57,070 bases of DNA from a virus, in the IMG/VR virus record IMGVR_UViG_3300042453_002843, positions 1-57,070 of that record. The stretch is one strand, 5' to 3'. This document shows, piece by piece, positions 1 to 57,070 of this stretch; within the stretch, counting starts at the first letter, position 1, and every line of letters starts with the position of its first letter. The position numbers were made by a program, and so were the translations under genes. The notes beneath the pieces are model-generated. The model saw only the letters and a list, made by a program, of their open reading frames with translations. It was not told the DNA's origin and searched no databases.

Positions 1-257
1 TTGCTATCAAATCTGATGGAACAAAAATTGTTGTTGCTCAACTTGACAGCAAAAATTCATCAGCACATTCAAGTGAAATCGAAATCGCTGATGGTGATGG
101 CAAAAAATACAATATGCTTTTTAAGACGGAAAATCTTCGGATGATTCCTGGGTCTTATCAAGTATCAATTTCTTTCCGTGGTATTGCAAGCTTCAAACAT
201 ACTGAAAAGGACATTCAGTATTGGGTAGCAACTGACATTGGTTCGACAAACGAATAA
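1..257 (+). CDS. 45: DNA polymerase sliding clamp (gp45-like), C-terminal part
   Basis: The frame is open from the window edge to a TAA at 255-257, giving about 84 residues of the C-terminus. The tail (FKTENLRMIPGSYQ, then FRGIASFKH and QYWVATDIGS) follows the layout of the final domain of T4 gp45, where a short strand-turn-strand ends the clamp subunit. The clamp is a homotrimeric ring that tethers gp43 polymerase to DNA and also serves as late-transcription co-activator in T4. The next gene, 29 bp downstream, is the clamp loader, which is the standard T4-type order and supports the call. The N-terminal part is outside the window. Confidence 0.85.
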   Translation, partial: AIKSDGTKIVVAQLDSKNSSAHSSEIEIADGDGKKYNMLFKTENLRMIPGSYQVSISFRGIASFKHTEKDIQYWVATDIGSTNE

Positions 258-286
258 TTTTGTGACTTTTTATATTATGAGGTATC

Positions 287-1219
287 ATGGAACATATACT
301 TTGGACGGAGAAGTATCGCCCACAGACCGTTAATGATTGTATTCTTCCCGAAAGGCTGAAAAAGCCTTTCGAGGAGTATGTAAAAAGTGGAACGATTCCA
401 CATTTGCTTTTGAGCGGTGGTGCAGGTGTCGGTAAGACAACCATTGCTAAAGCTATGTGTAATGAAATCAATGCTGATTACATCATCATTAACGGTTCTG
501 ATGAGTCTGGTATCGATGTATTTCGTACCAAGATTAAAAACTTTGCTTCGACCATTTCTTTCACGGGTGGTCGCAAAGTCATCATCATCGATGAAGCAGA
601 TTATCTAAATCCCAATTCGACACAGCCAGCACTTCGTAATGCTATGGAAGAGTTTGCTGAGAATTGCTCCTTCATCTTCACTTGCAATTTCAAGAACCGA
701 ATCATCGACCCTCTTCATTCGAGGTGTTCTGTTGTAGAATTCACTCTTCGTAATGAAGAAAAGGTTCAGATGGCTGGTTTGTTTTTTAAACGAATCACCA
801 ACATTCTGAATCAAGAGAATGTCGAATTTGATAGCAAAGTAATTGCTGAAGTTGTCAAGAAACATTTTCCCGATTTTCGTAGAACCATTAATGAACTTCA
901 ACGATATTCTAAATTCGGAAAGATTGACACTGGAATTCTTGCTCAGATCGGTGATGTTTCAATTCAAGAGATTATCAAATATCTAAAAGAGAAAGACTTT
1001 GGATCGATTCGTAAGTGGGTTGCTATGAATGATGTCGATCCGACAACTCTATTCCGTAAGATTTATGATAATTTGTATGATATTCTACAACCACAGAGCA
1101 TTCCACAGGCTGTAATTCTTCTTGCAGATTACCAGTACAAACAAGCATTCGTTGCTGATGCAGAAATCAATACTGTTGCTTGTCTGACTGATTTGATGGT
1201 GAGTGTAGAATTCAAATGA
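287..1219 (+). CDS. 44: Clamp loader large subunit (gp44-like AAA+ ATPase)
   Basis: This is a 310-residue AAA+ ATPase of the RFC/gp44 type that opens and loads the sliding clamp. The Walker A motif GGAGVGKTT lies at residues 44-52, the Walker B/DEAD box IIIDEAD ends near 105, and the SRC arginine-finger motif is at 145-147. The N-terminal WTEKYRP signature is typical of clamp-loader subunits. The length is close to T4 gp44 (319). The start ATG follows a GAGG ribosome-binding site, and the stop overlaps the next gene's start by ATGA, suggesting translational coupling to gp62, its complex partner. Confidence 0.97.
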   Translation: MEHILWTEKYRPQTVNDCILPERLKKPFEEYVKSGTIPHLLLSGGAGVGKTTIAKAMCNEINADYIIINGSDESGIDVFRTKIKNFASTISFTGGRKVIIIDEADYLNPNSTQPALRNAMEEFAENCSFIFTCNFKNRIIDPLHSRCSVVEFTLRNEEKVQMAGLFFKRITNILNQENVEFDSKVIAEVVKKHFPDFRRTINELQRYSKFGKIDTGILAQIGDVSIQEIIKYLKEKDFGSIRKWVAMNDVDPTTLFRKIYDNLYDILQPQSIPQAVILLADYQYKQAFVADAEINTVACLTDLMVSVEFK

Positions 1220-1599
1220 GCCCTTTCGATTACGTGAATGAAATTTTACAAGGAAAAAAACAACTGATTGTTGATGAACTGTCTGAGAAGTCCTATGAAC
1301 CATATCTGACAAATAAAGCACTCTCATATCACAAAGATTGTATCTATTTTGCGAATGAGATGAATATTAGGCCATTTCTAGATAAAAAAATGCAGAATGA
1401 TTTTTTACTAAATACCGTCAGGGCAAGAAAGCGCCCTTTCAATAAGTGGGTTAAGGCTGAAAAAAGTGAAGACATAGCATGTATCAAGGCTTATTACGGC
1501 CTATCAACATCTAAAGCACAAGAAGCCCTCCGTCTGCTTAGTGAAGATCAGATTCGACAATTAAAAGAAAAAACAGATCCTGGCGGAATGGGGAAGTAA
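1216..1599 (+). CDS. 62: Clamp loader small subunit (gp62-like)
   Basis: The 127-residue product has no ATPase motif, as expected for the small clamp-loader subunit. It begins MSPFDYVNEI and contains a basic RARKRPFNKW segment, which matches the shorter gp62 type of cyanophage-like T4 relatives rather than the 187-residue T4 protein. The position between gp44 and RegA and the 4-base overlap with gene 44 are conserved in T4-type phages. The assignment rests on synteny and recalled sequence resemblance. Confidence 0.9.
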   Translation: MSPFDYVNEILQGKKQLIVDELSEKSYEPYLTNKALSYHKDCIYFANEMNIRPFLDKKMQNDFLLNTVRARKRPFNKWVKAEKSEDIACIKAYYGLSTSKAQEALRLLSEDQIRQLKEKTDPGGMGK

Positions 1600-1600
1600 T

Positions 1601-2002
1601 ATGGTAGACTTAACGACATTTGTTGAAGTTTCTCTAAAGGAACAAGATGATTTTTTGAAAGTGAAAGAAACACTGACACGGATAGGTGTCTCTTCTAGGA
1701 AAGAAAGAACTCTCTATCAGTCATGCCACATACTACACAAAAAAGGGCAATATTACATTGTTCACTTCAAGGAGTTATTTGCATTAGATGGAAAACCTGC
1801 TAATATATCTGATAATGATATCGAGAGAAGAAATGCTATTGCTAAACTCTTGGAAGAATGGGGACTAGTTAAGATAGTGAATCCTTCTATTATGGAAGAT
1901 AAGATTGCTCCGATTCATCAAATAAAAATTATTTCTTATAGAGATAAAGAAGATTGGGAACTTGTAAGTAAGTACAACATTGGAAAGAAGACTCAGAATT
2001 AA
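1601..2002 (+). CDS. regA: RegA translational repressor of early genes
   Basis: The 133-residue product contains FLKVKETLTRIGV, LYQSCHILHKKG and YYIVHFKELF, which are hallmark segments of T4 RegA. RegA binds the translation-initiation region of many early phage mRNAs and blocks ribosome access. It starts one base after the gp62 stop, as part of the clamp-loader operon. T4 RegA is 122 residues. The extra length here is a few N-terminal residues and a short C-terminal tail. Confidence 0.96.
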   Translation: MVDLTTFVEVSLKEQDDFLKVKETLTRIGVSSRKERTLYQSCHILHKKGQYYIVHFKELFALDGKPANISDNDIERRNAIAKLLEEWGLVKIVNPSIMEDKIAPIHQIKIISYRDKEDWELVSKYNIGKKTQN

Positions 2003-2003
2003 A

Positions 2004-2189
2004 ATGAATCACGTAAGACAACCCTTTGTTAAATTGAAAAATCTTTATACAAACGAGGAAGTTTTCACCGACAAAAAGGCATTGAAGCGTATTGAAGGTG
2101 ATATGACTTTCATTTTGGTTTTCAAAGAGAGTGATCCAGGTAGAAAATATTGGGTCAATGAGGCAGCCTTCAAGCCTTTGACTAAATAA
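2004..2189 (+). CDS. Small hypothetical protein after regA
   Basis: This is a 61-residue protein starting at the ATG at 2004, one base after the regA stop. I chose this start because the upstream ATG in the same frame lies inside regA. The sequence alternates basic and hydrophobic residues (VKLKNLYTNEEVF, FILVFKESDPGRKYW) and could form a small beta-rich fold. I do not recognise the family. It ends shortly before an intrinsic terminator, so it looks like the last gene of the clamp-loader operon. Confidence 0.6.
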   Translation: MNHVRQPFVKLKNLYTNEEVFTDKKALKRIEGDMTFILVFKESDPGRKYWVNEAAFKPLTK

Positions 2190-2209
2190 AGATATCCTCG
2201 GGATGGGAT

Positions 2210-2264
2210 CTAGGCTGGGTACCCTAGATAAAACTACCCACCACGCCTTCGGGGTGGTTTTTTT
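2210..2264 (+). terminator. Intrinsic terminator after the clamp-loader/regA operon
   Basis: A hairpin at 2240-2258 pairs ACCAC with GTGGT and encloses CC-TTCG-GG with one bulged G. It is followed by seven T residues (2258-2264). A second short hairpin, CTAGG/CCTAG, lies just upstream at 2210-2227. Together they form a textbook rho-independent terminator between the small gene and hsp20. Confidence 0.88.
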
Positions 2265-2289
2265 AACTCGCTTAAACAAGGAGAAAACT

Positions 2290-2739
2290 ATGACAATCAA
2301 TACATTTACACCTTACTTTCCTTCAACCGTAGGTTTCGACCGTATCTTCGATGCTCTGGAAAGAGTGTCTACTGAAAAGATTTCCTACCCACCTCACAAC
2401 ATCGTAAAACACGCGAAAGAAAAAAATAAGTATCTCGTTGAATTAGCTGTTGCAGGTTTTTCACAGGATGAAATTGAAATTGACATTGTGAAGGGTACTT
2501 TGACTATTACGGGAAAGAAAGATGAGTTAAGTGATAAACGTTACTTTCTGCACAGAGGAATTGCCACTCGTTCTTTCAAGAAAAGCTTTCAGGTTGCTGA
2601 GACTGTCCAAGTGAATGGAGCGGTCCTAAGCGACGGAATCCTGACAGTTGAACTGGAGAACGTGATTCCAGAGGAAGAGCTTCCTAAGCGTATTCCTATT
2701 GTTGCAGGAAAACAACAATCTAAACTTCTACAAGAATAA
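2290..2739 (+). CDS. hsp20: Small heat-shock protein (Hsp20/alpha-crystallin family)
   Basis: This is a 149-residue small heat-shock protein, a holdase chaperone. The alpha-crystallin domain is seen in YLVELAVAGFSQDEIEIDI, GTLTITGKK, RGIATRSFKKSFQV and GILTVELENV, covering roughly residues 40-130. The ATG at 2290 follows AAGGAG, so it is preferred over upstream in-frame starts that would read through the terminator. Hsp20 is one of the genes typically added to T4-type cyanophage genomes, possibly to aid virion protein folding. It sits alone between a terminator upstream and a promoter downstream. Confidence 0.93.
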   Translation: MTINTFTPYFPSTVGFDRIFDALERVSTEKISYPPHNIVKHAKEKNKYLVELAVAGFSQDEIEIDIVKGTLTITGKKDELSDKRYFLHRGIATRSFKKSFQVAETVQVNGAVLSDGILTVELENVIPEEELPKRIPIVAGKQQSKLLQE

Positions 2740-2742
2740 TTC

Positions 2743-2771
2743 TTGACAAGGGCTCCTTTCCATGCTATATT
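2743..2771 (+). promoter_or_regulatory. Sigma-70-type promoter for the phosphoesterase gene
   Basis: A perfect -35 TTGACA (2743-2748) is followed by 17 bp and a TATATT -10 (2766-2771), 24 bp before the ATG at 2795. The -35 context CTTGACAAGG matches the early promoters found after position 46000 in this window, so the element belongs to the same early set. Confidence 0.85.
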
Positions 2772-2784
2772 GTGTGGAAAGGAG
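2753..2784 (+). promoter_or_regulatory. Hairpin spanning the -10 box and hiding the ribosome-binding site
   Basis: A perfect 10-bp inverted repeat, CTCCTTTCCA (2753-2762) and TGGAAAGGAG (2775-2784), surrounds the -10 hexamer. The right arm contains the AAGGAG ribosome-binding site of the gene starting at 2795. A transcript reading in from upstream would carry both arms and could sequester this site. A transcript from the local promoter (start near 2778) lacks the left arm and would be freely translated. This resembles the logic of T4 genes whose long transcripts are translationally silenced by a hairpin. Confidence 0.7.
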
Positions 2785-2794
2785 TAAAAATATT

Positions 2795-3574
2795 ATGAAA
2801 ATCGCACTCGCATCCGATGTACATCTGGAATTCGGCACCATTGTATTGGACAATACTGAGAACGCGGAAGTTCTGATTCTGTCTGGTGATATTTGTGTCG
2901 CTAACGGATTCCATCCTACAGACAAAGAATTTTTCCGTACTTGCTCAGAAAAGTTTCCAAATGTAATCTATATCATGGGAAACCATGAACATTACAATGG
3001 TGACTACACATTGACCGAAAATCTTCTTCGTGATGAGCTAGAAGAATTTAAAAATATTCATCTTCTAGAAAAACAATCGGTTGAGATCAATGGCTACACT
3101 TTTATTGGTGCTACTCTTTGGACCGATATGAACAAAAACGATCCAAATACATTGTGGCATGTTAGTCGTGTAATGAATGATTTTCGTATTATTCGTAATA
3201 GTGGTGCGATTGAAGATCGAGAAAAACTTACTTCAATGTTTGTGTATAATGAGCACGTGAATACAATGCACTATATCAAAAGTGTCATTGATTCTAAACC
3301 TGAAGGTAAGTTCGTAGTTGTTGGTCATCATGCGCCATCAAAGCAGTCGGTGAAACCTCGTTATGAAAGAGATGTTCTTACTAACGGTGCGTATTCTTCA
3401 GACTTGTCGGAGTTTATTCTTGACCATCCACAAATCAAATTGTGGACTCATGGGCACACTCATGATGTTTTTGATTATATGATTGGTGAAACTCGCATTT
3501 TATGTAATCCTCGTGGCTATATTTTGTATGAAGACCGCGCTGATGAATTCGAATTACTATTTACTGATATTTAA
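2795..3574 (+). CDS. Calcineurin-like metallophosphoesterase
   Basis: This 259-residue protein carries the metallophosphoesterase metal-ligand motifs in order: ASDVH (residues 6-10), LSGDI near 36, GNHE near 64, VVGHH near 180 and HGHTH near 218. These are the D-x-H, GD, GNHE, H and GHTH elements of a two-metal phosphoesterase. The substrate is unknown. Family members cleave nucleic acids, cyclic nucleotides or phosphoproteins. The ATG at 2795 is preferred over an upstream in-frame ATG at 2762 because the ribosome-binding site AAAGGAG at 2778-2784 serves 2795. It is the first gene of the segment under the 2743 promoter. Confidence 0.9.
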   Translation: MKIALASDVHLEFGTIVLDNTENAEVLILSGDICVANGFHPTDKEFFRTCSEKFPNVIYIMGNHEHYNGDYTLTENLLRDELEEFKNIHLLEKQSVEINGYTFIGATLWTDMNKNDPNTLWHVSRVMNDFRIIRNSGAIEDREKLTSMFVYNEHVNTMHYIKSVIDSKPEGKFVVVGHHAPSKQSVKPRYERDVLTNGAYSSDLSEFILDHPQIKLWTHGHTHDVFDYMIGETRILCNPRGYILYEDRADEFELLFTDI

Positions 3575-3583
3575 AGGAAAATA

Positions 3584-4030
3584 ATGTCAACCCTAAGAAA
3601 CCTAGAAAAAGCACTTGCTGGTGAATCTATGGCACATATCAAGTACCGATATTTTGCTAAGATCGCCCGTGAGGAAGGATATGAAGATGTCGCAAGACAC
3701 TTCGAAGAAACAGCCAATCAAGAAATCAAACATGCATGGGGACACCTAGAACTTTTGATTGGTCGACCTAACACCAAACAGTGTTTGCAAAAAGCAATCG
3801 ATGGTGAAACGTATGAGTATACAGAGATGTATCCTCAAATGGAAGAAGAAGCTGAACGCGAAGGTAACGAACAAGCTATGCTTGAAGCAAGACAACAAGC
3901 GAACGAATCTCGTGAACATGCTGAACACTTCAAAATAATCCTAGAAAAAGCAGAAAAACGCTTTGCTGCTCTGAAAAAAGTTGAAGAACGCCATGCAAAT
4001 GCATACAAAAAAGTATTGGAGGCTCTATGA
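3584..4030 (+). CDS. Rubrerythrin (ferritin-like diiron protein)
   Basis: This 148-residue protein is a four-helix diiron rubrerythrin. Iron ligands are visible in [35 protein letters not shown] and ESREHAEHF, the four helical ligand segments. Rubrerythrins reduce hydrogen peroxide with electrons from rubredoxin. Most carry a C-terminal rubredoxin domain. Here that domain is absent, but a separate rubredoxin gene begins at 4027, overlapping this stop codon. Rubrerythrin is unusual in a phage and suggests protection against oxidative stress or supply of reducing steps during infection (inference). Confidence 0.93.
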
Positions 4031-4161
4031 GATCGGATCATGTTTGTGTAGTTTGTGGTTATGTTCATGAAGAACACAGTGATGTTCCTTTTGAACAACT
4101 GCCTGAGGACTGGCTTTGCCCAGAGTGTGGTGTTGGTAAAGATGAGTTTGAGGTCCTGTGA
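4027..4161 (+). CDS. Rubredoxin, 44 residues
   Basis: A short ORF starts with the ATG at 4027 inside the rubrerythrin stop (ATGA) and ends TGA at 4159-4161. The product has the two rubredoxin iron-binding knuckles CVVCG and CPECG, plus the family signature [17 protein letters not shown]. It therefore binds a single iron through four cysteines and carries one electron. It is slightly shorter than free-standing rubredoxins (about 52-55) because the loop after the first knuckle is trimmed. Overlap on both sides implies translational coupling with rubrerythrin and dCMP deaminase. Confidence 0.93.
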
Positions 4162-4616
4162 AAGAAAAATTTGTTAATGCATACATGAAGGTCGCTGAGA
4201 CTTTTTCTGAACTCTCAACCGCTCGGCGTCTTCATGTTGGTGCGATTGTTGTAAAAGATGATCGCATCATTTCGATTGGCTATAATGGAATGCCCTCTGG
4301 TTGGGACAATGATTGTGAGGATTTACTTGTCTATAGAAAAGAAATCGAACCAGGCGTTTTTAACAACGAATATAAACATGAATGGAAAACCAAACCAGAG
4401 GTGCTCCACGCTGAAACGAATGCAATCGCTAAATTAGCAAAGTCTACTGAATCTGGTGATGGTGCTACTATGTTTATTACCCACTCTCCGTGTCTAGATT
4501 GTGCTAAACTTATATACCAGAGCGGAATCAAATCTGTCTACTATCGTAATACATATCGGAGTGATGATGGTATTGAATTTTTAAAAAAATGTAATATTGA
4601 GGTGAATAAAACATGA
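4158..4616 (+). CDS. cd: Deoxycytidylate (dCMP) deaminase
   Basis: This 152-residue zinc deaminase starts at a GTG that overlaps the rubredoxin stop (GTGA). The catalytic motif HAETNAIAK gives the zinc-binding His and the proton-shuttle Glu, and PCLDCAK gives the two zinc cysteines. The family converts dCMP to dUMP, the substrate for thymidylate synthase, which in this phage is the ThyX encoded at 35109. T4 gene cd is the equivalent. The substrate is inferred from family and context, since no experiment separates dCMP from related substrates. Confidence 0.93.
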
Positions 4617-4969
4617 GTATTAATACACGAAGAGGATTTTTGAGAGGTGCTGGAATCTTTGGAACAATTGTTGGTGGTGTAGCAGCAGGTAAGATGGTTG
4701 TTGAAAAACACTATCACGAAACAAAATATGTTCCTGCACCAGAACAACCCAAACAAGGCATTTCACACCTTGCACCAGAATCACCAACGACACTGATGTT
4801 GCAAGGAAATCCTAAAAAGAAAGAACCTTCTACACTAGAAGGTAACGGCTTTCTTATCTCTCATTCTAATGTAGAGTACCAAAACAAAGTTGAAATGTCT
4901 GTTGGTAAAGATAATCGCCTCTGGGTTAAAGTAAATGATGAATGGAAGAGAGTATCAATTGAAAGCTAA
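4613..4969 (+). CDS. Hypothetical protein with a twin-arginine-like N-terminus
   Basis: The 118-residue product begins [17 protein letters not shown] followed by a glycine/valine-rich hydrophobic stretch to about residue 30. That matches the twin-arginine (Tat) signal pattern TRRxFLR plus hydrophobic core, though no clear AxA cleavage site follows. The remainder is hydrophilic, with proline-rich linkers and a small C-terminal domain (KVEMSVGKDNRLWVKV). I do not recognise it. It may be exported or membrane-anchored. The start overlaps the dCMP deaminase stop by ATGA. Confidence 0.7.
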   Translation: MSINTRRGFLRGAGIFGTIVGGVAAGKMVVEKHYHETKYVPAPEQPKQGISHLAPESPTTLMLQGNPKKKEPSTLEGNGFLISHSNVEYQNKVEMSVGKDNRLWVKVNDEWKRVSIES

Positions 4970-5480
4970 AACTTACACAGGAGAAGTCGTTGAACTTCTC
5001 GATGACGGTTCTGCTATTCTACAATTGCCAGATGAACTCTGCGAAGAGATGAAATGGTTTGAGGGAACCAAACTTGATATTTCTGAAAAAGATGGAGTGA
5101 TTATATTGAAAAAAATTGAAACTGATTTTTATGCTGATGTTCATACCTTTATCGAAGCTTGTGATCAAAAAACATCACGTGAAAACATTAGTCTTTACCG
5201 AAATCTTATCAAAGAAGAGTTTTGGGAATTTCAAGATGGGCTGAAAAAGAATGATGATATCGAACAACTTGATGCATGTATGGACATGATTTGGGTCATT
5301 CTCGGTTATTGCAAGATGAAAGGTTTTGATGTCTACGGTGCATGGAACGAAGTAGCAAGAAGCAACCTTGCTAAAATCGATGTTCAAACAGGCAAAGTTG
5401 TCAAAAACGAAGCAGGTAAAGTTATGAAACCTGAAGGATGGCAACCACCTCAACTTGACAACTTCATTAAAATCAATTAA
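4935..5480 (+). CDS. AbrB-like domain fused to MazG-like pyrophosphohydrolase
   Basis: Residues about 12-60 (GEVVELLDDGSAILQLPDEL, then GTKLDISEKDGVIILKKI) resemble the swapped-hairpin AbrB/antitoxin fold. The rest is an all-alpha NTP pyrophosphohydrolase of the MazG type with KEEFWEF (E-x-x-E) and DACMDMIWV (D-x-x-x-D) metal-binding helices. Such enzymes hydrolyse non-canonical or excess NTPs, and phage MazG has been proposed to affect ppGpp. The start is uncertain: ATG 4935 or 4938, or a TTG at 4959 which has a GGAAGAGAG ribosome-binding site. It overlaps the previous gene. Confidence 0.75.
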   Translation: MMNGREYQLKAKTYTGEVVELLDDGSAILQLPDELCEEMKWFEGTKLDISEKDGVIILKKIETDFYADVHTFIEACDQKTSRENISLYRNLIKEEFWEFQDGLKKNDDIEQLDACMDMIWVILGYCKMKGFDVYGAWNEVARSNLAKIDVQTGKVVKNEAGKVMKPEGWQPPQLDNFIKIN

Positions 5481-5481
5481 A

Positions 5482-5754
5482 ATGAGCGATATCAAAGAAC
5501 TTCTTTTGATTGTTCAAGAAGAGTGTGCGGAAGTGATTCAAGCTGTCAGTAAATGTGAGCGATTCGGTATCGACAATTACAAACCAGGTAAGCCGAAAAC
5601 GAATCGTGAGCATTTAGAAGAAGAGGTTGGTGATCTCCTAGCTATGATTGAACTGTTGATTGATAGACAAATTGTTTCACAAAACAAAGTCTTGATTGCT
5701 AAAAGTGCTAAGTTTGATAAACTAAAACAATGGAGTAATATTCAAATTGGATAA
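5482..5754 (+). CDS. Second MazG-like nucleotide pyrophosphohydrolase
   Basis: This 90-residue helical protein has VQEECAEVIQAVSKC and EEEVGDLLAMIELL, the E-x-x-x-E and E-x-x-D metal-binding motifs of the MazG superfamily in their minimal form. It starts at the ATG at 5482, one base after the stop of the preceding MazG-like gene. Two different MazG-like proteins in a row are unusual. They could act on different nucleotide pools or as a hetero-oligomer (inference). Confidence 0.82.
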   Translation: MSDIKELLLIVQEECAEVIQAVSKCERFGIDNYKPGKPKTNREHLEEEVGDLLAMIELLIDRQIVSQNKVLIAKSAKFDKLKQWSNIQIG

Positions 5755-5974
5755 TATTGTTAAAGCTGCTGAGTATCTTGTTAAGAAATACAAACTCATT
5801 CCCGCTCAACGGTATGCTTTTTATCGTAGGGAATACGATAATCAGATTGAGCTAATTGGTCTAGTTAATGACCCTAATTTTGATCCTAGGGATTTTGAAT
5901 CTAGGGAGCTTCTTTTTCCTAAACGCTGGCTCACACTAGCAGTTTTTGATGAGAGTGAAAAGGTGCCAGCATGA
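5747..5974 (+). CDS. Hypothetical protein, 75 residues
   Basis: The frame starts at a TTG (5747) preceded by GGAG about ten bases upstream and overlaps the MazG-like stop. No ATG exists in the frame near that point. The product is charged, with YLVKKYKLIPAQRYAFYRREYDN and FPKRWLTLAVF. I do not recognise a family. The overlap with both neighbours supports a real gene in this operon. Confidence 0.6.
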   Translation: MDNIVKAAEYLVKKYKLIPAQRYAFYRREYDNQIELIGLVNDPNFDPRDFESRELLFPKRWLTLAVFDESEKVPA

Positions 5975-6267
5975 CTATCAAACTCATCACATTCAAAACC
6001 AATCAAACTCTTATTGGTGACCTAACACCTAAAGGTGATAATGTCATCATTAAGAAACCAGTGCAAGTTATTGTTCAACCCACTAAAGATGGTCCTGCAA
6101 TGGGATTCATTCCATTTTTGGAATACAGTGAAGAGTTCGATACTGGAATTACTTTTTACTCCCAAGATATTCTTACTGTAAATACACCCATGACTGAATT
6201 GACGAACGAGTATAATAAGATGTTCGGTTCTGGTATTCAAATCGCATCATCTATTCCCAAGTTTTGA
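5971..6267 (+). CDS. Hypothetical protein upstream of DNA polymerase, possibly Sm-like
   Basis: The 98-residue product begins KLITFKTNQTLIGDLTPKGDNVIIKKPVQVIV, an alternating hydrophobic pattern with a G-D turn that recalls the five-stranded Sm/Lsm barrel. A similar small gene precedes gene 43 in cyanophage-like T4 genomes, as far as I recall. The start overlaps the preceding stop (ATGA). An RNA-binding role is only a suggestion from the strand pattern. Confidence 0.65.
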   Translation: MTIKLITFKTNQTLIGDLTPKGDNVIIKKPVQVIVQPTKDGPAMGFIPFLEYSEEFDTGITFYSQDILTVNTPMTELTNEYNKMFGSGIQIASSIPKF

Positions 6268-8807
6268 TGAATAAATTTTACACAAATGTTCTTTGTGTAG
6301 GCAATCACATTCTATATCGAGGTGTCGATAACGGTCGGCGTGTAAGACTGAAGGTATCTTACACGCCTAGAATGTTTTTGCTTGCGGACACAAAGAAAAA
6401 TAATCTTTGGAAAACTCTCCAAGATCAACCTCTCGAAGAAGTCAAATTTGATTCTATTCGAGAATGTAGAGATTTTATCAAACGATATGATGAAGTTGAC
6501 AATTTTAAAATTTATGGGAATACAAGATATGAATACGCCTTTATTGCTGATGAGTTCAAAGGAATGGTCGAATGGGATCAGTCGAAAATTAACATTGCAG
6601 TTATCGACATCGAGGTCGGTTCAGAAAATGGCTTTCCTGACCCATACAAAGCAAATGAGCCAATTACAGCAATCTCAATCAAAAAACTCAACGGAGAAAT
6701 GAAAGTCTATGGCTGCCAAGAATTTCATAATCAACAAAGTAATGTATCCTATATTAAATGTACTGATGAATGGACTCTATGTAAAAGCTTTCTCAAAGAT
6801 TGGGTAGAAGATTATCCCGATGTAATCACAGGCTGGAATACAAAGTTCTTCGATATTCCTTATCTCATCAATCGCTTCACTAAACTACTTGGTGAAGATG
6901 AAATGAAGAAGCTTTCGCCTTGGAATATGGTCAACGAAAGAAACACCAATATCAAAGGTCGAGAACTAACAGCGTATGAAATTCTAGGTGTAAGTTCTCT
7001 CGATTACATTGAACTATACAAATGGTACGCTCCTGGTGGCAAATCTCAGGAGAATTATCGTTTGGACAATATCGCAAACGTTGAACTTGGTGAAAGTAAA
7101 TTGTCTTATGATGAGTATGACAATCTTCATCAGTTGTATCGTTTGAATTATCAAAAGTTCATTGAGTATAATATTAAAGACGTTGAACTAATTGAGAAGC
7201 TTGAAGATAAACTAAAGCTTATCGAATTGGGTCTGACTCTTGCATATGATACCAAATCGAACTATGATGATATCTTTGCTCAGACAAGGATGTGGGATGC
7301 ACTGATTTACAACAATCTGATTGAAAAAGGTATCGTAGTACCACCGAGAGAAATCAGTGAAAAAGATGAACGATTTGAAGGTGCGTATGTCAAAGAACCT
7401 CAGATCGGTATGCACAATTGGGTCGCATCATTCGATTTGAATAGTCTGTATCCCCACCTGATGATGCAATACAACATTTCACCTGAGACACTGATTGACC
7501 CTAAAGAATATAATCAAGAAATGTTTGAGATTATCAGTCGAGGTGTTACTGTTGAAAAACTTTTAAACAAAGAAATCGATACGGATCCTTTGAATGGTGT
7601 TACTTTGACACCAAACGGTCAATTCTTTCGAACCGATAAGCAAGGCTTTCTGCCGAAAATGCTTGAAGAGATGTATGAAGATCGTAAGAAGTTTAAAAAG
7701 ATGATGCTTCAAGCAAAGCAAGAATATGAAAATGAGAAAGATTCTAGTAAGAAAGTAGAAATCAAAAAGCGTATTGCTCGGTATGATAATCTACAACTTG
7801 CTAAAAAAGTTTCTTTGAACTCCGCTTATGGTGCGATGGGTTCTCAGTATTTTCGCTTCTTTGATTTGAGACAAGCACTCGCAGTTACATTGGCTGGGCA
7901 GTTATCAATTCGTTGGATTGAGAATCGACTAAATCAATATATGAACTCACTTTTGAAAACTGATGGTGTCGATTATGTCATTGCTTCGGATACAGACTCA
8001 ATTTATTTGCGCCTTGGTGAACTTGTTGACAAAGTTTTTTCTGAAAAGAAAGAAACTGAGAAGATTATCGCCTTCATGGATCGTGTCTGTGAGGATAAAT
8101 TTCAACCGTTTATTGATAAGAGCTACTCTGAACTTGCTGAGTATGTTCATGCATACGCACAAAAAATGCAAATGAAACGTGAAGGTCTTTCTGATAAAGG
8201 TATCTGGACTGCAAAGAAACGTTATATTCTAAATGTTTATAACAATGAAGGTGTTCAATATAAAGAACCTCAGATGAAAGTTATGGGTCTAGAGATGGTC
8301 AAATCATCTACACCCTCCGCCATTCGTGAACGTATGAAAGAAGTAATTAAGTTGACAGTAACATCAAACGAAGATTCTGTTCAGAAATTTATTGAGAACT
8401 TCAAAAAAGAATTCGATAAATTGCCTCCTGAAGAGATATCTTTTCCTCGTTCAGTCAATGGTCTAGACAAATATTCAGACAGACAGTCCATATATACTAA
8501 AGGAACTCCGATTCATGTAAAAGGTGCTCTTCTTTATAATCATATGTTGAATAAGAAAGGTCTTTCTAAAAAATATCCTCTTATTCAAGAAGGTGAGAAA
8601 TTAAAATTCACATATCTAAAGAAGCCTAATCCTATTGATGATACAGTTATTTCGTATCCCAATAGATTGCCTCCAGAGTTTGGTCTTGACAATTATGTTG
8701 ATTATGATTTACAATTTGAGAAGTCGTTTCTTGAGCCAATCAAAATTATTCTAGATTGTATCGGTTGGTCAGCAGAAAAAACCAATTCATTAGATAGCTT
8801 TTTCTAA
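6267..8807 (+). CDS. 43: Family B DNA polymerase (gp43-like)
   Basis: This is the replicative polymerase with proofreading exonuclease, 846 residues from the ATG at 6267 (a TTG three bases upstream is possible). Exonuclease motifs: DIEVGSE near residue 114, GWNTKFFDIPYL near 190, YNIKDVELIE near 300. Polymerase motif A, FDLNSLYPHLM, is near 391, motif B, KKVSLNSAYG, near 515, and motif C, SDTDSIYL, near 574. All catalytic carboxylates are present. T4 gp43 is 898 residues. The C-terminus ends in SLDSFF, a plausible clamp-binding tail. No intron or inserted endonuclease is seen. Confidence 0.98.
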   Translation: MNKFYTNVLCVGNHILYRGVDNGRRVRLKVSYTPRMFLLADTKKNNLWKTLQDQPLEEVKFDSIRECRDFIKRYDEVDNFKIYGNTRYEYAFIADEFKGMVEWDQSKINIAVIDIEVGSENGFPDPYKANEPITAISIKKLNGEMKVYGCQEFHNQQSNVSYIKCTDEWTLCKSFLKDWVEDYPDVITGWNTKFFDIPYLINRFTKLLGEDEMKKLSPWNMVNERNTNIKGRELTAYEILGVSSLDYIELYKWYAPGGKSQENYRLDNIANVELGESKLSYDEYDNLHQLYRLNYQKFIEYNIKDVELIEKLEDKLKLIELGLTLAYDTKSNYDDIFAQTRMWDALIYNNLIEKGIVVPPREISEKDERFEGAYVKEPQIGMHNWVASFDLNSLYPHLMMQYNISPETLIDPKEYNQEMFEIISRGVTVEKLLNKEIDTDPLNGVTLTPNGQFFRTDKQGFLPKMLEEMYEDRKKFKKMMLQAKQEYENEKDSSKKVEIKKRIARYDNLQLAKKVSLNSAYGAMGSQYFRFFDLRQALAVTLAGQLSIRWIENRLNQYMNSLLKTDGVDYVIASDTDSIYLRLGELVDKVFSEKKETEKIIAFMDRVCEDKFQPFIDKSYSELAEYVHAYAQKMQMKREGLSDKGIWTAKKRYILNVYNNEGVQYKEPQMKVMGLEMVKSSTPSAIRERMKEVIKLTVTSNEDSVQKFIENFKKEFDKLPPEEISFPRSVNGLDKYSDRQSIYTKGTPIHVKGALLYNHMLNKKGLSKKYPLIQEGEKLKFTYLKKPNPIDDTVISYPNRLPPEFGLDNYVDYDLQFEKSFLEPIKIILDCIGWSAEKTNSLDSFF

Positions 8808-8816
8808 GGAAATATT

Positions 8817-9881
8817 ATGAGTTTATTGGATAAAATTAAAAAGAATTCTACGATTAAAGATGCATCAATTCTTTCTAAATCGAAATTCTTTAATGATAAA
8901 GATATGATTCCTACGGGAATCCCTATGGTAAATGTAGCATTGAGCGGAAGACTGGATGGTGGCCTTACTCCAGGTTTAACTATGTGGGCTGGTCCTTCTA
9001 AACATTTTAAATCAGCATTTAGTCTTCTTATGGCTAAATCGTACATGGAGAAATATGAAGATTCTGTTCTTTTATTTTACGATTCTGAGTTTGGTACTCC
9101 TCAGTCTTATTTCAATACATTCAGCATCGATGGTGAGCGAGTCCTTCACACTCCCATTACCGATATTGAACAACTAAAGTTTGATATCATGAAGCAATTG
9201 GAAACAATTGAACGTGGTGAACGTGTGATGATTATAGTTGACTCGATTGGTAACCTAGCTTCAAAGAAAGAAGTTGAGGATGCACTCGATCAAAAATCTG
9301 TTGCTGATATGAGTCGAGCAAAACAAGTTAAAAGTTTGTTTCGCATGGTCACACCTCATCTCACACTCAAAGATATTCCAATGGTTGTAGTTAATCATAC
9401 CTATAAAGAAATTGGTATGTTTCCAAAAGATATCGTTGGTGGTGGAACAGGTTCATACTATTCAGCAGATAACATTTTCATTCTCGGTCGCCAACAAGAA
9501 AAAGATGGCACTGAAATTACTGGTTATAACTTTATTATTAATGTGGAGAAATCTCGCTATGTCAAAGAAAAATCAAAAATTCCTATCTCTGTTTCGTTCG
9601 AAGGTGGTATTCAAAAATACTCCGGGCTCCTGGATGTAGCACTTGAAGGTGACTTTGTAATTAAGCCAAGTAATGGGTGGTATTCCAAAGTTAACAAAGA
9701 AACAGGTGAAATTTCTGACAAGAAATATAGATTCGATGCAACACAGACCGAAGAATTCTGGAAAGAAATGTTAAATAATCCAGAGTTTAAAGAATATGTG
9801 AGAAAGAAATATGAAATCGCTTACGGAAACATTATGGGAAATGCTTCAGTTTTGGAAGAAGCCCAAGAAACTGAAGCTTGA
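8817..9881 (+). CDS. uvsX: UvsX RecA-like recombinase
   Basis: This 354-residue strand-exchange protein has Walker A GPSKHFKS at residues 59-66, closely matching the atypical T4 UvsX P-loop, and Walker B VMIIVDS at 137-143. The N-terminal PTGIPMVNVALSG and the VNHTYKEIG segment are typical of the family. UvsX drives recombination-dependent replication and repair. It starts nine bases after the gp43 stop behind AAGGAAA, so polymerase and recombinase are probably co-transcribed. Confidence 0.97.
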   Translation: MSLLDKIKKNSTIKDASILSKSKFFNDKDMIPTGIPMVNVALSGRLDGGLTPGLTMWAGPSKHFKSAFSLLMAKSYMEKYEDSVLLFYDSEFGTPQSYFNTFSIDGERVLHTPITDIEQLKFDIMKQLETIERGERVMIIVDSIGNLASKKEVEDALDQKSVADMSRAKQVKSLFRMVTPHLTLKDIPMVVVNHTYKEIGMFPKDIVGGGTGSYYSADNIFILGRQQEKDGTEITGYNFIINVEKSRYVKEKSKIPISVSFEGGIQKYSGLLDVALEGDFVIKPSNGWYSKVNKETGEISDKKYRFDATQTEEFWKEMLNNPEFKEYVRKKYEIAYGNIMGNASVLEEAQETEA

Positions 9882-10179
9882 TGAAGACTTTCAGTTTCAC
9901 GATTTTCCCGATACTGATTTAACTGGCATAAGGATTCTTAAAGGTCCTTATGCTGGTGTTTTATATTATTATACGAATGCTGCTGTAGAAGAGCAAGGTT
10001 ACCTAGCTACACTTCGATTTGGATATATGGTCGTTGACTCTGGTAATCTTAACAAAATGGACTTGGAAAAAGACGAAAATTTTGTTACAATGCTTGGTGA
10101 CATTCTCTCTGAAATTATTTTAATGGAAGGTAATTTTGAATCGCCTCGAACATTCTATTCTGAAAAATCTGATCTATAA
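9811..10179 (+). CDS. Hypothetical protein between uvsX and the helicase
   Basis: The frame gives 122 residues from the ATG at 9811, overlapping the end of uvsX by 71 bp. An ATG at 9841 would shorten the overlap. The conserved-looking part begins after residue 24 (DFQFHDFPDTD, then GPYAGVLYYY and TLRFGYMVVDSG), so the true start may be the later one. It resembles a small alpha/beta protein found at this place in T4-like aquatic phages, as far as I recall. The function is unknown. The downstream helicase overlaps its 3' end. Confidence 0.7.
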   Translation: MKSLTETLWEMLQFWKKPKKLKLDEDFQFHDFPDTDLTGIRILKGPYAGVLYYYTNAAVEEQGYLATLRFGYMVVDSGNLNKMDLEKDENFVTMLGDILSEIILMEGNFESPRTFYSEKSDL

Positions 10180-11536
10180 TGAAGAATACACTCGAAAGGT
10201 CATGCCTTTCATCAATCAAGAATATTTTTCCGACTCTACAGAAAAATATATTTTCAAAGAAGTAAAAGACTTCATTGAGAAATACAAAACGATGCCAACG
10301 AAAGAAGCGTTGGTAATTAATTTTGTAGAATCTAAAAGTCTAACTGAAGAGCAGGTGAGGAGTTGTGTTGAACTTGTAAATGAGATTCACAAGCACAAAG
10401 ATGAACCTACAGAAACTCAGTGGCTAACTGAACAGACTGAAAAGTTTTGTCAAGATCGAGCATTGTATAATGCAATCATGGAATCAGTTAGCATCCTCGA
10501 TGATAAAAAGACAAATAAATCTAAAGGTGAAATACCCAAGATTCTTTCTGATGCACTGGGTGTTTCTTTCGATAACAATGTTGGGCATGACTATATTAAC
10601 GACTATGAAAGACGTTTTGAATTCTACCATCAAAAAGAAGAACGAATTCCGTTCGACTTGGATTACTTTAACAAGATTACAAAAGGTGGGCTACCTAACA
10701 AAACACTCAATATTGCTCTTGCTGGGACTGGTGTTGGTAAGTCTCTTTTCATGTGCCATGTTGCTGCATCGTGTATTTCTCAGGGTTATGATGTTTTGTA
10801 TATCACAATGGAGATGGCTGAAGAAAAAATTGCAGAAAGAATCGATGCAAACCTATTGAACATCAGCATTAACGATTTGCATGTAATTCCTAAAGAAGAT
10901 TACACCAGAAGATTTTCTGCACTTCAGAGTAAAACCCATGGCAAACTTATCATCAAAGAGTATCCGACTGCTTCAGCTAGTGCATTGCATTTCCGATCAT
11001 TGCTGAATGAACTTCAGTTGAAGAAGAATTTTAGGCCAAAGATTATCTTTATTGATTATTTGAACATCTGTTGTTCCAGTCGACTGAAGATGGGAAGCAG
11101 CGTCAATTCTTATACCTATATCAAATCAATTGCTGAAGAACTTCGTGGTCTTGCTGTAGAGTTTGGTGTTCCAATCGTTTCAGCTACACAAACAACTCGA
11201 TCTGGCTTCAGTAACTCTGACGTTGGGCTAGAAGATACCAGTGAATCATTTGGTCTTCCAGCGACGGCTGACTTCATGTTTGCACTTATCAGCACAGAGG
11301 AATTGCAACAACTTGGGCAGATGATGGTCAAACAGTTGAAAAATCGATACAATGACCCTGGTGTCAATAAGAAATTTGTCATTGGAGTTGACAGGGCTAA
11401 AATGAGACTGTATGATGTAGAATCTAATGCACAAGACTTGATTGACTCTGGAATGGATGATGATAAGCCCATCAATACATTTGGAAATAGAGATAGAAAA
11501 GACTTTGGATCTAAATTTGGAGGAGTAAAAGTATAA
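10136..11536 (+). CDS. 41: Replicative DNA helicase (gp41-like, DnaB family)
   Basis: This 466-residue helicase has an N-terminal helical DnaB-like domain (residues 1-120) and a RecA-like C-terminal motor. Walker A GTGVGKS lies at 197-203 and Walker B KIIFIDYLN near 305. VSATQTTRSG is the H3-type motif and DRAKMR lies near the C-terminus. It forms a hexamer that unwinds DNA on the lagging strand with gp61 primase (encoded at 34081). It starts at TTG 10136, with the ribosome-binding site GGAAGG a few bases upstream. T4 gp41 is 475 residues. Confidence 0.96.
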   Translation: MNRLEHSILKNLIYNEEYTRKVMPFINQEYFSDSTEKYIFKEVKDFIEKYKTMPTKEALVINFVESKSLTEEQVRSCVELVNEIHKHKDEPTETQWLTEQTEKFCQDRALYNAIMESVSILDDKKTNKSKGEIPKILSDALGVSFDNNVGHDYINDYERRFEFYHQKEERIPFDLDYFNKITKGGLPNKTLNIALAGTGVGKSLFMCHVAASCISQGYDVLYITMEMAEEKIAERIDANLLNISINDLHVIPKEDYTRRFSALQSKTHGKLIIKEYPTASASALHFRSLLNELQLKKNFRPKIIFIDYLNICCSSRLKMGSSVNSYTYIKSIAEELRGLAVEFGVPIVSATQTTRSGFSNSDVGLEDTSESFGLPATADFMFALISTEELQQLGQMMVKQLKNRYNDPGVNKKFVIGVDRAKMRLYDVESNAQDLIDSGMDDDKPINTFGNRDRKDFGSKFGGVKV

Positions 11537-11539
11537 ATA
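11532..11539 (+). promoter_or_regulatory. T4-type late promoter TATAAATA
   Basis: The octamer TATAAATA is the exact T4 late promoter box. It overlaps the helicase stop codon and lies 24 bp before the ATG at 11563. T4-type late promoters have only this -10 element, read by polymerase carrying gp55 and the clamp. Confidence 0.8.
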
Positions 11540-11562
11540 CCCAATAAACTATTGGAGTCTTT

Positions 11563-12345
11563 ATGCCCGGATCGTTAAAAGTTCACGGACTGTTATTTAA
11601 ACATAGTACACTAGATAAATCTTATGTTTTAAATTCTCCTTCTCCTACAGAAAGAGGTGAACTAGCAGTTTTAGAACAAATTAATGGGTATATTATGAAA
11701 ATAGGATCTCCAATTACTGTGAAAGCTGGGCGACATACATTTAAAAATATTTACGGTGCAAATAAAGTAGAAGGCACTCCTAAGGCTGATATTGCTCTAG
11801 TTACATTTAATGCTAAGACCAAGAAGTTCGAAGATGTATGTTTCATATCTCATAAAATGGGATCCGATGCTGGAGGCTTTCAACAATATAGCGGTATTAC
11901 TCCGAAAGCTGACGGCCAAAAGACAGGTTCTATCTCAAAAGACAAGAATGTGGTTGATTTTTTGAGAAAATTGAGTGGCTATCACAATACTATTGTCGGA
12001 GCTAAAAAAAGATTCTATGCAGTAGTTAAGGATAGAAAATTAATAGGTAAGTCTATATACGGTCCTCAGTTCGGTGAAACTAGATTTGGAATAGATAACA
12101 TTCATCTAATAGGTCAAGGTGATGTTAGAATGTCTGTTGTTGGAAATGCACACAAATTAGATTTTACCGCACACGCAAGCTACAACCCAGATGTTTCAGA
12201 ATTCATGAAGAACGGATACACAACTATTATAGGTGCTCGTTATTCTTCAGGAAGAAATTATGAAGTAGATGGAGTAACCTATAAAAGTGTTAGGGTTTTA
12301 ATTATGCCGAAAAAATTAATTGGTTCTAAGGCTGAAGAAATATGA
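11563..12345 (+). CDS. Late protein with PD-(D/E)XK nuclease-like signature
   Basis: The 260-residue product has GTPKADIALVTF (about residues 67-78) followed, after a turn, by CFISHKMG. This layout, an Asp in one strand and a strand ending in x-x-K, fits a divergent PD-(D/E)XK nuclease core in which the acidic residue of the second motif is replaced. The following QYSG and the C-terminal YKSVRVLIMPKKL give no further clue. A consensus late promoter directly upstream implies expression with virion genes. It overlaps the next gene (ATGA). The nuclease reading is inference and a structural role is equally possible. Confidence 0.7.
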   Translation: MPGSLKVHGLLFKHSTLDKSYVLNSPSPTERGELAVLEQINGYIMKIGSPITVKAGRHTFKNIYGANKVEGTPKADIALVTFNAKTKKFEDVCFISHKMGSDAGGFQQYSGITPKADGQKTGSISKDKNVVDFLRKLSGYHNTIVGAKKRFYAVVKDRKLIGKSIYGPQFGETRFGIDNIHLIGQGDVRMSVVGNAHKLDFTAHASYNPDVSEFMKNGYTTIIGARYSSGRNYEVDGVTYKSVRVLIMPKKLIGSKAEEI

Positions 12346-13580
12346 ACTTCAAAGATTTTATAGTTGAGTCTTCGAAGGAAGGAAAGAATGTTCATCTAGA
12401 ACATATCGAAGATGAAGTAATCAATCGCGGTGTTCCTGGTGCAAGGGATGCGATTAATTTTTTACGCTCTTTGAGAGACATGCTTGCAGGTAATGCAGAT
12501 TCGAAAGTAAATATCACAACAAAATGGGATGGTGCGCCAGCAGTCTTCGCGGGTATTAATCCAGAAAATGGAAAATTCTTCGTTGCAACTAAAGGCATTT
12601 TCAATGTTGATGCAAAACTAAATTATACTGATGAAGACATCGACAGAAATCATCCAGGTGAAGGCTTGAATAAAAAACTCAAGACAGCACTCACCTATCT
12701 TCCTAAATTGGGTATCGATGGTATTCTTCAAGGTGATATGATGTTTGGTGAAGATGATTTAGGAGAAGCAGAAAAAGAAATAGATGGGCAAATGTATTTG
12801 ACATTTAAACCTAATACGATTGTCTATGCTGTACCAGTCGAAAGCAAATTGGCTAAATCGATGAAAGCAGCTAAGATGGGTATTGTATTTCATACTTCAT
12901 ATACAGGTAAAACTATAGCATCATTGAAGGCATCATTTAATATCGACATAAACAATTTAAAGAAAACAAAAGATGTTTGGTTCAGGGATGCATATTTTAT
13001 TGATGCCTCAGGTACAGTAACTTTTACCAAAGAAGAAACTAAACAAATTACATCTATTCTATCTCAAGCAGGTACCGTATTTTCTAGAATCAATTCATTA
13101 TCAATGAATCGTATTGCTGCATCAGACATTATACAAACTCAAATTAAAACATTTAACAACACCAAAGTTCGTTCAGGGCAAAAAATTACTAACCCAGTAT
13201 CACACGCTGTTGAGTTGACTAAATGGGTTGAAGATAAACTGAATAAAGAAATTTTATCTGCTAAAAAGAAAGACACAAAAGAAAAGAGAATGGCAGAAAA
13301 AAACGAATTGGTGAGATTCTATAGAGGAAACAACTCCGATTTGGTTGCAATATTCACATTACAAAATCTATTAGTTGATGCTAAAAATATGATTATTAAA
13401 AAACTTCAACAAATAAAACAAGTGACAAATACTTTTGTTCAAACCGATGATGGATATAAAATTACTAATCCAGAAGGTTTCGTTGCGGTAGATAAACTAA
13501 AAGGAAATGCAGTTAAGTTAGTTGATAGACTAGAATTCAGCCATCTAAACTTCACTGCACAGAAAAACTGGAGTAAGTAA
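12342..13580 (+). CDS. Ligase/nucleotidyltransferase-like protein with capsid-targeting-like N-terminus
   Basis: The first residues, MNFKDFIVES, resemble the T4 internal-protein capsid-targeting peptide (MKTYQEFIAEA), including an I-x-E site for the head protease. The body (412 residues) has TKWDGAPAVFAG near 60-71, matching the K-x-D-G motif I of covalent nucleotidyltransferases. FFVATKG and GILQGDMMF follow at spacings like motifs III and IV, and YLTFKPNTIVYAV lies where motif V would be. It may be a divergent DNA/RNA ligase or capping-type enzyme packaged in the head. The assignment is by motif reading only. Confidence 0.72.
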   Translation: MNFKDFIVESSKEGKNVHLEHIEDEVINRGVPGARDAINFLRSLRDMLAGNADSKVNITTKWDGAPAVFAGINPENGKFFVATKGIFNVDAKLNYTDEDIDRNHPGEGLNKKLKTALTYLPKLGIDGILQGDMMFGEDDLGEAEKEIDGQMYLTFKPNTIVYAVPVESKLAKSMKAAKMGIVFHTSYTGKTIASLKASFNIDINNLKKTKDVWFRDAYFIDASGTVTFTKEETKQITSILSQAGTVFSRINSLSMNRIAASDIIQTQIKTFNNTKVRSGQKITNPVSHAVELTKWVEDKLNKEILSAKKKDTKEKRMAEKNELVRFYRGNNSDLVAIFTLQNLLVDAKNMIIKKLQQIKQVTNTFVQTDDGYKITNPEGFVAVDKLKGNAVKLVDRLEFSHLNFTAQKNWSK

Positions 13581-13891
13581 TGTATAACTTTAAGCAATTT
13601 GAAGTGTTACATGAAGCAGCATATGCTGGTAATATAGGTATTATGGAACTAATTAAATTTAAAAAACATGCTAATGAAAATCAAAAGAAATCTTTCGATG
13701 ATCATGTTAAAAATAAAAGACATAAAGAAGCATGGGATCTAGTTCAGAAAGTTACTGGAGTTAAACTACATAAAAGTGTCAGTGAAGAAAAGAAGTCACC
13801 AAATCCTGATATCTTACCTGTAGCAGGAGCAGGGCAATGGGGCACAAAACACCTGGTAAAGAAGTATAAAAAGGACACACCAGGCCAATAA
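13580..13891 (+). CDS. Small late protein, possible capsid-targeted
   Basis: The 103-residue product begins MYNFKQFEVLHEAA, which again looks like the F-x-x-F-x-x-x-x-E pattern of a capsid-targeting peptide. The rest is basic and helical (FDDHVKNKRHKEAWDLVQKV), with a C-terminal lysine-rich tail. The start codon overlaps the stop of the ligase-like gene. I do not recognise a family. It closes the late operon that begins at 11532. Confidence 0.65.
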   Translation: MYNFKQFEVLHEAAYAGNIGIMELIKFKKHANENQKKSFDDHVKNKRHKEAWDLVQKVTGVKLHKSVSEEKKSPNPDILPVAGAGQWGTKHLVKKYKKDTPGQ

Positions 13892-13921
13892 ACGTACTAT
13901 ATAAAATGAAGGAGCTATATT

Positions 13922-14758
13922 ATGAAAGATTTGATTATAGGATGTGCGAATAATTACACATGGGAAACCCTAAAGTATTGGGTTAACTCTATCAATAAAT
14001 GCGGTTTTGAAGGTGAGAAAGTTCTCATTCTAATGAACTGCGATAACGAATCCGCAAGAAAAGTAATTGAAGCGGGATTTAAAGTCATTGGATTCGGTCA
14101 AGACGAACAAGGAAATCTTAAATATGAGCCTGGAAGAATTCCTGTTCATGTAGAAAGATTTATTCACATTTACGATCATCTCTGTAGGAACGATTATCGT
14201 TATGTTATTACAACCGATGTCAAAGATGTTGTATTCCAACAAAATCCCATCGATTGGCTAGAAAACAATTTAGGTGATAAAGGTTTAGTCTTTGCTTCTG
14301 AAAGCATGAAGTATAAAGACGAGCCTTGGGGCAATCAGAATCTTTTAGAGACTTATGGTCCCTACATTCATGAAAAATATAAAAACAACACTATCTACAA
14401 CGTCGGCGTTCTAGCTGGTCGTGCCACACAAATGCGCGATTTGATTATCAATATCTTTACCGCAGCAATCAATCGCCCAATTCCTATTTGCGACCAATCT
14501 ACATTTAATTTTATGATTTCTATGACACCATATACGCACACTTGCAAATATATGAATTCTGAAGATGGTTGGGCAGCACAATTAGGTACAACAGCAGACC
14601 CATCTAAAATAGAACAGTTTAGACCTTTTCTTTTAGAAGCAGAACCTAAGATGGTCGAAGGTAAAGTTACTACTTCGACTGGAAAAGAGTTTACAATCGT
14701 TCATCAGTATGATAGAGTACCAGAATGGCGAAAAGTTATTGAGGCGAAATATGGTTGA
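13922..14758 (+). CDS. Glycosyltransferase-like protein (GT-A type)
   Basis: The 278-residue protein has an N-terminal beta-alpha pattern (KVLILMNCDN) and a D-x-x-D variant, YVITTDVKDVVFQ, near residues 98-110, where GT-A enzymes bind the metal-sugar-nucleotide. NVGVLAGRA and CDQSTFNF resemble the acceptor-side motifs of family 8-like transferases. It is the first gene of the sugar cassette, behind AAGGAG. A TATATAAA sequence lies just upstream but without a clear -35. Donor and acceptor are unknown. Confidence 0.75.
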   Translation: MKDLIIGCANNYTWETLKYWVNSINKCGFEGEKVLILMNCDNESARKVIEAGFKVIGFGQDEQGNLKYEPGRIPVHVERFIHIYDHLCRNDYRYVITTDVKDVVFQQNPIDWLENNLGDKGLVFASESMKYKDEPWGNQNLLETYGPYIHEKYKNNTIYNVGVLAGRATQMRDLIINIFTAAINRPIPICDQSTFNFMISMTPYTHTCKYMNSEDGWAAQLGTTADPSKIEQFRPFLLEAEPKMVEGKVTTSTGKEFTIVHQYDRVPEWRKVIEAKYG

Positions 14759-15437
14759 TGGTGTGTTTTTTGTTAGTTCTGCTTTAAATGTTAAGCAGTT
14801 ATCTGTTTTTAATAATCATCAAAGATTTGAACAGACGGTAGAAACCGTAAAATCAATACAAAAGTATTGCCCAAACAACAAGATTATTATGTTCGATGCT
14901 TCTTATGATATGCCTTTATCAGAATATGTTGGACAACTAGGTCTTATGGGTGTACATTTTTTGTATGTGGGATCAAATCCTCAAATCAAACACTTTTCGA
15001 GTGTTGGTTTGAGGAGTCTCGCTGAAACATTGAGTTTTATCATTGCACTCGATTGGTATTCAAAAAATAAAATTGAAACTAAACGATACTATAAGATGTC
15101 TGGAAGATACAAGTTAAATGATAATTTTGTATTAAATCAAGATGATTTTAAAGACTCATTTGTGTTTCTTCCCACGGTAAATTCTTGGATGACAAAAGAC
15201 AAACAAGAGAGAGCGGGTGTCGATACAATTTTCGAATTGAGACTTTGGCACATGGATGCTTCTTTGTTTGATACATTTCAATCTAAGCTGCCTATTATTT
15301 TTAATGATTGTTTGGAATATGATATTGATGTTGAGCATTCTTATTACAAACATTTAAATAAATTTAAATGGGTACAAATTCAACCTATTGGATTAGAAGG
15401 TGTTATAGCACCTACAGGAGCAATTATTAATGAGTAA
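14751..15437 (+). CDS. Putative glycosyltransferase or sugar-cassette protein
   Basis: The 228-residue product starts at ATG 14751, overlapping the previous stop by eight bases, with GAGG upstream. NNKIIMFDAS and RYYKMSGRYKLND recall small bacterial glycan-locus transferases, but no DxD is clear. RLWHMDASLFD and YDIDVEHSYYKHL complete the domain. The role is inferred mostly from position between a GT-A-like protein and a sugar dehydratase. Confidence 0.65.
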   Translation: MVDGVFFVSSALNVKQLSVFNNHQRFEQTVETVKSIQKYCPNNKIIMFDASYDMPLSEYVGQLGLMGVHFLYVGSNPQIKHFSSVGLRSLAETLSFIIALDWYSKNKIETKRYYKMSGRYKLNDNFVLNQDDFKDSFVFLPTVNSWMTKDKQERAGVDTIFELRLWHMDASLFDTFQSKLPIIFNDCLEYDIDVEHSYYKHLNKFKWVQIQPIGLEGVIAPTGAIINE

Positions 15438-16464
15438 ACATGTTTTGATTACTGGTGGTGCAGGCTTCATTGCACACCATGTTATTGATCTTTTGATTCG
15501 AGTCACAGATTGGAAAATTACAACGATTGACCGGCTAGATTATTCTGGCAATTTAAATCGTCTACATGAAGTTTTGGAGAGTTATGATAGAGAAGTTCAG
15601 AAGAGAGTTAATGTAGTCTTTCATGATTTGAAAGCAGAGATTAATCCTATCACGCAAAACTTTCTCCATAAACACGGAAATATTGATGTGATTCTTCATT
15701 TGGCTGCATCTTCGCATGTAGATAGGTCGATCACTCATCCGATGGAATTTATTTTCGATAACACTATCGGTACTGCTCATCTTCTTGAGTTTGCAAGAAA
15801 ACTTCCATATCAGTTAGAAACTTTCCTGTATTTCAGTACCGACGAAATCTTTGGTGTTGCACCTCCTGGTGTTGCATACAAAGAGCGTGATAGGTATAAT
15901 TCTACGAATCCATACTCTGCATCAAAAGCTGCTGCTGAAGAATTGTGTGTTGCATATGAAAACACATATAAACTTCCAATGATGATTACACATACAATGA
16001 ATGTATTTGGTGAGAGACAAACACCAGAGAAATTTATTCCTTTGTGTATTGATCGGGTGCGTAAAGGTGAAAAAATCTTTATTCATTCAGATCATACTAA
16101 AACTCAAGCAGGAAGTCGATTCTATATCCATGCCGCAGATGTTGCAGATGCACTTTTATTCTTGGTCAAAAACAAGCCAGTTCCACAAATGGATTATGGT
16201 AATGCAAGATGCCCTAAGTTTAATATTGTTGGTAAAGAAGAAGTTGATAATCTAACACTCGCTAAACTTGTTGCTCAAGCACAAGGGAAAGATTTGATTT
16301 ATGAAATGGTAGATTTTCATTCGAGTAGACCGGGGCACGATTTGCGTTATGCACTTGATGGTGGGTTGATGAGAAGTCTCGGATGGGAACCTAAAGTTGC
16401 CTTCTCTCAAAGAATTAAACAGGTGAGTGATTGGTATTTGGAGAATGACAGATGGTTAATGTAG
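15430..16464 (+). CDS. NAD-dependent nucleotide-sugar 4,6-dehydratase (RmlB-like)
   Basis: This is a 344-residue short-chain dehydrogenase of the extended type. The NAD-binding motif GGAGFIA is at residues 9-15, the catalytic STDEIFG near 137 has the Asp-Glu pair typical of 4,6-dehydratases, and the catalytic YSASK is near 160. Length and motif set match dTDP-glucose 4,6-dehydratase (RmlB). It would produce a 4-keto-6-deoxy nucleotide sugar, which suits the C-methyltransferase encoded next. The nucleotide specificity cannot be read from sequence. Start and stop overlap both neighbours. Confidence 0.92.
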   Translation: MSKHVLITGGAGFIAHHVIDLLIRVTDWKITTIDRLDYSGNLNRLHEVLESYDREVQKRVNVVFHDLKAEINPITQNFLHKHGNIDVILHLAASSHVDRSITHPMEFIFDNTIGTAHLLEFARKLPYQLETFLYFSTDEIFGVAPPGVAYKERDRYNSTNPYSASKAAAEELCVAYENTYKLPMMITHTMNVFGERQTPEKFIPLCIDRVRKGEKIFIHSDHTKTQAGSRFYIHAADVADALLFLVKNKPVPQMDYGNARCPKFNIVGKEEVDNLTLAKLVAQAQGKDLIYEMVDFHSSRPGHDLRYALDGGLMRSLGWEPKVAFSQRIKQVSDWYLENDRWLM

Positions 16465-17657
16465 AAGCAATTAATAATTGTATTGCATGTGGGCACGACA
16501 CTTTAATTCCTGTTTTGGATTTAAAAGAACAGCCTCTTGCAAACTCTTATAAGAAAAGTCGAGATGAAGTTCAGGAAACTTATCCTCTAGCAATTGTTCG
16601 GTGTGATAATTGTTACCATGTTCAATTGACGCATCGAGTTAATCCTGATTTGATGTTTAAGGATTATTTGTATGTTTCCGGTACAGCCAAATCTCAATTG
16701 GAATATTTTGATTGGTTTTCACAATTCGCTTCTGAAAAATTTGGAACCAAACCTCGCACAGTTTTAGATATTGGTTGTAATGATGGAAGTCAGTTAAACT
16801 ATTTTCAGGATCAGGGAGCACAAACTTATGGTGTGGATCCTGCTGAAAATCTTTATGCAACATCTTCTCAGAGGCATGAGGTTGTTTGTGGTTACTTCAC
16901 GGGTAAAGAGTTTAGCCAAAGTTTTGATGTGATTGTTTGTCAAAATGCATTCGCACATAATTATGATCAATTAGAGTTGTTGCAAAATATTCGTAACGTA
17001 ATGCATAAAGATAGTTTACTTTTTGCAACCACATCTCAATCTGATATGATTTTAAATGGTGAGTTCGATACGATTTACCATGAGCATTTGTCTTTCTATA
17101 ATATTAAATCTATTGATGCTCTTTGTAAACGTGCAGATTTACATTTAGTTGATGTTGTAAAATCTCCTGTGCATGGAACAAGTTACATTTTCATCATCTC
17201 TAAGTTTTCAAAAGCACCAAAAACTATCGAGAATCTAATTGCATTGGAAACTAAATCTGGTCTTTATTTTCCAGAAACATATGTTCAATATTATGAACGA
17301 TGTAACGATATATTGAAGAAATTTAAGAATATTGTTCAGGAAATGAAAGAACAAGGAATTACTACTGTTGGCTTAGGTGCTCCAGCAAAAGGAAACACTC
17401 TACTAAATGCAGCAGAAACTTCTCTGGACTTTATCATCGATGAAAATCCTTTGAAACAAGGATTGTTTACACCCGGAAGTTCTGTGCCCATCTATGGTAT
17501 GAATCATCTTGACAATTTCAAATATTTTGATACAATATGCTTTATTCCTCTTGCATGGAACTTTTATGGTGAAATGAAAAGAAAAGTTCAAACATATAGA
17601 GTTGGAAAGAAAGACGTTTTTGTTAAATATTTTCCTAAATTTAGTATTGAAAAATGA
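16452..17657 (+). CDS. Sugar C-methyltransferase (zinc-binding, SAM-dependent)
   Basis: This 401-residue protein has the domain order of deoxysugar C-methyltransferases. An N-terminal zinc knuckle (CIACG and CDNC) is followed by a class I SAM domain with LDIGCNDGS near residue 104. The catalytic-loop signature YHEHLSFYN comes next, and a C-terminal domain contains GLGAPAKGNTLLNA. Characterised relatives methylate C3 of 4-keto-6-deoxy sugars. With the RmlB-like dehydratase directly upstream, a branched deoxysugar is a sensible product (inference). Confidence 0.88.
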   Translation: MVNVEAINNCIACGHDTLIPVLDLKEQPLANSYKKSRDEVQETYPLAIVRCDNCYHVQLTHRVNPDLMFKDYLYVSGTAKSQLEYFDWFSQFASEKFGTKPRTVLDIGCNDGSQLNYFQDQGAQTYGVDPAENLYATSSQRHEVVCGYFTGKEFSQSFDVIVCQNAFAHNYDQLELLQNIRNVMHKDSLLFATTSQSDMILNGEFDTIYHEHLSFYNIKSIDALCKRADLHLVDVVKSPVHGTSYIFIISKFSKAPKTIENLIALETKSGLYFPETYVQYYERCNDILKKFKNIVQEMKEQGITTVGLGAPAKGNTLLNAAETSLDFIIDENPLKQGLFTPGSSVPIYGMNHLDNFKYFDTICFIPLAWNFYGEMKRKVQTYRVGKKDVFVKYFPKFSIEK

Positions 17658-18346
17658 GAATAGGTTTTGGTTTTTATGGAATCTCCCATGGTCTAGACAA
17701 AAAAACTGGCTACTACAGAGACTTTCGTGATTGTTGGGAAAACATAAAAGAAAATGTGATTCAACCTTTCGTTGATTTGAAAAACGAAGCTGTGATTTAT
17801 GCCTCCACCTATAGGATGGAAGATAAAAAGGCCGAAGAAGACTTTTGGTCTTATGTAAATCCTAGAAAAGTTATTTTTAGCCAACTTGAAGGTTCGGATG
17901 CATTTACTGCTAAATCTGCTCTGCATAATGCTTTTGATGGAGAGGATTTAGACTTGGTGGTTTTCACCAGGTTTGATATTCTCTTTCATCAAAAGATTAC
18001 TACTTTTCCAATTGATTTCACCAAAGTTAATATATTTTTTCCGGAAGACCCGATGTGGTGGCAATCGCATAGATTTGTTTGTGATTGTTTCTATATTTGG
18101 AATCATGAATTTAGTGATCAAGTTAAATGGGCTATGAGAGAAACATATGGATGGCCTAGAGGCACAATGTATCCGGATACACACGGTATATTAAATTTTT
18201 TAGTTCCAAGAATCGGTCCAGAAAATATTAGTTTCATGAGTAATCAAAATCATATTAGTAATGTGAATGATTTTTATACTTTATGTAGACCTAATGTTCC
18301 AGAACACCCAAAGAAACACCCTTTCGTGAAGGCAAAATATGGCTAA
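17654..18346 (+). CDS. Glycosyltransferase-like hypothetical protein
   Basis: This 230-residue protein contains DLVVFTRFDILF near residues 98-109, a hydrophobic strand ending in an acidic pair as at the metal site of GT-A folds. MWWQSHRFVCDCFYIWN follows, a pattern seen in surface-polysaccharide transferases. It overlaps the methyltransferase stop (ATGA) and the next gene. No definite family assignment is possible. Confidence 0.65.
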   Translation: MRIGFGFYGISHGLDKKTGYYRDFRDCWENIKENVIQPFVDLKNEAVIYASTYRMEDKKAEEDFWSYVNPRKVIFSQLEGSDAFTAKSALHNAFDGEDLDLVVFTRFDILFHQKITTFPIDFTKVNIFFPEDPMWWQSHRFVCDCFYIWNHEFSDQVKWAMRETYGWPRGTMYPDTHGILNFLVPRIGPENISFMSNQNHISNVNDFYTLCRPNVPEHPKKHPFVKAKYG

Positions 18347-19085
18347 TAATTTGATAGTGTGCCCCGCTGGAATGTACATTCCAAAAGATTCAAGATGGAA
18401 ACATGAAGATCACTGGCGTTGGGTACACAATGAAAGAGACTATGAAACTCTCGTTATTGTTTATAACGATTTTGAACCTGAGCCAGGATCATATGATCAT
18501 ATTGTTCGCATTAAAGGGCATAAGTGGCAGTTGATGCAGAAGGTCAAAGATATTATTGATATTGAACGTTTTCGTTATATTGGTTGTGTCGATGATGATT
18601 TGATTACTGGATATCAAGACTTCAATACCGGATTAAAATATGCACAAGCATACAACTTCGGATATTGGCAACTATCGATGCCTCACGATTCTAGTTTAAT
18701 TTATGAGCCTCTATTCAATGACCCAGCGTGTGATTTTTCTGAGACAAATTTTATTGAGATGGGATCGTGCTTCTTTAGATTAGATTTGTTCAAGTTTTTG
18801 ATGGAGTTTATTGGTCATTGGAATCTAGAAATAGCATGGGGTATCGATAAGACATTTTATGATTTGTTTCAACAGCCCGCATATGTCATTCACTCTGCAA
18901 TGATTCATCAACCATTTAGAGACAGTTATTATGATAAGACTGCTGCAATGAATGAAATGAACGATTATTTGTTTAGAAGATATCCAGAAATTCTCGACAA
19001 ACATTATGGCAGAAAATCTAATTTTGTCGATAGACAAGTGACTTTTAGAAAGTTTAAATTAAATGATAAAGCTGATAATTCTTGA
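18339..19085 (+). CDS. Glycosyltransferase-like protein with VDDD motif
   Basis: This 248-residue protein has YIGCVDDDLITG near residue 90, a strong D-x-D-type metal and nucleotide-sugar binding motif. EMGSCFFRLDLFKF and AYVIHSAMIHQ follow in the order seen in a family of uncharacterised eukaryotic and bacterial transferases. It is likely a GT-A glycosyltransferase. It overlaps the neighbouring genes on both sides, including 23 bp with the HAD phosphatase. Confidence 0.72.
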   Translation: MANNLIVCPAGMYIPKDSRWKHEDHWRWVHNERDYETLVIVYNDFEPEPGSYDHIVRIKGHKWQLMQKVKDIIDIERFRYIGCVDDDLITGYQDFNTGLKYAQAYNFGYWQLSMPHDSSLIYEPLFNDPACDFSETNFIEMGSCFFRLDLFKFLMEFIGHWNLEIAWGIDKTFYDLFQQPAYVIHSAMIHQPFRDSYYDKTAAMNEMNDYLFRRYPEILDKHYGRKSNFVDRQVTFRKFKLNDKADNS

Positions 19086-19599
19086 TGTTGATGGCGTCTT
19101 AACTGACGGAAGAAAATATTATGATCGAGATGGTACTGTCAGATTAAAGACTTTTTGTGACAAAGATTGGACAGCAATTAAAAGATTTAGGGCATTGGGA
19201 ATCAATGTTATTTTTCTAACAGGTGATCCGTTTAATGTTTCAATTGCAGAAAACAGAAAGATCGATGTAATTGTCAATCGACAAAACGGAACTCATACAG
19301 ATAAATCAGATTATCTGGAAGAAATATGTCGAGATTACAATGTGAGCCCTGAAGAAATTGTTTTTGTGGGTGATGATATTTTCGATTACAAACTTATGAC
19401 GATGATCGGATATAAGTTCTGCCCTTCCGATGCAGTTTTTGAATTGAAAACTATTTGTATTATTTTAGATATCTGTGGAGGTAACAATGTAGTTTCTGAA
19501 CTGTATAATCATCTCTTTCATAAAAATTTATTACCAAAACACAATTTGGAAGATCATCTGAATAAAGTTTATGACCTGGACAAAAAAGAGAAATTCTGA
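19063..19599 (+). CDS. HAD phosphatase (KdsC-like)
   Basis: This 178-residue protein carries all HAD motifs without a cap domain: LDVDGVLTDG (nucleophile Asp at residue 8), FLTGD, a lysine after the second motif, and FVGDDIFD. That set, especially DVDGVLTDG, is typical of KdsC, which dephosphorylates KDO-8-phosphate, and of related phosphatases in sialic-acid and heptose pathways. In this cassette it probably removes phosphate from a sugar-phosphate intermediate. The C-terminal 40 residues extend beyond the usual domain. Confidence 0.85.
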   Translation: MIKLIILDVDGVLTDGRKYYDRDGTVRLKTFCDKDWTAIKRFRALGINVIFLTGDPFNVSIAENRKIDVIVNRQNGTHTDKSDYLEEICRDYNVSPEEIVFVGDDIFDYKLMTMIGYKFCPSDAVFELKTICIILDICGGNNVVSELYNHLFHKNLLPKHNLEDHLNKVYDLDKKEKF

Positions 19600-20279
19600 T
19601 GTTTGATTTTGCAATCTATGGGCATCTCGTGATTGATAATATTCATGATGGTGACTTTAACACAATGAATTTTGGTGGTATTTACAATACATTTAAAGCG
19701 TTTAAAGAAATAGATAATAGTCTTCAGATAGGAATTTCTCCATTAAGCATAGGATATGCTGACATCTTTATTGATAGAAAAACTAGTTCTCGAAGTTCAG
19801 TTGCAAATCTAAATGAAAAACAGATAACACCAAAAATACTAGATTCTAAAGTTCATCATCTAATGTACATAAATGAACTTTATAATTTATCGGTACTGCC
19901 TTCTTTTTCTGGAATTCTAACTGCTGATGTATGTAAAGGTTTTCAAATAAAGAATCCGATTCTAATTAATTTTTTAGATTATATTTTTGTTTCTGATGAA
20001 GATGAACAAGATATCGATTTTCTAATTGATAATGTTAAAAAAGGTGTTTTTCTTCATTCAAAAAATGGATGTGAATATTTGAGTAAAGATTGTAAACATA
20101 CATATGAAATACCAAAACATTTAATGGTGAAAAATGCAAATGTGTTGGGTGCAGGAGATATTTTTGCTGCGAGTACCCTCTATTCACTTTTCTATATAAA
20201 TTTGACAGAAGAGGATGCAATTCAAAATGCCTGCATTTTAACTTCGAATATGATTAGGAAATATAATGAAAAAGTATAA
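19599..20279 (+). CDS. PfkB-type sugar kinase, shortened
   Basis: The 226-residue product ends with NVLGAGDIFAASTLYS, the PfkB anion-hole and catalytic-Asp signature (GAGD). The N-terminal NFGGIYNTFKAF resembles the substrate-binding G-G of ribokinases. At 226 residues it lacks 70-90 residues compared with ribokinase or the HldE kinase domain, so the lid region may be reduced. Function as an active sugar kinase is plausible but not certain. It sits between a phosphatase and a nucleotidyltransferase, a pathway context like that of ADP/GDP-heptose synthesis. Confidence 0.75.
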   Translation: MFDFAIYGHLVIDNIHDGDFNTMNFGGIYNTFKAFKEIDNSLQIGISPLSIGYADIFIDRKTSSRSSVANLNEKQITPKILDSKVHHLMYINELYNLSVLPSFSGILTADVCKGFQIKNPILINFLDYIFVSDEDEQDIDFLIDNVKKGVFLHSKNGCEYLSKDCKHTYEIPKHLMVKNANVLGAGDIFAASTLYSLFYINLTEEDAIQNACILTSNMIRKYNEKV

Positions 20280-21423
20280 TTTGTTACTGCCTATTGCTGG
20301 TAAAGCACAGAGATTTTTGGATGCAGGCTATACCATGCCCAAGCCTCTGATTTTAGCAAAACACAAACACGTTATTGATTGGTCATTATCATCGATCAAT
20401 ACTAGAGAATGCAATCTAATTTTTATTGTTAGATTGGATCATATCTACAATTTCAGTATTGATAGAATTTTAAAAAAGAAATTCGGATCCGACATTCAAA
20501 TCTTTGTGGTCGACAAAGTAACTAGAGGAGCACTTGAAACCTGTGTTCTTGCTGAAAACTATATTGATAACGATTTACCTCTCTTCATTTATACACCAGA
20601 TGTTTATTTTGAACCTGTGTTTGATCCTGCAACCATCGATGAAAAGTCTGATGGTTTTCTCTTAACATTCTTGGCTAATAGCCCAGATCATAGTTATACA
20701 GAAAAAGATGAATTTGGAAAAGTGACCAGGGTTGTCGAAAAAGAAGTCATATCACAAGAAGCTAATGTGGGTCTCTACTACTTTAAAAGCGGTAAAATGT
20801 TTTTGAAGTATGGGCGAGAAGTCATCGAAAAGAATATGTTGGTCAAAAATGAATTCTATATTGCACCAATGTACAATTTAATGATTCGTGATAATCTACA
20901 TGTTACTGCTGAAAATACAGAGAAAATGCATATTCTTGGGACACCAGAAACATTTGAGTTTTTCTGTAAAAGAGTTATCTCTAGATTTGGAGAAAAACCT
21001 ATTGCATTAGCTTGCGATCATTCTGGATATGAAATGAAAGAGATTGCTAAAAAGCTTCTGATAAATAGAAATTTACCAGTTATTGATGTTGGAACATATG
21101 TAAATAAGCCATGTGATTATTTTGATTATGTAAGTCAATCAGCTAGATTAATCAATAATAATGATTGTGATTATGGTATTTCTTTTTGTAGGTCTGGGCA
21201 GGGTGTTAATATCGCAGCAAATCACTGTGAAGGATTAATCTCCGCTTTGACTTTTGATGAGTTTACTGCTGAATATGCAATAAAACACAATTGTGCCAAT
21301 CACTTCGCAATTCCATCAAAATATGTTGATGAAAATATGTTTACTAAGATGATTGATATTTGGTTGAATACTACTTTTGATGGAGGTAGACATTTCACTA
21401 GACTGAATAAGGTACTAAAATGA
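20266..21423 (+). CDS. Sugar nucleotidyltransferase fused to RpiB-like isomerase
   Basis: The 385-residue protein has two domains. Residues 1-240 form a sugar-1-phosphate nucleotidyltransferase with PIAGKAQRF and MPKPLI at the nucleotide site and YTPDVYF near the catalytic metal. Residues 245-385 form a RpiB/LacAB isomerase: ALACDHSGYEMK, VIDVGTY, the catalytic Cys in GISFCRSGQGVNIAAN, and GGRHFTRL. RpiB normally interconverts ribose- and ribulose-5-phosphate or related sugars. The fusion is unusual and suggests isomerisation and nucleotidyl activation of one sugar in a single polypeptide. No frameshift is seen at the junction. Confidence 0.88.
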   Translation: MKKYNLLLPIAGKAQRFLDAGYTMPKPLILAKHKHVIDWSLSSINTRECNLIFIVRLDHIYNFSIDRILKKKFGSDIQIFVVDKVTRGALETCVLAENYIDNDLPLFIYTPDVYFEPVFDPATIDEKSDGFLLTFLANSPDHSYTEKDEFGKVTRVVEKEVISQEANVGLYYFKSGKMFLKYGREVIEKNMLVKNEFYIAPMYNLMIRDNLHVTAENTEKMHILGTPETFEFFCKRVISRFGEKPIALACDHSGYEMKEIAKKLLINRNLPVIDVGTYVNKPCDYFDYVSQSARLINNNDCDYGISFCRSGQGVNIAANHCEGLISALTFDEFTAEYAIKHNCANHFAIPSKYVDENMFTKMIDIWLNTTFDGGRHFTRLNKVLK

Positions 21424-21866
21424 TTCTAATATCTCATCGCGGGAATCTTGAAGGTCCTGATTCTACGAAAGAAAATGAACCTTCTTATATCGATAAGGCT
21501 TTAAGAAATTATTTTGTCGAAGTAGATTTTCGTGTTTATGAGAATGGATTTTATTTGGGACATGATACTCCAGAATATAGTGTTTCTAAAAGTTGGTTGG
21601 AAGAGAGAAAAGATAAACTATGGGTTCACTGTAAAAATATAGATGCACTAAATTTTTGCATGGAGAATTATTTTCATTGCTTTTGGCACGATAAAGACAG
21701 TTATACATTGACATCAAAAGGTTATATTTGGGCATATCCAGGAAAAATAACAATGGGTAAATGTATAACTGTCATGCCAGAAAAAGTGTGGGATAAAGAG
21801 AAATATCTTTTAGAAAAATATTATGGAGTTTGCTCCGACTTTGTGAAAATGATAAATAAGAAATAA
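21420..21866 (+). CDS. Short glycerophosphodiester phosphodiesterase-like protein
   Basis: The 148-residue protein starts ILISHRGNLEG and has EVDFRVYENGFYLGHD, which match the H-R-G and E-x-D active-site motifs of the GDPD/PI-PLC barrel. It is much shorter than complete GDPDs (about 240), so the barrel is reduced or the fold has drifted. Similar short proteins occur in bacterial surface-polysaccharide loci. It is the last gene of the sugar cassette. A late promoter lies over its 3' end. Confidence 0.72.
   Translation: MILISHRGNLEGPDSTKENEPSYIDKALRNYFVEVDFRVYENGFYLGHDTPEYSVSKSWLEERKDKLWVHCKNIDALNFCMENYFHCFWHDKDSYTLTSKGYIWAYPGKITMGKCITVMPEKVWDKEKYLLEKYYGVCSDFVKMINKK
21851..21858 (+). promoter_or_regulatory. 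Candidate late promoter GATAAATA
   Basis: GATAAATA fits the NATAAATA late-promoter pattern of T4-like cyanophages. It lies 32 bp before the ATG at 21891, the first gene of a long block of virion-type proteins. Confidence 0.6.
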
Positions 21867-21890
21867 AACTACTTGCTGTAGAGGCAGGAA

Positions 21891-24599
21891 ATGAAATTTA
21901 AAGATTTTTTAGCTGAAAAAGCACAGAAAAAGTGCGTTTTTGCATTCGGAAGAATGAATCCTCCAACCACAGGTCATGCAAAACTTGTGGAAAAAGTCAA
22001 AGCAATCGCAAAAGAGAACGATGCCGATCATCTAATCGTTCTATCACACTCTCACGACTCAAAAAAGAACCCTCTTAGTGCAAAAGAAAAGCTAAAGTAC
22101 GTTAAAGCTTTCTTTCCTGGTGTCAATTTTTCCGTATCTTCTTCTGAACAACCAAACTTTTTAGCACAAGCAGCATCTTTGTATAAAAAAGGTGTGACTG
22201 AACTTCATATGGTCGGTGGATCAGATAGAACCTCAGAATATGAACGTTTATTGAATCGTTACAATAACGTAAAAGGTCCTCATGGTCTTTTCAATTTCAC
22301 GAAAATTCAAGTACATTCTGCTGGCGAAAGAGATCCTGATGCTGAAGGAGTTGAGGGTATGTCAGCATCTAAAATGAGAGAAGCAGCAAGCAAAAGTGAT
22401 TTTGCTAAATTCAAACAAGGTGTTCCATCTAATGTTTCAGATAAAATTGCAAGGGAAATGATGATGGATGTTAGAAAAGGTATGGGTATTAAAGAAAACT
22501 TTGAAAATATGATTCAAGTCATTTTGTCTGAAGGTGTTCATGACAAAGGTATTTTCAAAGCAATGTTTCTAGCTGGTGGTCCAGGTTCGGGTAAAGATTA
22601 TGTTCTTGATAACACACTAGCTGGGCATGGGCTAACCGAGATTAACTCCGATAAAGCACTTGAATTCTTGATGGACAAAAAGAATCTTGATAAGAAAATG
22701 CCAGAATCGGAAAAAGAATTAAGAAACGTTGTTCGTGGTCGTGCCAAAGATATTACTGAATTACGCCAAAAATTAGCTCTTCTTGGTAGAAACGGGCTTA
22801 TTATCAATGGAACAGGTGATGATCCTAAGAAAATAGCTAGAATTAAGAAAGAACTTGAAGAATTAGGATATGAAACAGGTATGGTCATGGTCAATACTGC
22901 TGATGAAGTATCGAAGCAGAGAAATATTGAACGTGGTCAGAGAGGTGGTAGAACTGTTCCAGAAGAAATTCGTAAAGAAAAATGGGATGCTGTTCAATCT
23001 GCAAGACCTGAGTTAGCAAAGATATTTGGTGACAAATATCGTGAGTTTGATAATTCAGAAGATTTGCGTACAGCATCACCTGAAATTGTAAAAGCAAAAA
23101 AAGAAGAAATGCTTGACATTTTTAAAGGCGTTCAAGAATTTGTCAAAAAACCTGCTGAACATCCAAAAGCAAAAGAATGGATTGCTGGTGAATTGAGTAA
23201 GAAAGACACTTTAGGTGTTCCCAGAAAAGGCACAGAGATGGTTGCTCCTCACGGAGATACTGCTGCTGATGAGGCTAGAAAACTAGGTCTCCAATATTAC
23301 GGCTATGGGCGCTACGGTAAGAACGGAAAAGTTACTCATCATTCTGTCCACGGTAAATTGGTACAAGATCCAACCCATGTTCAACAACAGAAAATGGAAA
23401 AGAAGGCAGCAAGTATACCTGTAAGTGCTTCTTCACAACCATTGAAGATGAAAGAGTCTTTGGATAATGAATTCGAACAATTATTTGAAGCTATAACTGT
23501 TAGTGTTACTGCTGATACGCCAGAAGAATTGAAACAAGCTTTTGGTATGCTTACAGGTAACGGTGAGAAAGAAGTAGAAGAAGAAACAAATGAATTTTCA
23601 GATACGAGAGCATTTGATGCATTAACTCTAGGCAAAAAAGTTCCAGTTTTCGAAGATTTGAGAAATTGGTTCAATCCAAAACATCCTGAAGGTGGTTGGA
23701 AAAGAATCAATAGCAAAGGTGAAGCGATTGGTCCTTGCGCTAGAGAACCTGGCGAAGCTAAACCAAAGTGTATGTCAAATGAAAAAAGAGCAAAACTAAG
23801 TAAAAAAGAACGTGCTTCTGCTGTTTCTGCAAAACGTAGGCATGATCCTAATCCAGAAAGAAAAGGAGAACCTATTAATGTCTCCAATTATGGAAAAGGA
23901 AAAATCAGCGAAGAGTATACAGGAATTAAAAAAATAAAATACAACGGTTCTGTATATGTCGCTTTAAATGGTCGCCCAAGAATCTATATACTCAGGAATG
24001 CTGCTGCGAAAGATGCACATCGAAACAACGGTGAAGTGGTCAAAGCAGAAAAAGGTTACATGGTTAAATTAAAGGAGAGCTTAAATGTTCAATTTTCTGA
24101 AGAATTTGTTTCGCCCAAAGAATACGACGGAACCACATCCATTGGATGGAGCAATAAGAGCGGCACAGGACAAAATATTGATTCTACCCACACCATCGAC
24201 CAAAGTCGAAGAGAAGAAGGAAGAATTACCATCACCGAGCATTGCGGTTGCCCCGAAAGTCACGGAACCAGTGAAGAAGGAAGAACCGAAGAAAGTAGTG
24301 AAGACAGAGGCACCGAAACAGGTAAAAAGACCAAAATCACCCTCACAAAGATCAAAGAAAACTTCAAACAGAAAATCAACGAAATCGACAAAGGCATAGA
24401 GCCTGGGCTTTCGATGGCTGGTGCTGGAGAAAGTCTAGGTCGCGATATGGGTGAGAAGATTAATAAAAAAGGTAAAGTAACACCTATCAAAGAATTAACT
24501 GGTGATGAAACAGGTGCAAGCATAGGTGATCAAAAAGCAGATGAGTTACAAAAGAAAGGTATCAGTCTTTCAACATTTAAAAAGAGAAATTACCTATGA
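21891..24599 (+). CDS. Capsid-targeted fusion: nucleotidyltransferase, P-loop kinase, small modules
   Basis: The 902-residue product starts MKFKDFLAEKA, a capsid-targeting-like peptide. Residues 15-190 are a HIGH-superfamily nucleotidyltransferase (FGRMNPPTTGHAKL, and MSASKMREAA as the ISSTxxR motif). Residues 222-415 are a P-loop kinase resembling zeta toxin or polynucleotide kinases (Walker A GGPGSGKD at 229-236). Residues 590-665 are a conserved-looking basic module (GGWKRINSKG, GPCAREPGE, KPKCMS). The order nucleotidyltransferase then kinase recalls NadR, so an NAD-related role is possible. From residue 732 the frame overlaps a second, better-looking ORF (24085-24399), so the C-terminal region may be a fusion or shadow. 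Confidence 0.78.
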   Translation: MKFKDFLAEKAQKKCVFAFGRMNPPTTGHAKLVEKVKAIAKENDADHLIVLSHSHDSKKNPLSAKEKLKYVKAFFPGVNFSVSSSEQPNFLAQAASLYKKGVTELHMVGGSDRTSEYERLLNRYNNVKGPHGLFNFTKIQVHSAGERDPDAEGVEGMSASKMREAASKSDFAKFKQGVPSNVSDKIAREMMMDVRKGMGIKENFENMIQVILSEGVHDKGIFKAMFLAGGPGSGKDYVLDNTLAGHGLTEINSDKALEFLMDKKNLDKKMPESEKELRNVVRGRAKDITELRQKLALLGRNGLIINGTGDDPKKIARIKKELEELGYETGMVMVNTADEVSKQRNIERGQRGGRTVPEEIRKEKWDAVQSARPELAKIFGDKYREFDNSEDLRTASPEIVKAKKEEMLDIFKGVQEFVKKPAEHPKAKEWIAGELSKKDTLGVPRKGTEMVAPHGDTAADEARKLGLQYYGYGRYGKNGKVTHHSVHGKLVQDPTHVQQQKMEKKAASIPVSASSQPLKMKESLDNEFEQLFEAITVSVTADTPEELKQAFGMLTGNGEKEVEEETNEFSDTRAFDALTLGKKVPVFEDLRNWFNPKHPEGGWKRINSKGEAIGPCAREPGEAKPKCMSNEKRAKLSKKERASAVSAKRRHDPNPERKGEPINVSNYGKGKISEEYTGIKKIKYNGSVYVALNGRPRIYILRNAAAKDAHRNNGEVVKAEKGYMVKLKESLNVQFSEEFVSPKEYDGTTSIGWSNKSGTGQNIDSTHTIDQSRREEGRITITEHCGCPESHGTSEEGRTEESSEDRGTETGKKTKITLTKIKENFKQKINEIDKGIEPGLSMAGAGESLGRDMGEKINKKGKVTPIKELTGDETGASIGDQKADELQKKGISLSTFKKRNYL
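24085..24399 (+). CDS. Nested ORF in +1 frame with strong ribosome-binding site
   Basis: A 104-residue ORF lies wholly inside the 3' part of the 21891 gene in another frame. Its ATG is preceded by AAAGGAG at ideal spacing. The product starts MFNFLKNLFRPKN and continues into a lysine-, proline- and glutamate-rich tail (PSTKVEEKKEEL, VKKEEPKKVVKTEAPKQVK), a composition typical of disordered virion or DNA-binding proteins. The overlapping frame in the same interval is rich in Thr, Gly and Glu without obvious structure. I think this small gene is real and that the long frame crosses it. Confidence 0.6.
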   Translation: MFNFLKNLFRPKNTTEPHPLDGAIRAAQDKILILPTPSTKVEEKKEELPSPSIAVAPKVTEPVKKEEPKKVVKTEAPKQVKRPKSPSQRSKKTSNRKSTKSTKA

Positions 24600-24961
24600 A
24601 ACGCTATAAAGATTTTATCGCAGAGAGATGCTGGCCTGGGCATAAACCAGTACCGGGTAAAAAGCCATACTCTCCAGGTTCTTGTGTGAAAGAAGAAGTC
24701 AACGAAGATTGGCAAAAAGTAAACAAGGCTGATAGAACTGATGGTCTTTCACAAAAGGCTGTAAATGCATATCGTCGTGAGAATCCAGGTTCTAAGTTAA
24801 AAACTGCTGTCACTGAAAAGAATCCTACTGGTAAACGTGCAGCCCGCCGTAAATCTTTTTGCTCCAGAATGGGTGGAATGAAAAAACGCTTGACAAATCC
24901 AGAAAATGCAAGAGATCCAGATAGCCCAATCAACAAGGCACTACGCCGTTGGAATTGCTGA
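24596..24961 (+). CDS. Basic late protein with capsid-targeting-like N-terminus
   Basis: The 121-residue product begins MKRYKDFIAERCW, closely matching the T4 internal-protein peptide including FIAE. The body is very basic and cysteine-containing: GLSQKAVNAYRRENPGSKL, TAVTEKNPTGKRAARRKSFCSRMGG and INKALRRWNC. This module recurs in many phage head-associated proteins, as far as I recall, and could bind DNA. The start overlaps the stop of the 21891 gene by ATGA. Length and charge resemble T4 internal proteins IPI-III. Confidence 0.8.
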   Translation: MKRYKDFIAERCWPGHKPVPGKKPYSPGSCVKEEVNEDWQKVNKADRTDGLSQKAVNAYRRENPGSKLKTAVTEKNPTGKRAARRKSFCSRMGGMKKRLTNPENARDPDSPINKALRRWNC

Positions 24962-24964
24962 TAA

Positions 24965-26281
24965 ATGGCACAGTTTAGGTCCGATAAAAATATAATAGAC
25001 TCGGGGCAAGTATTCACTCGTTATGAGGTGAATATGTTGTCTGATAATCTAACACCATCTGGTTCTATGGTGGATGCATTCGGGCGTTTACGTTTTTCAC
25101 AACCATTTACACTCTTTGATAGTTCACATAGATTTTCTGATAATGGTTTGTGGGTATCAGCAAACACCGCAGGTAACAGTTCGGTTACTTTTGTAGAGAA
25201 TCAAAGTACAATTGATTTGAATATTGGTACAACTGCAAATGCTGAGGTGATTCGAGAAACAACAAAGGTGTTTTCATATCAGCCAGGTAAATCTCTGTTA
25301 ATTTTGAATTCTGTTGCGATGAATGCACCAAAAGCAAATCTTCGTCAGAGAATTGGTTATTATAATCAAAGCAATGGTATATACTTAGAGAATGATGGCA
25401 CAACAAATTATCTTGTATTGAGATCGAATACTTCCAGCACAGTCACGGAAACAAGAGTTGCACAATCTAATTGGAATATTGATAAGTTTGATGGTACTGG
25501 TTATTCAACACAAATCGGTGGTCCCGAACACGTTAATGGATTGGATGTAAGTAAAACAAATATTTTTTGGATGGACATTGAATGGTTAGGTGTTGGTGAT
25601 GTTCGTTGTGGTTTTGTTGTGGATGGAAAAATGATACCAGTGCATATATTCCACAATGATAATAGAAATACTGTGCCTTATATGACAACGGCATCATTAC
25701 CTTTAAGAATCGAAATAAAAAATACAGGTATAACCACAAGTAATTCAACACTGAGTCAGATTTGTTCCTCTATAATGTCTGAAGGAGGATATGAATTGTT
25801 TGGCTCACAACAAGCAGTTCAAGTACCAATTACATCACCAGTAGATTTGCCCACAGCAGGAACATATTATCCTGTTATTTCAATAAGATTAAAAACAACA
25901 CCTAATCGTTTGGATGCGATTGTTATTTTAACAGCATTATCAATTTTGGGAATTTCAAATGCATATTACAATTGGCAAGTAAGAGCAGGTGCAAATACAT
26001 CTGGTGGTGGAACATGGGTGAGTGCTGGAGATAATTCTGCGGTAGAATATAAGATAGATGGTGGATCGGTTACTGGTGGTAGAGTTTTAGCTTCAGGTTT
26101 TACTGCATCAACTAATCAAGCATCAGCACCAATTGATATTCTAAAAGAAGCATTATTCAAATTTCAGTTAGAAAGAAACGGTTTGACAAACACTCCATAT
26201 GAATTAACCTTAGTCGCAGCCGCAAGTTCCAATGGTGCAGACATATATGGTTCTATGGACTGGGAAGAAGTTACTAGATAA
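24965..26281 (+). CDS. Virion structural protein, probable fibre or baseplate appendage
   Basis: The 438-residue protein has N-terminal SGSMVDAFGRLRFSQPFTLFD, a segment that I recall from structural proteins of T4-like aquatic phages. The remainder is Ser/Thr/Asn-rich and beta-like, with a jelly-roll-type region (RIGYYNQSNGIYLEND) and a C-terminal SNGADIYGSMDWEEV. No signal peptide or enzymatic motif is visible. It follows the 24596 gene by three bases in the late block. Which part of the particle it belongs to cannot be told. Confidence 0.7.
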   Translation: MAQFRSDKNIIDSGQVFTRYEVNMLSDNLTPSGSMVDAFGRLRFSQPFTLFDSSHRFSDNGLWVSANTAGNSSVTFVENQSTIDLNIGTTANAEVIRETTKVFSYQPGKSLLILNSVAMNAPKANLRQRIGYYNQSNGIYLENDGTTNYLVLRSNTSSTVTETRVAQSNWNIDKFDGTGYSTQIGGPEHVNGLDVSKTNIFWMDIEWLGVGDVRCGFVVDGKMIPVHIFHNDNRNTVPYMTTASLPLRIEIKNTGITTSNSTLSQICSSIMSEGGYELFGSQQAVQVPITSPVDLPTAGTYYPVISIRLKTTPNRLDAIVILTALSILGISNAYYNWQVRAGANTSGGGTWVSAGDNSAVEYKIDGGSVTGGRVLASGFTASTNQASAPIDILKEALFKFQLERNGLTNTPYELTLVAAASSNGADIYGSMDWEEVTR

Positions 26282-26301
26282 AAACTTAAAAAGGGGCAAC
26301 C

Positions 26302-27708
26302 ATGTATAACGATAAGATTCTAAAATCAGTAGCAGAGGCAGTAAAACAAGTCATGGAAGCAGAACTTTCATCAAAACAGAAAGCTATTGCTAAGATGAGT
26401 GAACCAAAACACAAGATTGATGCTGGCGATCTTTCTAAACTTCGTGCAGGTCATAAGCCAGTTAAGGAAGCAGTTGTCAAAGGTAAAGGCTATGACAATC
26501 CAGAAAATGAACGTAAGGCTCCTGAAGGTAAAGTTCCAATGACAAGTTTGATGCCTGGTCATGATGAACGTGCTGCTAAATTCCTAGCTCGTCAAGCTAA
26601 AGGTACTTTAGTTAAAGGTAAAGCAGGGAGCGCACCACAAAAAGAACCTGGAATGAAGAAAGAAGAAGTTGAGCAGGTTGATGAAGCACAAAGTCATCAA
26701 GCTAAAACTACAATGAAGCACATCAAGAATCCTACTAAAGGTGAGATGGAAGCCTCTAAGCACATGAAGTCAGGGACCGGTGGTTATCGTGATCGTATCG
26801 CAATGCTTAAATCGGCTGAAGCTCGCGGTGGTTTGAAAAAAGAAGAAGTTGAAATTGCCGAGAGTGATGATTTAGGTCCAGTAAAGAAAAAACAAAAAAC
26901 AGTTATGCTTGTTCATAAGACATCTGGAAGAGAAAAAGTTATCGTTGATACTCCAGAAAATAGAAAAAGACATGCAGAGATGGGTTTTCATCCAATCAAA
27001 GAAGAAGCTTCACAAGATGAGTTCAATGCTGAAATCAAGAAAGCACAAGATAAATCTCAGGGTAAAGCAAAAGCTGAAGTTGCAAAGCCCGCAGTTCAGG
27101 CTGTAAAACAAGAATCGGTTGAACAAACATTTACTATTGAAGATATCGAAAACTTCATGCAAACTGAAGAGTATCAACAATTAGATGAATTATCTAAAAA
27201 CCTTTTAAGTCGTTATAAAAAGGCTGCTGCAAAGGATCAGTATGATGCCTTTGACAAAGATAATAAGTTAGGTATAGAACATCAAAAAGTAAAACGTTTA
27301 ATGGCAAATACTAATAAGGGTGCTCCAGGAATGAGAGGTGCTAATCCTATTTCCAAAACAAACGCACCTGCCGTACACAAGGCTCTCTCAAAAGCTTCCG
27401 ATGAAATCCAGAAAATGAGAGATCCTCATCAAGCTAGATTTGCCAAAAGAAGGTCAGGTATGGAATTAGCTACTAAAAAAATGGGTATTGGTGCTGGTTC
27501 CAGAGGTGTCGTAAGAGGCACCGGTAAATTAAATAAAGAAGAAGTCGAACAAATTGATGAGCGCACATTATCTTCAGGTGAAATGGAAAAGCGCGAGAAA
27601 TATGTCAAGTCTATGAAAAAGGGGCTTGAAGGATTCAAACAGCGTTATGGTGAAAGAGCAAAAGAAGTTATGTACGCTACTGCTACCAAAATGGCTAAGA
27701 AGGACTAA
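26302..27708 (+). CDS. Modular head-associated protein with EEVEQ-x-DE linkers
   Basis: This 468-residue, highly charged protein is built of short basic modules joined by near-identical acidic linkers: EEVEQVDE (121-128), EEVEIAE (181-187) and EEVEQIDE (413-420). Each linker offers a hydrophobic-x-E site as used by the T4 gp21-type head protease. Recognisable modules include LSSKQKAIAKMSEPKHKID (22-40), LDELSKNLLSRYKKAAAKD (294-312) and the C-terminal FKQRYGERAKEVMYATATKMAK. The layout suggests a polyprotein that is cut into peptides inside the prohead (inference). It starts behind AAAAAGGGG. Confidence 0.75.
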   Translation: MYNDKILKSVAEAVKQVMEAELSSKQKAIAKMSEPKHKIDAGDLSKLRAGHKPVKEAVVKGKGYDNPENERKAPEGKVPMTSLMPGHDERAAKFLARQAKGTLVKGKAGSAPQKEPGMKKEEVEQVDEAQSHQAKTTMKHIKNPTKGEMEASKHMKSGTGGYRDRIAMLKSAEARGGLKKEEVEIAESDDLGPVKKKQKTVMLVHKTSGREKVIVDTPENRKRHAEMGFHPIKEEASQDEFNAEIKKAQDKSQGKAKAEVAKPAVQAVKQESVEQTFTIEDIENFMQTEEYQQLDELSKNLLSRYKKAAAKDQYDAFDKDNKLGIEHQKVKRLMANTNKGAPGMRGANPISKTNAPAVHKALSKASDEIQKMRDPHQARFAKRRSGMELATKKMGIGAGSRGVVRGTGKLNKEEVEQIDERTLSSGEMEKREKYVKSMKKGLEGFKQRYGERAKEVMYATATKMAKKD

Positions 27709-28676
27709 GTATGAAAAAATTTTCGAAAGTTGCAGATTCGGTGAGAGGCATCACCGAATCCAAGGATGAAGATAGAGGCGAGTACGACTACGAAGGTGAT
27801 ATGGCTATGTCCGATCTTCGTAGTATCATGCATAATGCTCAACGTCTTCATGATATGCTAGAGCCAAACACTAATTTGCCTGAATGGTGCCAGTCTAAGA
27901 TTACTTTAGCTGAAGATTATATTTCTACAGTTGCAAACTATATGACTGCTGAAATGAACGAAGAATACATTAAAGAGTCGGGTGGTGAAGTTGTATTCAA
28001 AAAAGGTGAAAATCATATTGAAAAATATGGTGAAGATGCATTTGCGTTATATAAAAATGGCAAAAAACAAAAATATTACACTTCTATTGAAGCAGCAAAA
28101 TCTGCGATGAATGAAGAAGTTGAATATCTCGAAGAAAAAAATGCACCAACAAATCCTGCATTGTGGTCCCGCGCAAAAGCACTAGCTAAATCTAAATTTG
28201 ATGTGTATCCTTCTGCTTACGCAAATGGTTGGGCTGCTAAGTGGTACAAATCAAAAGGTGGTGGCTGGAAGTCTGTAAGTGAAGAAGTTGAACAACTCGA
28301 TGAGATGCCTGGTGCAAATATGGATACTCGCGCAGTTCATTCCCATTTGAAGAAAAAAGGATGGAAGTTGTCGAGATCATCAGGCAGCCATGATGTATAC
28401 ACACATTCTGAAGCTGAACATCATATTTCCGTTCCTCGTCACAAACAATTAAAAGCTCCTTTAGTGAAAGGCATTTTGAAGCAAGCTGAGATTAAAGAGA
28501 GTGAAATTATTGTGACACCCAGAAAGAATATTAAAGCACCGGCTGCACCAGGAACTTATGCTCATGATCTTGCAAGCGGCAAATATGCAAAATATGGTTT
28601 CACTAAATCTGGCAAAGAAACTGCTGCTGCAAAGCGTGAAAGAATGAAAAAAGAAGAAGTTGAACAACTTGATGAA
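26662..28676 (+). repeat. Dispersed coding repeat: KKEEVEQ-x-DE linker
   Basis: The linker recurs at six sites across two adjacent genes: residues 121-128, 181-187 and 413-420 of the 26302 protein and 135-142, 191-198 and 315-322 of the 27711 protein. The coding DNA also repeats (aagaagaagttgaacaa followed by gatga). All copies separate small domains, so they behave as interdomain linkers and may guide module shuffling by recombination. Confidence 0.8.
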
Positions 28677-29159
28677 ATCAGTCAAGAAACAAAAAAATCT
28701 TATGTTCAAAAGGCTAAAGCAGAAGTTAAAGAATTAAAGCCTCATGTAAAAGGTGAATATGGAAGTTTTGCTAAAAATATTATTGCTCGTAGACAAAAAG
28801 GTATCAAAATGGCTACCGAACAAGCTACAGCATCCGGTGCACATGAGGGTCGTTTCATATCTGGTCAGCCAAAAGTTCCTTTTAAGAATCCCACAATAGT
28901 TTCTTCAGAAAATAAAAAAGATCCTATGCAGAGGGTTAAAGAACTAGCTAAAGCCGCAGCGAAAAGACAAGCTGGAATCAAAGAAAATATGGAGCCAGAA
29001 GACGCTGAAGATAAAGTGAACACTGCTGCTAAAAGAAGCCTTTCAAAGACGGCAGGTATGGTAAAAGATTTAGCTAAAAAAGGTAAAGATAATAAAAAAG
29101 AAAAGCCAGAAACTTTTCAATCTGAACCTGAACTCTCTTCACAAATCGTAAAAGTATAA
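27711..29159 (+). CDS. Modular head-associated protein containing a HicA-like domain
   Basis: The 482-residue protein is a second linker-repeat protein. Modules in order: a helical YEGDMAMSDLRSIM to ISTVANYMTAEM segment (27-82); KNAPTNPALWSRAKALAKSK to NGWAAKWYKSKGGGW (143-186); a HicA-like domain (about 205-262) with LKKKGWKLSRSSGSH, then ISVPRHKQLKAPLVKGILKQAEI; a linker (315-322); and a lysine-rich tail. HicA toxins are small dsRBD-fold mRNA nucleases with a catalytic His in G-S-H, which is present at 225-227. Flanking LDE and KESE sites could free the domain if cut by the head protease. Confidence 0.78.
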   Translation: MKKFSKVADSVRGITESKDEDRGEYDYEGDMAMSDLRSIMHNAQRLHDMLEPNTNLPEWCQSKITLAEDYISTVANYMTAEMNEEYIKESGGEVVFKKGENHIEKYGEDAFALYKNGKKQKYYTSIEAAKSAMNEEVEYLEEKNAPTNPALWSRAKALAKSKFDVYPSAYANGWAAKWYKSKGGGWKSVSEEVEQLDEMPGANMDTRAVHSHLKKKGWKLSRSSGSHDVYTHSEAEHHISVPRHKQLKAPLVKGILKQAEIKESEIIVTPRKNIKAPAAPGTYAHDLASGKYAKYGFTKSGKETAAAKRERMKKEEVEQLDEISQETKKSYVQKAKAEVKELKPHVKGEYGSFAKNIIARRQKGIKMATEQATASGAHEGRFISGQPKVPFKNPTIVSSENKKDPMQRVKELAKAAAKRQAGIKENMEPEDAEDKVNTAAKRSLSKTAGMVKDLAKKGKDNKKEKPETFQSEPELSSQIVKV

Positions 29160-29162
29160 ACT

Positions 29163-29170
29163 CATAAATA
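29163..29170 (+). promoter_or_regulatory. Late promoter CATAAATA
   Basis: CATAAATA fits the NATAAATA late-promoter pattern and lies 21 bp before the ATG at 29192, in the only non-coding gap of this block. Confidence 0.68.
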
Positions 29171-29191
29171 TAAAAAATAAGGAGATTTTAA

Positions 29192-29782
29192 ATGTCACTT
29201 TGGGCAAAATCAGATTCAGCTAATGCTGCACCAAAATTTACCGGTATTTCTACTGGTATTGCAGCAAGCGCCAATGGTGAGACAGTATTTGGTAATACAC
29301 AAATCGGCGCGTTTCAAACAGGATACAAAGGTACTGTCGGTATCTTCGGTGTTGACGTTACTGAACAGTCCGTCGCACAAACAAGCAATGTCAAACCGCA
29401 ACATGCTGGTTGGGTTGCTGTAATGAAAGGAACAGGTCCTATTGCATCACTCACTGCAAATGCGAATTCTTATTCACCAGATTCGATTACTGGTACAGTT
29501 TATTTGACATTTACTGGTGGTGGTACAGGAACAACAGCAGCCAATGCACAAATCGTTGCAAATGCTACAACAGGGTTAATCACCGGTATTCAAATCAATA
29601 GTGGTGGTAACTACGAACGTTCTCCAGTTGTAGGTACAGTTGCTAACTCTAACGTTGCTATCACGATAACAATGGGTGGTCGTGCAGGTAGAACGCAAGT
29701 CGAAACTCTTGTTGCTATGGGTACTATCGGAACTCAAGGTATTGTTGATGCTTCCGATGATACGATTTTTAAAGATATCTGA
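29192..29782 (+). CDS. Virion structural protein, glycine/threonine-rich
   Basis: The 196-residue product starts MSLWAKSDSANAAPKFTG and is rich in Gly, Thr, Ala and Asn, with a central repeat-like GTVYLTFTGGGTG and QIVANATTGLITGIQINSGGNYE. It contains QHAGWVAVMKGTG, which I recall from abundant structural proteins of T4-like cyanophages. The ribosome-binding site AAGGAG and an immediate late promoter point to strong late expression, so a decoration or tail protein is likely. The exact place in the virion is not known. Confidence 0.75.
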   Translation: MSLWAKSDSANAAPKFTGISTGIAASANGETVFGNTQIGAFQTGYKGTVGIFGVDVTEQSVAQTSNVKPQHAGWVAVMKGTGPIASLTANANSYSPDSITGTVYLTFTGGGTGTTAANAQIVANATTGLITGIQINSGGNYERSPVVGTVANSNVAITITMGGRAGRTQVETLVAMGTIGTQGIVDASDDTIFKDI

Positions 29783-30168
29783 TGGATTTTAAAAACTTTA
29801 TTAAAGAAGATTATGAGCAATCTACCGGTGATGTGCCGGTAGATTCATCTTCATTAGACTCTTCGGTTGTTGAAAAGTTGAATCTGATGTTGAATGTTGT
29901 ATTGGAAGATCCAGTTTACACACCAGAAACTGGAATTACTTTGGTCAGAAAAATACTCATGGTTGAAAATTTAGATTTTCATCCACTATATGATTTAAGC
30001 TCTGAAGGGGAAGAAATAGTCGAAGCTATCGATGGTACAGATAAGTATATTTACATTCTGTATTATCCAACCGATAATGGTTATTACGATTTTTATGCTG
30101 AAGTGACCGATGAAGAAGGTGCAGAGGAAATGCTGAATTCAGGAGTCGAAGGCGAATCTGAGAAATAA
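29782..30168 (+). CDS. Small acidic protein with capsid-targeting-like N-terminus
   Basis: The 128-residue protein begins MDFKNFIKEDYE, another F-x-x-F-I-x-E N-terminus. The remainder is strongly acidic (SLDSSVVEKLN, SSEGEEIVEAIDGTD) with a tyrosine-rich strand segment (YIYILYYPTDNGYYDFYAEV). It follows the structural gene at 29192 with an overlapping start (stop and ATG share bases). I do not recognise the fold. A packaged or assembly-related role is inferred from the N-terminus. Confidence 0.68.
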   Translation: MDFKNFIKEDYEQSTGDVPVDSSSLDSSVVEKLNLMLNVVLEDPVYTPETGITLVRKILMVENLDFHPLYDLSSEGEEIVEAIDGTDKYIYILYYPTDNGYYDFYAEVTDEEGAEEMLNSGVEGESEK

Positions 30169-30563
30169 TGTCTTTTGATGATTTAACAAGTGACAATTTT
30201 GTCATGTATGCAATTAAAGCATATGACAAACCTAATTGCATAATGAGTGAGTTTAGAGAAGATATGAAGAGATTCAATTATTTGAAGAGATTGTTTCGTA
30301 GATATAGAAAAGAAGGTGAGTTAAAAGAGAGACTTGTAATAAATCATTTGATTGTTTTATACAATGTGTTTGGAGTTGAACCTGCGACAAGAATGTTGTT
30401 TTATAAAATTATTGAAGATGATTATTCAGCGTTAAAAACGTATTTGTTATTTCTAAATAATATGCCGAATGTAGTAAAAGGAATAAAAGGAAGAGATATT
30501 CACTCTTCGGATATTCCAGTTGATATGAGAATAGCAGAAGTATTGAGGAATAATATTTTATGA
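30168..30563 (+). CDS. Conserved phage protein, helical
   Basis: The 131-residue protein is helical and basic: FVMYAIKAYDKPNCIMSEFREDMKR, YLKRLFRRYRKEGEL, VINHLIVLYNVFGVEPATRMLFYKI. I recall homologues in the structural region of T4-like aquatic phages, always as a hypothetical protein. The C-terminal IPVDMRIAEVLRNNI is also part of this pattern. It overlaps the stop of its upstream neighbour and the start of its downstream one. Confidence 0.72.
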   Translation: MSFDDLTSDNFVMYAIKAYDKPNCIMSEFREDMKRFNYLKRLFRRYRKEGELKERLVINHLIVLYNVFGVEPATRMLFYKIIEDDYSALKTYLLFLNNMPNVVKGIKGRDIHSSDIPVDMRIAEVLRNNIL

Positions 30564-30787
30564 TGATTCAGTTGAACCCACCAATACCGATGGTGACACC
30601 AAAAGGAAGTGGATGGGCATTTATGATGATAGAACGAAGTCAAGAACATCATATTGAATGGGTGGTGTTTTTAGATGATAATGGGCAATGCTGGACATTT
30701 CAAAATCCAGAAATTAGATTGCAAACAAACTATACAATGAATAGAAGAAATAAAGACACAACATTTAGGTTTGTAAATGAAGATTAA
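30560..30787 (+). CDS. Small conserved phage protein, 75 residues
   Basis: The product has a proline-rich start (LNPPIPMVTPKGSGWAFMMIE) and then a small beta domain (HHIEWVVFLDDNGQCWTFQNPEIRLQ). It accompanies the preceding helical gene in other T4-like phages as I recall. It overlaps both neighbours, consistent with a translationally coupled chain. Function unknown. Confidence 0.68.
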   Translation: MMIQLNPPIPMVTPKGSGWAFMMIERSQEHHIEWVVFLDDNGQCWTFQNPEIRLQTNYTMNRRNKDTTFRFVNED

Positions 30788-31109
30788 AGAAGATGCAGTA
30801 CCAACAAATGCAGTCGCCGGTGGTGCGATTGCTGGTATTGGTGTTCCTAATCCAAATCTACCCAATCAAGCAGAACCAGGAATAAAAAAGAAGTTCGCTG
30901 GTTCGAGAGTATTTAAAGTTCCAACAAAAAATTTCGTAATGGCAAGAATGCTCAAACGAAAGTATGCACGATTCGAATCGTATCTAGGTGATCCAGTAAT
31001 TGCAAAAGAGATTTCAGAATATGCAAATAAAAACTGGAAAGAAGGCATTGTACTTGAAGATGAACAGACAGGCGCAATGATGTACCTTAGATATGGTCGA
31101 GGGCGGTAA
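30777..31109 (+). CDS. Conserved phage structural-region protein
   Basis: The 110-residue product begins with a Gly/Ala/Pro-rich segment (GGAIAGIGVPNPNLPN), then a basic helical domain FVMARMLKRKYARFESYLG and a C-terminal strand GAMMYLRYGRGR. Similar short proteins precede lysis genes in related phages, to my recollection. The start lies 11 bases inside the previous gene. No enzymatic motif is seen. Confidence 0.66.
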   Translation: MKIKEDAVPTNAVAGGAIAGIGVPNPNLPNQAEPGIKKKFAGSRVFKVPTKNFVMARMLKRKYARFESYLGDPVIAKEISEYANKNWKEGIVLEDEQTGAMMYLRYGRGR

Positions 31110-31543
31110 TGTGGATATTAGAGTGGCTTCCTAACTGGATATTCTACGCAATACTGTTTATAGGTGTAATAGGTTTCTTAATAACCTATTTGCTTAAATT
31201 CATTCCAATCCCCGCACTTTACATGTACAAAGCTCCGATACAAATCGTATCGGTTATTTTTATTGTCATTGGTGTTTATATGGCGGGTTCAATAGCAAAC
31301 AATGAATCGTGGCTTGCAAAAGTAAAAGAAGTTGAAGCTAAACTTGCTGAAGCAGAAGCAAAAGGTGCAGTTGAAACAGTTAAGATTGTTGAAAAAGTTG
31401 TAGTTCAACAGAAAGTTATAAAAGAAAAAGGTAAAGATATTATCCAGTACGTTGACCGCGAAGTTGTTAAATTTGATAATAAATGTGAAATACCTCCTGC
31501 ATTCGTAGATGTACACAATAAAGCAGCAGAGAAAATACAATGA
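31109..31543 (+). CDS. Probable inner-membrane spanin (Rz-like)
   Basis: The 144-residue protein has two hydrophobic segments (about 10-30 and 40-65) followed by a long charged coiled coil (VKEVEAKLAEAEAKGAVETVKIVEKV) and a C-terminal periplasmic part with a Cys. It lies directly before a lipoprotein gene and an endolysin, the arrangement of i-spanin/o-spanin pairs. Classical Rz has one transmembrane segment, so this is a variant. The start shares a base with the previous stop. Confidence 0.7.
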   Translation: MWILEWLPNWIFYAILFIGVIGFLITYLLKFIPIPALYMYKAPIQIVSVIFIVIGVYMAGSIANNESWLAKVKEVEAKLAEAEAKGAVETVKIVEKVVVQQKVIKEKGKDIIQYVDREVVKFDNKCEIPPAFVDVHNKAAEKIQ

Positions 31544-31803
31544 GAATTGTTTTATTATGCACACTTTTATTATTAGCGGGATGTTCTACGCCAGTGCCAA
31601 TAAAACCTAAATTTCCTACTGCACCGGATATGTTGCTTGAGCCTTGCGCGGAACTTAAAAAATTAGAAACAGAAGTTAAATTGAGTGATATTGCAAAGAC
31701 TGTGACTGATAATTATATGTTATATCATGACTGCTCATTGAAATCTAAAGCATGGATTGAATGGTATAAAGTACAAAAAAAGATTTTTGAGGATGTCAAA
31801 TGA
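31540..31803 (+). CDS. Outer-membrane lipoprotein spanin (Rz1-like)
   Basis: The 87-residue protein has a lipoprotein signal with the lipobox LLAGC (cysteine at residue 15) followed by Pro-rich TPVPIKPKFPTAPD, as in Rz1-type o-spanins. It overlaps the i-spanin candidate by ATGA and precedes the endolysin. Together the two spanins would fuse inner and outer membranes at the last step of lysis of a Gram-negative host. The Cys residues in its C-terminal half may cross-link. Confidence 0.8.
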   Translation: MRIVLLCTLLLLAGCSTPVPIKPKFPTAPDMLLEPCAELKKLETEVKLSDIAKTVTDNYMLYHDCSLKSKAWIEWYKVQKKIFEDVK

Positions 31804-32420
31804 TTACACAAGAACAATTAAAACAATTATTGCCAAAAAATCCTTACGTTTCGCATTGGCATAAAGCACTTGAGCAACTGTTTCCAGACTATGAAATTAA
31901 TACGCCAAAGAGAATGGCTGCATTCATAGCGCAGTGTGCCCACGAATCTGGTGGCTTTATGGTTCTAACAGAGAATCTAAATTATCGTTGGCAATCACTT
32001 AGAAAAATATTTCCCAAGTATTTTCCTGATGATGCAATCGCACAAGATTATGCTTCACGACCAAATAAACAAGAAGCGATAGCAAATAGAATTTATGCAA
32101 GTAGAATGGGAAATGGTGATGAAGCATCAGGTGATGGATACCGTTTTAGAGGTCGTGGATTGATACAACTTACTGGTAGACATAATTATACTTGGTTTGC
32201 TGCTTCACTCGAAATAACTCCTGAAGAAGCATCAGAGTATCTGACAACTTTCGAGGGTGCTGCACAATCAGCTTGTTGGTTCTGGGAAAGTAATAAACTC
32301 AATCAGTGGGCTGACAAAGGTGATATTCTTACATTAACAAAAAGAATTAATGGTGGGACGATTGGTTTAGATGATCGTATTAAACATTACGAACATGCTT
32401 TACACGTTCTGGAGGTATAA
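31800..32420 (+). CDS. Endolysin, glycoside hydrolase family 19 type
   Basis: This 206-residue enzyme has the GH19 fold signature: QCAHESGGF with the catalytic Glu near residue 49, then DGYRFRGRGLIQLTGRHNY (about 117-135). No signal peptide is present, so it needs a holin to reach the peptidoglycan. GH19 lysins cut glycan strands. It is encoded between the spanin genes and several small membrane proteins, so it is part of a lysis module. Confidence 0.92.
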   Translation: MITQEQLKQLLPKNPYVSHWHKALEQLFPDYEINTPKRMAAFIAQCAHESGGFMVLTENLNYRWQSLRKIFPKYFPDDAIAQDYASRPNKQEAIANRIYASRMGNGDEASGDGYRFRGRGLIQLTGRHNYTWFAASLEITPEEASEYLTTFEGAAQSACWFWESNKLNQWADKGDILTLTKRINGGTIGLDDRIKHYEHALHVLEV

Positions 32421-32714
32421 ATGGTGAGCGACAAAAAACTTTTTTTGGGGCTTCTTGTTTTGTTATTACTTCCTCTTACTCTAGCAGTGTTTGGAGGGGA
32501 TCGTTTTAGATATCCCTGTCAAGATCCTAAAAATTGGGATAAGGAAATGTGTAAGATGCCTCACTGTGATGTAACAAGGACATGCCCAGAACACATATTT
32601 AAAGGGCAGCGTGATCCAAGATTAGGACCACCAGAAACAAGAAATCAACCGATGACGCAGGCTGGTCAAACATGTCAAGCTTGCCCACCGCAAGGAGCTA
32701 ATAATGCAAAATAA
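32421..32714 (+). CDS. Small membrane-anchored, cysteine-rich lysis-region protein
   Basis: The 97-residue product has a strong N-terminal hydrophobic segment (LFLGLLVLLLLPLTLAVF) and a hydrophilic part rich in Cys and Pro (CQDPKNWDKEMCKMPHC, then CQACPPQG). It is likely anchored in the inner membrane with a disulfide-bearing periplasmic tail. It starts one base after the endolysin stop. I do not recognise a family. A role in lysis is inferred from location. Confidence 0.65.
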   Translation: MVSDKKLFLGLLVLLLLPLTLAVFGGDRFRYPCQDPKNWDKEMCKMPHCDVTRTCPEHIFKGQRDPRLGPPETRNQPMTQAGQTCQACPPQGANNAK

Positions 32715-33165
32715 TACACCTATTGTATATACTGAAGAACAGTTGATGGCGAGATTGAAATTCTTTATTGGAGTTTGTCTTGCATTAACACTCACAGGTA
32801 TCGTATTTGTAGTATTGTATTCGATTATCTTTGTGACACAGCCATTAAATGCAATGTCACCAATCGACCAGAAATTTTTCGAGTTGATTGTTCCGATTGC
32901 AACATTCTTGACTGGCACATTATCCGGTATTATGTTAGCTGGATCGAAAAAAGAAGATCAAGAAGCAATGTTGGCAGCACAAAAGCAGGCCACCGAATCT
33001 TTCAAAACTACAATGGAAGAAACAAGAAAGCAAGCACCTGATCCTAGACCTGAAAAGAAAGAACCAACTTTGTCTGGTTTACCTTCTAATGCTATAATTG
33101 TACAACCTGTTCCAGGATTTGGAGGTAAATTAGCACCACCTGCTGCTCCTCAGCCGGAGATTTAA
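32704..33165 (+). CDS. Two-TM membrane protein, holin candidate
   Basis: The 153-residue protein has two transmembrane segments (about 19-44 and 60-80) with a short loop, then a charged tail with Pro-rich end (KQAPDPRPEKKEP). The N-terminal EEQLMARLKFFIGVCLALTLTGIVF and the GTLSGIMLAG stretch resemble small phage holin-like proteins. It overlaps the previous gene by 11 bases. Either it or the next gene could be the holin. Confidence 0.6.
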   Translation: MQNNTPIVYTEEQLMARLKFFIGVCLALTLTGIVFVVLYSIIFVTQPLNAMSPIDQKFFELIVPIATFLTGTLSGIMLAGSKKEDQEAMLAAQKQATESFKTTMEETRKQAPDPRPEKKEPTLSGLPSNAIIVQPVPGFGGKLAPPAAPQPEI

Positions 33166-33166
33166 T

Positions 33167-33403
33167 ATGATACAATCATTATTTCAAGATAGTATTAATG
33201 GATCTGTAAGTAGTAAAAGAGTAGTTACTTTTCTGGCTTTTCTAGTCTGTGTAGGAGGTTTTATTGCTGATACTATGGGACATAAAGTTACTCCAGCATT
33301 ATTTGATTCAATGATGTATATCGTAGTTGCTGGTTTAGGATTCACAGCATCCGAGAAATTTGCTCCAAAAGCACCACCACCTTCACAACCATTACTAAAA
33401 TAA
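33167..33403 (+). CDS. Small two-TM protein, holin candidate
   Basis: The 78-residue product has two hydrophobic segments (VVTFLAFLVCVGGFIADTMG and MMYIVVAGLGFTASEKF) and short ends, the size and shape of a class II holin. The C-terminus is Pro-rich. It starts one base after the preceding stop, next to a second membrane protein with similar properties. No sequence proves the holin role. Confidence 0.6.
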   Translation: MIQSLFQDSINGSVSSKRVVTFLAFLVCVGGFIADTMGHKVTPALFDSMMYIVVAGLGFTASEKFAPKAPPPSQPLLK

Positions 33404-33413
33404 GGATATAAAT

Positions 33414-33629
33414 ATGAAACTGATTATCACAGCAGCAATCATAGGTTTAATACCAATTCTTAGTTATCATAATATTTCTTTTGCAGCAGAAACAAAAAGA
33501 GTTTGTGTTGACAAAGTAACAAATGATGGTAAAAAAGTTTTGGATAAAGATGGCAAACCTGTTCAAGAATGTAAAGAAATCAAAGTTCATCAAAAACTAG
33601 AAGGTACGAAAGTTCCTGAAAAGAAATAA
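33414..33629 (+). CDS. Small secreted or periplasmic protein
   Basis: The 71-residue product has a typical signal peptide (MKLIITAAIIGLIPILSYHNISFAA), predicted to be cleaved after FAA near residue 25. The mature part is short and charged, with two cysteines (RVCVDKVTNDG, VQECKEIKV). It is in the lysis module. The function is unknown. TATAAATA at 33407-33414 overlaps the start codon and is probably fortuitous. Confidence 0.6.
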   Translation: MKLIITAAIIGLIPILSYHNISFAAETKRVCVDKVTNDGKKVLDKDGKPVQECKEIKVHQKLEGTKVPEKK

Positions 33630-34063
33630 TGGAAGATAAAGAGTCAATTCAAATGAAGGTTGACGTAGGCGTACTTAAAACACAAGTCGCCTCGTTGACC
33701 CAACTCTGTGACAAAATGGATAAGGTTATTGAGAAACTCATGGACAATCAGGACAAAACCGTAAATCAAATTTATAATGATATGGACAAAAGAAAAAATG
33801 ATACCGTAATGGATATAAAAGAATTGCACTCTAGAATAACAACAGTTGACAGGAACCTTTCAGATAAGATAGAATTGACTGAACGAAGAATTATGGAAGA
33901 GTTTAAATCTCTTCGCGAACACATTGAAGAACACAATAAAAAAGAAGACGGTGAAATTAAAAAGATTTTGGAATGGAAATGGATGGCTGCCGGAGGTATT
34001 GTTGCTCTCGCATGGTTGCTTTCTAACGTAAATCTTGATATGATTACTAAAATCTTTAAGTAA
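33629..34063 (+). CDS. Coiled-coil protein with C-terminal membrane anchor
   Basis: The 144-residue protein is a long coiled coil (MKVDVGVLKTQVASLTQLCDK through RIMEEFKSLREHIEEHNKKE) followed by one hydrophobic segment (WKWMAAGGIVALAWLLSNV). A tail-anchored coiled coil in a lysis region is often called a haemolysin-type or spanin-like protein. Its role here could be holin regulation. The start shares the last base of the previous stop. Confidence 0.65.
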   Translation: MEDKESIQMKVDVGVLKTQVASLTQLCDKMDKVIEKLMDNQDKTVNQIYNDMDKRKNDTVMDIKELHSRITTVDRNLSDKIELTERRIMEEFKSLREHIEEHNKKEDGEIKKILEWKWMAAGGIVALAWLLSNVNLDMITKIFK

Positions 34064-34080
34064 CCTTTTCTTTTTATATT

Positions 34081-35109
34081 ATGAGTCTAAGTGTCGATCT
34101 AAAGTATACCCTCCTTTTATCCCCACGTTTTGAAAAGTTTCAGAGAAAGTCTGATTATCTTTTCAATGTTCGTTGCCCAATTTGTGGAGATTCCCGCAAA
34201 AACAAAAGCAAGATGCGCGGGTACATTTACCGCAAAGGTAATGATTTGTTTTATAAATGCCATAACTGTGGTGCTGGTATGTCTGTGGGTAATCTCATCA
34301 AGCAAGTTGATGATTCAATCTATAAGTCTTATGTACTAGAGAGATATAAATCGGGTGAAATTAACGGTGCTAATACTCGGGCACAAGTATTCAATGTACC
34401 CTCACCTAGATTCGGTAAAATAGATGCACCTACGTTCGATAATGCTGAAAGGTGTGATTCTCTAGCGGATAAACATTTTTGTAAAATATATTTGACACGC
34501 AGACATATACCTACAGAATATCATAACAAACTATACTTTACCGCAAATTTTAAAAAGTTTTGTGATGAAGTATATCCTAATCACGACAAAGAAATTACAC
34601 CCGATGCAAGGCTAGTAATTCCGTTTTTTGACGAGTATAATAATCTGATTGCGGTATCAGGTCGCGCATTGGTTACATCCGATGAGAAACTTCGGTATGT
34701 CACCATTCGCACAAATGAAAGTGAAGGTAAACTAATCTACGGTATGGATCGTGTAGACTTATCTGAGCCAGTTAAGATTGTAGAAGGTCCTATTGATTCT
34801 TTATTTCTGAAAAATTGTGTTGCTTCAGGTGATTCAAGTTTGAGCATTGCAGGTAAAAATATTAACTCAAATAAAAAAATATTAATTTTCGATAATGAGC
34901 CTCGGAATAAGGAAATCGTGAGTCTCATGGAAAAAGCAATTAAATCAATGAATTATGTTGTTGTTTGGCCAGATAATATTCGACAGAAAGACATCAATGA
35001 GATGATTATGTCGGGAATTTCAACAGATGAAATTGAAGCGATTATAAGTAATAACACATTTTACGGTTTGGAAGCGATTACAAAATTTGTTTTTTGGAAG
35101 AAAATATAA
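34081..35109 (+). CDS. 61: DNA primase (gp61-like, DnaG type)
   Basis: This 342-residue primase has an N-terminal zinc-binding module with Cys at 32, 35, 60 and 63 (CPICGDS and CHNCG). A TOPRIM catalytic domain carries VEGPIDSLF near residue 235 and ILIFDNEP near 269, supplying the Glu and Asp residues that bind metal. T4 gp61 is the same length (342). It works with the gp41 helicase encoded at 10136. The gene starts 17 bp after the lysis module and overlaps thyX by one base. Confidence 0.95.
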   Translation: MSLSVDLKYTLLLSPRFEKFQRKSDYLFNVRCPICGDSRKNKSKMRGYIYRKGNDLFYKCHNCGAGMSVGNLIKQVDDSIYKSYVLERYKSGEINGANTRAQVFNVPSPRFGKIDAPTFDNAERCDSLADKHFCKIYLTRRHIPTEYHNKLYFTANFKKFCDEVYPNHDKEITPDARLVIPFFDEYNNLIAVSGRALVTSDEKLRYVTIRTNESEGKLIYGMDRVDLSEPVKIVEGPIDSLFLKNCVASGDSSLSIAGKNINSNKKILIFDNEPRNKEIVSLMEKAIKSMNYVVVWPDNIRQKDINEMIMSGISTDEIEAIISNNTFYGLEAITKFVFWKKI

Positions 35110-35792
35110 TGAAAGTAAAGTTAATTAGTTCAAGTAAACCATCTGCTGAATTTCAGAAAGAAGGTATCTATACGGCACAAGAGTTGATTGCGTTTTGTGC
35201 TAGAGTTTCTAACCCAAGCAATCAATTCAATTTGGAAACATCTGAAAAATTGATTCGTTATTTGATTAAACATAAGCACTGGAGTCCCCTGGAGATGGTA
35301 TCTGCTTGTTTGGAAATCGAAACGACCCGAGATATTGCTAGGCAAATTCTCAGGCATCGTTCATTTTCCTTTCAGGAATTTAGTCAGAGATATGCAGATC
35401 CCACTAAAGATTTGAATTTTGTTTTGCGTGAAGCACGGTATCAAGATACTAAAAATAGGCAAAACAGCGTTGATATTGATTTAAGAAACGATGCGGATCG
35501 ACAAATCGCATATCAATGGGAAATGATGCAGCAGCGTGTATTGACGGAAGCCAAATCTGCATATGAATGGGCTATCAGTAAAGGTATTGCAAAAGAGCAA
35601 GCAAGAGCCGTTTTACCAGAAGGTCTTACAGTGTCCAGAATTTACATGAATGGCACCTTACGTTCATGGGTCCATTTTATTGAGTTGCGTAGTGGTAATG
35701 GCACACAAAAAGAGCACCGTGAAGTTGCTAGAGAATGTGCGAAAGTGATTGCTGAGGTGTTTCCTCTTTCATCTGAATTTGTAGAACAATAA
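35109..35792 (+). CDS. thyX: Flavin-dependent thymidylate synthase ThyX
   Basis: The 227-residue enzyme has the ThyX signature RHRSFSFQEFSQRY at residues 82-95, plus HWSPLEM near 57 and SGNGTQKEHRE near 204. It makes dTMP from dUMP using FAD, NADPH and methylene-tetrahydrofolate. ThyX replaces T4's Td (ThyA type) in many aquatic phages. The ATG at 35109 shares a base with the primase stop and is preferred over the in-frame ATG at 35094. Confidence 0.97.
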   Translation: MKVKLISSSKPSAEFQKEGIYTAQELIAFCARVSNPSNQFNLETSEKLIRYLIKHKHWSPLEMVSACLEIETTRDIARQILRHRSFSFQEFSQRYADPTKDLNFVLREARYQDTKNRQNSVDIDLRNDADRQIAYQWEMMQQRVLTEAKSAYEWAISKGIAKEQARAVLPEGLTVSRIYMNGTLRSWVHFIELRSGNGTQKEHREVARECAKVIAEVFPLSSEFVEQ

Positions 35793-35810
35793 AAATAATC
35801 TGGAGTAAAA

Positions 35811-37604
35811 ATGGATATCATTCACGGTATAAAGGTGGACTATTCTCGGGATAGTCTATTTGATGAATTGGGAAAAATCAGACTAAAAGAATCCTATATG
35901 AAGGACGAAGAAGTATCTCCACAAGAAAGGTTTGCATATGTCTCAAAAGCTTTCTCTTCCTCGCCGGAACATGCTCAAAGGCTATATGAGTACAGTAGTA
36001 ACCATTGGCTCAGTTATTCTACTCCCATTTTGTCTTTTGGGCGTTCTCGTCGTGGCTTGCCTATTTCATGTTTTCTACCCTACCTACACGATAGCGCAGA
36101 AGGTTTGGTGGGCTGTTTGTCGGAAGTAAATTGGCTCTCAATGTTAGGAGGTGGAATTGGAATCGGTCTTGGAATACGTTCTGCTGATGATAAGTCTACT
36201 GGCATTATGCCTCACTTGCGTACTTACGATGCCTCCTCGCTGGCATATCGTCAAGGTCGCACTCGCCGCGGTTCTTATGCTGCATATCTTGATGTTTCCC
36301 ACCCTGATGTTCCTATCTTCCTTGAAATGCGGAAACCAACAGGTGATCCTAATATGCGAACGTTGAATTTGCATCACGGTATTAATATTACTGATGACTT
36401 TATGCAAATTATCGAACGATGCATGTTAGATCCAAATGCTGATGATTCATGGAACTTTATTGATCCACATAATGGTGAAATTCGTGATACAGTATCAGCA
36501 AGGGAACTATGGCAAAAGATTCTCGAAACAAGAATGCTCACTGGTGAGCCTTACATCCACTTCATTGATACAAGCAATCGTCATTTGCCTTGGTATCAAA
36601 AAGAAAAGGGTCTATCAATTAAACAATCAAACCTTTGTAGTGAGATTGTATTACCAACCGACAAAGATCGAACCGCAGTATGCTGTCTGTCTTCATTAAA
36701 TTTGGAGTATTATGATGCTTGGAAAAATGACAAACTTTTTCTTCGGGACGTGGCCGAGATGCTTGATAACGTTCTACAGTATTTCATTGATAATGCTCCT
36801 GATAGCATATCGCGAGCAAGATATTCTGCTACTATGGAACGCTCTATTGGTATTGGTGCCCTCGGTTTTCATGCATATCTACAAAAGAAAAACATCCCCT
36901 GGGAATCACCACTCGCAGTAAGTGTCAATAAGAAAATCTTTAAACATATTCGGGAGTCACTTGATGTTGCAAATAGAGAATTGGGTACTGAACGCGGCGA
37001 AGCCCCTGATTGCGCTGGCTCTGGGAATCGTTTTGCCCATCTTATGGCTATTGCTCCCAATGCAAGTTCATCTATTATTATGGGCAATACCAGCCCTAGC
37101 GTTGAGCCTTATCGCGCTAATGCTTATCGTCAAGATACTTTATCGGGATCTTTCCTGAATAAAAACAAATTTTTAGATAAAATCATTTTTGAAGCTTGTC
37201 AAGATGATGCTTCAATTGATTATGATAAAACTTGGAGCAGTATCATTGCAAATGATGGATCAGTTCAGCACCTAGAGTGGATGTCAGAATGGGTTAAAGA
37301 AGTATTCAAAACCTCTATGGAGATTGACCAACGATGGATTGTAGAACATGCAAGTCATCGACAGAGTTACATCGATCAAGCGCAATCCATTAACCTGTTT
37401 TTCAGACCAGATGTTGACATTAAATATCTTCATGCTGTACACTTTCAAGCTTGGAAACAAGGGCTAAAGACATTGTATTATTGTCGTAGTGAGAAGTTAG
37501 CTAAAGCAGATAAAGTGTCTAATAAGATTGAACGAAATGTAATTCAAGAAATTGACCTGAAAGCACTAGCTGAAGGTGAAAACTGTTTAGCTTGCGAAGG
37601 ATAA
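35811..37604 (+). CDS. nrdA: Class I ribonucleotide reductase, large subunit
   Basis: This 597-residue subunit has the catalytic cysteines: C87 in ISCFL, C276 with N274 and E278 in SNLCSEIVLP (thiyl site) and C291/C292 in AVCCLSSLN. It also has the tyrosine pair LKTLYYCRS near the end and the C-terminal shuttle CLACEG (C592, C595). It is 160 residues shorter than E. coli NrdA because the N-terminal ATP-cone is absent, so overall dATP inhibition is probably lost. It is followed immediately by a thioredoxin-like protein and NrdB. Confidence 0.95.
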   Translation: MDIIHGIKVDYSRDSLFDELGKIRLKESYMKDEEVSPQERFAYVSKAFSSSPEHAQRLYEYSSNHWLSYSTPILSFGRSRRGLPISCFLPYLHDSAEGLVGCLSEVNWLSMLGGGIGIGLGIRSADDKSTGIMPHLRTYDASSLAYRQGRTRRGSYAAYLDVSHPDVPIFLEMRKPTGDPNMRTLNLHHGINITDDFMQIIERCMLDPNADDSWNFIDPHNGEIRDTVSARELWQKILETRMLTGEPYIHFIDTSNRHLPWYQKEKGLSIKQSNLCSEIVLPTDKDRTAVCCLSSLNLEYYDAWKNDKLFLRDVAEMLDNVLQYFIDNAPDSISRARYSATMERSIGIGALGFHAYLQKKNIPWESPLAVSVNKKIFKHIRESLDVANRELGTERGEAPDCAGSGNRFAHLMAIAPNASSSIIMGNTSPSVEPYRANAYRQDTLSGSFLNKNKFLDKIIFEACQDDASIDYDKTWSSIIANDGSVQHLEWMSEWVKEVFKTSMEIDQRWIVEHASHRQSYIDQAQSINLFFRPDVDIKYLHAVHFQAWKQGLKTLYYCRSEKLAKADKVSNKIERNVIQEIDLKALAEGENCLACEG

Positions 37605-37606
37605 AA

Positions 37607-37849
37607 ATGAAAAAGATTTTTAGATTTACCGCTTCATGGTGTCAGCCATGTAAATCATTAGCCAAAAATTTAGAATTGGCTAAATTAGATATTCCCATTG
37701 AAGTTATTGATATTGATGTGTTTGATGAGGTTGCTGTTGAATATGCAATTCGGTCTGTGCCAACATTGATTCTAATGGATGGTGCGGATCAAAAGAGATT
37801 AGTCGGAGTACACACACCAGAACAAATAAGAGAGTGGGCAAATGGTTAA
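37607..37849 (+). CDS. Thioredoxin-like redoxin
   Basis: The 80-residue protein has a thioredoxin fold in short form: RFTASWCQPCKSL with the WCxPC redox motif near residues 11-15, and SVPTLILMDG with the conserved cis-proline. Its position between nrdA and nrdB suggests it re-reduces the CLAC cysteines of NrdA, as T4 NrdC does. The ATG at 37607 directly follows the nrdA stop and is preferred over an upstream in-frame start. Confidence 0.9.
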   Translation: MKKIFRFTASWCQPCKSLAKNLELAKLDIPIEVIDIDVFDEVAVEYAIRSVPTLILMDGADQKRLVGVHTPEQIREWANG

Positions 37850-38831
37850 GAAAAAATTAAAACTAACAGATGAACGAAATTACTTTAAACCCTTTACATA
37901 TCCATGGGCTTATGAAGCATGGCTCAAACATGAACAGAGTCATTGGCTTCATACTGAAGTACCAATGCTCGAAGATGTTAAAGATTGGAAGAATAGGTTG
38001 ACACAAAATGAAAAAGAATTTCTCACGCATATTTTTAGATTTTTTACGCAGGGAGATATTGACGTTGCTGGCGGTTACGTCCGTAATTATTTACCTTATT
38101 TTCCTCAGCCTGAAATTCGCATGATGCTGTCTGGCTTTGCTGCAAGAGAGTCTTTGCATGTTGCTGCATATAGTCATTTGATTGAAACCCTTGGGCTACC
38201 AGAAACTACATATAATCAGTTTCTTGAATATCAGGAAATGCGTGATAAACATGATTACATTTTGAATCAGGCTAATGGTGTTGTAAATGCATCAACAGTC
38301 GCAACCAACATTGCATTATTCTCTGCATTCACCGAAGGTATGCAATTGTTTAGCTCATTTATTATGTTGCTAAATTTTCCAAGGCATGGTAAAATGCGAG
38401 GCATGGGTCAGATTGTAACTTGGTCGATTGTTGATGAAACAATGCATGCCGAATCGATGATTAAATTGTTTAGAACTTATGTAGAGGAAAATCGTGAAAT
38501 TTGGAACGATGATCTCAAATCTCAAATCTATACTATTGCAACAAGAATGGTTGAACTCGAAGATCGTTTTATCGATTTATCATTTGGCATGGGCGATATG
38601 CTTGATTTATCTTCTGATGACGTTAAACGTTACATTCGTTATATTACTGATCGTCGCCTTATTAGTCTTGGTCTCAAGGGTATAATGAAAGTGAAGAAAA
38701 ATCCATTACCTTGGGTTGAAGAGATGATTAATGCACCCACTCATACCAATTTCTTTGAAAATCGCGCAACCGATTATGCAAAGGGTGCATTAAGTGGAAA
38801 TTGGGATGAAGTTTGGGGTAGAGCAGCTTAA
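37842..38831 (+). CDS. nrdB: Class I ribonucleotide reductase, small subunit
   Basis: The 329-residue radical-generating subunit has the diiron ligands TQGDIDV (Asp), ARESLHVAAYS (Glu, His and the radical Tyr three residues later), FTEGMQLF (Glu) and DETMHAES (Glu, His). All ligands and the radical tyrosine are present, so it is a class Ia-type R2. It starts eight bases inside the thioredoxin gene. Pairing with the ATP-cone-free NrdA gives a dNTP supply not limited by host feedback (inference). Confidence 0.96.
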   Translation: MVKKKLKLTDERNYFKPFTYPWAYEAWLKHEQSHWLHTEVPMLEDVKDWKNRLTQNEKEFLTHIFRFFTQGDIDVAGGYVRNYLPYFPQPEIRMMLSGFAARESLHVAAYSHLIETLGLPETTYNQFLEYQEMRDKHDYILNQANGVVNASTVATNIALFSAFTEGMQLFSSFIMLLNFPRHGKMRGMGQIVTWSIVDETMHAESMIKLFRTYVEENREIWNDDLKSQIYTIATRMVELEDRFIDLSFGMGDMLDLSSDDVKRYIRYITDRRLISLGLKGIMKVKKNPLPWVEEMINAPTHTNFFENRATDYAKGALSGNWDEVWGRAA

Positions 38832-38849
38832 TTTTTGAAAGGAAAAAAA

Positions 38850-39854
38850 ATGAAGAAACTATTATTTTTATTGATTGCTACTTTTTCGATGTCGGTGAAT
38901 GCACAAATCATTACTGGTGCCGGTGCAACATTTCCATATCCGATTTATGCGAAGTGGGCTGAAGCATATAAGAAGGAAACAGGAATTGGTTTGAATTATC
39001 AAAGTATCGGTAGTTCAGGTGGCATTCGTCAAATTAACTCTGGTACAGTTACATTTGGTGCATCTGATGCACCTGTGAAAGGTGATGAACTGGAGAAAAG
39101 AGGGCAGGTACAATTTCCCGCAATCATTGGTGGTACAGTACCAATCATTAATCTGGATAATTTTAGTCCAGGTGAATTGAAGATTAATGGTGTGGTTCTC
39201 GCACGAATTTTTATGGGTACCATTACTCGATGGAACGATCCTCAACTTAGAGAACTGAATCCAGGAAAGAATCTTCCCAGTAGTGCAATTACCGTTGTTC
39301 ATCGAGCAGATGGATCAGGCACCACATTTAACTTCACCGACTACTTGACTGTTGTAAGTAAAGAATGGGAAGAGAAAGTTGGGCGTGGTGCTGCTGTAAA
39401 ATGGCCAGCGGCAAGCTCAGTCGGTGGTAAAGGTAATGAAGGTGTTGCAGCAAATGTTGATAGAATTAAAGGTTCGATTGGTTATGTTGAATATGCATAT
39501 GTTAAGAAAAACAACATGACATATATGAAATTGCAAAACAAAGATGGTGTTTTTGTAGATCCTGATGATACAGCATTTGCTGCGGCTGCTGCTGGTGCAG
39601 ATTGGTTTAGTGTTCCAGGCATGGGTCTAAGTATTGTTGAACAACCAGGAAAAAATACTTGGCCAATTAGTACAGCAAGTTTTATTATCATGTACAAAGA
39701 ACCCAAAGACAAGAAGGCCAGCGATGATGTACTAAAATTCTTCGATTGGGCATTTAAGAATGGATCGAAAATGAGCGAAGAATTGGACTATGTTCACCTA
39801 CCAGAGTCTCTGCAAAACGAAATTCGCAAACGTGTATGGTCGCAAATTAAATAG
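38850..39854 (+). CDS. pstS: Phosphate ABC transporter substrate-binding protein PstS
   Basis: This 334-residue protein has a Sec signal peptide ending near VNAQ at residue 18 and the full PstS set of phosphate-binding segments: GAGATFPYP, SIGSSGGIRQI, ASDAPVKG and RADGSGTTFNF. The ATG at 38850 follows AAAGGAAAA. The host would secrete it to the periplasm to raise phosphate uptake. PstS is a well-known auxiliary metabolic gene of marine cyanophages. It sits last in the nucleotide-metabolism segment. Confidence 0.95.
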   Translation: MKKLLFLLIATFSMSVNAQIITGAGATFPYPIYAKWAEAYKKETGIGLNYQSIGSSGGIRQINSGTVTFGASDAPVKGDELEKRGQVQFPAIIGGTVPIINLDNFSPGELKINGVVLARIFMGTITRWNDPQLRELNPGKNLPSSAITVVHRADGSGTTFNFTDYLTVVSKEWEEKVGRGAAVKWPAASSVGGKGNEGVAANVDRIKGSIGYVEYAYVKKNNMTYMKLQNKDGVFVDPDDTAFAAAAAGADWFSVPGMGLSIVEQPGKNTWPISTASFIIMYKEPKDKKASDDVLKFFDWAFKNGSKMSEELDYVHLPESLQNEIRKRVWSQIK

Positions 39855-39865
39855 TGGAGTGTGAT

Positions 39866-40270
39866 ATGAGATATACACTAGAACCTATTTGGAAAAAATC
39901 AGTAACAGATATTCAAAACTGGTTTAAAGAAGATGGTGAGAGAAAACTTTGGTTTGAACGAGAATATGGTTGGCGCTGGGGTTCTGCATCATTTGAATCT
40001 GAAGAATTTCCTGATATCGATTTGAAAAATGAGCATGGATTCAATGTCACAGAAGATTTGGAATATCCAGACATGTACTCTGATGATGGATGTTGGTCAT
40101 TTAATAACTTTTGCGATGAATTGACCGAAGAAGAAAAAGAGCAGATTCAATATATGGATGATGAAGAACTTGAAGAGAATGGATGGTCACTTCATTACAT
40201 AGATACATATTATTCAGGACCACTTAAACTCACAGACGAAAATGGAAAAGAATGGAGAGGAGATGAATAA
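39866..40270 (+). CDS. Acidic hypothetical protein
   Basis: The 134-residue product is rich in Glu, Asp and Trp (WFKEDGERKLWFEREYGWRW, ELTEEEKEQIQYMDDEELEENGW). I chose ATG 39866, which has GGAG six bases upstream, over the GTG at 39854 that overlaps the pstS stop. I do not recognise the family. Acidic phage proteins can be DNA mimics, but nothing specific supports that here. Confidence 0.65.
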   Translation: MRYTLEPIWKKSVTDIQNWFKEDGERKLWFEREYGWRWGSASFESEEFPDIDLKNEHGFNVTEDLEYPDMYSDDGCWSFNNFCDELTEEEKEQIQYMDDEELEENGWSLHYIDTYYSGPLKLTDENGKEWRGDE

Positions 40271-40446
40271 TGGCTGAAGAAACTAAACCTGAAGTGAAAC
40301 AAAAAAGAAAACCTGTGCAAATATCATCCGCAGTAACTAATACGGGGCAGGTAGTATTGTTTGCTTTGTGTGATGATGGTACAATCTGGCAAACACGACC
40401 TTTGCTGGATGAATATAATTGGACACCAGTTAAAAAGATGGGGTGA
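40270..40446 (+). CDS. Small hypothetical protein, 58 residues
   Basis: A short ORF from the ATG at 40270 to the TGA at 40444-40446 begins with a lysine-rich tail (KPEVKQKRKPVQ) and continues as a beta-like domain ending GTIWQTRPLLDEYNWTPVK. The pattern, a strand pair around DDGTIW, is seen in short bacterial proteins of unknown function. It overlaps the previous stop, supporting a real gene. Confidence 0.62.
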   Translation: MAEETKPEVKQKRKPVQISSAVTNTGQVVLFALCDDGTIWQTRPLLDEYNWTPVKKMG

Positions 40447-40448
40447 CT

Positions 40449-40649
40449 ATGAATACAATTGTGGATCAAATACGAGATTATGGTTATTACATTCGGGATC
40501 CTAGAATGGATGGATTTACACAGTTTGGTGCTAAACAGAAACTCTATAAGATTCTATGGGAAACTCAGAAACAACTAGAGGATAGCCCAGAATTTCTAGG
40601 TGAAAAAGAATGGGTTGAGTCTAATATTTGTGCAATGCAGCATAAATAA
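40449..40649 (+). CDS. Small hypothetical protein, 66 residues
   Basis: The product (MNTIVDQIRDYGYYIRDPRMDG) starts at the ATG at 40449, two bases after the previous stop. It contains FGAKQKLYKILWETQKQL, a likely amphipathic helix. The function is unknown. A late-promoter box for the following gene lies over its 3' end. Confidence 0.6.
   Translation: MNTIVDQIRDYGYYIRDPRMDGFTQFGAKQKLYKILWETQKQLEDSPEFLGEKEWVESNICAMQHK
40641..40648 (+). promoter_or_regulatory. Late promoter CATAAATA
   Basis: CATAAATA matches NATAAATA, overlaps the last codons of the preceding gene and lies 31 bp before the ATG at 40680, which has a GGAG ribosome-binding site. The same element is used ahead of 29192. Confidence 0.62.
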
Positions 40650-40679
40650 GAACATAGGCTTTTTTATAAGGAGATAGCC

Positions 40680-40898
40680 ATGTTTGGTAAAGATCAATTA
40701 AAAACTTTTTCATTGTCAGTAATTGACGTTCAAGAAAAAGCAACTAAAGAATTCGTAGCTGCATTTGAGAAAATGGCAGGTCCTGATTTTGCTACATATA
40801 CGTGGGGGCTCAACTACATGAACGGATTATATTTCACTAATGCAAGAAAAGTCGTACAAGAATTCGAAAACTTCTCTTTCGGATCAAATAAAGGATAA
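40680..40898 (+). CDS. Small late helical protein
   Basis: The 72-residue product (MFGKDQLKTFSLSVIDVQEKAT) is largely helical with aromatic residues in its second half (YTWGLNYMNGLYFTNARKVV). A dedicated late promoter and an AAGGAG ribosome-binding site suggest abundant late expression, fitting a virion or assembly protein near the tail-fibre genes. It loosely resembles phasin-like helical proteins, but that is not a firm call. Confidence 0.65.
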   Translation: MFGKDQLKTFSLSVIDVQEKATKEFVAAFEKMAGPDFATYTWGLNYMNGLYFTNARKVVQEFENFSFGSNKG

Positions 40899-41094
40899 TT
40901 TAGTCTGCTTCCGCCCGGTCGTAAGGAGCGGGTGGATCATTAAATTTTCTATATTTGAAAGTGAAAAAATACTTTTAATGATGGTATCTAAGTATACAGC
41001 ACAAACTTTTATAAGATATTTTTGTGTGGAAGATGATGCGGTAGAGTTTATAAATATGATGGTAATGAAAAATTCACACGAGATACAAGAGTAA
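40840..41094 (+). CDS. Hypothetical protein with uncertain start
   Basis: The frame is open from an ATG at 40840, which overlaps the previous gene by 59 bp, to the TAA at 41094. The part after residue 32 (IIKFSIFESEKILLMMVSKYTAQ, then FCVEDDAVEFINMMVMKN) looks like genuine protein, while the first 30 residues are a shadow of the previous gene. Within the real-looking part the only good ribosome-binding site, TAAGGAG at 40922-40928, precedes ATC/ATT codons rather than ATG. The start is therefore unclear. Confidence 0.4.
   Translation: MQEKSYKNSKTSLSDQIKDNLVCFRPVVRSGWIIKFSIFESEKILLMMVSKYTAQTFIRYFCVEDDAVEFINMMVMKNSHEIQE
40911..40935 (+). terminator. GC-rich hairpin between small late gene and tail-fibre genes
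   Basis: CCGCCCG (40911-40917) pairs with CGGGTGG (40929-40935) with one G-T pair and an 11-nt loop. It stands out in this AT-rich sequence and follows the stop at 40898. No clean T run follows, so it could be an inefficient terminator or an RNA-processing element. Confidence 0.4.
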
Positions 41095-41097
41095 AAT

Positions 41098-42249
41098 ATG
41101 ACTATCACGATGTCCAGTTCCAATATTTTAACTCCAGCAGGTAGTCTGGGAGATGAACTTCGTACTAATAGGAACGTTATTCACAACGCAGATTTTCGTA
41201 TAAATCAAAGGGCTGCGGCTTCATATGCAACTTCTAATGGCAAAATGAATATGGACAGATGGTCCGGTAATTCTAATTATGGTGCTGCAACAATTACACA
41301 AAACTCAACAGAGAATTTTCCTGGCTATTTTTATAGAGCTACAGTAAATACTACGGCATCACTATCCACAGGATCATTTTTTTGGATTGCTTCCCAACAG
41401 GTTGAGGGTAATGATATAACATCATTAAATCTAGGAGATCCAGCGGGAAGAAGAGTTAATGTCAGTTTTTGGGCCAGAAGTTCCGTTTCAGGACAATATA
41501 GTGTAATGATAGGTGTTAGAAATAGTACTGGAACGTGGTTCTATTCTTATAGACCTTTCACATTAGCGACCACTAATAAATGGACTTATATAAGTTTATC
41601 CTTTGATGTTGATCCAGCTTACAATTGTCCCGCTCCAACAATAGATAATAATTTTAGTTTTGGTGTTTGGTTTGTTGGTGGAGTTGGATCAACCTATCAA
41701 AGTGCAGTACAGAATAACTTTTCATCATCAGTTCCCGCAGGAACAGCATCTAATGTAAATTTGATGGCAACAAACGGAGCAACATTCGACCTCGCTCAGG
41801 TACAAGTAGAACCTGGTTTTATTGCGACACCTTTCGAATTTGTTCCCGTTGCTCAACAATTAAGAAGATGTCTGCGTTATTATCAAAAAAGTTATGCATA
41901 TGCTACCACTGTAGGTACAAGCACCTTTGTCGGTTCATATGGTTATACTTGGACACAACAGAGAGCACATAGTTATTCAACATTTTCTTTTTGGTACACA
42001 ATTCCATTTGAAGCGAGAATGAGGGCCGCACCCACCATAACTGCTTATGGTCCTAGCGGTGGTTCTTCAGGAGTCTTTTCTATAGATAAGGGCACATATG
42101 TAAATGGTACTGCGAATTTTAATCAAATAACGGACAGTAATTTTCAAGTATATGGCCCAAATCCAGCAAGTTTGGGAAAAGCTGGTGTTGAACAATTTTA
42201 TGGAGCGTATATACATTATCGCGCAACCATAGATGCCGCACCAGAATAA
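41098..42249 (+). CDS. Receptor-binding tail-fibre protein 1
   Basis: The 383-residue protein has the phage fibre-head pattern: N-terminal ELRTNRNVIHNADFRINQRA, a jelly-roll region with WARSSVSGQYSVMIGVRNSTGTW, then GFIATPFEFVPVAQQLRRCLRYYQKSYAY and a variable C-terminal domain. The ATPFEF to CLRYYQKS motif is widespread in receptor-binding phage proteins. It is the first of three tandem proteins of this type, likely recognising surface polysaccharide of the host. Confidence 0.8.
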   Translation: MTITMSSSNILTPAGSLGDELRTNRNVIHNADFRINQRAAASYATSNGKMNMDRWSGNSNYGAATITQNSTENFPGYFYRATVNTTASLSTGSFFWIASQQVEGNDITSLNLGDPAGRRVNVSFWARSSVSGQYSVMIGVRNSTGTWFYSYRPFTLATTNKWTYISLSFDVDPAYNCPAPTIDNNFSFGVWFVGGVGSTYQSAVQNNFSSSVPAGTASNVNLMATNGATFDLAQVQVEPGFIATPFEFVPVAQQLRRCLRYYQKSYAYATTVGTSTFVGSYGYTWTQQRAHSYSTFSFWYTIPFEARMRAAPTITAYGPSGGSSGVFSIDKGTYVNGTANFNQITDSNFQVYGPNPASLGKAGVEQFYGAYIHYRATIDAAPE

Positions 42250-42261
42250 AGGAAAAAATAA

Positions 42262-44166
42262 ATGCCGATTACTTTAAAAGCTAACGGTGGCATAGTCTTT
42301 GATAGAACAGGTTCTGCCGGATCTTATCCACTAACAACTGTTGGTGCAGATTTTAGCCCCTACAGAAATAGAATTTCCAACGGAAACATGGTATTATCGC
42401 AAAGAAATGTGACTAATGTAACGACACATCCTAGTGGTACAACCGATAATACTACTAAACATTATGCTGCGGATAGATTTAGAGTGTATAGCTATTTCGT
42501 TTCTGGATCAAATGTATTAAATTATAGAAGAACATATGAACCAACATCAGTAACGCCGGAAAATCATGATTCATATATTCGTATAACAACTGTTACGAAT
42601 ACCGTCGTAGCTTCGGGAGATTATTCTGGAATAATGACTGGAATTGAAGGATTTGATTTTTATGATTCTTTTTTTGGTAGTCCTTATGGTGTTCCTTTTG
42701 TATTGTCTTTTTGGGCTAGAGCATCGATTGCAGGAAATTATTGTGTTTCGTTTAGAAATTTAGCTTTTAATAGAGCGTATGTAACACATTACACATTAGC
42801 GGCAAACACATGGACAAAGGTTTATGTTCCTCTTCCTCCTTGCGGTGATTCAACATGGAATAGAAATACTGATTGGTCTTTACTCATATATTGGACACTA
42901 GCTTCAGGTTCTACCTTTAACGTCCCAGCAGGATCCGAATCTGTATGGATTTCGGGCAACTACCTAGGAAACCAATATCAAACAAATCTCATAAATCAAA
43001 CTGCTGGGCAAACATTTGATCTTACTGGTGTTTGTTTGGAGAGAGCACCAGCTTCAGCGTTAAATTCGTATGTATTAAGAAATACTAGTGTTCCGACAAA
43101 TGGAATCACCGGTTTAACCTTATTACAGAGCGGTGATTTTGATGATACATCATTCACAGTGTCTCTTCCTTTCCCTATTAGAATGTTTGGATTAACAACT
43201 AGTACATTAATTGTTGGAACGAACGGACTTCTTGGAGTAGATGCAACAGGAAATTATGCCAGTATTCCAACTGTATTATCTCCTGCATCACCTAATCGAA
43301 CGCATGTGGGATTCTTTAAAGGTGACAAAAGATTATTGACCTTGTATGGAGGATCAAGAACAGTTACACAACCAGATGGGTCTAGTTTAACTGGGTATGT
43401 GTTAAGATGGGAAGGTTACAACTTTGGAGGAAGTAGTGCCAATAAAACTATTGTCGAGTTTACTTTCTATGGGACATCTGAAACTTATAACGATTTTAAT
43501 TTTTTTGATGTTTTATATACAACAAACGCAAACGGAACAACATATCTTGAATTGAATCCGGGGCATACTAATAGTCAAGCAAGCTATCCTTACGCGCGAG
43601 AAATAGTTTCTAGCACCGTAGGATATAGATGCTATACCAAAGCATTAGTTGATGTTATGGGAACAGATATATTTAATGCCGCCGGTGTTTGGTGGACTCC
43701 TTCTACTGTACTATATAATTACTCACATACTACAACAACATTGATTGATGATATACAATATAAATTAGGAGTTTCAACCGCAACATCTAAAATGGATTCT
43801 GGAATAGATCATCTTAGATGTCTAAGATATTTTGAAAAAACTGCCGATGAAAGTTATGTTATTCCAGCAACAGGAAATGCATCAAGTATTAGCTCCAATT
43901 TTGGAGTCTATTATAGATTTAAAAGTTCATGTTCAACAACATCTTATATTCCGCTTCAACATTCTTCAAAAAGAACAGCACCTACTGTTACTCTATTTAA
44001 TTTATTTGGTGTAAGAGGGCAATTTTCACTTGACGGTGGTCAACAAGGAGTTACGGGACATGTTTTTGACTCTTCGGAAAAATCTAGTTTGACACGGGTA
44101 GATTTTAACGTTGGCATTTCTCACTTTGGCTATTATGGTACTGCCGCAATCGATAGCGACATTTAA
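42262..44166 (+). CDS. Receptor-binding tail-fibre protein 2 with inserted domain
   Basis: This 634-residue paralogue shares the start (RNRISNGNMVLSQRN), the WARASIAGNYCVSFRN strand set and the CLRYFEKT motif with its neighbours. A block of about 230 residues (roughly 270-500) is inserted between the jelly roll and the CLRYFEK motif. It starts GITGLTLLQSGDFDDTSF and includes VLRWEGYNFGG and FFDVLYTTNANG, resembling a nidogen-like adhesion domain (inference). The insertion makes this the largest fibre protein in the array. Confidence 0.8.
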   Translation: MPITLKANGGIVFDRTGSAGSYPLTTVGADFSPYRNRISNGNMVLSQRNVTNVTTHPSGTTDNTTKHYAADRFRVYSYFVSGSNVLNYRRTYEPTSVTPENHDSYIRITTVTNTVVASGDYSGIMTGIEGFDFYDSFFGSPYGVPFVLSFWARASIAGNYCVSFRNLAFNRAYVTHYTLAANTWTKVYVPLPPCGDSTWNRNTDWSLLIYWTLASGSTFNVPAGSESVWISGNYLGNQYQTNLINQTAGQTFDLTGVCLERAPASALNSYVLRNTSVPTNGITGLTLLQSGDFDDTSFTVSLPFPIRMFGLTTSTLIVGTNGLLGVDATGNYASIPTVLSPASPNRTHVGFFKGDKRLLTLYGGSRTVTQPDGSSLTGYVLRWEGYNFGGSSANKTIVEFTFYGTSETYNDFNFFDVLYTTNANGTTYLELNPGHTNSQASYPYAREIVSSTVGYRCYTKALVDVMGTDIFNAAGVWWTPSTVLYNYSHTTTTLIDDIQYKLGVSTATSKMDSGIDHLRCLRYFEKTADESYVIPATGNASSISSNFGVYYRFKSSCSTTSYIPLQHSSKRTAPTVTLFNLFGVRGQFSLDGGQQGVTGHVFDSSEKSSLTRVDFNVGISHFGYYGTAAIDSDI

Positions 44167-44179
44167 GGAATAATAAAAA

Positions 44180-45409
44180 ATGCCCATGATTTTATCGGAC
44201 ACTTATTTGGGTTATACAACGGGAACTAACGCTCTTATTAGCGGTAGAACAGCCAATGGTTCTACTTATTTTCCCTTAAAAAATAGAATAATTAACGGCG
44301 ATTTTCGCGTAAATCAAATATCAACAACTCTCACTGCGAGCAATGTAACAACGGTATACTATACAATAGATCGTTGGTGGACAAGAGGGGCCGCCACGGG
44401 AAGATTTACGACACAGATTGTCGATGATGGTCCTAATGCAGCTTCAGGCTATTTTGCTCCTCGCCGAAGCACCAATGTTTCTCCAGGTACGACATTGCGA
44501 AAATGTGTGGAGATAAAATGTACTGCTGCGACAACATTAGGATCAACCGATGTATATGCTTTTGGTCAAAATATTGAAGGTAGACATGTTGCAGATATGG
44601 AATTTGGACTAAGCAATGCAAATTTCATGATTCTTTCTTTTTGGGCTAAAGCTTCACGAACTGGAGCTTATACTGTACGATTACATAATAGCGCACAAAA
44701 TAGAACGTTTCATCAAGTTTATAATGTGGCTACAGCTAACACATGGGAATATCATGAAGTAATCATTCCTATCGATACAACAGGAACTTGGTTAAATACT
44801 ATTGATACCGGATTAAGAGTAATATTTAACTTAGGTATAGGTACTGCATATAGAGGCACATTAGGGTTGGGTAGCTGGACAGATACTTCATCTCAAATCA
44901 CATATGCTACCAACGCCACATCGATTCAATTGGTAGACACTTTAAATTCAACTCTCAGATTAACTGGAATTCAACTAGAATTTTTCGGTACAACCAACAA
45001 CCAAAACAATATATTTGCTAGCCCATTTGAGACAAGATCATTCCAGCAAGAATTGGATTTGTGTATGAGATATTTTCAAAAGAGTTGGGCATATGGTACT
45101 GCACCTGGAACACAAACAGTTATTGGTATGCTATTACACACCGATTTACAATTTACTACTGTCCAACAATACCTTTTTTGGAAGTGGCCTATTCCTATGA
45201 GAGCAGCACCGACCGTTGAAGTTTATGGTTTCAATAGCCCGGGAACCGCGGGGTTATGTTATTTGTGGAATCAGAATATCAGCGGTTTAGGTGATTATGG
45301 TGCCGCCGTATCAGGAGCTAGTCGGTATGGTACGATGTTTTATACAACAGCAAGCGTGAATCATGCATTGGCGGGGTTTCATTATAAAGCGAATGCTGAA
45401 CCAGCATAA
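44180..45409 (+). CDS. Receptor-binding tail-fibre protein 3
   Basis: This 409-residue paralogue has the same layout: LKNRIINGDFRVNQISTTL, WAKASRTGAYTVRLHNSAQNRT, then ASPFETRSFQQELDLCMRYFQKSWAYG and a C-terminal beta domain. It is closest in plan to the 41098 protein. Thirteen bases separate it from the previous gene, so the three are probably one transcript. The variable parts lie between the conserved motifs, as expected for host-range determinants. Confidence 0.8.
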   Translation: MPMILSDTYLGYTTGTNALISGRTANGSTYFPLKNRIINGDFRVNQISTTLTASNVTTVYYTIDRWWTRGAATGRFTTQIVDDGPNAASGYFAPRRSTNVSPGTTLRKCVEIKCTAATTLGSTDVYAFGQNIEGRHVADMEFGLSNANFMILSFWAKASRTGAYTVRLHNSAQNRTFHQVYNVATANTWEYHEVIIPIDTTGTWLNTIDTGLRVIFNLGIGTAYRGTLGLGSWTDTSSQITYATNATSIQLVDTLNSTLRLTGIQLEFFGTTNNQNNIFASPFETRSFQQELDLCMRYFQKSWAYGTAPGTQTVIGMLLHTDLQFTTVQQYLFWKWPIPMRAAPTVEVYGFNSPGTAGLCYLWNQNISGLGDYGAAVSGASRYGTMFYTTASVNHALAGFHYKANAEPA

Positions 45410-45424
45410 TTAGAAAGGAAAAAA

Positions 45425-45715
45425 ATGTATAAATTAGTTAATAATCCATTTGGTGGTTTAGGTGGTATACAAAGATTGACTGATATGGCTAATATTCCAT
45501 TGGATGAAGCAAATGGGGACTATCAAGCTTATTTGAAGTGGTTGGATGGTTATGAATACAATGGTGTTCAGTATATAAAAGTGAGTGAGGGTAATACTCC
45601 CGAGCCTGCTGATCCATTACCTCAACCAGAATCACCTCCAAATGATATTGAAACACTCCGACAATTAATAACTCTATTAGAACAACAACAATCAAGCAAC
45701 ACTTCGGGTTCTTAA
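45425..45715 (+). CDS. Small tail-fibre-associated protein
   Basis: The 96-residue product has GIQRLTDMANIPLDEANGDYQAYLKWLDGY and EGNTPEPADPLPQPESPP, resembling the short proteins that follow fibre genes and act in fibre assembly or as fibre tails in many phages. The C-terminus is a coiled-coil segment ending in a Gln/Ser-rich tail. Its location directly after three fibre genes supports the call. Confidence 0.65.
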   Translation: MYKLVNNPFGGLGGIQRLTDMANIPLDEANGDYQAYLKWLDGYEYNGVQYIKVSEGNTPEPADPLPQPESPPNDIETLRQLITLLEQQQSSNTSGS

Positions 45716-45815
45716 AATAACTATATCATATTGGAAAAGAGTAGAGTTATTAAACTTCGAGAAACATTCTAGGGATTTTTATTATTATTATAATTTAAAT
45801 CCCAAGAAGTTTAAT

Positions 45816-46274
45816 GTGGAGAATACATTTTGGAAGGAGTTTAAGACCGAATATTATGAGGAGTATTTTTCTACTCATAGAGAATTTCATGGTGAACTTC
45901 AAAAGTTTGGTGAGGTGAAGCAGATTACATTACTGACCATATACAATAGTCAATCAAATTTACATACGGATCACACTACAGGATTAAACAGTGGTGTGAA
46001 TGTCAGATTAAATCTTCCCATATTGAATTGTGAAGAGTCTTTGACTTGTTTTTATGATATACCTGAGGAGTACAAAGACAAGTATCAAATGACACCCGGA
46101 GGTACAAAGTATTGGGACAGTAATTTGATTAAAAAGATTCAGCCAGTTTCTTCTTTTCAATTAAGTGAACCTACCTTAATTCGAACATCATTTCCGCATA
46201 TTGTTTTTTGTTTAAAAGTACCTAGAATTGCCATGACTATTTCCTTTCAGGAGGATCCGGTGCTTGACAGTTAG
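45816..46274 (+). CDS. Possible 2OG-Fe(II)-oxygenase/cupin-like protein, start unresolved
   Basis: From the GTG at 45816 the product has 152 residues. It includes NLHTDHTTGLN (an H-x-D-type iron motif), VNVRLNLPILN and, near the end, RTSFPHIVFCLKVPRIAMTISF, a His and Arg arrangement like the second half of 2-oxoglutarate oxygenases. Such proteins are common in T4-like cyanophages. The same frame stays open and protein-like for about 35 codons upstream (SYWKRVELLNFEKHSRDFYY), but contains no ATG, GTG or TTG. The true start may be non-canonical or involve a frameshift from the 45425 gene. Confidence 0.6.
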   Translation: MENTFWKEFKTEYYEEYFSTHREFHGELQKFGEVKQITLLTIYNSQSNLHTDHTTGLNSGVNVRLNLPILNCEESLTCFYDIPEEYKDKYQMTPGGTKYWDSNLIKKIQPVSSFQLSEPTLIRTSFPHIVFCLKVPRIAMTISFQEDPVLDS

Positions 46275-46292
46275 ATGATTAGTGTGTATGAT
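46264..46292 (+). promoter_or_regulatory. Early sigma-70-type promoter
   Basis: TTGACA (46264-46269), 17 bp, then TATGAT (46287-46292). It overlaps the last codons of the oxygenase-like gene and precedes the ATG at 46314 with a TAGGAG ribosome-binding site. It marks the start of the early region. Confidence 0.82.
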
Positions 46293-46313
46293 ATGATTTT
46301 TTAGGAGATGATT

Positions 46314-46493
46314 ATGAACCGATGGAATATTGACACGACGTTTCGAGTGATGCATGTAGTTGACATGAGCAAGCCACATCCCCAGCCAGATTATACATTG
46401 ACCGTGATTGATTTTGAATCGATTGAGCGGAAATTAAGTTCAGGTATTTTTCCTGAGGCTTCAGAGGTACTGAGTAGGTTTACTGGGCGATAA
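46314..46493 (+). CDS. Small early hypothetical protein
   Basis: The 59-residue protein (MNRWNIDTTFRVMHVVDMSKPHP) starts at the ATG at 46314. An ATG six bases upstream sits too close to the TAGGAG ribosome-binding site. It contains TLTVIDFESIERKLSSG, a beta-alpha unit. The function is unknown. It is the leading gene behind the 46264 promoter, before the exonuclease. Confidence 0.62.
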   Translation: MNRWNIDTTFRVMHVVDMSKPHPQPDYTLTVIDFESIERKLSSGIFPEASEVLSRFTGR

Positions 46494-46494
46494 T

Positions 46495-47076
46495 ATGTTT
46501 ATGTTTGATGTTGAGACATTGGGCAAGCGATCCAATGCTGTGATATTATCTCTTGCTGTGACTCATTTTGATCCTGATGGTAAGCCTAGCCCAGAGGATT
46601 TAAGGCGAAATACTAAGTTTATCAAATTTGATGCAGAGGATCAGATTAAGCGATTAAAGCGATCCGTGACTCCCTCATCGATTGATTGGTGGAAGAATCA
46701 GTGTGAGAATGTAAAGCGTAAGTCGGTGTATCCCACGCCGATTGATGCTAAGTTTGAGGATGGGTATCATGAGTTAAGACAATGGGCTGCACAGTATAAG
46801 GAGCCCAAGTCTTGGGTGTGGGCAAGGGGTAATCTGGATCAATTGGTTATGGATGACATTGAGGAGGAGTTAGGATTAAATCCTGTATTTCCCTTTTCTC
46901 GGTGGCGTGATGTACGAACAGCGATTGATTTTTTGTATGGAACGGATACTGGGTATGTAAGAGTGGATTATCCAGGATTTAGTAAGGACCTTCACATTAC
47001 GAAGCATGATCCTGTTGATGATTGTATTTTAGATGTAATGATGTTATTATATGGGGTGAAGAGTGGAGACGAGTGA
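46495..47076 (+). CDS. dexA: DexA-like 3'-5' exonuclease (DEDDh)
   Basis: This 193-residue enzyme has DVETLG (first D and E) at the start, SSIDWWKNQC near residue 61, RGNLDQLVMDD with the second acidic site, and HDPVDDCILDV with the His and last Asp. This is the complete DEDDh set. The SSIDWWKNQ segment matches the T4 exonuclease DexA (STIEWWKNQ). DexA degrades DNA 3' to 5' and is an early protein in T4. It lies one base after the preceding small gene. Confidence 0.88.
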   Translation: MFMFDVETLGKRSNAVILSLAVTHFDPDGKPSPEDLRRNTKFIKFDAEDQIKRLKRSVTPSSIDWWKNQCENVKRKSVYPTPIDAKFEDGYHELRQWAAQYKEPKSWVWARGNLDQLVMDDIEEELGLNPVFPFSRWRDVRTAIDFLYGTDTGYVRVDYPGFSKDLHITKHDPVDDCILDVMMLLYGVKSGDE

Positions 47077-47296
47077 TATTATACGAATTGTGGAGTTAAT
47101 TGAATCCACGAAGAGTGAAACCTTGAAGAGAATACTTACTGATTACCTTGCTGGTGCTTTGGTTAGGAGTAATATTATTCAGCCCGACAATTCTTGGAGT
47201 AGGGGATGTAAGGTATGTGGTATAGGTTCGGATGGTAAACCAATGGGTTATGTATGTTCAAGAACCGATTGCCCAACAAGGATTACTTGTTTGTGA
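47063..47296 (+). CDS. Small zinc-finger-like protein
   Basis: The 77-residue product starts at GTG 47063, overlapping dexA by 14 bp. The first half is helical (IIRIVELIESTKSETLKRIL) and the second has four or five cysteines in CKVCG, YVCS and DCPTRITC, a likely metal-binding knuckle. The function is unknown. The stop overlaps the next small gene by GTGA. Confidence 0.65.
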   Translation: METSDIIRIVELIESTKSETLKRILTDYLAGALVRSNIIQPDNSWSRGCKVCGIGSDGKPMGYVCSRTDCPTRITCL

Positions 47297-47409
47297 TAGG
47301 GTATATTTTAAGAGTTTTAGGTTCCATTATAGTTCTGTGTATGTTATTTGCACAGAGTTTAATGTTTATTACAGTTGTTGGTATAATTTATGGAGTGATA
47401 TTTAAATGA
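47293..47409 (+). CDS. Tiny membrane protein, 38 residues
   Basis: A GTG at 47293 overlaps the previous stop (GTGA) and the frame ends TGA at 47407-47409, overlapping the next ATG. The product is almost wholly hydrophobic (LGSIIVLCMLFAQSLMFITV), i.e. one transmembrane helix with a short basic N-terminus. Coupled overlaps on both sides support it. The role is unknown, though tiny membrane proteins are common in T4 early regions. Confidence 0.55.
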   Translation: MIGYILRVLGSIIVLCMLFAQSLMFITVVGIIYGVIFK

Positions 47410-47915
47410 AGAAGCCTTTCAATAACTATGAAAGCCATGCATGGGCTGAGTTCCGTGCAGCAGGATGGGTCGATGACCGTAATCATTTTAGAGATGAGAT
47501 GCAGGAAGCCATTTGTGTTCATGTATTAGAATTGCTTAATGTATTTCACAATGAAGGTCATTCCGGCAGTTCCGCACCATACACTATCAATCTATTTTCA
47601 AAGTTAGCATCCTTCAAGCCAATTGCACCTCTCACCGGTGAAGATTGGGAATGGGCTCATACCTATGACCATCCTGATAACGGACCTACGTATCAAAACA
47701 AACGATGCGGATCCGTATTCAAGGATAATAACGGAGCCTATGATATCGATGGTATTGTATTCTGGGATTGGTATAAGAATGATGAAGGAGAAATGAGAAA
47801 GAGTTATTTTACCTCATATGAATCCAGAGTACCCGTGACCTTTCCGTATGCCAAACCTGATAAGCCACAATATCAATTCAGACCCACAGAAGAATATCCA
47901 AATGAGGTACTATAA
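47406..47915 (+). CDS. Conserved phage hypothetical protein, 169 residues
   Basis: The product contains AWAEFRAAGWVDDRNHFRDEMQEAICVHV and PLTGEDWEW, then NKRCGSVFKDNNGAYDIDGIVFWDWY and RVPVTFPY. I recall this layout from hypothetical proteins of many unrelated large phages, where it is a conserved early protein without a known role. It is rich in Trp, Asp and Asn. It overlaps the tiny membrane gene by ATGA. Confidence 0.72.
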   Translation: MKKPFNNYESHAWAEFRAAGWVDDRNHFRDEMQEAICVHVLELLNVFHNEGHSGSSAPYTINLFSKLASFKPIAPLTGEDWEWAHTYDHPDNGPTYQNKRCGSVFKDNNGAYDIDGIVFWDWYKNDEGEMRKSYFTSYESRVPVTFPYAKPDKPQYQFRPTEEYPNEVL

Positions 47916-48042
47916 GAGAAAGTCCTATGAAGATTCAGTATGGATATTTAAAATCTCCATATATGGATTAATCATCACCTGTTTAATAGCAATATTCGCA
48001 ACACTATTTGTATCCTTTATGGAATACATAATAAATGCATGA
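47902..48042 (+). CDS. Small single-TM protein, 46 residues
   Basis: The product starts MRYYKRKSYEDSVW and has one long hydrophobic helix (IYGLIITCLIAIFATLFVSF). I chose ATG 47902, overlapping the previous gene's end by 14 bases, over an in-frame start 54 bp upstream that would be buried in that gene. Likely inner-membrane. The function is unknown. Confidence 0.58.
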   Translation: MRYYKRKSYEDSVWIFKISIYGLIITCLIAIFATLFVSFMEYIINA

Positions 48043-48069
48043 TATCTCTAGTGCTTAATGATTTAGAAC

Positions 48070-48107
48070 ACACTAGGCCTAGTGTATATACACACTATAC
48101 CTAGTGT
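48070..48107 (+). promoter_or_regulatory. Tandem palindromic operator-like sites
   Basis: ACACTAGGCCTAGTGT at 48070-48085 is a perfect 16-bp palindrome. ACACTATACCTAGTGT at 48092-48107 matches it at 14 of 16 positions. Their centres are 22 bp apart, about two DNA turns, so two dimers would bind the same face. They occupy the gap before the gene at 48122, so repression or autoregulation is plausible. Confidence 0.6.
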
Positions 48108-48121
48108 ACTGGTCGGATTCG

Positions 48122-48454
48122 ATGTCACCTCCTAAAAAACACGACCGATATAAGGAAAAGAATTGCCCGAAATGCGGAATCCTCCATAAAAAGGAGGGAC
48201 CGTACTGTTCCCGTAGTTGCTCTAGCCAACGACAAATGGCGGAGCACCAAAAAGATTCCATATCGGAAAGCAACAAACGATATTATTCCGAAACTATCGA
48301 GGGGTATGCCGCAAGAAAAAGAACCGGAGACATGGCCAGAAGCCGCGAAAAGTATAAAGAGATGGGATTATCCGATGAAGATTGGATGCTCGATATTCCG
48401 ATCACCACGGACAACCTCGATATATACGACGATGATACCGATATATGGAGGTAG
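48122..48454 (+). CDS. Zinc-knuckle protein, 110 residues
   Basis: The product has KNCPKCGILHKKEGPYCSRSCSSQRQM, a Cys4 zinc-binding module like those near phage and HNH-associated proteins, then SESNKRYYSETIEGYAARK and an acidic C-terminus (DNLDIYDDDTDIW). I chose ATG 48122, because the GTG at 48104 lies within the palindromic operator. It may bind DNA and could be the regulator of the tandem sites just upstream, but that is inference. Confidence 0.65.
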   Translation: MSPPKKHDRYKEKNCPKCGILHKKEGPYCSRSCSSQRQMAEHQKDSISESNKRYYSETIEGYAARKRTGDMARSREKYKEMGLSDEDWMLDIPITTDNLDIYDDDTDIWR

Positions 48455-48455
48455 T

Positions 48456-48614
48456 ATGACCACTCTGAAACACCATTGTGCCAACTGCGACACGAAGTTC
48501 CGAATTAATTACGACAACGAAGAGGCCGAATCAGATCCAACGTGGTGCCCCTTCTGTGCTGAATACATAATAACAGACACAGAAGAGGACCTAGACGATG
48601 ACATGGACGCTTAA
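48456..48614 (+). CDS. Small zinc-ribbon protein, 52 residues
   Basis: A short ORF starts at ATG 48456 with GGAGG five bases upstream. It has two CxxC pairs (HHCANCDTKF and WCPFCAEY) 24 residues apart and an acidic tail (DTEEDLDDDMDA), a zinc-ribbon type that occurs repeatedly in large phages. The 3' end overlaps the next gene by 17 bp. The longer in-frame extension upstream lies inside the preceding gene and is not used. Confidence 0.7.
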   Translation: MTTLKHHCANCDTKFRINYDNEEAESDPTWCPFCAEYIITDTEEDLDDDMDA

Positions 48615-49011
48615 TAATGACCCAGTGACACCCGAGATGATCGAAGGCTACTATGGCTTCGTATATCAAATCACCGATAATGTCAATAGAAAAAAATATA
48701 TCGGGCGCAAATATTTTACTAAGGCTGGCTATAAGACCGTAAACGGTAAACGTAAGAAGATTCGAAAAGATTCCGATTGGATCGATTATTATGGCTCAAA
48801 TGCAAAATTAAAGGAAATGGTTGAATTGCATGGAAAGGATAAATTTGATAGGGAGATACTACGGCTATGCAAAACACGCTCCGAAACCAATTATTTCGAA
48901 TTGCACTTCCAGATCCATTGCCAGGTCTTACTCTCCGATGAGTGGTACAACGATTGGATATCGGCTAAAATCTCCAGAAAACACTTGACAAGCCTAAGGA
49001 ACTCTGTATAA
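48598..49011 (+). CDS. GIY-YIG-like endonuclease or related protein
   Basis: The 137-residue product contains YYGFVYQITDNVNRKKYIGRKYF (residues 18-40), a GIY-YIG-type first motif with the second motif as KYIGRK. WIDYYGSNAKLKEMVELHG and the Glu in ETNYFELHFQ follow, in the positions of the family's later catalytic residues. T4-like phages carry many GIY-YIG homing or Seg-type enzymes. The protein is short, and DNA binding beyond the catalytic domain is not obvious. The promoter of the next gene is embedded in its 3' end. Confidence 0.65.
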   Translation: MTWTLNNDPVTPEMIEGYYGFVYQITDNVNRKKYIGRKYFTKAGYKTVNGKRKKIRKDSDWIDYYGSNAKLKEMVELHGKDKFDREILRLCKTRSETNYFELHFQIHCQVLLSDEWYNDWISAKISRKHLTSLRNSV

Positions 49012-49012
49012 T
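48985..49012 (+). promoter_or_regulatory. Consensus early promoter
   Basis: TTGACA (48985-48990), 16 bp, then TATAAT (49007-49012), both perfect. It lies at the end of the GIY-YIG-like gene and serves the small gene at 49044. The upstream AAAACAC matches only the right half of the stem found in the other cassettes. Confidence 0.88.
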
Positions 49013-49043
49013 GTCGGTGTTACCTGATGATATGGAGGCTATA

Positions 49044-49190
49044 ATGATCCAGAGTTATACAGTCCTTGCTAGGACTCCGAGAAGTTTCTTCTGTGAGATT
49101 GTCATTGGCTTGAGTGAACATTCAGCTAGACAAGCATTCCTGAGTAGGCATCCTGGCTATGAGATTATATCACTAACCGAAACAGAATAA
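49044..49190 (+). CDS. Small early protein, 48 residues
   Basis: A short ORF starts ATG 49044 with GGAGG seven bases upstream and ends TAA at 49188-49190. The product (MIQSYTVLARTPRSFFCEIVIGL) is followed by SEHSARQAFLSRHPGYEII, a compact alpha/beta unit that looks like a protein rather than noise. It lies directly behind a perfect early promoter. Function unknown. Confidence 0.6.
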   Translation: MIQSYTVLARTPRSFFCEIVIGLSEHSARQAFLSRHPGYEIISLTETE

Positions 49191-49199
49191 GGAAAATTT

Positions 49200-49391
49200 A
49201 TGGATTACGATACACTCATTAGTATGGCTAAAGAGAATAACTGGTCATGGCCTAAGCTATACAAACAGTTACATTATATCATAGGTGCTGATCCAGATAA
49301 AGAAAATCTATTGCTCCAAGCTTTTAATAGTATGGAATACCCAGCTGGAGAAGTATTTGACTTAGGTGATCCGGAACAAGCATATCAGTAA
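49200..49391 (+). CDS. Small early hypothetical protein, 63 residues
   Basis: The product begins MDYDTLISMAKENNWSWPKLYKQL and ends FDLGDPEQAYQ. It has AAGGAAAA upstream. The composition is balanced with aromatic residues, giving a probable helical fold. Expected to be co-transcribed with the 49044 gene. The next early cassette begins directly at its stop. Confidence 0.58.
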   Translation: MDYDTLISMAKENNWSWPKLYKQLHYIIGADPDKENLLLQAFNSMEYPAGEVFDLGDPEQAYQ

Positions 49392-49470
49392 TGTTGTAGG
49401 AAAACAACACTAGGAATAGTGCTTGACAGGAGTACCGGGAAGAGTAGAATAGATTCTGTTGAGTGATTGA
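49392..49470 (+). promoter_or_regulatory. Early promoter/stem-loop cassette A
   Basis: In order: a stem-loop TGTTGT-N6-ACAACA (49392-49409); a second stem CACTA-GGAA-TAGTG (49408-49421) that excludes the first; TTGACA (49423-49428); 16 bp; TAGAAT (49445-49450); and the shared leader GATTCTGTTGAGTGATTGA (49452-49470). The design matches the mobile early-promoter/stem-loop (PeSL) elements known in T4-type phages. Confidence 0.8.
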
Positions 49471-49478
49471 GAGAATAA

Positions 49479-49844
49479 ATGCGAACCGTTACCTACTACA
49501 ATCTTGAGGGTACTTCCAAAGCGAAGACTCGCCAAGCGATTCTGTTTCAGAACGAAAAGACTGGATTGCAAGCTTGGTTTCCTCTGCGAATTGTGAGTTA
49601 TCGTTTCATTGGTCCTGACTTTCGTGTTCGTATCAGTGTTCCCGACTGGTTGCTCAGTAAAGTTGACTGGAAAGAACCTGTTGTGAAACCCACGAATCCC
49701 TATATCGGTGCTGATGTGGGAAACATGATGGAAGAGCGAATGGTTCTAAATGAGCAACTAGACTATATCGCGAAAGGTTCTCCAGAATATCTTGGTCTGG
49801 TAAATCGAATCCGTCTCATTGATGAAGCTGCTGCTCTTGTCTAA
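49479..49844 (+). CDS. Early hypothetical protein, 121 residues
   Basis: The product (MRTVTYYNLEGTSKAKTRQAIL) contains WFPLRIVSYRFIGPDFRVRISVPDWLLSK, a beta-rich core, and a C-terminal helical MMEERMVLNEQLDYIAK, LGLVNRIRLIDEA. It is the first gene behind cassette A. Codon use here is less AT-rich than in the replication genes. No family recognised. Confidence 0.65.
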   Translation: MRTVTYYNLEGTSKAKTRQAILFQNEKTGLQAWFPLRIVSYRFIGPDFRVRISVPDWLLSKVDWKEPVVKPTNPYIGADVGNMMEERMVLNEQLDYIAKGSPEYLGLVNRIRLIDEAAALV

Positions 49845-49854
49845 AGGAATGAAA

Positions 49855-50145
49855 GTGAATACTGAACTGGCTAATGCTCTGGATCGTTATGTCTCCGCTA
49901 TTCGATCCTCGTATACTGGAAACCTCTCTCTGGATGTCGATGTAGAGTTTGGTCGTAAGTATGCAAAGGTTGTCAATATCTCGTATGGTGGTGGTCGCTC
50001 CGTTCATGCCTTCGTTGATATGAAAACTGGTGATGTCTACATGCCTGCGTCCTGGAATGCTCCTGCAAAGCATGTCCGATTCAATCTACTGAACAACTTT
50101 CCAAAGAATATCACCTGGTCTGGTGGTTACCTCTATCTTCGCTAA
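49855..50145 (+). CDS. Early conserved phage protein, 96 residues
   Basis: I choose the GTG at 49855, since AAAGGA six bases upstream is ideally spaced, while the ATG at 49849 lies against it. The protein has helical ELANALDRYVSAI and then LDVDVEFGRKYAKVVNIS, SVHAFVDMKTGDVYMPASW and GGYLYLR. The SVHAF-x-D-x-x-TGDVY pattern is known to me from small proteins of many phages. Function unknown. Confidence 0.68.
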   Translation: MNTELANALDRYVSAIRSSYTGNLSLDVDVEFGRKYAKVVNISYGGGRSVHAFVDMKTGDVYMPASWNAPAKHVRFNLLNNFPKNITWSGGYLYLR

Positions 50146-50154
50146 GGAATTGTC

Positions 50155-50412
50155 ATGATGAATGAACTCTATAAACGCAATCCTAAGGACTATGCAATGA
50201 TGCTGGTCCAAGAAGGTCTGGTCGATGCGGAAGCGATGGTTCTAGCCTTGCTTACTGCAATGACTCCAGATGATGTTCTATACGCTCTGGATGCGAATGA
50301 ATTGTCTCCTCGCTTCAATGAGGATGACGATGAGGATTATGATGACTCCATGGATGGAGATGATGCTTCCGCACTTGCATCCGCTGGCTGGGGTACCGAC
50401 GAGGACTACTGA
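50155..50412 (+). CDS. Acidic early protein, 85 residues
   Basis: The product starts MMNELYKRNPKDYAMMLVQEG and has a helical MVLALLTAMTPDDVLYALDANEL followed by a strongly acidic end (FNEDDDEDYDDSMDGDD). TAAGGAATT gives a ribosome-binding site seven bases upstream. Acidic tails of this type may mimic nucleic acid, but there is no direct evidence. The next cassette begins at its stop. Confidence 0.62.
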   Translation: MMNELYKRNPKDYAMMLVQEGLVDAEAMVLALLTAMTPDDVLYALDANELSPRFNEDDDEDYDDSMDGDDASALASAGWGTDEDY

Positions 50413-50413
50413 T

Positions 50414-50490
50414 TGTTGCATGGAAACAACACTCTGGAAATCACTTGACAAGTCTACCCGAAAGAGTATAATAGATTCTGTTGAGTGATT
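50414..50490 (+). promoter_or_regulatory. Early promoter/stem-loop cassette B
   Basis: Stem-loop TGTTG-CATGGAAA-CAACA (50414-50431), then TTGACA (50445-50450), 16 bp, TATAAT (50467-50472) and the leader GATTCTGTTGAGTGATTGA. The second hairpin of cassette A is not conserved here (CACT occurs in place of AGTG). Confidence 0.82.
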
Positions 50491-50509
50491 GAACAAGAGA
50501 GTGATTGGA

Positions 50510-50704
50510 ATGCGAGTTTTTTCTGTCCTACTAGATGATGGTGAGCGGTACGATTTTCAGGGTGTGTTTGGTTCTTTCGAGGACGCAGAAGTATTCATCC
50601 GAGGTCGTGAGGGATATCTGCGCGGCTGGTATCAGTACGGTGTGGTTGCTTCCGAACTAGGCGAAGAAGTAGATTTTCTTGGTCGAATTGATTGGATACA
50701 GTAA
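50510..50704 (+). CDS. Early hypothetical protein, 64 residues
   Basis: The product (MRVFSVLLDDGERYDFQGVFGSF) continues EDAEVFIRGREGYLRGWYQYGVV, a small alpha/beta domain. I use ATG 50510. An upstream TTG at 50489 lies within the conserved leader. The protein seems complete with C-terminal FLGRIDW. Function unknown. Confidence 0.6.
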   Translation: MRVFSVLLDDGERYDFQGVFGSFEDAEVFIRGREGYLRGWYQYGVVASELGEEVDFLGRIDWIQ

Positions 50705-50713
50705 GGAAACAGA

Positions 50714-51085
50714 ATGAACTTTGCAACTAAGTGGGATCAGATGAGCGATCTGGAACAAGCCTCCGCGATTTGGTGGGACCTCTATAAAGATGTTCATGGA
50801 GTACGCCCTCGCGGAGTCGATACTTCTAACTGGACGCTTGCTGGCTTCAATGCTCAGATTCAAGCACTCTCCACCGCTCTGGATGAGCAAATGGAGGAAG
50901 AGCGCGAAAATCAGGCTATCGCGGTCGCTCGATTCGAAAATCGTGTCCGAGAATTCATCCTTGCTGGTGCTGGTAATCGTGAAACCGCTATACAGTGGAT
51001 CATGAATGAAAGCGGTATTGGTGACGATTTGGAATACATCGAATTCCGCTTTAGTCTTCCTTTTGGATATCTTCGTAATGTCTAA
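50714..51085 (+). CDS. Early conserved phage protein, 123 residues
   Basis: The product has MSDLEQASAIWWDLYKDVHGVRPRGVDTS followed by AGFNAQIQALSTALDEQMEEERENQAIAV, an acidic helix, and HG-VRPR, a pattern I recall from small proteins in phages of diverse hosts. The C-terminus GDDLEYIEFRFSLPFGYL looks like a separate strand pair. Ribosome-binding site TAAGGAAA. Its role is unknown. Confidence 0.7.
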   Translation: MNFATKWDQMSDLEQASAIWWDLYKDVHGVRPRGVDTSNWTLAGFNAQIQALSTALDEQMEEERENQAIAVARFENRVREFILAGAGNRETAIQWIMNESGIGDDLEYIEFRFSLPFGYLRNV

Positions 51086-51359
51086 TGTATATTATTCCGA
51101 GATTGAAATTCTCATTGAAGCCCTGGAGAACCAGGTTGCTCGACCTGCTCGTGCGGTAGTGAACTTTGAAGCCTCTTTCGTTCGGGAACGTCTCCAGAAT
51201 GCTGGGCATGATGACCTTGCTCGGCGATACTGGAGCTGGACCTGTTCGAACTGGAGAGCAAATCCGATCTTCGGACCAGAGGTTCTAGCCTTACAGAAGG
51301 AACTTGAAGAGATTGATCGCCAAAGCACTATGCCTTCCTGGGGCACTTACGGAACTTGA
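51078..51359 (+). CDS. Early hypothetical protein, 93 residues
   Basis: The product starts at ATG 51078, overlapping the previous stop by eight bases. It is helical and basic (VYYSEIEILIEALENQ, RARSS-like segments in ARPARAVVNFEASFVRERL) with an aromatic segment LARRYWSWTCSNWRANP. No known family. Cassette C begins three bases after its stop. Confidence 0.6.
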   Translation: MSNVYYSEIEILIEALENQVARPARAVVNFEASFVRERLQNAGHDDLARRYWSWTCSNWRANPIFGPEVLALQKELEEIDRQSTMPSWGTYGT

Positions 51360-51362
51360 CTT

Positions 51363-51440
51363 TGTTGCATGGAAACAACACTACGGATAGTGCTTGACAA
51401 GTCTACCGGATTCTGTATAATTGATTCTGTAGTGATTGAT
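51363..51440 (+). promoter_or_regulatory. Early promoter/stem-loop cassette C
   Basis: Stem-loop TGTTG-CATGGAAA-CAACA (51363-51380); second stem CACTA-CGGA-TAGTG (51379-51392); TTGACA (51394-51399); 16 bp; TATAAT (51416-51421); leader GATTCTGTAGTGATTGA, two bases shorter than in A and B. The loop sequence is identical to that of B. Confidence 0.82.
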
Positions 51441-51447
51441 AAGTGAG

Positions 51448-51522
51448 ATGAAAATGATTCTGCCCAGTGTGATGTTTGTTGGTCTTCTCTCCTTCGTGTT
51501 TGTTCTTGGAATGGTGCTCTAA
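51448..51522 (+). CDS. Very small membrane peptide, 24 residues
   Basis: An ATG at 51448 directly after the leader opens a 24-codon frame ending TAA at 51520-51522, one base before the next gene. The product (MKMILPSVMFVGLLSFVFVL) is wholly hydrophobic. A one-helix leader peptide or toxin-like peptide is possible. Evidence is position, ribosome-binding site (GTGAGATG) and hydrophobicity only. Confidence 0.45.
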   Translation: MKMILPSVMFVGLLSFVFVLGMVL

Positions 51523-51523
51523 G

Positions 51524-51772
51524 ATGCGTACTCGATCAGTGATTCGTGGTCTGAAAAATTCTCAGCCCGTCCGTGTGATTATCAACGGTGTCGGTTTCGT
51601 GACTACCGTTGAGGGTATGACTCAAATGACCTTTACTGAACAGCGGGTTGCTGCTTGGAATGCTCTAGAGCATATCGCTCGCGAGAAAATCACTGGGTTT
51701 GCTTATACCAGTACCTTCTACAATGATCGCATGGAACGCACTTCCGTCGATGTTCAAGTGGATCTAATCTAA
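51524..51772 (+). CDS. Early hypothetical protein, 82 residues
   Basis: The product (MRTRSVIRGLKNSQPVRVIINGV) continues VEGMTQMTFTEQRVAAWNALEHIAREKITGF and a strand TSVDVQVDLI. An ATG at 51524 directly after the 24-residue peptide is used. The small alpha/beta fold is not recognised. The stop overlaps the next ATG. Confidence 0.6.
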   Translation: MRTRSVIRGLKNSQPVRVIINGVGFVTTVEGMTQMTFTEQRVAAWNALEHIAREKITGFAYTSTFYNDRMERTSVDVQVDLI

Positions 51773-52017
51773 TGAATGACCAAATCGTGAGTCGCCTTGG
51801 CTATACTCATGGCCAACTGAATGATGCTTTTAAACTCATTCAAAATCCAGAACACTGGAAACTTCCCATCGATGCCTGGATTCATCCAAATATGTTCGAA
51901 GTCTGCAATGAGGCTTGCATTTACTTTACTGGTGGTCCTCTGTATCGTCGAGGTACTGCTGGAGATGCTGCACTTCGCGTGACTGCGGATGGCTACTATC
52001 AAACAATCGGAGCCTAA
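51772..52017 (+). CDS. Early hypothetical protein, 81 residues
   Basis: The product (MNDQIVSRLGYTHGQLNDAFKLIQ) contains NPEHWKLPIDAWIHPNMFEVCNEACIYFTGG. A helical N-terminus followed by aromatic, proline-containing strands suggests a compact domain. It ends four bases before the next gene. I know no family for it. Confidence 0.6.
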   Translation: MNDQIVSRLGYTHGQLNDAFKLIQNPEHWKLPIDAWIHPNMFEVCNEACIYFTGGPLYRRGTAGDAALRVTADGYYQTIGA

Positions 52018-52020
52018 ATC

Positions 52021-52419
52021 ATGATGCCTCCTGGAACTTACTATGTTGGTGATCTCTGCTATGTCATGCATAATGAATGGGACGAATTCTGTGACTTGAC
52101 TACTGAAGGAATGCGTTGTCTGGAAGGTGAATTTCAACTAGCAGATGGGCGTCGATTTGCTACTTTCAGTACCGCATACGGTGATGGCGAATACTACGAC
52201 CAATACGGAAATGCATATCCTGTCGATGCTGGTTTGATTGGCTGTATTCGTGTGGAAGACTTGACTGAAGAAATTCGATTTGGAACTGGTAAAGTCTTTC
52301 GATTCGATACTGACTTTGAAGTCTACTCTCGGAACGGTGTAATTACTATCGGAAGTGTGGTTATTGATACGGCTGAAGAGTTTGAGGAAGAGTATGAGGA
52401 AGAATATGATGAGGAATAA
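52021..52419 (+). CDS. Early conserved protein of the GxYYVGD type
   Basis: The 132-residue product begins PPGTYYVGDLCYVMHNEWDEFCDL and includes RFATFSTAYGDGEYYDQYG and VDAGLIGCIRVEDL. That arrangement occurs in small proteins of many phages and bacteria of unknown role, to my knowledge. The C-terminus is extremely acidic (EEFEEEYEEEYDEE). The start of the restriction-endonuclease-like gene lies 14 bp inside its 3' end. Confidence 0.72.
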   Translation: MMPPGTYYVGDLCYVMHNEWDEFCDLTTEGMRCLEGEFQLADGRRFATFSTAYGDGEYYDQYGNAYPVDAGLIGCIRVEDLTEEIRFGTGKVFRFDTDFEVYSRNGVITIGSVVIDTAEEFEEEYEEEYDEE

Positions 52420-52969
52420 TCGAGATTCGGTTATTGCCTCTCTTAAAAAATTTGAATGGAATGAAATTATATCTAAAATCAATCGTCTTGATGATTTAAA
52501 TGATCGTCAATGGAGATTTGCTAAAGGGCTGGTTGTTGAATTAATAGTTGAAAAACATAGTGGTTCAGATGGATTGAAATATGTGGGTGAAGTTCATAAA
52601 GATTATGATTGGCCCAAATATGATATTTCTGTCGAATTAAAGAGTATGACATCCAGTACCATGTATGGTAAAAAAGGTAACCTACATAAATCTTATAACA
52701 TTAAATTTAATAATAGTAATGGCACAAACAAAAAAATTAAACTAGACTTTTCCGAAGTGGCTGATATACTATTAGTAGTGAAAAATGACGGAGCCTTTGT
52801 TGTCGATAAACAAACCGTAATTGACAGAGGCGTGAGCACTGGTGATGGATTTGATGTTAAATTAAAAAGAACAGATATAATTGAAATTTCAGGTAAAATT
52901 GAAGTTTCCAAACAAAAATCTTTAAATATTAAAAGTAGACTACTAAATGCAATCAAACAAGTTATTTAA
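52406..52969 (+). CDS. Putative type II restriction endonuclease (PD-ELK)
   Basis: The 187-residue protein has a PD-(D/E)XK-type site: WPKYDISVELKSMTSS around residues 70-85, with an Asp in KYD and ELK as the acidic-x-lysine element. N-terminal helices (FAKGLVVELIVEKHSG) precede it, as in compact type II enzymes. It overlaps a DNA methyltransferase gene by 23 bp on the same strand, the classic restriction-modification arrangement. This stretch is much more AT-rich than the genes before it, suggesting recent acquisition. No recognition sequence can be inferred, and a solitary nuclease of another type remains possible. Confidence 0.65.
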   Translation: MMRNNRDSVIASLKKFEWNEIISKINRLDDLNDRQWRFAKGLVVELIVEKHSGSDGLKYVGEVHKDYDWPKYDISVELKSMTSSTMYGKKGNLHKSYNIKFNNSNGTNKKIKLDFSEVADILLVVKNDGAFVVDKQTVIDRGVSTGDGFDVKLKRTDIIEISGKIEVSKQKSLNIKSRLLNAIKQVI

Positions 52970-53825
52970 AGTATTCAATCAATCTTGCATCGAAGGTATG
53001 CAAGAACATGTACCAGATAACAGTGTGGATCTAATTTTTACTGATCCTCCTTATGGAATCGATGGCGATGGGCTGGATGTTCATTACCATCGAGATGAGT
53101 CTAATGTTGTTCCAGGTTATATCGATATTCCTTTAACAGAATATGCACAGTTTAGTTCATCATGGATTCGTGAGTGCTCTAGAGTGCTTAGACCTGGTGG
53201 CAGTATCTACATTGTCAGTGGATATACAAATCTACACCATGTTCTAAATGCTCTACATCAAACTGAATTGAAAGAAATTAATCATATCATTGCGAAATAT
53301 AGTTTTGGTGTTAGCACTAAAAATAAATTTGTCAGTAGCCACTATCATGTATTGTTTTGGCAAAAGCCTGATAAAGGTCGCCAGAAGCGTACATTTAATT
53401 CAAATTGGAAATATACGGATCAAAAAGATAGTTACCATGATAGGCTGACAGTACAGGATATGCCTCGCGACTATAAACCTGGGCAAATTAAAAATAAAAA
53501 TCAATTGAGCGAAGATTTCATTGCTAAGTTCATTCTGTATAGCAGTAATCGAGGAGATACTGTATTAGATTGTTTCGGAGGTGGATTTACCACTGGTCGA
53601 ACTGCACTACGATGGGGTCGAAAGTTTATTGGATTCGAACTGAATAAACATGCATATGATGCATTTGCTCCTACTCTAGAAAATGTTAAAGAATTACCCG
53701 ATCCTGTACCCATTAGCCCTGATCCCATTGAATTGGCTAAACGTGAAAAAATGAGGGCTGGCTGGGCTAAAAATCGATCCGAACGTAAACAAAAAAATTC
53801 CTCTGCGATAAATGTCGTTTTTTAG
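52947..53825 (+). CDS. DNA adenine/cytosine-N4 methyltransferase (beta class)
   Basis: The 292-residue protein has FTDPPYGID near residue 31 (motif IV, DPPY) and the SAM motif I as VLDCFGGGFTTGRTALRWGRKFIGFELN near 205. Motif IV comes first, so it is a beta-class amino-methyltransferase. RVLRPGGSIYIVSGY is motif V/VI-like. DPPY predicts N6-adenine or N4-cytosine methylation. It is translationally coupled to the nuclease gene upstream and would protect phage DNA. The C-terminus is basic (KREKMRAGWAKNRSERKQ). Confidence 0.9.
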   Translation: MQSNKLFKVFNQSCIEGMQEHVPDNSVDLIFTDPPYGIDGDGLDVHYHRDESNVVPGYIDIPLTEYAQFSSSWIRECSRVLRPGGSIYIVSGYTNLHHVLNALHQTELKEINHIIAKYSFGVSTKNKFVSSHYHVLFWQKPDKGRQKRTFNSNWKYTDQKDSYHDRLTVQDMPRDYKPGQIKNKNQLSEDFIAKFILYSSNRGDTVLDCFGGGFTTGRTALRWGRKFIGFELNKHAYDAFAPTLENVKELPDPVPISPDPIELAKREKMRAGWAKNRSERKQKNSSAINVVF

Positions 53826-53831
53826 CAACAC

Positions 53832-53860
53832 TTGACTCTCCTACTATACTATGAGATACT
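53832..53860 (+). promoter_or_regulatory. Early promoter after the methyltransferase
   Basis: TTGACT (53832-53837), 17 bp, then GATACT (53855-53860), 28 bp before the ATG at 53888. The preceding CAACACTTGAC matches the right half of the stem-loop plus -35 of cassettes A-C, so this looks like a truncated cassette. Confidence 0.7.
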
Positions 53861-53887
53861 ATCTCTGTCGAAACAAGGAGTGTCAAA

Positions 53888-54268
53888 ATGAGACCACTAA
53901 TTTCTGAACGTAAAGCAAAGGCTGAAGCGAAGAGAATTCATGAACTTGCTGTAGCCAAACACACTAAACATGGTGAAGTTCGGACTCGAAAGGAAATTGT
54001 CGCTGTTGTCAGTGAAATGGAAGAAGGTCGGGAGATTGAAGCTTGGCGTATGGCTTCCGCTGCTGCAATTATGGTCTACTGGCCAAGTGGTCCTAAATGG
54101 TCTGCTAAGAAAAAAGCGGAATACGTGGAAAAAGCAAGGGCTGCAACTAGATTGGTTCACTACTATCTTCATCCATATATCGAAGAGTATAAGGCTAAGT
54201 TTGTTGCTTCCGCTGCTGAATGGGCTAGGAAAGAAAAACTGAAAGAAGAGCGAAAAGTCTCTAAATAA
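53888..54268 (+). CDS. Early helical basic protein, 126 residues
   Basis: The product (MRPLISERKAKAEAKRIHELAVA) is Lys/Arg/Ala-rich and helical, with EVRTRKEIVAVVSEMEEGREIEAW, MVYWPSGPKWSAKKKAEYVEKARAAT and LHPYIEEYKAKFVAS. It could bind nucleic acid or a host protein. It is expressed from the truncated early cassette. No family recognised. Confidence 0.65.
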   Translation: MRPLISERKAKAEAKRIHELAVAKHTKHGEVRTRKEIVAVVSEMEEGREIEAWRMASAAAIMVYWPSGPKWSAKKKAEYVEKARAATRLVHYYLHPYIEEYKAKFVASAAEWARKEKLKEERKVSK

Positions 54269-54269
54269 G

Positions 54270-54338
54270 TGTTGTTTCCTGGCAACATACTTGACAAGGC
54301 TCCTGAAAAGCGTATAATCGATTCTGTTGTGATTGATT
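54270..54338 (+). promoter_or_regulatory. Early promoter/stem-loop cassette D, inverted stem-loop
   Basis: TGTTG-TTTCCTGG-CAACA (54270-54287), then TTGACA (54291-54296), 16 bp, TATAAT (54313-54318) and leader GATTCTGTTGTGATTGA. The loop is close to the reverse complement of that in B and C (TTTCCATG), so the stem-loop half is flipped relative to the promoter. Confidence 0.8.
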
Positions 54339-54348
54339 TGGAAATATC

Positions 54349-54483
54349 ATGAAGCTCTGGGAAGTCAAGTACAAAGGTGGTTTTGCTCCGAAGATTGTCG
54401 AAGCGGCTACTTTTCTGGAGGCTGTAGCTAAAGCTTCTGAGTCTTCTTCTGAAATTATCAGTGTGTCTTATCTCTGCTATTGA
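54349..54483 (+). CDS. Small early protein, 44 residues
   Basis: A short ORF starts ATG 54349 behind cassette D with a GGAA ribosome-binding site and ends TGA at 54481-54483. The product (MKLWEVKYKGGFAPKIVEA) continues ATFLEAVAKASESSSEII, a small alpha/beta fold found in tiny phage proteins. It is the first gene of the operon behind D. Confidence 0.58.
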   Translation: MKLWEVKYKGGFAPKIVEAATFLEAVAKASESSSEIISVSYLCY

Positions 54484-54500
54484 TTTAGAAAGCAAACGAA

Positions 54501-54704
54501 ATGATCGAAGAAACAGTCACCAAAGTTACTAAGATCCGTAAGGGATTGACTCATTATGAAGTTGTTAAAACCGGAAGAATGATCGCAGTTCCTACTCGAC
54601 CTGTTTATACCGAAAGCGAAGCAATGTCTCGGTATCTTCACAGCGGCTATGGTTCGGAAATTTCTTTTGAATCATATCTCAGTTCGTACTACAAGAAAGG
54701 TTAA
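54501..54704 (+). CDS. Early hypothetical protein, 67 residues
   Basis: The product (MIEETVTKVTKIRKGLTHYEVVK) has a proline-containing strand MIAVPTRPVYTESEAMS and ends SYYKKG. A small beta-alpha domain is likely. It has AAGCAAACGAA upstream, a weak ribosome-binding site. Unknown function. Confidence 0.58.
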   Translation: MIEETVTKVTKIRKGLTHYEVVKTGRMIAVPTRPVYTESEAMSRYLHSGYGSEISFESYLSSYYKKG

Positions 54705-54716
54705 AGGTCTAGAATA

Positions 54717-54950
54717 ATGAAAGTTGGTGATATCGTTAAGTCCCTGGACTTCAATGGAATTTCAGACTGCTATTTGATTGGTAAAGTCGTTGCTATTCAT
54801 AGTGACGATACCTTTCGTGCTAAAGTAATCGAGCGTGTCTGGCAAGGCTCTGTAAACAAAAAGTTCAAATCTGATTACTTTACCGCTCCATTGCAAGGTA
54901 CTTGTTTCACGGACTCCGATGAATCTCCTCGTATCATTGTGGTAGCCTAA
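54717..54950 (+). CDS. Early conserved small protein, SH3-like
   Basis: The 77-residue product (MKVGDIVKSLDFNGISDCYLIG) continues KVVAIHSDDTFRAKVIERVWQGS and a tail SPRIIVVA. M-KVGD-V at the start followed by a beta meander is typical of small SH3-like barrels in phages. It may bind protein or nucleic acid. The name rests on strand pattern only. Confidence 0.65.
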   Translation: MKVGDIVKSLDFNGISDCYLIGKVVAIHSDDTFRAKVIERVWQGSVNKKFKSDYFTAPLQGTCFTDSDESPRIIVVA

Positions 54951-54952
54951 TC

Positions 54953-55078
54953 ATGAAAGTTTGGTATAAAGGCACTCAATATTACATTATCTCCTCTTTT
55001 GGGAATATAATTGAAATTGCACCTACTCAATATGGTGCTGGTTCTTTTTTTGTTCATCGAGACTTTGTAAATCTATGA
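54953..55078 (+). CDS. Small early protein, 41 residues
   Basis: ATG 54953 lies two bases after the previous stop and the frame ends TGA at 55076-55078, overlapping the next ATG. The product (MKVWYKGTQYYIISSFGNII) is followed by EIAPTQYGAGSFFVHRDFV, a compact beta unit. Coupled junctions on both sides support it. Function unknown. Confidence 0.6.
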   Translation: MKVWYKGTQYYIISSFGNIIEIAPTQYGAGSFFVHRDFVNL

Positions 55079-55335
55079 CCAATCCTGAAATTCAGAATCA
55101 CCTATACCAATGGGCTTGTGCCAAGGGCTTTGATGCACCCTATGGCGTATTGACCGGATCCGCAACTAATCGAAGCGGGCGTAGACACTTTACTGTTACT
55201 TTTGGGCGCGCAAGAACTTTGGACGCAACGGTTGAAATCTATGGTCCAACCTTCCTGCGCCTCCGTACCTCTAGTCATGGGAATGAGATATTCCGCGATC
55301 TACCTAGCCTCATGGCTAAATTGGAGACTCTATGA
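55075..55335 (+). CDS. Early hypothetical protein, 86 residues
   Basis: The product (MTNPEIQNHLYQWACAKGFDAPY) continues SGRRHFTVTFGRARTLDATVEIYGPTF and ends DLPSLMAKLETL. Its layout, a helix, a three-strand sheet, then a helix, recalls DNA- or RNA-binding folds. It overlaps the ATGA of its neighbours on both sides. Confidence 0.62.
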   Translation: MTNPEIQNHLYQWACAKGFDAPYGVLTGSATNRSGRRHFTVTFGRARTLDATVEIYGPTFLRLRTSSHGNEIFRDLPSLMAKLETL

Positions 55336-55607
55336 AAATTGTAATTAATGCTTGTCACGGTGGTTTCGGTATATCCGAAAAAGCACTGGAAATTTATCGT
55401 AAGGAAGTGAATGATCCTGAAGCGTATGAATGGGATATCCCTCGGGATCATCCTGTTTTGATTCGACTGGTCGAGGAGCTTGGCGAAGAAGTCAATACTC
55501 GATTCTCGGAACTGAAGGTTGTAGAAATTCCTGATGGTATCGAATGGACAGTCTGCGAATATGATGGATTGGAATGGGTTGCTGAAGCCCATCGTACTTG
55601 GAGTTAA
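55332..55607 (+). CDS. Conserved phage protein (MKIVINACHGGFGIS type)
   Basis: The 91-residue product starts KIVINACHGGFGISEKALEIYRK and has IPRDHPVLIRLVEELGEEVNTRFSELKVVEIPDG. This pattern, K-I-V-I-N-x-C-x-G-G-F, is common in unrelated phages and some bacteria as an uncharacterised family. It ends VAEAHRTW. No enzymatic role is established to my knowledge. Confidence 0.8.
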   Translation: MKIVINACHGGFGISEKALEIYRKEVNDPEAYEWDIPRDHPVLIRLVEELGEEVNTRFSELKVVEIPDGIEWTVCEYDGLEWVAEAHRTWS

Positions 55608-55609
55608 TC

Positions 55610-55999
55610 ATGGGAACTAATTACTATGTTGCATCTAATCTCTGTGAATGCTGCAACCGATATGATACTGAATACCATATCGGTAAATCTTCTGGTGGTT
55701 GGGCATTTTCTTTTCATGGTTATCGACCTGAACGGCTGGTAAGTTGGGCTGCATGGAAAGAATTCTTGAAAGATAAAATCATCATGGACGAATACGGAGA
55801 ACGTATCGACTACGATTGGTTCGTTCATTATATTGAAGGACCAAAAGCACCCAGTTATACAAATACTCATGGGCATAAAAATCTACAACATAACGACGAA
55901 GGGCGAAAACCTGACAAGTTTGGACATGCATGGTTCAATCCGGAATACGATTGGGATGATCCAGAAGGATACGCTTTCTGTAGTAGGGAGTTTTCATGA
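55610..55999 (+). CDS. Conserved phage zinc-binding protein (MGTNYY type)
   Basis: The 129-residue product starts MGTNYYVASNLCECCNRYDT and contains EYHIGKSSGGWAFSFHGY. Such proteins are widespread in phages and always of unknown function. The CECC and H residues probably bind zinc. The ATG at 55610 is used rather than one twelve bases upstream, which lies in the previous gene. Confidence 0.82.
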   Translation: MGTNYYVASNLCECCNRYDTEYHIGKSSGGWAFSFHGYRPERLVSWAAWKEFLKDKIIMDEYGERIDYDWFVHYIEGPKAPSYTNTHGHKNLQHNDEGRKPDKFGHAWFNPEYDWDDPEGYAFCSREFS

Positions 56000-56199
56000 A
56001 TGAAGATCAACTAATCTACGATGCATGGAGAGATTCAGAAGCATATCAAGTACCCATGACAGAAGAAGGTATGAGACTTGCAGGGATGAGGTTTGAGACT
56101 TTCCGCAAAGGCTGGGAATATCATAAGTTCTATCTAGAACATGGTGATGTCTATATGAAAGATTATCTTGAACATGGACCGAGGGATAAAGATGAATGA
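55996..56199 (+). CDS. Small hypothetical protein, 67 residues
   Basis: The product (MNEDQLIYDAWRDSEAYQVPM) contains EEGMRLAGMRFETFRKGWEYHKFY, an amphipathic helix-rich structure, and ends PRDKDE. It overlaps the previous gene by ATGA. It resembles small early proteins of T4-like phages with a helical DAW-type start, without known function. Confidence 0.62.
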   Translation: MNEDQLIYDAWRDSEAYQVPMTEEGMRLAGMRFETFRKGWEYHKFYLEHGDVYMKDYLEHGPRDKDE

Positions 56200-56368
56200 T
56201 AATTGGTGGGCTATGCCTGTAGTGTTTTTAACTATTGCGGCTATTGTTTTACTGGTTATAGTTGGTGGTAAAATGGAAACGTCGCGTATTTACAACAAAT
56301 GTCTTGACAAGAATGGCACACTGGTGTATACTGATGCAGTTAAACATTGCAAAGAGATTGTGAAGTGA
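56192..56368 (+). CDS. Small single-TM protein, 58 residues
   Basis: The product (MNDNWWAMPVVFLTIAAIVLLVIVGGK) has one transmembrane helix near the N-terminus and a short outside domain with two cysteines (NKCLDKNG and KHCKEIVK), probably a disulfide. ATG 56192 lies eight bases inside the previous gene. A promoter for the next gene lies in its 3' half. Function unknown. Confidence 0.6.
   Translation: MNDNWWAMPVVFLTIAAIVLLVIVGGKMETSRIYNKCLDKNGTLVYTDAVKHCKEIVK
56304..56332 (+). promoter_or_regulatory. Early promoter inside a coding region
   Basis: TTGACA (56304-56309), 17 bp, then TATACT (56327-56332). The -35 context CTTGACAAG is the same as in the other early promoters. It lies within the 56192 gene and would drive 56365 onward. 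Confidence 0.72.
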
Positions 56369-56559
56369 ATGAACGAATCATAGAATTTCGAAAACAATGT
56401 CTCACCGAAGTGAAAGATGAACATGGTAATTGGATTAATTATCATTTCGATGAGAATAAATTTGCGGAGTTGATTGTTCAGGAGTGTTGCCAGAAACTTG
56501 AGAATGACGGCATGGTTGAAGTGGCAATGGAAATGAAACAACATTTCGGAGTTAAATGA
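56365..56559 (+). CDS. Conserved small phage protein, 64 residues
   Basis: I start at GTG 56365, which overlaps the previous stop (GTGA). The product (MNERIIEFRKQCLTEVKDEHGNW) has FDENKFAELIVQECCQKLENDGMVEVAMEMKQHFG. This pattern is widespread in T4-like phages as a short conserved early protein and often occurs in several copies. A second copy begins at 57036. Function unknown. Confidence 0.75.
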   Translation: MNERIIEFRKQCLTEVKDEHGNWINYHFDENKFAELIVQECCQKLENDGMVEVAMEMKQHFGVK

Positions 56560-56768
56560 TGCTTTTTGTTAGACCAAAAAAACTCTACTATGTACTACTG
56601 TACAAACCGAGGACCTTTCCCGACGGTGGTTGGTCTAACTTTATTGCAACACCATATCTTGGTAAAGCACGGTACTACGCTAAGAAACTAAAACGACAAC
56701 ATCGTCAAATCGATGTTCGGGTGCGTGGTAAGCGTAAAGCATATGTCCTAAAAGGAAGTTGGCTATGA
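56556..56768 (+). CDS. Small basic protein, 70 residues
   Basis: The product (MMLFVRPKKLYYVLLYKPRTF) is basic, with DGGWSNFIATPYLGKARYYAKKLKRQHRQIDVRVRG. A beta-alpha-beta pattern with an Arg/Lys-rich face suggests nucleic-acid binding. The start overlaps the previous stop and the next gene begins just before its end. No family known. Confidence 0.6.
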   Translation: MMLFVRPKKLYYVLLYKPRTFPDGGWSNFIATPYLGKARYYAKKLKRQHRQIDVRVRGKRKAYVLKGSWL

Positions 56769-57043
56769 ACTTCATCAAGTGCCATAAATGTGGGCGTGAA
56801 GAACCTGCGTTTGACTATGCACATATCTGTGGTCCGGTAGATATAAAACAACCTAACAAACGAATTGAACTAACAAGACCCGACGGAACACCTTATCTAA
56901 CACTTAGAAAAGATAGTCGGCTTGCCTATATTCAAATCCATGATTATGATTACTTCGGTGATCCTGTAGAATTTAATTTCGATGTTAGAACAATTCCTAT
57001 GTTGATTGATGGGCTAATTCAACTGAGAGATACAAATGAATAA
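56765..57043 (+). CDS. Small zinc-binding protein, 92 residues
   Basis: The product (MNFIKCHKCGREEPAFDYAHICG) has two zinc half-sites, CHKCG and HICG, then a beta domain (RPDGTPYLTLRKDSRLAYIQIHD) and a C-terminal helix (IPMLIDGLIQLRDTNE). The ATG at 56765 overlaps the previous stop. Function unknown. Confidence 0.62.
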   Translation: MNFIKCHKCGREEPAFDYAHICGPVDIKQPNKRIELTRPDGTPYLTLRKDSRLAYIQIHDYDYFGDPVEFNFDVRTIPMLIDGLIQLRDTNE

Positions 57044-57070
57044 ACGAATTGAAGAACTAGCACAATGCAA
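57036..57070 (+). CDS. Conserved small phage protein, 5' end only
   Basis: An ATG at 57036 opens a frame (MNKRIEELAQC) that runs off the window. It resembles the start of the 56365 protein and of the common MNERIKELAEQ-type short phage proteins. Only 11 complete codons are seen. Confidence 0.55.
   Translation, partial: MNKRIEELAQC

Follow-up and report, generated by a model that had tools for sequence, protein, structure and literature searches.

Why would five genes on one fragment of a viral genome begin with peptides like those that target the internal proteins of bacteriophage T4 to its capsid? The window, i.e., the whole analysed stretch of 57,070 nucleotides (IMG/VR record IMGVR_UViG_3300042453_002843), carries these genes at starts 12342, 13580, 21891, 24596 and 29782, by which they are named here. 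The answer that we consider probable is that the tags target proteins to the capsid as in T4, and that a packed chain would be cut into separate enzymes, which would be injected with the DNA.

Tags and promoters of the five genes

All five starts and peptides were found exactly in open reading frames (ORFs) of the window. Four fit the strict pattern [FY]xxF[IL]xE: MNFKDFIVE/S (12342), MKFKDFLAE/K (21891), MKRYKDFIAE/R (24596) and MDFKNFIKE/D (29782), where the slash places the predicted cut after E by the L/I-x-E rule (PMC9026906, in the part available). An earlier note had seen the pattern in all five starts; the fifth, 13580, begins MYNFKQFEVLHE/A and is a variant with two residues inserted between F and L-x-E. 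The start MKTYQEFIAE/A that had been quoted for the T4 internal proteins belongs to IPII and IPIII, while IPI begins MKTFKEFTSTTTPVSTITE/A (NC_000866). T4 genetics on the IPIII peptide give positions 4 and 7 to targeting and positions 8 and 10 to processing (PMC9026906, in part), and the residues matching these positions are those kept in the window peptides.

The N-terminal motif is real and non-random. Among the 90 window ORFs judged likely genes, 4 match the strict regex at their N-terminus, vs. 0.08 expected from the rate inside the same proteins; with the first 20 residues shuffled, the mean was 0.047 matches and the maximum 2, and 0 of 20,000 rounds reached 4. MK-x-F starts do seem common by eye, and the similarity could be seen as a compositional habit of phage N-termini in AT-rich genomes, but this is hardly credible given the shuffles and the distribution of the strict motif, which is found in 6 of 47 gene families of related loci and is absent from the other 41 (432 unique N-termini); a habit would make the motif as frequent in early genes, which the tested families did not show.

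That the five genes lie in late segments, as had been claimed, was borne out as far as predicted promoters can tell, each gene sitting in an operon behind a T4-type late-promoter core, ATAAATA. This core is found as NATAAATA in S-PM2 and as TATAAATA in T4 (PMC2984593, in part). The window has 7 copies, all on the coding strand, of which 5 lie 10–60 nt upstream of a called gene start (expected 0.56; 0/20,000), and the core precedes three operons (11563-12342-13580, 21891-24596 and 29192-29782) which together hold all five tagged genes (Table 1).

Table 1. Promoters, predicted propeptides and predicted modules of the tagged genes and of two further candidates, in window coordinates.
Feature	Position	Strand	Basis
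Late promoter TATAAATA, operon 11563-12342-13580	11532..11539	+	ATAAATA core
Propeptide MNFKDFIVE, DUF6267 protein	12342..12368	+	capsid-targeting-like
Predicted mature DUF6267 protein, ligase-like	12369..13577	+	PF19782; KWDG, EGxV and K motifs
Variant propeptide MYNFKQFEVLHE	13580..13615	+	[ILVM]xE before AxYxGNIG
Small basic cargo module AAYAGNIG...	13616..13888	+	free-standing in window
Late promoter GATAAATA, operon 21891-24596	21851..21858	+	ATAAATA core
Propeptide MKFKDFLAE, 902-residue protein	21891..21917	+	capsid-targeting-like
Nucleotidyltransferase module (NMNAT/cytidylyltransferase-like), linker site ILSE/G at end	21918..22532	+	PF01467; Foldseek
P-loop kinase (zeta-toxin/polynucleotide-kinase-like) and GYGRYG module, ends FEQLFE/A	22533..23489	+	PF06414
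AITVSVTADT module, ends VFE/D	23490..23654	+	junction contexts
DLRNWF...GGWK module	23655..23912	+	junction contexts
C-terminal part, 902-residue protein	23913..24596	+	mostly low-confidence in model
Propeptide MKRYKDFIAE, CW/DUF6321 protein	24596..24625	+	strict motif
Predicted mature CW motif and DUF6321, pI 10.3	24626..24958	+	PF19846
Possible longer propeptide ending VME/A (weaker)	26302..26358	+	inference
Possible longer IPI-like propeptide MKKFSKVADSVRGITE (weaker)	27711..27758	+	inference
HicA-like module of the 27711 chain, after EEVEQLDE/, next site IKE/S	28305..28499	+	PF07927
Late promoter CATAAATA, operon 29192-29782	29163..29170	+	ATAAATA core
Propeptide MDFKNFIKE	29782..29808	+	strict motif
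Predicted mature acidic protein, pI 4.1	29809..30165	+	no Pfam/PHROG family match

Tagged relatives and published virions

Is the tag kept in homologues? It is in relatives of 12342, 21891 and 24596 and in part of those of 29782, with some homologues lacking it. For 12342, 28 of 48 unique N-termini are strict and 18 of the other 20 have Y for the second F; strict N-termini number 22 of 28 for 24596 and 5 of 13 for 29782, and M1, F3, L7 and E9 of the 21891 propeptide are invariant (13 sequences). No tag was seen in DUF6267 of S-SM1 and S-SZBM1 or in the virion-reported NMNAT of S-CBWM1 (outside Kyanoviridae), and the HTVC008M nucleotidyltransferase begins MKTLKELLRKK, without a site; these cases speak against capsid targeting. 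In its favour, podoviral DUF6321 proteins are untagged and their 3 genomes gave no PF03420 match. Positions 12000-36000 of the window had no megablast match in the phage collection.

The related loci were searched with peptide seeds including MNFKDFIV, MKRYKDFI, MYNFKQFE and IKENFENM, which may favour relatives with those letters; for the loci of the family counts, 12342 was the only one of the five tagged genes whose N-terminus was among the seeds. Several loci are parts of one contig; each distinct N-terminus or context was counted once, and these remain mutually related. In the family counts the motif-giving start codon was preferred, equally in every family, ORFs open at the contig low end were left out, and 5 of the 45 unique N-termini in the 21891 family come from CW-start proteins with common modules. 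Y at -4 was allowed in the strict regex for S-CREM2 (below) and for the DUF6267 Y count, and not for the window and family counts.

Virion proteomes of cyanophages contain cytidylyltransferases, kinases, a SAM hydrolase and a Cas9-annotated protein. In four cyanophages, which are homologue-bearing viruses and not the present one, virion mass spectrometry (MS) lists a homologue of the window nucleotidyltransferase, and all four of these cytidylyltransferases begin with the tag motif: MKKFSAFLNE/A (S-SM1), MKNFSSFLTE/A (S-CREM2), MRFRQFIIE/A (S-SZBM1) and MKSFLQFLKE/A (S-SCSM1); mature N-termini do not appear in the sequence coverage that was published. In S-CREM2 the strict motif selects 3 of 217 CDS, all 3 of them among the 50 MS-detected proteins tested (hypergeometric 0.012), and the other 47, mostly head and tail parts, have no strict tag; gp85 and gp130, both MS-detected, were left out, being cut by region ends. 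The tagged trio (SAM hydrolase, APH-like kinase, cytidylyltransferase) makes up half of the six virion proteins termed non-structural by the authors of that paper, and a fourth of these six, the Cas9-annotated gp12, has LRFASFMAE/A at residues 17–25.

Are such proteins packaged or contaminant? The authors of the S-CREM2 and S-SCSM1 papers left this undecided and deemed co-purification possible. The homologues would then be abundant late proteins, and the motif would have another role, e.g., binding a late protein. This we hold to be improbable, since the S-CREM2 motif singles out virion proteins only, since it fits the processing residues of the T4 tags, and since the untagged DUF6267 of S-SZBM1 is missing among 30 detected proteins (none of its length being listed). 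Head packaging of the tagged proteins, as the earlier note had suggested, is the best reading: tagged homologues in virion MS argue for it in the case of the nucleotidyltransferase, and the tag itself points to it for DUF6267, 13580, DUF6321 and 29782. Tag removal after E and injection into the host may accompany it. The presence of the tag on virion enzymes makes the question of packaging or contamination directly testable, and any T4-like genome can be searched for the ten residues, which predict head-riding proteins.

Basic proteins had been named among the cargo; 4 of the 5 predicted mature parts are basic (pI 9.2–10.3), that of 29782 being acidic. In DUF6267, K61-W-D-G64, E378-G379 and K392 are invariant (21 sequences), and we take these motifs to be putatively ligase-like, a label that comes from the motifs; no solved relative was found (best E 0.17), and the fold model is poor (mean pLDDT 50). 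PHROG 455 matches both the DUF6267 protein and the nucleotidyltransferase, and a pattern search of the related loci found no single ORF joining the two.

Modules and junction sites of the 902-residue protein

From its sequence, the 902-residue product of 21891 looks like a polyprotein. With a mean pLDDT of 59, its model is weak as a whole and supports the domain and linker layout only. The modelled nucleotidyltransferase module has a Foldseek match to NaMN adenylyltransferases, and the kinase module (PF06414, 3e-10; Foldseek 4gp6 at TMt 0.69, also 3q8x) has a P-loop kinase fold.

Where would such a chain be cut? For five modules (kinase, HicA-like and three others), 142 unique contexts were compared, and in 132 of them the gp21 cleavage motif [ILVM]xE abuts the module start. 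Four of the five modules are found in both settings, close to an N-terminus and within a longer chain. At offsets 1–4 before the modules the motif falls in 1, 0, 0 and 4 of the 142, with an excess also at offsets 5, 7 and 8 (18, 13 and 26). At the kinase junction (43 unique contexts), -1 is E in 43/43 and -3 is L in 38, I in 3, V in 1 and F in 1, while no other of the ten columns varies as much as -2 (entropy 3.36); a pattern without the required E was used for these figures because another regex demanded E at -1. As a separate gene, the kinase starts MKTFAELQE/GVYD in Melnitz and MIPFILKE/GLYD in HTVC008M. The 17 unique contexts of the AITVSVTADT module are without exception internal, and the motif abuts the module in 16 of them; it abuts the HicA-like module (PF07927, 5.5e-13; HicA domain present) in 18/18 and AxYxGNIG in 38/39, the AAYAGNIG module lying inside a longer chain in loci L039 and L058. 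For the DLRNWF...GGWK module, [ILVMF]xE abuts in 23/23, N-terminal or internal, 16 of them without F at -3. The CW module is a weak junction, with [ILVM]xE abutting in 24 of 55 contexts (19/36 N-terminal, 0/1 middle, 5/18 internal) and [ILVMF]xE within three residues in 47. Gene 26302 also has EEVEQ(V/I)DE sites.

The counts for the AITVSVTADT, HicA-like, AxYxGNIG and CW modules leave out T4 loci L004 and L141 and ORFs open at the contig low end (<10 residues from the end); the 142-context count leaves out L004, L141 and L355. Unique junction contexts replaced counts of the strict regex in whole families, which were rejected: a helicase and a glycan-type family score at least as high as 21891, and such counts are unclean because one conserved site is counted many times.

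Could the tags act and be removed as in T4 and the internal (I/L)xE sites stay uncut, being left over from fused tags or belonging to the modules? An N-terminal peptide suffices in T4, gene fusion would leave a tag remnant at every junction, and one site is always at the same place of its module. The E could belong to the conserved module instead of a cut site, and the site may travel with its module. A remnant should decay, yet at the kinase junction -3 and -1 are conserved around the most variable position, 49 of 55 upstream-context clusters have the site in every member, and the internal FxxF[IL]xE is the motif of T4 gp23. The gp23 site FGSFLTE/A, which is presumably cleaved, has the same motif as the tags. 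Uncut internal sites are for us unlikely, and cutting at the junctions is preferred. The (I/L)xE boundary would let modules be exchanged between polyproteins and tagged genes that stand alone.

No gp21-family protease gene was found in the window, which is a fragment; all 3 long contigs that carry the cluster's relatives have one, and so do HTVC008M, S-CREM2, Melnitz and S-SM1.

Proposed maturation of the cargo and known systems

Late in infection, the aromatic/Phe part of the tag would attach the tagged proteins to the prohead core, and they would be enclosed during shell formation. A gp21-type prohead protease would remove the tags by cutting after (I/L/V)-x-E, and the same enzyme would cut the linkers between modules of the 902-residue protein, perhaps of 27711 and 26302 too. 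One packed chain would give a nucleotidyltransferase, a kinase and small modules, with a HicA-like module coming from 27711, and the released proteins would remain with the DNA and pass into the next host alongside it. Head location, cleavage, inter-module cutting, injection (by analogy with T4) and host function are what we infer. What we propose as new is that the prohead protease, besides stripping the tag, also cuts a packed chain into enzymes, of which no description was found in the literature searched. If the internal sites are cut, delivery of several enzymes from one packed chain would be coupled to maturation, and in other T4-like phages the tags could be used as handles for cargo. 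We lean towards a wider statement, that T4-like freshwater and marine phages carry head-loaded, protease-activated polyprotein cargo, with modules behind one tag that are freed for injection.

How does this compare with known systems? Polyvalent proteins (Iyer et al., 2017, PMC5512222, in part) are late proteins of phages that combine several domains and are believed to be packaged and injected. Like them, the 902-residue protein has at least two domains of distinct activity in one chain, nucleotidyltransferase and kinase. They are proposed to split themselves by their own peptidase domain, whereas the window sites match the prohead protease, and a Pfam scan of 10 window proteins found none of MPTase, DarA-N, LPD and PBECR at E 0.01. 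The 902-residue protein was not placed in that class. With T4 IPI, IPII and IPIII the window proteins share a tag of about 10 residues in which an aromatic residue, Phe, Ile/Leu and Glu occupy the same places, late genes, and a phage group with a gp21-family protease. Unlike these internal proteins, the window cargo includes proteins of 45 and 99 kDa, a module chain with internal sites, and nucleotidyltransferase, kinase, DUF6267 and DUF6321 Pfam domains. The T4 core proteins gp22, gp67 and gp68 and the head proteins of phiKZ and SPN3US are likewise chains with several short Glu-ending sites, at which the prohead protease cuts (PMC9026906, in part); their pieces are scaffold or propeptide fragments, whereas those of the window are predicted enzymes.

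Capsid-targeting-like peptides on late genes

Capsid-targeting tags are known from T-even phages. In T4 (NC_000866), IPII and IPIII both start MKTYQEFIAE/A (slashes mark the predicted cut after E), and gp23 contains FGSFLTE/A, where it is presumably cut. According to the accessible text of PMC9026906, the first ten residues of IPIII are enough for incorporation, targeting depends on positions 4 and 7 and processing on 8 and 10, while gp21 cuts after L/I-x-E. The window peptides thus keep the residues mapped in T4, in line with the likeness to internal-protein signals proposed in an earlier note. The five ORF starts and peptides reported there are correct in both coordinates and sequence. Four fit aromatic-x-x-F-(I/L)-x-E exactly (the strict motif), but the 13580 protein, claimed to follow the same pattern, has two extra residues ahead of L-x-E. 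Among the 90 window ORFs taken as likely genes, four N-terminal matches compare with 0.08 expected from the rate within the same proteins, and none of 20,000 composition shuffles attains four.

The late-promoter core ATAAATA is described as NATAAATA in S-PM2 and TATAAATA in T4 (available part of PMC2984593). It occurs in the window seven times in all, rarer than chance (22.4 expected), and on the coding strand only. Five of the seven lie 10-60 nt upstream of a called gene start versus 0.56 expected (0 of 20,000 randomised rounds). Behind three of them lie the operons containing all five tagged genes, whose assignment to late segments is thereby supported at the level of predicted promoters. 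Between two tagged operons lies a ten-gene block, glycan-related by eye, that is not present at the corresponding place in HTVC008M and Melnitz.

ORFs from 132 related loci (L007-L138, some being stretches of one contig) were assigned to families by blastp to window genes. Six of the 47 families include N-termini with the strict motif, which is absent from the 432 unique N-termini of the other 41, replication, glycan-type and structural genes among them. Misses include starts with Y replacing the second F, such as MKFSEYITE; the single 27711-family match is a CW-type start. In the 13580 family, (I/L/V/M)-x-E/A-x-Y-x-G-N-I-G is kept in 38 of 39 unique contexts despite widely varying upstream letters.

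Positions, tags and strict-motif counts (over unique N-termini) of the features discussed
Feature	Position	Peptide or site	Strict motif	Misses fitting Y for second F
DUF6267 gene and family	12342 (start)		28/48	18/20
13580 gene and family	13580 (start)		2/30	
902-aa protein and family	21891 (start)		33/45	4/12
DUF6321 gene and family	24596 (start)		22/28	1/6
29782 gene and family	29782 (start)		5/13	3/8
HicA gene and family	27711-29159	EEVEQ(L/I/V)DE repeats	1/19	
Basic late gene	26302-27708	EEVEQ(L/I/V)DE repeats		
Ten-gene block	13922-21866			
Recurrent small module	within 22533-23489	LGLxxxGYGRYxxxGxVTHxSxxGKL-like		
Small late protein	30777-31109	MKIKED/AVPTNAVAGGAIAGIG		
S-CREM2 gp12 (OR473000)	L351 7704-10313	LRFASFMAE/A (residues 17-25)		
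S-SM1 cytidylyltransferase/NMNAT		MKKFSAFLNE/A		
S-CREM2 cytidylyltransferase/NMNAT (gp154)		MKNFSSFLTE/A		
S-SZBM1 cytidylyltransferase/NMNAT		MRFRQFIIE/A		
S-SCSM1 cytidylyltransferase/NMNAT		MKSFLQFLKE/A		

Putative cargo modules and their junctions

The 902-aa protein, a proposed polyprotein, joins a nucleotidyltransferase module (PF01467; PHROG cytidyltransferase; Foldseek NaMN adenylyltransferases) to a kinase with a match to PF06414 Zeta_toxin, for which Foldseek gives polynucleotide kinase 4gp6 (TMt 0.69) and zeta. The kinase (GVHDKGIFK...) is directly preceded by the linker NMIQVILSE. In 43 unique contexts of this junction, collected by a pattern without an E requirement, position -1 is always E, -3 is L (38), I (3), V (1) or F (1), and -2 is the most variable of ten columns (entropy 3.36). 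The kinase is a separate gene in Melnitz (MKTFAELQE/GVYD) and HTVC008M (MIPFILKE/GLYD). A second junction, ahead of AVTVTITGDT, reads FENFLSE/A or FEEFLQE/A, and FEQLFE/A in the window. All 23 unique contexts of the third module, DLRxWF...GGW, have [ILVMF]-x-E directly before it (16 if F is excluded); the site closes either an N-terminal tag (MKKFSSLQE/, MKSFSTFQE/, MKSFLSFQE/, MKKFTIFQE/) or an internal linker (FESLFSE/, PLIKE/). The 13580 module is internal to longer chains in two loci (L039, L058), after KISE/, and (L/I)-x-E lies ahead of the HicA-like module of the 27711 gene in 18 of 18 unique contexts.

Over the five modules, [ILVM]-x-E directly precedes the module in 132 of 142 unique contexts; at offsets 1-4 upstream it occurs 1, 0, 0 and 4 times, and at offsets 5, 7 and 8, 18, 13 and 26 times, the latter three read as putative secondary sites. 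Background for the three-residue motif in these proteins is about 0.024 per residue. The site is found in every member of 49 of 55 clusters formed by similarity of nine upstream residues. Four of the five modules were found near N-termini as well as internally, TVTITGDT in internal positions only. The AlphaFold model of the 902-aa protein (mean pLDDT 59, hence only a guide) places site E214 in a stretch of pLDDT <50 separating two better folded domains, and E533 in another (505-541).

The gp21-family protease (PF03420) is present in all three long contigs checked that carry cluster relatives, and in HTVC008M, S-CREM2, T4, Melnitz and S-SM1; no protease gene was found in the window, a 57,070-nt fragment. 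Major capsid proteins adjoining it have (L/M)-x-E near residues 50-55, with cuts predicted at YLTE/AVPTN, ILNE/G, IMNE/T and FLGE/I (HTVC008M). That the prohead protease cuts between modules is somewhat favoured.

Several further features were observed. In two basic late proteins, EEVEQ(L/I/V)DE motifs recur at spaced positions and may mark several protease sites. The recurrent small module stands in tagged putative cargo of several phages; in S-SM1 (SSM1_190) and S-CREM2 (gp14) it comes soon after the tag. The small late protein resembles the predicted mature major capsid protein start after the cut (L365 YLTE/AVPTNASGTGGFGG; S-SCSM1 FLAE/APTNAVGSDGFQGG). S-CREM2 gp160, detected by MS, and S-SCSM1_97, a "virion protein" by its record note, also carry GFTG...GPxAGYDP as in the major capsid proteins. 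Capsid-arm mimicry is possible. In DUF6267, KWDG, EG and K are invariant, which we take to resemble motifs of covalent nucleotidyltransferases/ligases; sequence and fold comparison gave no confirmation of a ligase-like identity.

Virion proteomes and probable head packaging

As far as the accessible portions of the papers report, cytidylyltransferase/NMNAT homologues were detected by virion MS in S-SM1 (PMC3037559), S-CREM2 (PMC10665884), S-SZBM1 (PMC9146016) and S-SCSM1 (PMC9602691; also record notes), and all four are tagged. Here S-SM1 T4-GC190 was equated with SSM1_190 through the record's note, and S-SZBM1 numbering was mapped to RefSeq genes by length and product. Of 219 S-CREM2 CDS, 217 were tested and three are strictly tagged (gp6 SAM hydrolase, gp14 APH-like kinase, gp154); all three belong to the 50 MS-detected proteins of the tested set (hypergeometric 0.012), the other 47 lacking the strict tag. 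MS-detected gp13 (MKDLHSFLTE) matches only a looser pattern, which also matches six undetected genes. The 869-aa, Cas9/Csn1-annotated gp12, without a Pfam match at E 0.01, has a capsid-targeting-like site near its N-terminus and is listed in virions in Table 3 of PMC10665884. In the available text, the S-CREM2 (PMC10665884) and S-SCSM1 (PMC9602691) authors do not decide between packaging and co-purification. We consider it highly probable that the tag directs head packaging.

Several results speak against head packaging directed by the tag, besides the 47 MS-detected S-CREM2 proteins without a strict tag: no tag was found at the N-terminus of DUF6267 from S-SM1 or S-SZBM1, and the site is absent from the HTVC008M nucleotidyltransferase. 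Not all members of the DUF6267 family, then, carry the tag. None of the 30 detected S-SZBM1 virion proteins in the accessible part of PMC9146016 has the length of DUF6267, which fits the tag rule. For S-CBWM1, outside Kyanoviridae, an NMNAT is reported in the virion (PMC9602691, available text); its annotated NMNAT has no tag. DUF6321 is untagged in three podophages whose genomes have no PF03420 match, a putative natural control (n = 3).

By analogy with T4 and from the domains, packed cargo would be injected and function in the new host, perhaps in NAD or nucleotide metabolism or in RNA processing. Among the papers listed by searches of the open-licence PMC literature, no report was found of capsid-targeting tags in cyanophage-type phages or of prohead-protease polyproteins of enzymes. 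The closest concept is that of the polyvalent proteins, which, in the accessible part of PMC5512222, are proposed to use a peptidase domain of their own.

Follow-up and report, generated by a model that had tools for sequence, protein, structure and literature searches.

The nuclease gene R and the methyltransferase gene M that lie side by side in the window (the whole stretch of 57,070 nucleotides of viral DNA analysed here) very probably form a phage-borne type II restriction-modification (R-M) system, in which, judging from genome statistics, R most likely cuts unmodified AGCT and M shields the phage genome. What is more, we consider it likely that many T4-type phages carry the solitary enzyme with no methyltransferase, being immune since selection has purged AGCT from their genomes of 100-180 kb, and that M lets such sites persist or return. 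Conserved synteny, an intact PD-(D/E)XK site in a confident structural model and the AGCT specificity predicted for both proteins support the original prediction of an R-M pair in a T4-type phage.

The gene pair and its proteins

R and M are separate, linked genes, as is typical of type II systems, and the same order is found in many IMG/VR loci. The features of the locus, all on the + strand, are:

52021..52419, +, preceding gene, phrog_20074, function unknown; overlaps R by 14 bp, outside the R-M pair
52406..52969, +, R, nuclease gene; ORF of 187 aa from an in-frame ATG at 52406; predicted cutter of unmodified AGCT
52538..52540, +, E45 codon; conserved helix acid of the R active site
52601..52603, +, D66 codon; catalytic acid of the PD-(D/E)XK motif in R
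52634..52642, +, E77-L78-K79 codons; ExK part of the R motif, E and K invariant
52947..52969, +, 23 bp shared by the 3' end of R and the 5' end of M; like the overlaps in L016 and L041
52947..53825, +, M, beta-class DNA amino methyltransferase, 292 aa; predicted AGCT protector
53040..53057, +, TDPPYG, catalytic motif IV of M (residues 32-37)

The overlap of 23 bp had been claimed at the outset and is indeed there, both ORFs being present at 52406-52969 and 52947-53825 (the mechanical ORF of R begins further 5', at GTG 52355); to judge from the gene layout, R and M are likely to be translationally coupled through it. Since the preceding gene overlaps R as well, all three genes are probably carried on one transcript. 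The window belongs to a T4-type phage by its gp43/gp44/UvsX/gp41-type replication genes, its PHROG matches including clamp loader gp44, DNA polymerase, UvsX, a DnaB-type helicase and primase, together with ribonucleotide reductase, ThyX and dCMP deaminase of nucleotide metabolism. A search with 25 kb of the window brought up no close relative among GenBank phages. Elsewhere in the window, as read from sequence only, genes of sugar-nucleotide, glycosyltransferase-like and SAM-methyltransferase-like type are lined up one after another (13922-21423), and a gene for a 339-aa PstS-like phosphate-binding protein follows nrdB (38835-39854).

M is immediately preceded by an R homologue in L013, L016-L018, L019-L021, L024-L026, L029 and L041, as well as in a later set (L375-L380, L434-L451); the order R-then-M, already remarked upon originally, is kept wherever the two genes were seen side by side, and they often overlap. 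Across the phages with both genes, M is conserved at 73-84% identity and R at identities down to 20-50%. R occurs with no M in L001-L011 and several larger contigs of the first set and in about fifty further loci found later, M occurs with no R in L012, L022 and L023, and R is missing from most close relatives. The large solo-R contigs examined (G055-G057, G063-G067) contain T4-type genes, and in one group of T4-type phages R adjoins uvsX/uvsY. Two loci have other neighbours: in L001 an HNH endonuclease gene (PF01844; 1170-1616) follows R in place of M, and in L014, from a 167-kb phage with 63 AGCT against 402 expected, an unrelated 208-aa protein (HIEQKSG; 3369-3995) replaces R upstream of M. 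The latter protein could not be assigned to a family, no further homologue of it turned up, and the model built from its sequence alone reaches a pLDDT of only 34.

Searches with R in Pfam, NCBIfam, PHROGs, PADLOC, PDB sequences, GenBank phages and plasmids returned nothing meaningful, and no relatives emerged when 84,980 cellular species were scanned with a profile pattern. The AlphaFold2 model of R, built from an alignment of 20 sequences (mean pLDDT 93.8, pTM 0.89), has the PD-(D/E)XK fold, in which D66 lies on one strand (65-69) and E77-K79 on the adjacent one (74-81), and its best structural match is ThaI (3ndh; Z 9.8, 163 of 187 residues, 3.5 Å), a PD-(D/E)XK type II enzyme (PMC4666351). 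NaeI (Z 9.5), DpnI (8.8), Eco15I and NhoI (about 8) come next, PvuII is matched too, and the eight top structural rows are all restriction enzymes; by sequence, neither a single R sequence nor the profile gave a meaningful PDB hit that would place R in the ThaI family. The 'PD-ELK' motif of the original prediction corresponds to D66...E77-L78-K79, to which E45 has to be added. Namely, E45, D66, E77-x-K79, N103 and G106 are invariant across 49 R clusters (90% identity), so that the motif is not a chance one, and the catalytic acids, whose loss from a structural model would have spoken against a nuclease, are present. In addition, solo R is under purifying selection, with dN/dS of 0.04-0.08 where synonymous changes are unsaturated. 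Although DpnI is among the fold matches, the stable pairing of R with M and the loss of AGCT from the M-less solo-R phages argue against a methyl-dependent (type IIM/IV, DpnI-like) enzyme. A distant relative with the same catalytic residues is SSM1_072 (L280:43522-44034), a 'hypothetical protein' of cyanophage S-SM1.

M matches PF01555 at 6.4e-32 (111.7 bits against a curated cut-off of 26.7) and is a beta-class amino methyltransferase, with DPPY preceding the SAM-binding motif; the 'DPPY' noted originally is part of TDPPYG, which is invariant in ten M homologues. M also matches the PADLOC type II methyltransferase model PDLC03296 (7.6e-82) and the CcrM structure 6pbd (1.8e-22), and CcrM itself (NF050803) was rejected as an assignment, the score of 95.6 bits being far under the cut-off of 830. 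The first IMG/VR scan yielded M homologues at 18 loci, with the 73-84% identity given above, many of them adjoining R. The closest cellular homologues (47-54% identity, mostly archaeal) have no R beside them and consequently are of no help in fixing the specificity; beside two of them lies an unrelated gene that belongs to no named family. In two archaeal MAGs (L294:2907-3590 and L296:2904-3611), close M homologues have similar, divergently transcribed neighbours of 227-235 aa, which carry WDIKAHS or WDIKVHS and may be another restriction enzyme.

AGCT content of phages with and without the methyltransferase

Taking as our premise that an active R with no M requires its sites to be absent or otherwise protected, we compared tetramer counts with their expectation from trimers. 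In the first solo-R contigs, AGCT was found at 0/143, 0/85, 1/94, 0/43 and 1/47 (observed/expected). Pooled, this set gives 2/438 versus 2882/3971 in 159 control loci picked by core genes (UvsX, helicase), a log2 difference of -7.0 as compared to -0.29 for the next most depleted tetramer, with the proviso that R phages differ from the controls in GATC content and the control set is thus imperfectly matched. When 21 R lineages are taken together, both those with M and those lacking it, the sole strongly depleted palindrome is AGCT, with a median ratio of 0.12 versus 0.77 in the controls (Mann-Whitney p 1e-10); a ratio of 0.02 or below is seen in 4 of 143 controls.

Since this first set had formed the hypothesis, a new scan was run with a divergent R profile and the new contigs were scored afterwards. 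In this independent second set, the solo-R loci had zero AGCT with one exception, and all R+M loci had sites, with ratios up to 0.96. In the merged clusters (90% R identity), AGCT is zero in 28 of 33 with solo R versus 1 of 16 with M (Fisher 1.4e-7), where the 28 are not independent events, many solo-R clusters being related phages. The large solo-R contigs illustrate the scale, with AGCT at 0/422 in 181,867 bp, 0/288 in 117,515 bp and 0/255 in 113,406 bp; among R+M phages, G071 keeps 255/320 in 80 kb and L376 keeps 26/27. In other words, genome statistics point to AGCT for both proteins: as the tetramer is absent with solo R and kept with M, R most likely cuts AGCT, and as the phages with M tolerate it, M presumably shields it. 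That said, AGCT remains scarce in most R+M phages (ratios mostly 0.02-0.22), a scarcity that complete shielding by M would not call for and that may be due to incomplete protection, a solo-R past, or other pressures. GANTC, considered as a site from the resemblance of M to CcrM, was discarded, as it is nowhere strongly depleted in solo-R contigs.

The searched solo-R contigs contain no PF01555 gene and no cytosine-5 methyltransferase that could act as protector, and the three largest no PF02086 gene, where it should be noted that most contigs are partial, so that an M elsewhere in the genome can be missed. In a UvsX tree, the solo-R phages are placed among R-free relatives. In particular, AGCT is zero in the L009 group and stands at 42/46 and 26/39 in its relatives L105 and L104, whose contigs span the R locus and have no R there; it is zero in the L003/L004/L006 group and stands at 33/60 and 20/35 in the relatives L113 and L174. 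The closest controls, L100 and L101, retain AGCT, and their contigs stop short of the R locus. There are exceptions. The 212-kb G001 (L060-L070) has an intact R (L039:3989-4540), AGCT at 139/538 and no methyltransferase of three families over the cut-off; in its relative L041, M sits between R and the next gene. The short solo-R contigs L043 and L044 retain some AGCT. In L429, an apparent solo-R exception, R (9980-10576) overlaps a D12-class methyltransferase gene (10563-11609), an arrangement that we read as an R-M pair with a swapped methyltransferase and perhaps another specificity. The 20 kb of L429 have AGCT at 24/67 and GGCC at 2/62.

Other tetramers are also missing in places. Among solo-R contigs these are GTAC (0/87 in G003), GCGC (0/85 in G057) and CATG (0/35 in L427, 0/39 in L448), and L452 has GATC at 0/41, GGCC at 0/17 and CGCG at 0/17. 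The T4-like cyanophage S-SM1 (NC_015282; L280-L283) has GTAC at 0/491 and CCGG at 0/140, and 25-kb samples of further cyanophages (L284-L291) have CTAG at 0/45 (S-SM2), TTAA at 0/87 (S-ShM2) and GTAC at 0/85 (Syn1), CCGG being zero in most T4-like cyanophages sampled. Such gaps could be the traces of additional solo restriction enzymes, or of enzymes of the hosts. We do not attribute the GTAC loss in S-SM1 to SSM1_072, since Syn1 also lacks GTAC in the stretch sampled yet has no such gene.

The low G+C of the segment had been read as a sign of import. The hand counts behind this reading are exact (11 of 60 at 52681-52740 and 25 of 60 at 52081-52140), and R is indeed low in G+C, with 29.8% as compared to 37.3% in the window and 45.5% in the 2.9 kb upstream. 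However, M at 37.1% is not AT-rich, and R is more AT-rich than its surroundings in 12 of 12 loci measured, so that low G+C, largely a trait of the R family, is a weak sign of import. Recent arrival is better suggested by the AGCT content of the window, which is ordinary (121/189, a ratio of 0.64, near the level of the R-free controls), whereas in the majority of R+M relatives AGCT is reduced several-fold to tenfold. Within the R-M cassette, 0 AGCT stand against 2.9 expected, alone a weak number; both counts are compatible with a cassette acquired from a source poor in AGCT and now shielded by M.

Alternative readings and the proposed mechanism

Could AGCT avoidance be driven by the host instead? 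In this case, hosts would have an AGCT restriction system, M would be an anti-restriction gene and R an unrelated, co-occurring nuclease. AGCT is indeed scarce in two T4-type contigs with neither R nor M, G024 (133 kb, 20/314) and G026 (93 kb, 11/265; L260-L271 for the two), which means that other forces can deplete it, and profile searches of the AGCT-poor, R-free contigs found no isoschizomer or distant R. It is likewise scarce where M occurs with no R-family member (G013 63/402, G018 14/105), and cyanophages lack other tetramers yet lack this R family. However, the R-free, M-free relatives retain AGCT as a group and also in the nearest loci where the R position is covered, zero AGCT tracks solo R through several R subfamilies and did so again in the independent set, and R directly adjoins M in many lineages, all of which makes avoidance imposed by hosts improbable. 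We consider it very unlikely that R is a structure-specific or repair nuclease of the Holliday-junction resolvase type, lodged in a replication/recombination module next to an orphan M. The position beside uvsX/uvsY in one T4-type group would suit such a role, as would the presence of Hjc and RecU among the structural matches (Z about 5-6), but restriction enzymes match R far better and over more residues, a resolvase would not explain why one exact palindrome is lost, and R, unlike a core repair gene, is absent in most close relatives. Finally, the ordinary AGCT content of the window and the several phages that keep M with no R would agree with an R that is inactive or dispensable in the window, M being kept only against a host AGCT enzyme. 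Against this, the R of the window is full length, has every invariant residue and stands in a conserved gene order, and we think such a loss of function unlikely.

We therefore retain a working R-M system as the preferred reading, and what it does is a separate question. In the mechanism we propose, R and M would be translated from one transcript, probably with R first; M would modify AGCT on phage DNA (m6A or m4C), and R would cut unmodified AGCT in double-stranded DNA, a site expected about every 256 bp in random sequence. R would fragment the host chromosome, stopping host functions and feeding the nucleotide-metabolism genes of the phage, and/or would destroy the DNA of competing elements. 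In solo-R phages, the same weapon would come with no methyl shield, self-protection consisting in the lack of AGCT anywhere in the genome. It is quite possible that the system is real and serves mainly to exclude superinfecting phages or plasmids, or as an addiction module, rather than to destroy the host chromosome. Namely, the R-M system of marseilleviruses leaves host DNA undegraded, has been linked to coinfection and is proposed to exclude rivals (PMC7253447), and exclusion of other viruses is also proposed for the archaeal virus enzyme HHPV4I (PMC10101028). On the other side, degradation of host DNA is ascribed to chlorovirus enzymes (PMC7019647), and the phage studied here encodes ribonucleotide reductase, ThyX and dCMP deaminase, which serve nucleotide supply.

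Known systems and significance

Type II R-M pairs carried by phages are a known kind of system. ThaI, the best fold match of R, is likewise a small enzyme and its target, CGCG, is a 4-bp palindrome; it shares 10% sequence identity with R, which differs in its predicted target, in being phage-borne and in having many relatives with no methyltransferase. The target of the solitary endonuclease PacI of Pseudomonas alcaligenes, a cellular enzyme, is an 8-bp, AT-only sequence and rare in any case, whereas in solo-R phages a 4-bp site expected hundreds of times appears to have been purged from more than 100 kb. PacI is tolerated since the genome of its carrier has none of its sites (PMC3488263), and by analogy it is the nearest precedent that we found for the solo-R phages, on a different scale. 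Chloroviruses (CviAI, CviJI) resemble our phage as lytic viruses with adjacent R and M genes and short targets, but they infect algae and package R in the virion, and genome-wide site loss is not reported in the accessible text (PMC7019647). The Marseillevirus system is also a complete R-M system of a lytic virus, albeit a eukaryotic one, and its target is GATC (PMC7253447). CcrM and other beta-class N6-adenine methyltransferases (PF01555) share with M the motif order, DPPY and the methylase domain, the target of CcrM being GANTC and that predicted for M AGCT. Staphylococcus phage phi-42 carries a complete, BcgI-like R-M system, but is a temperate, converting (lysogenic) phage, and the architecture of its system is a different one (cited in PMC4190342). 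HHPV4I is virus-encoded as well, and is described as an m6A-dependent, SRA-domain enzyme (PMC10101028); unlike it, R coexists with its M and should therefore cut unmodified DNA.

Complete R-M pairs are uncommon in lytic phages, the R family went unrecognised by the libraries tried, and the open-licence papers searched contained no report of such phage systems. The R family thus appears to be new, as do its predicted specificity and its site-purging solo form. Here, the cut site of an uncharacterised enzyme is predicted from genome statistics alone, and self-protection by total removal of sites is a route undescribed in the phage papers found in the open-licence literature. If this is true, the fully missing tetramers of other phages would flag further unrecognised solo enzymes, and they could assign specificities to small 'hypothetical' genes of T4-type phages.
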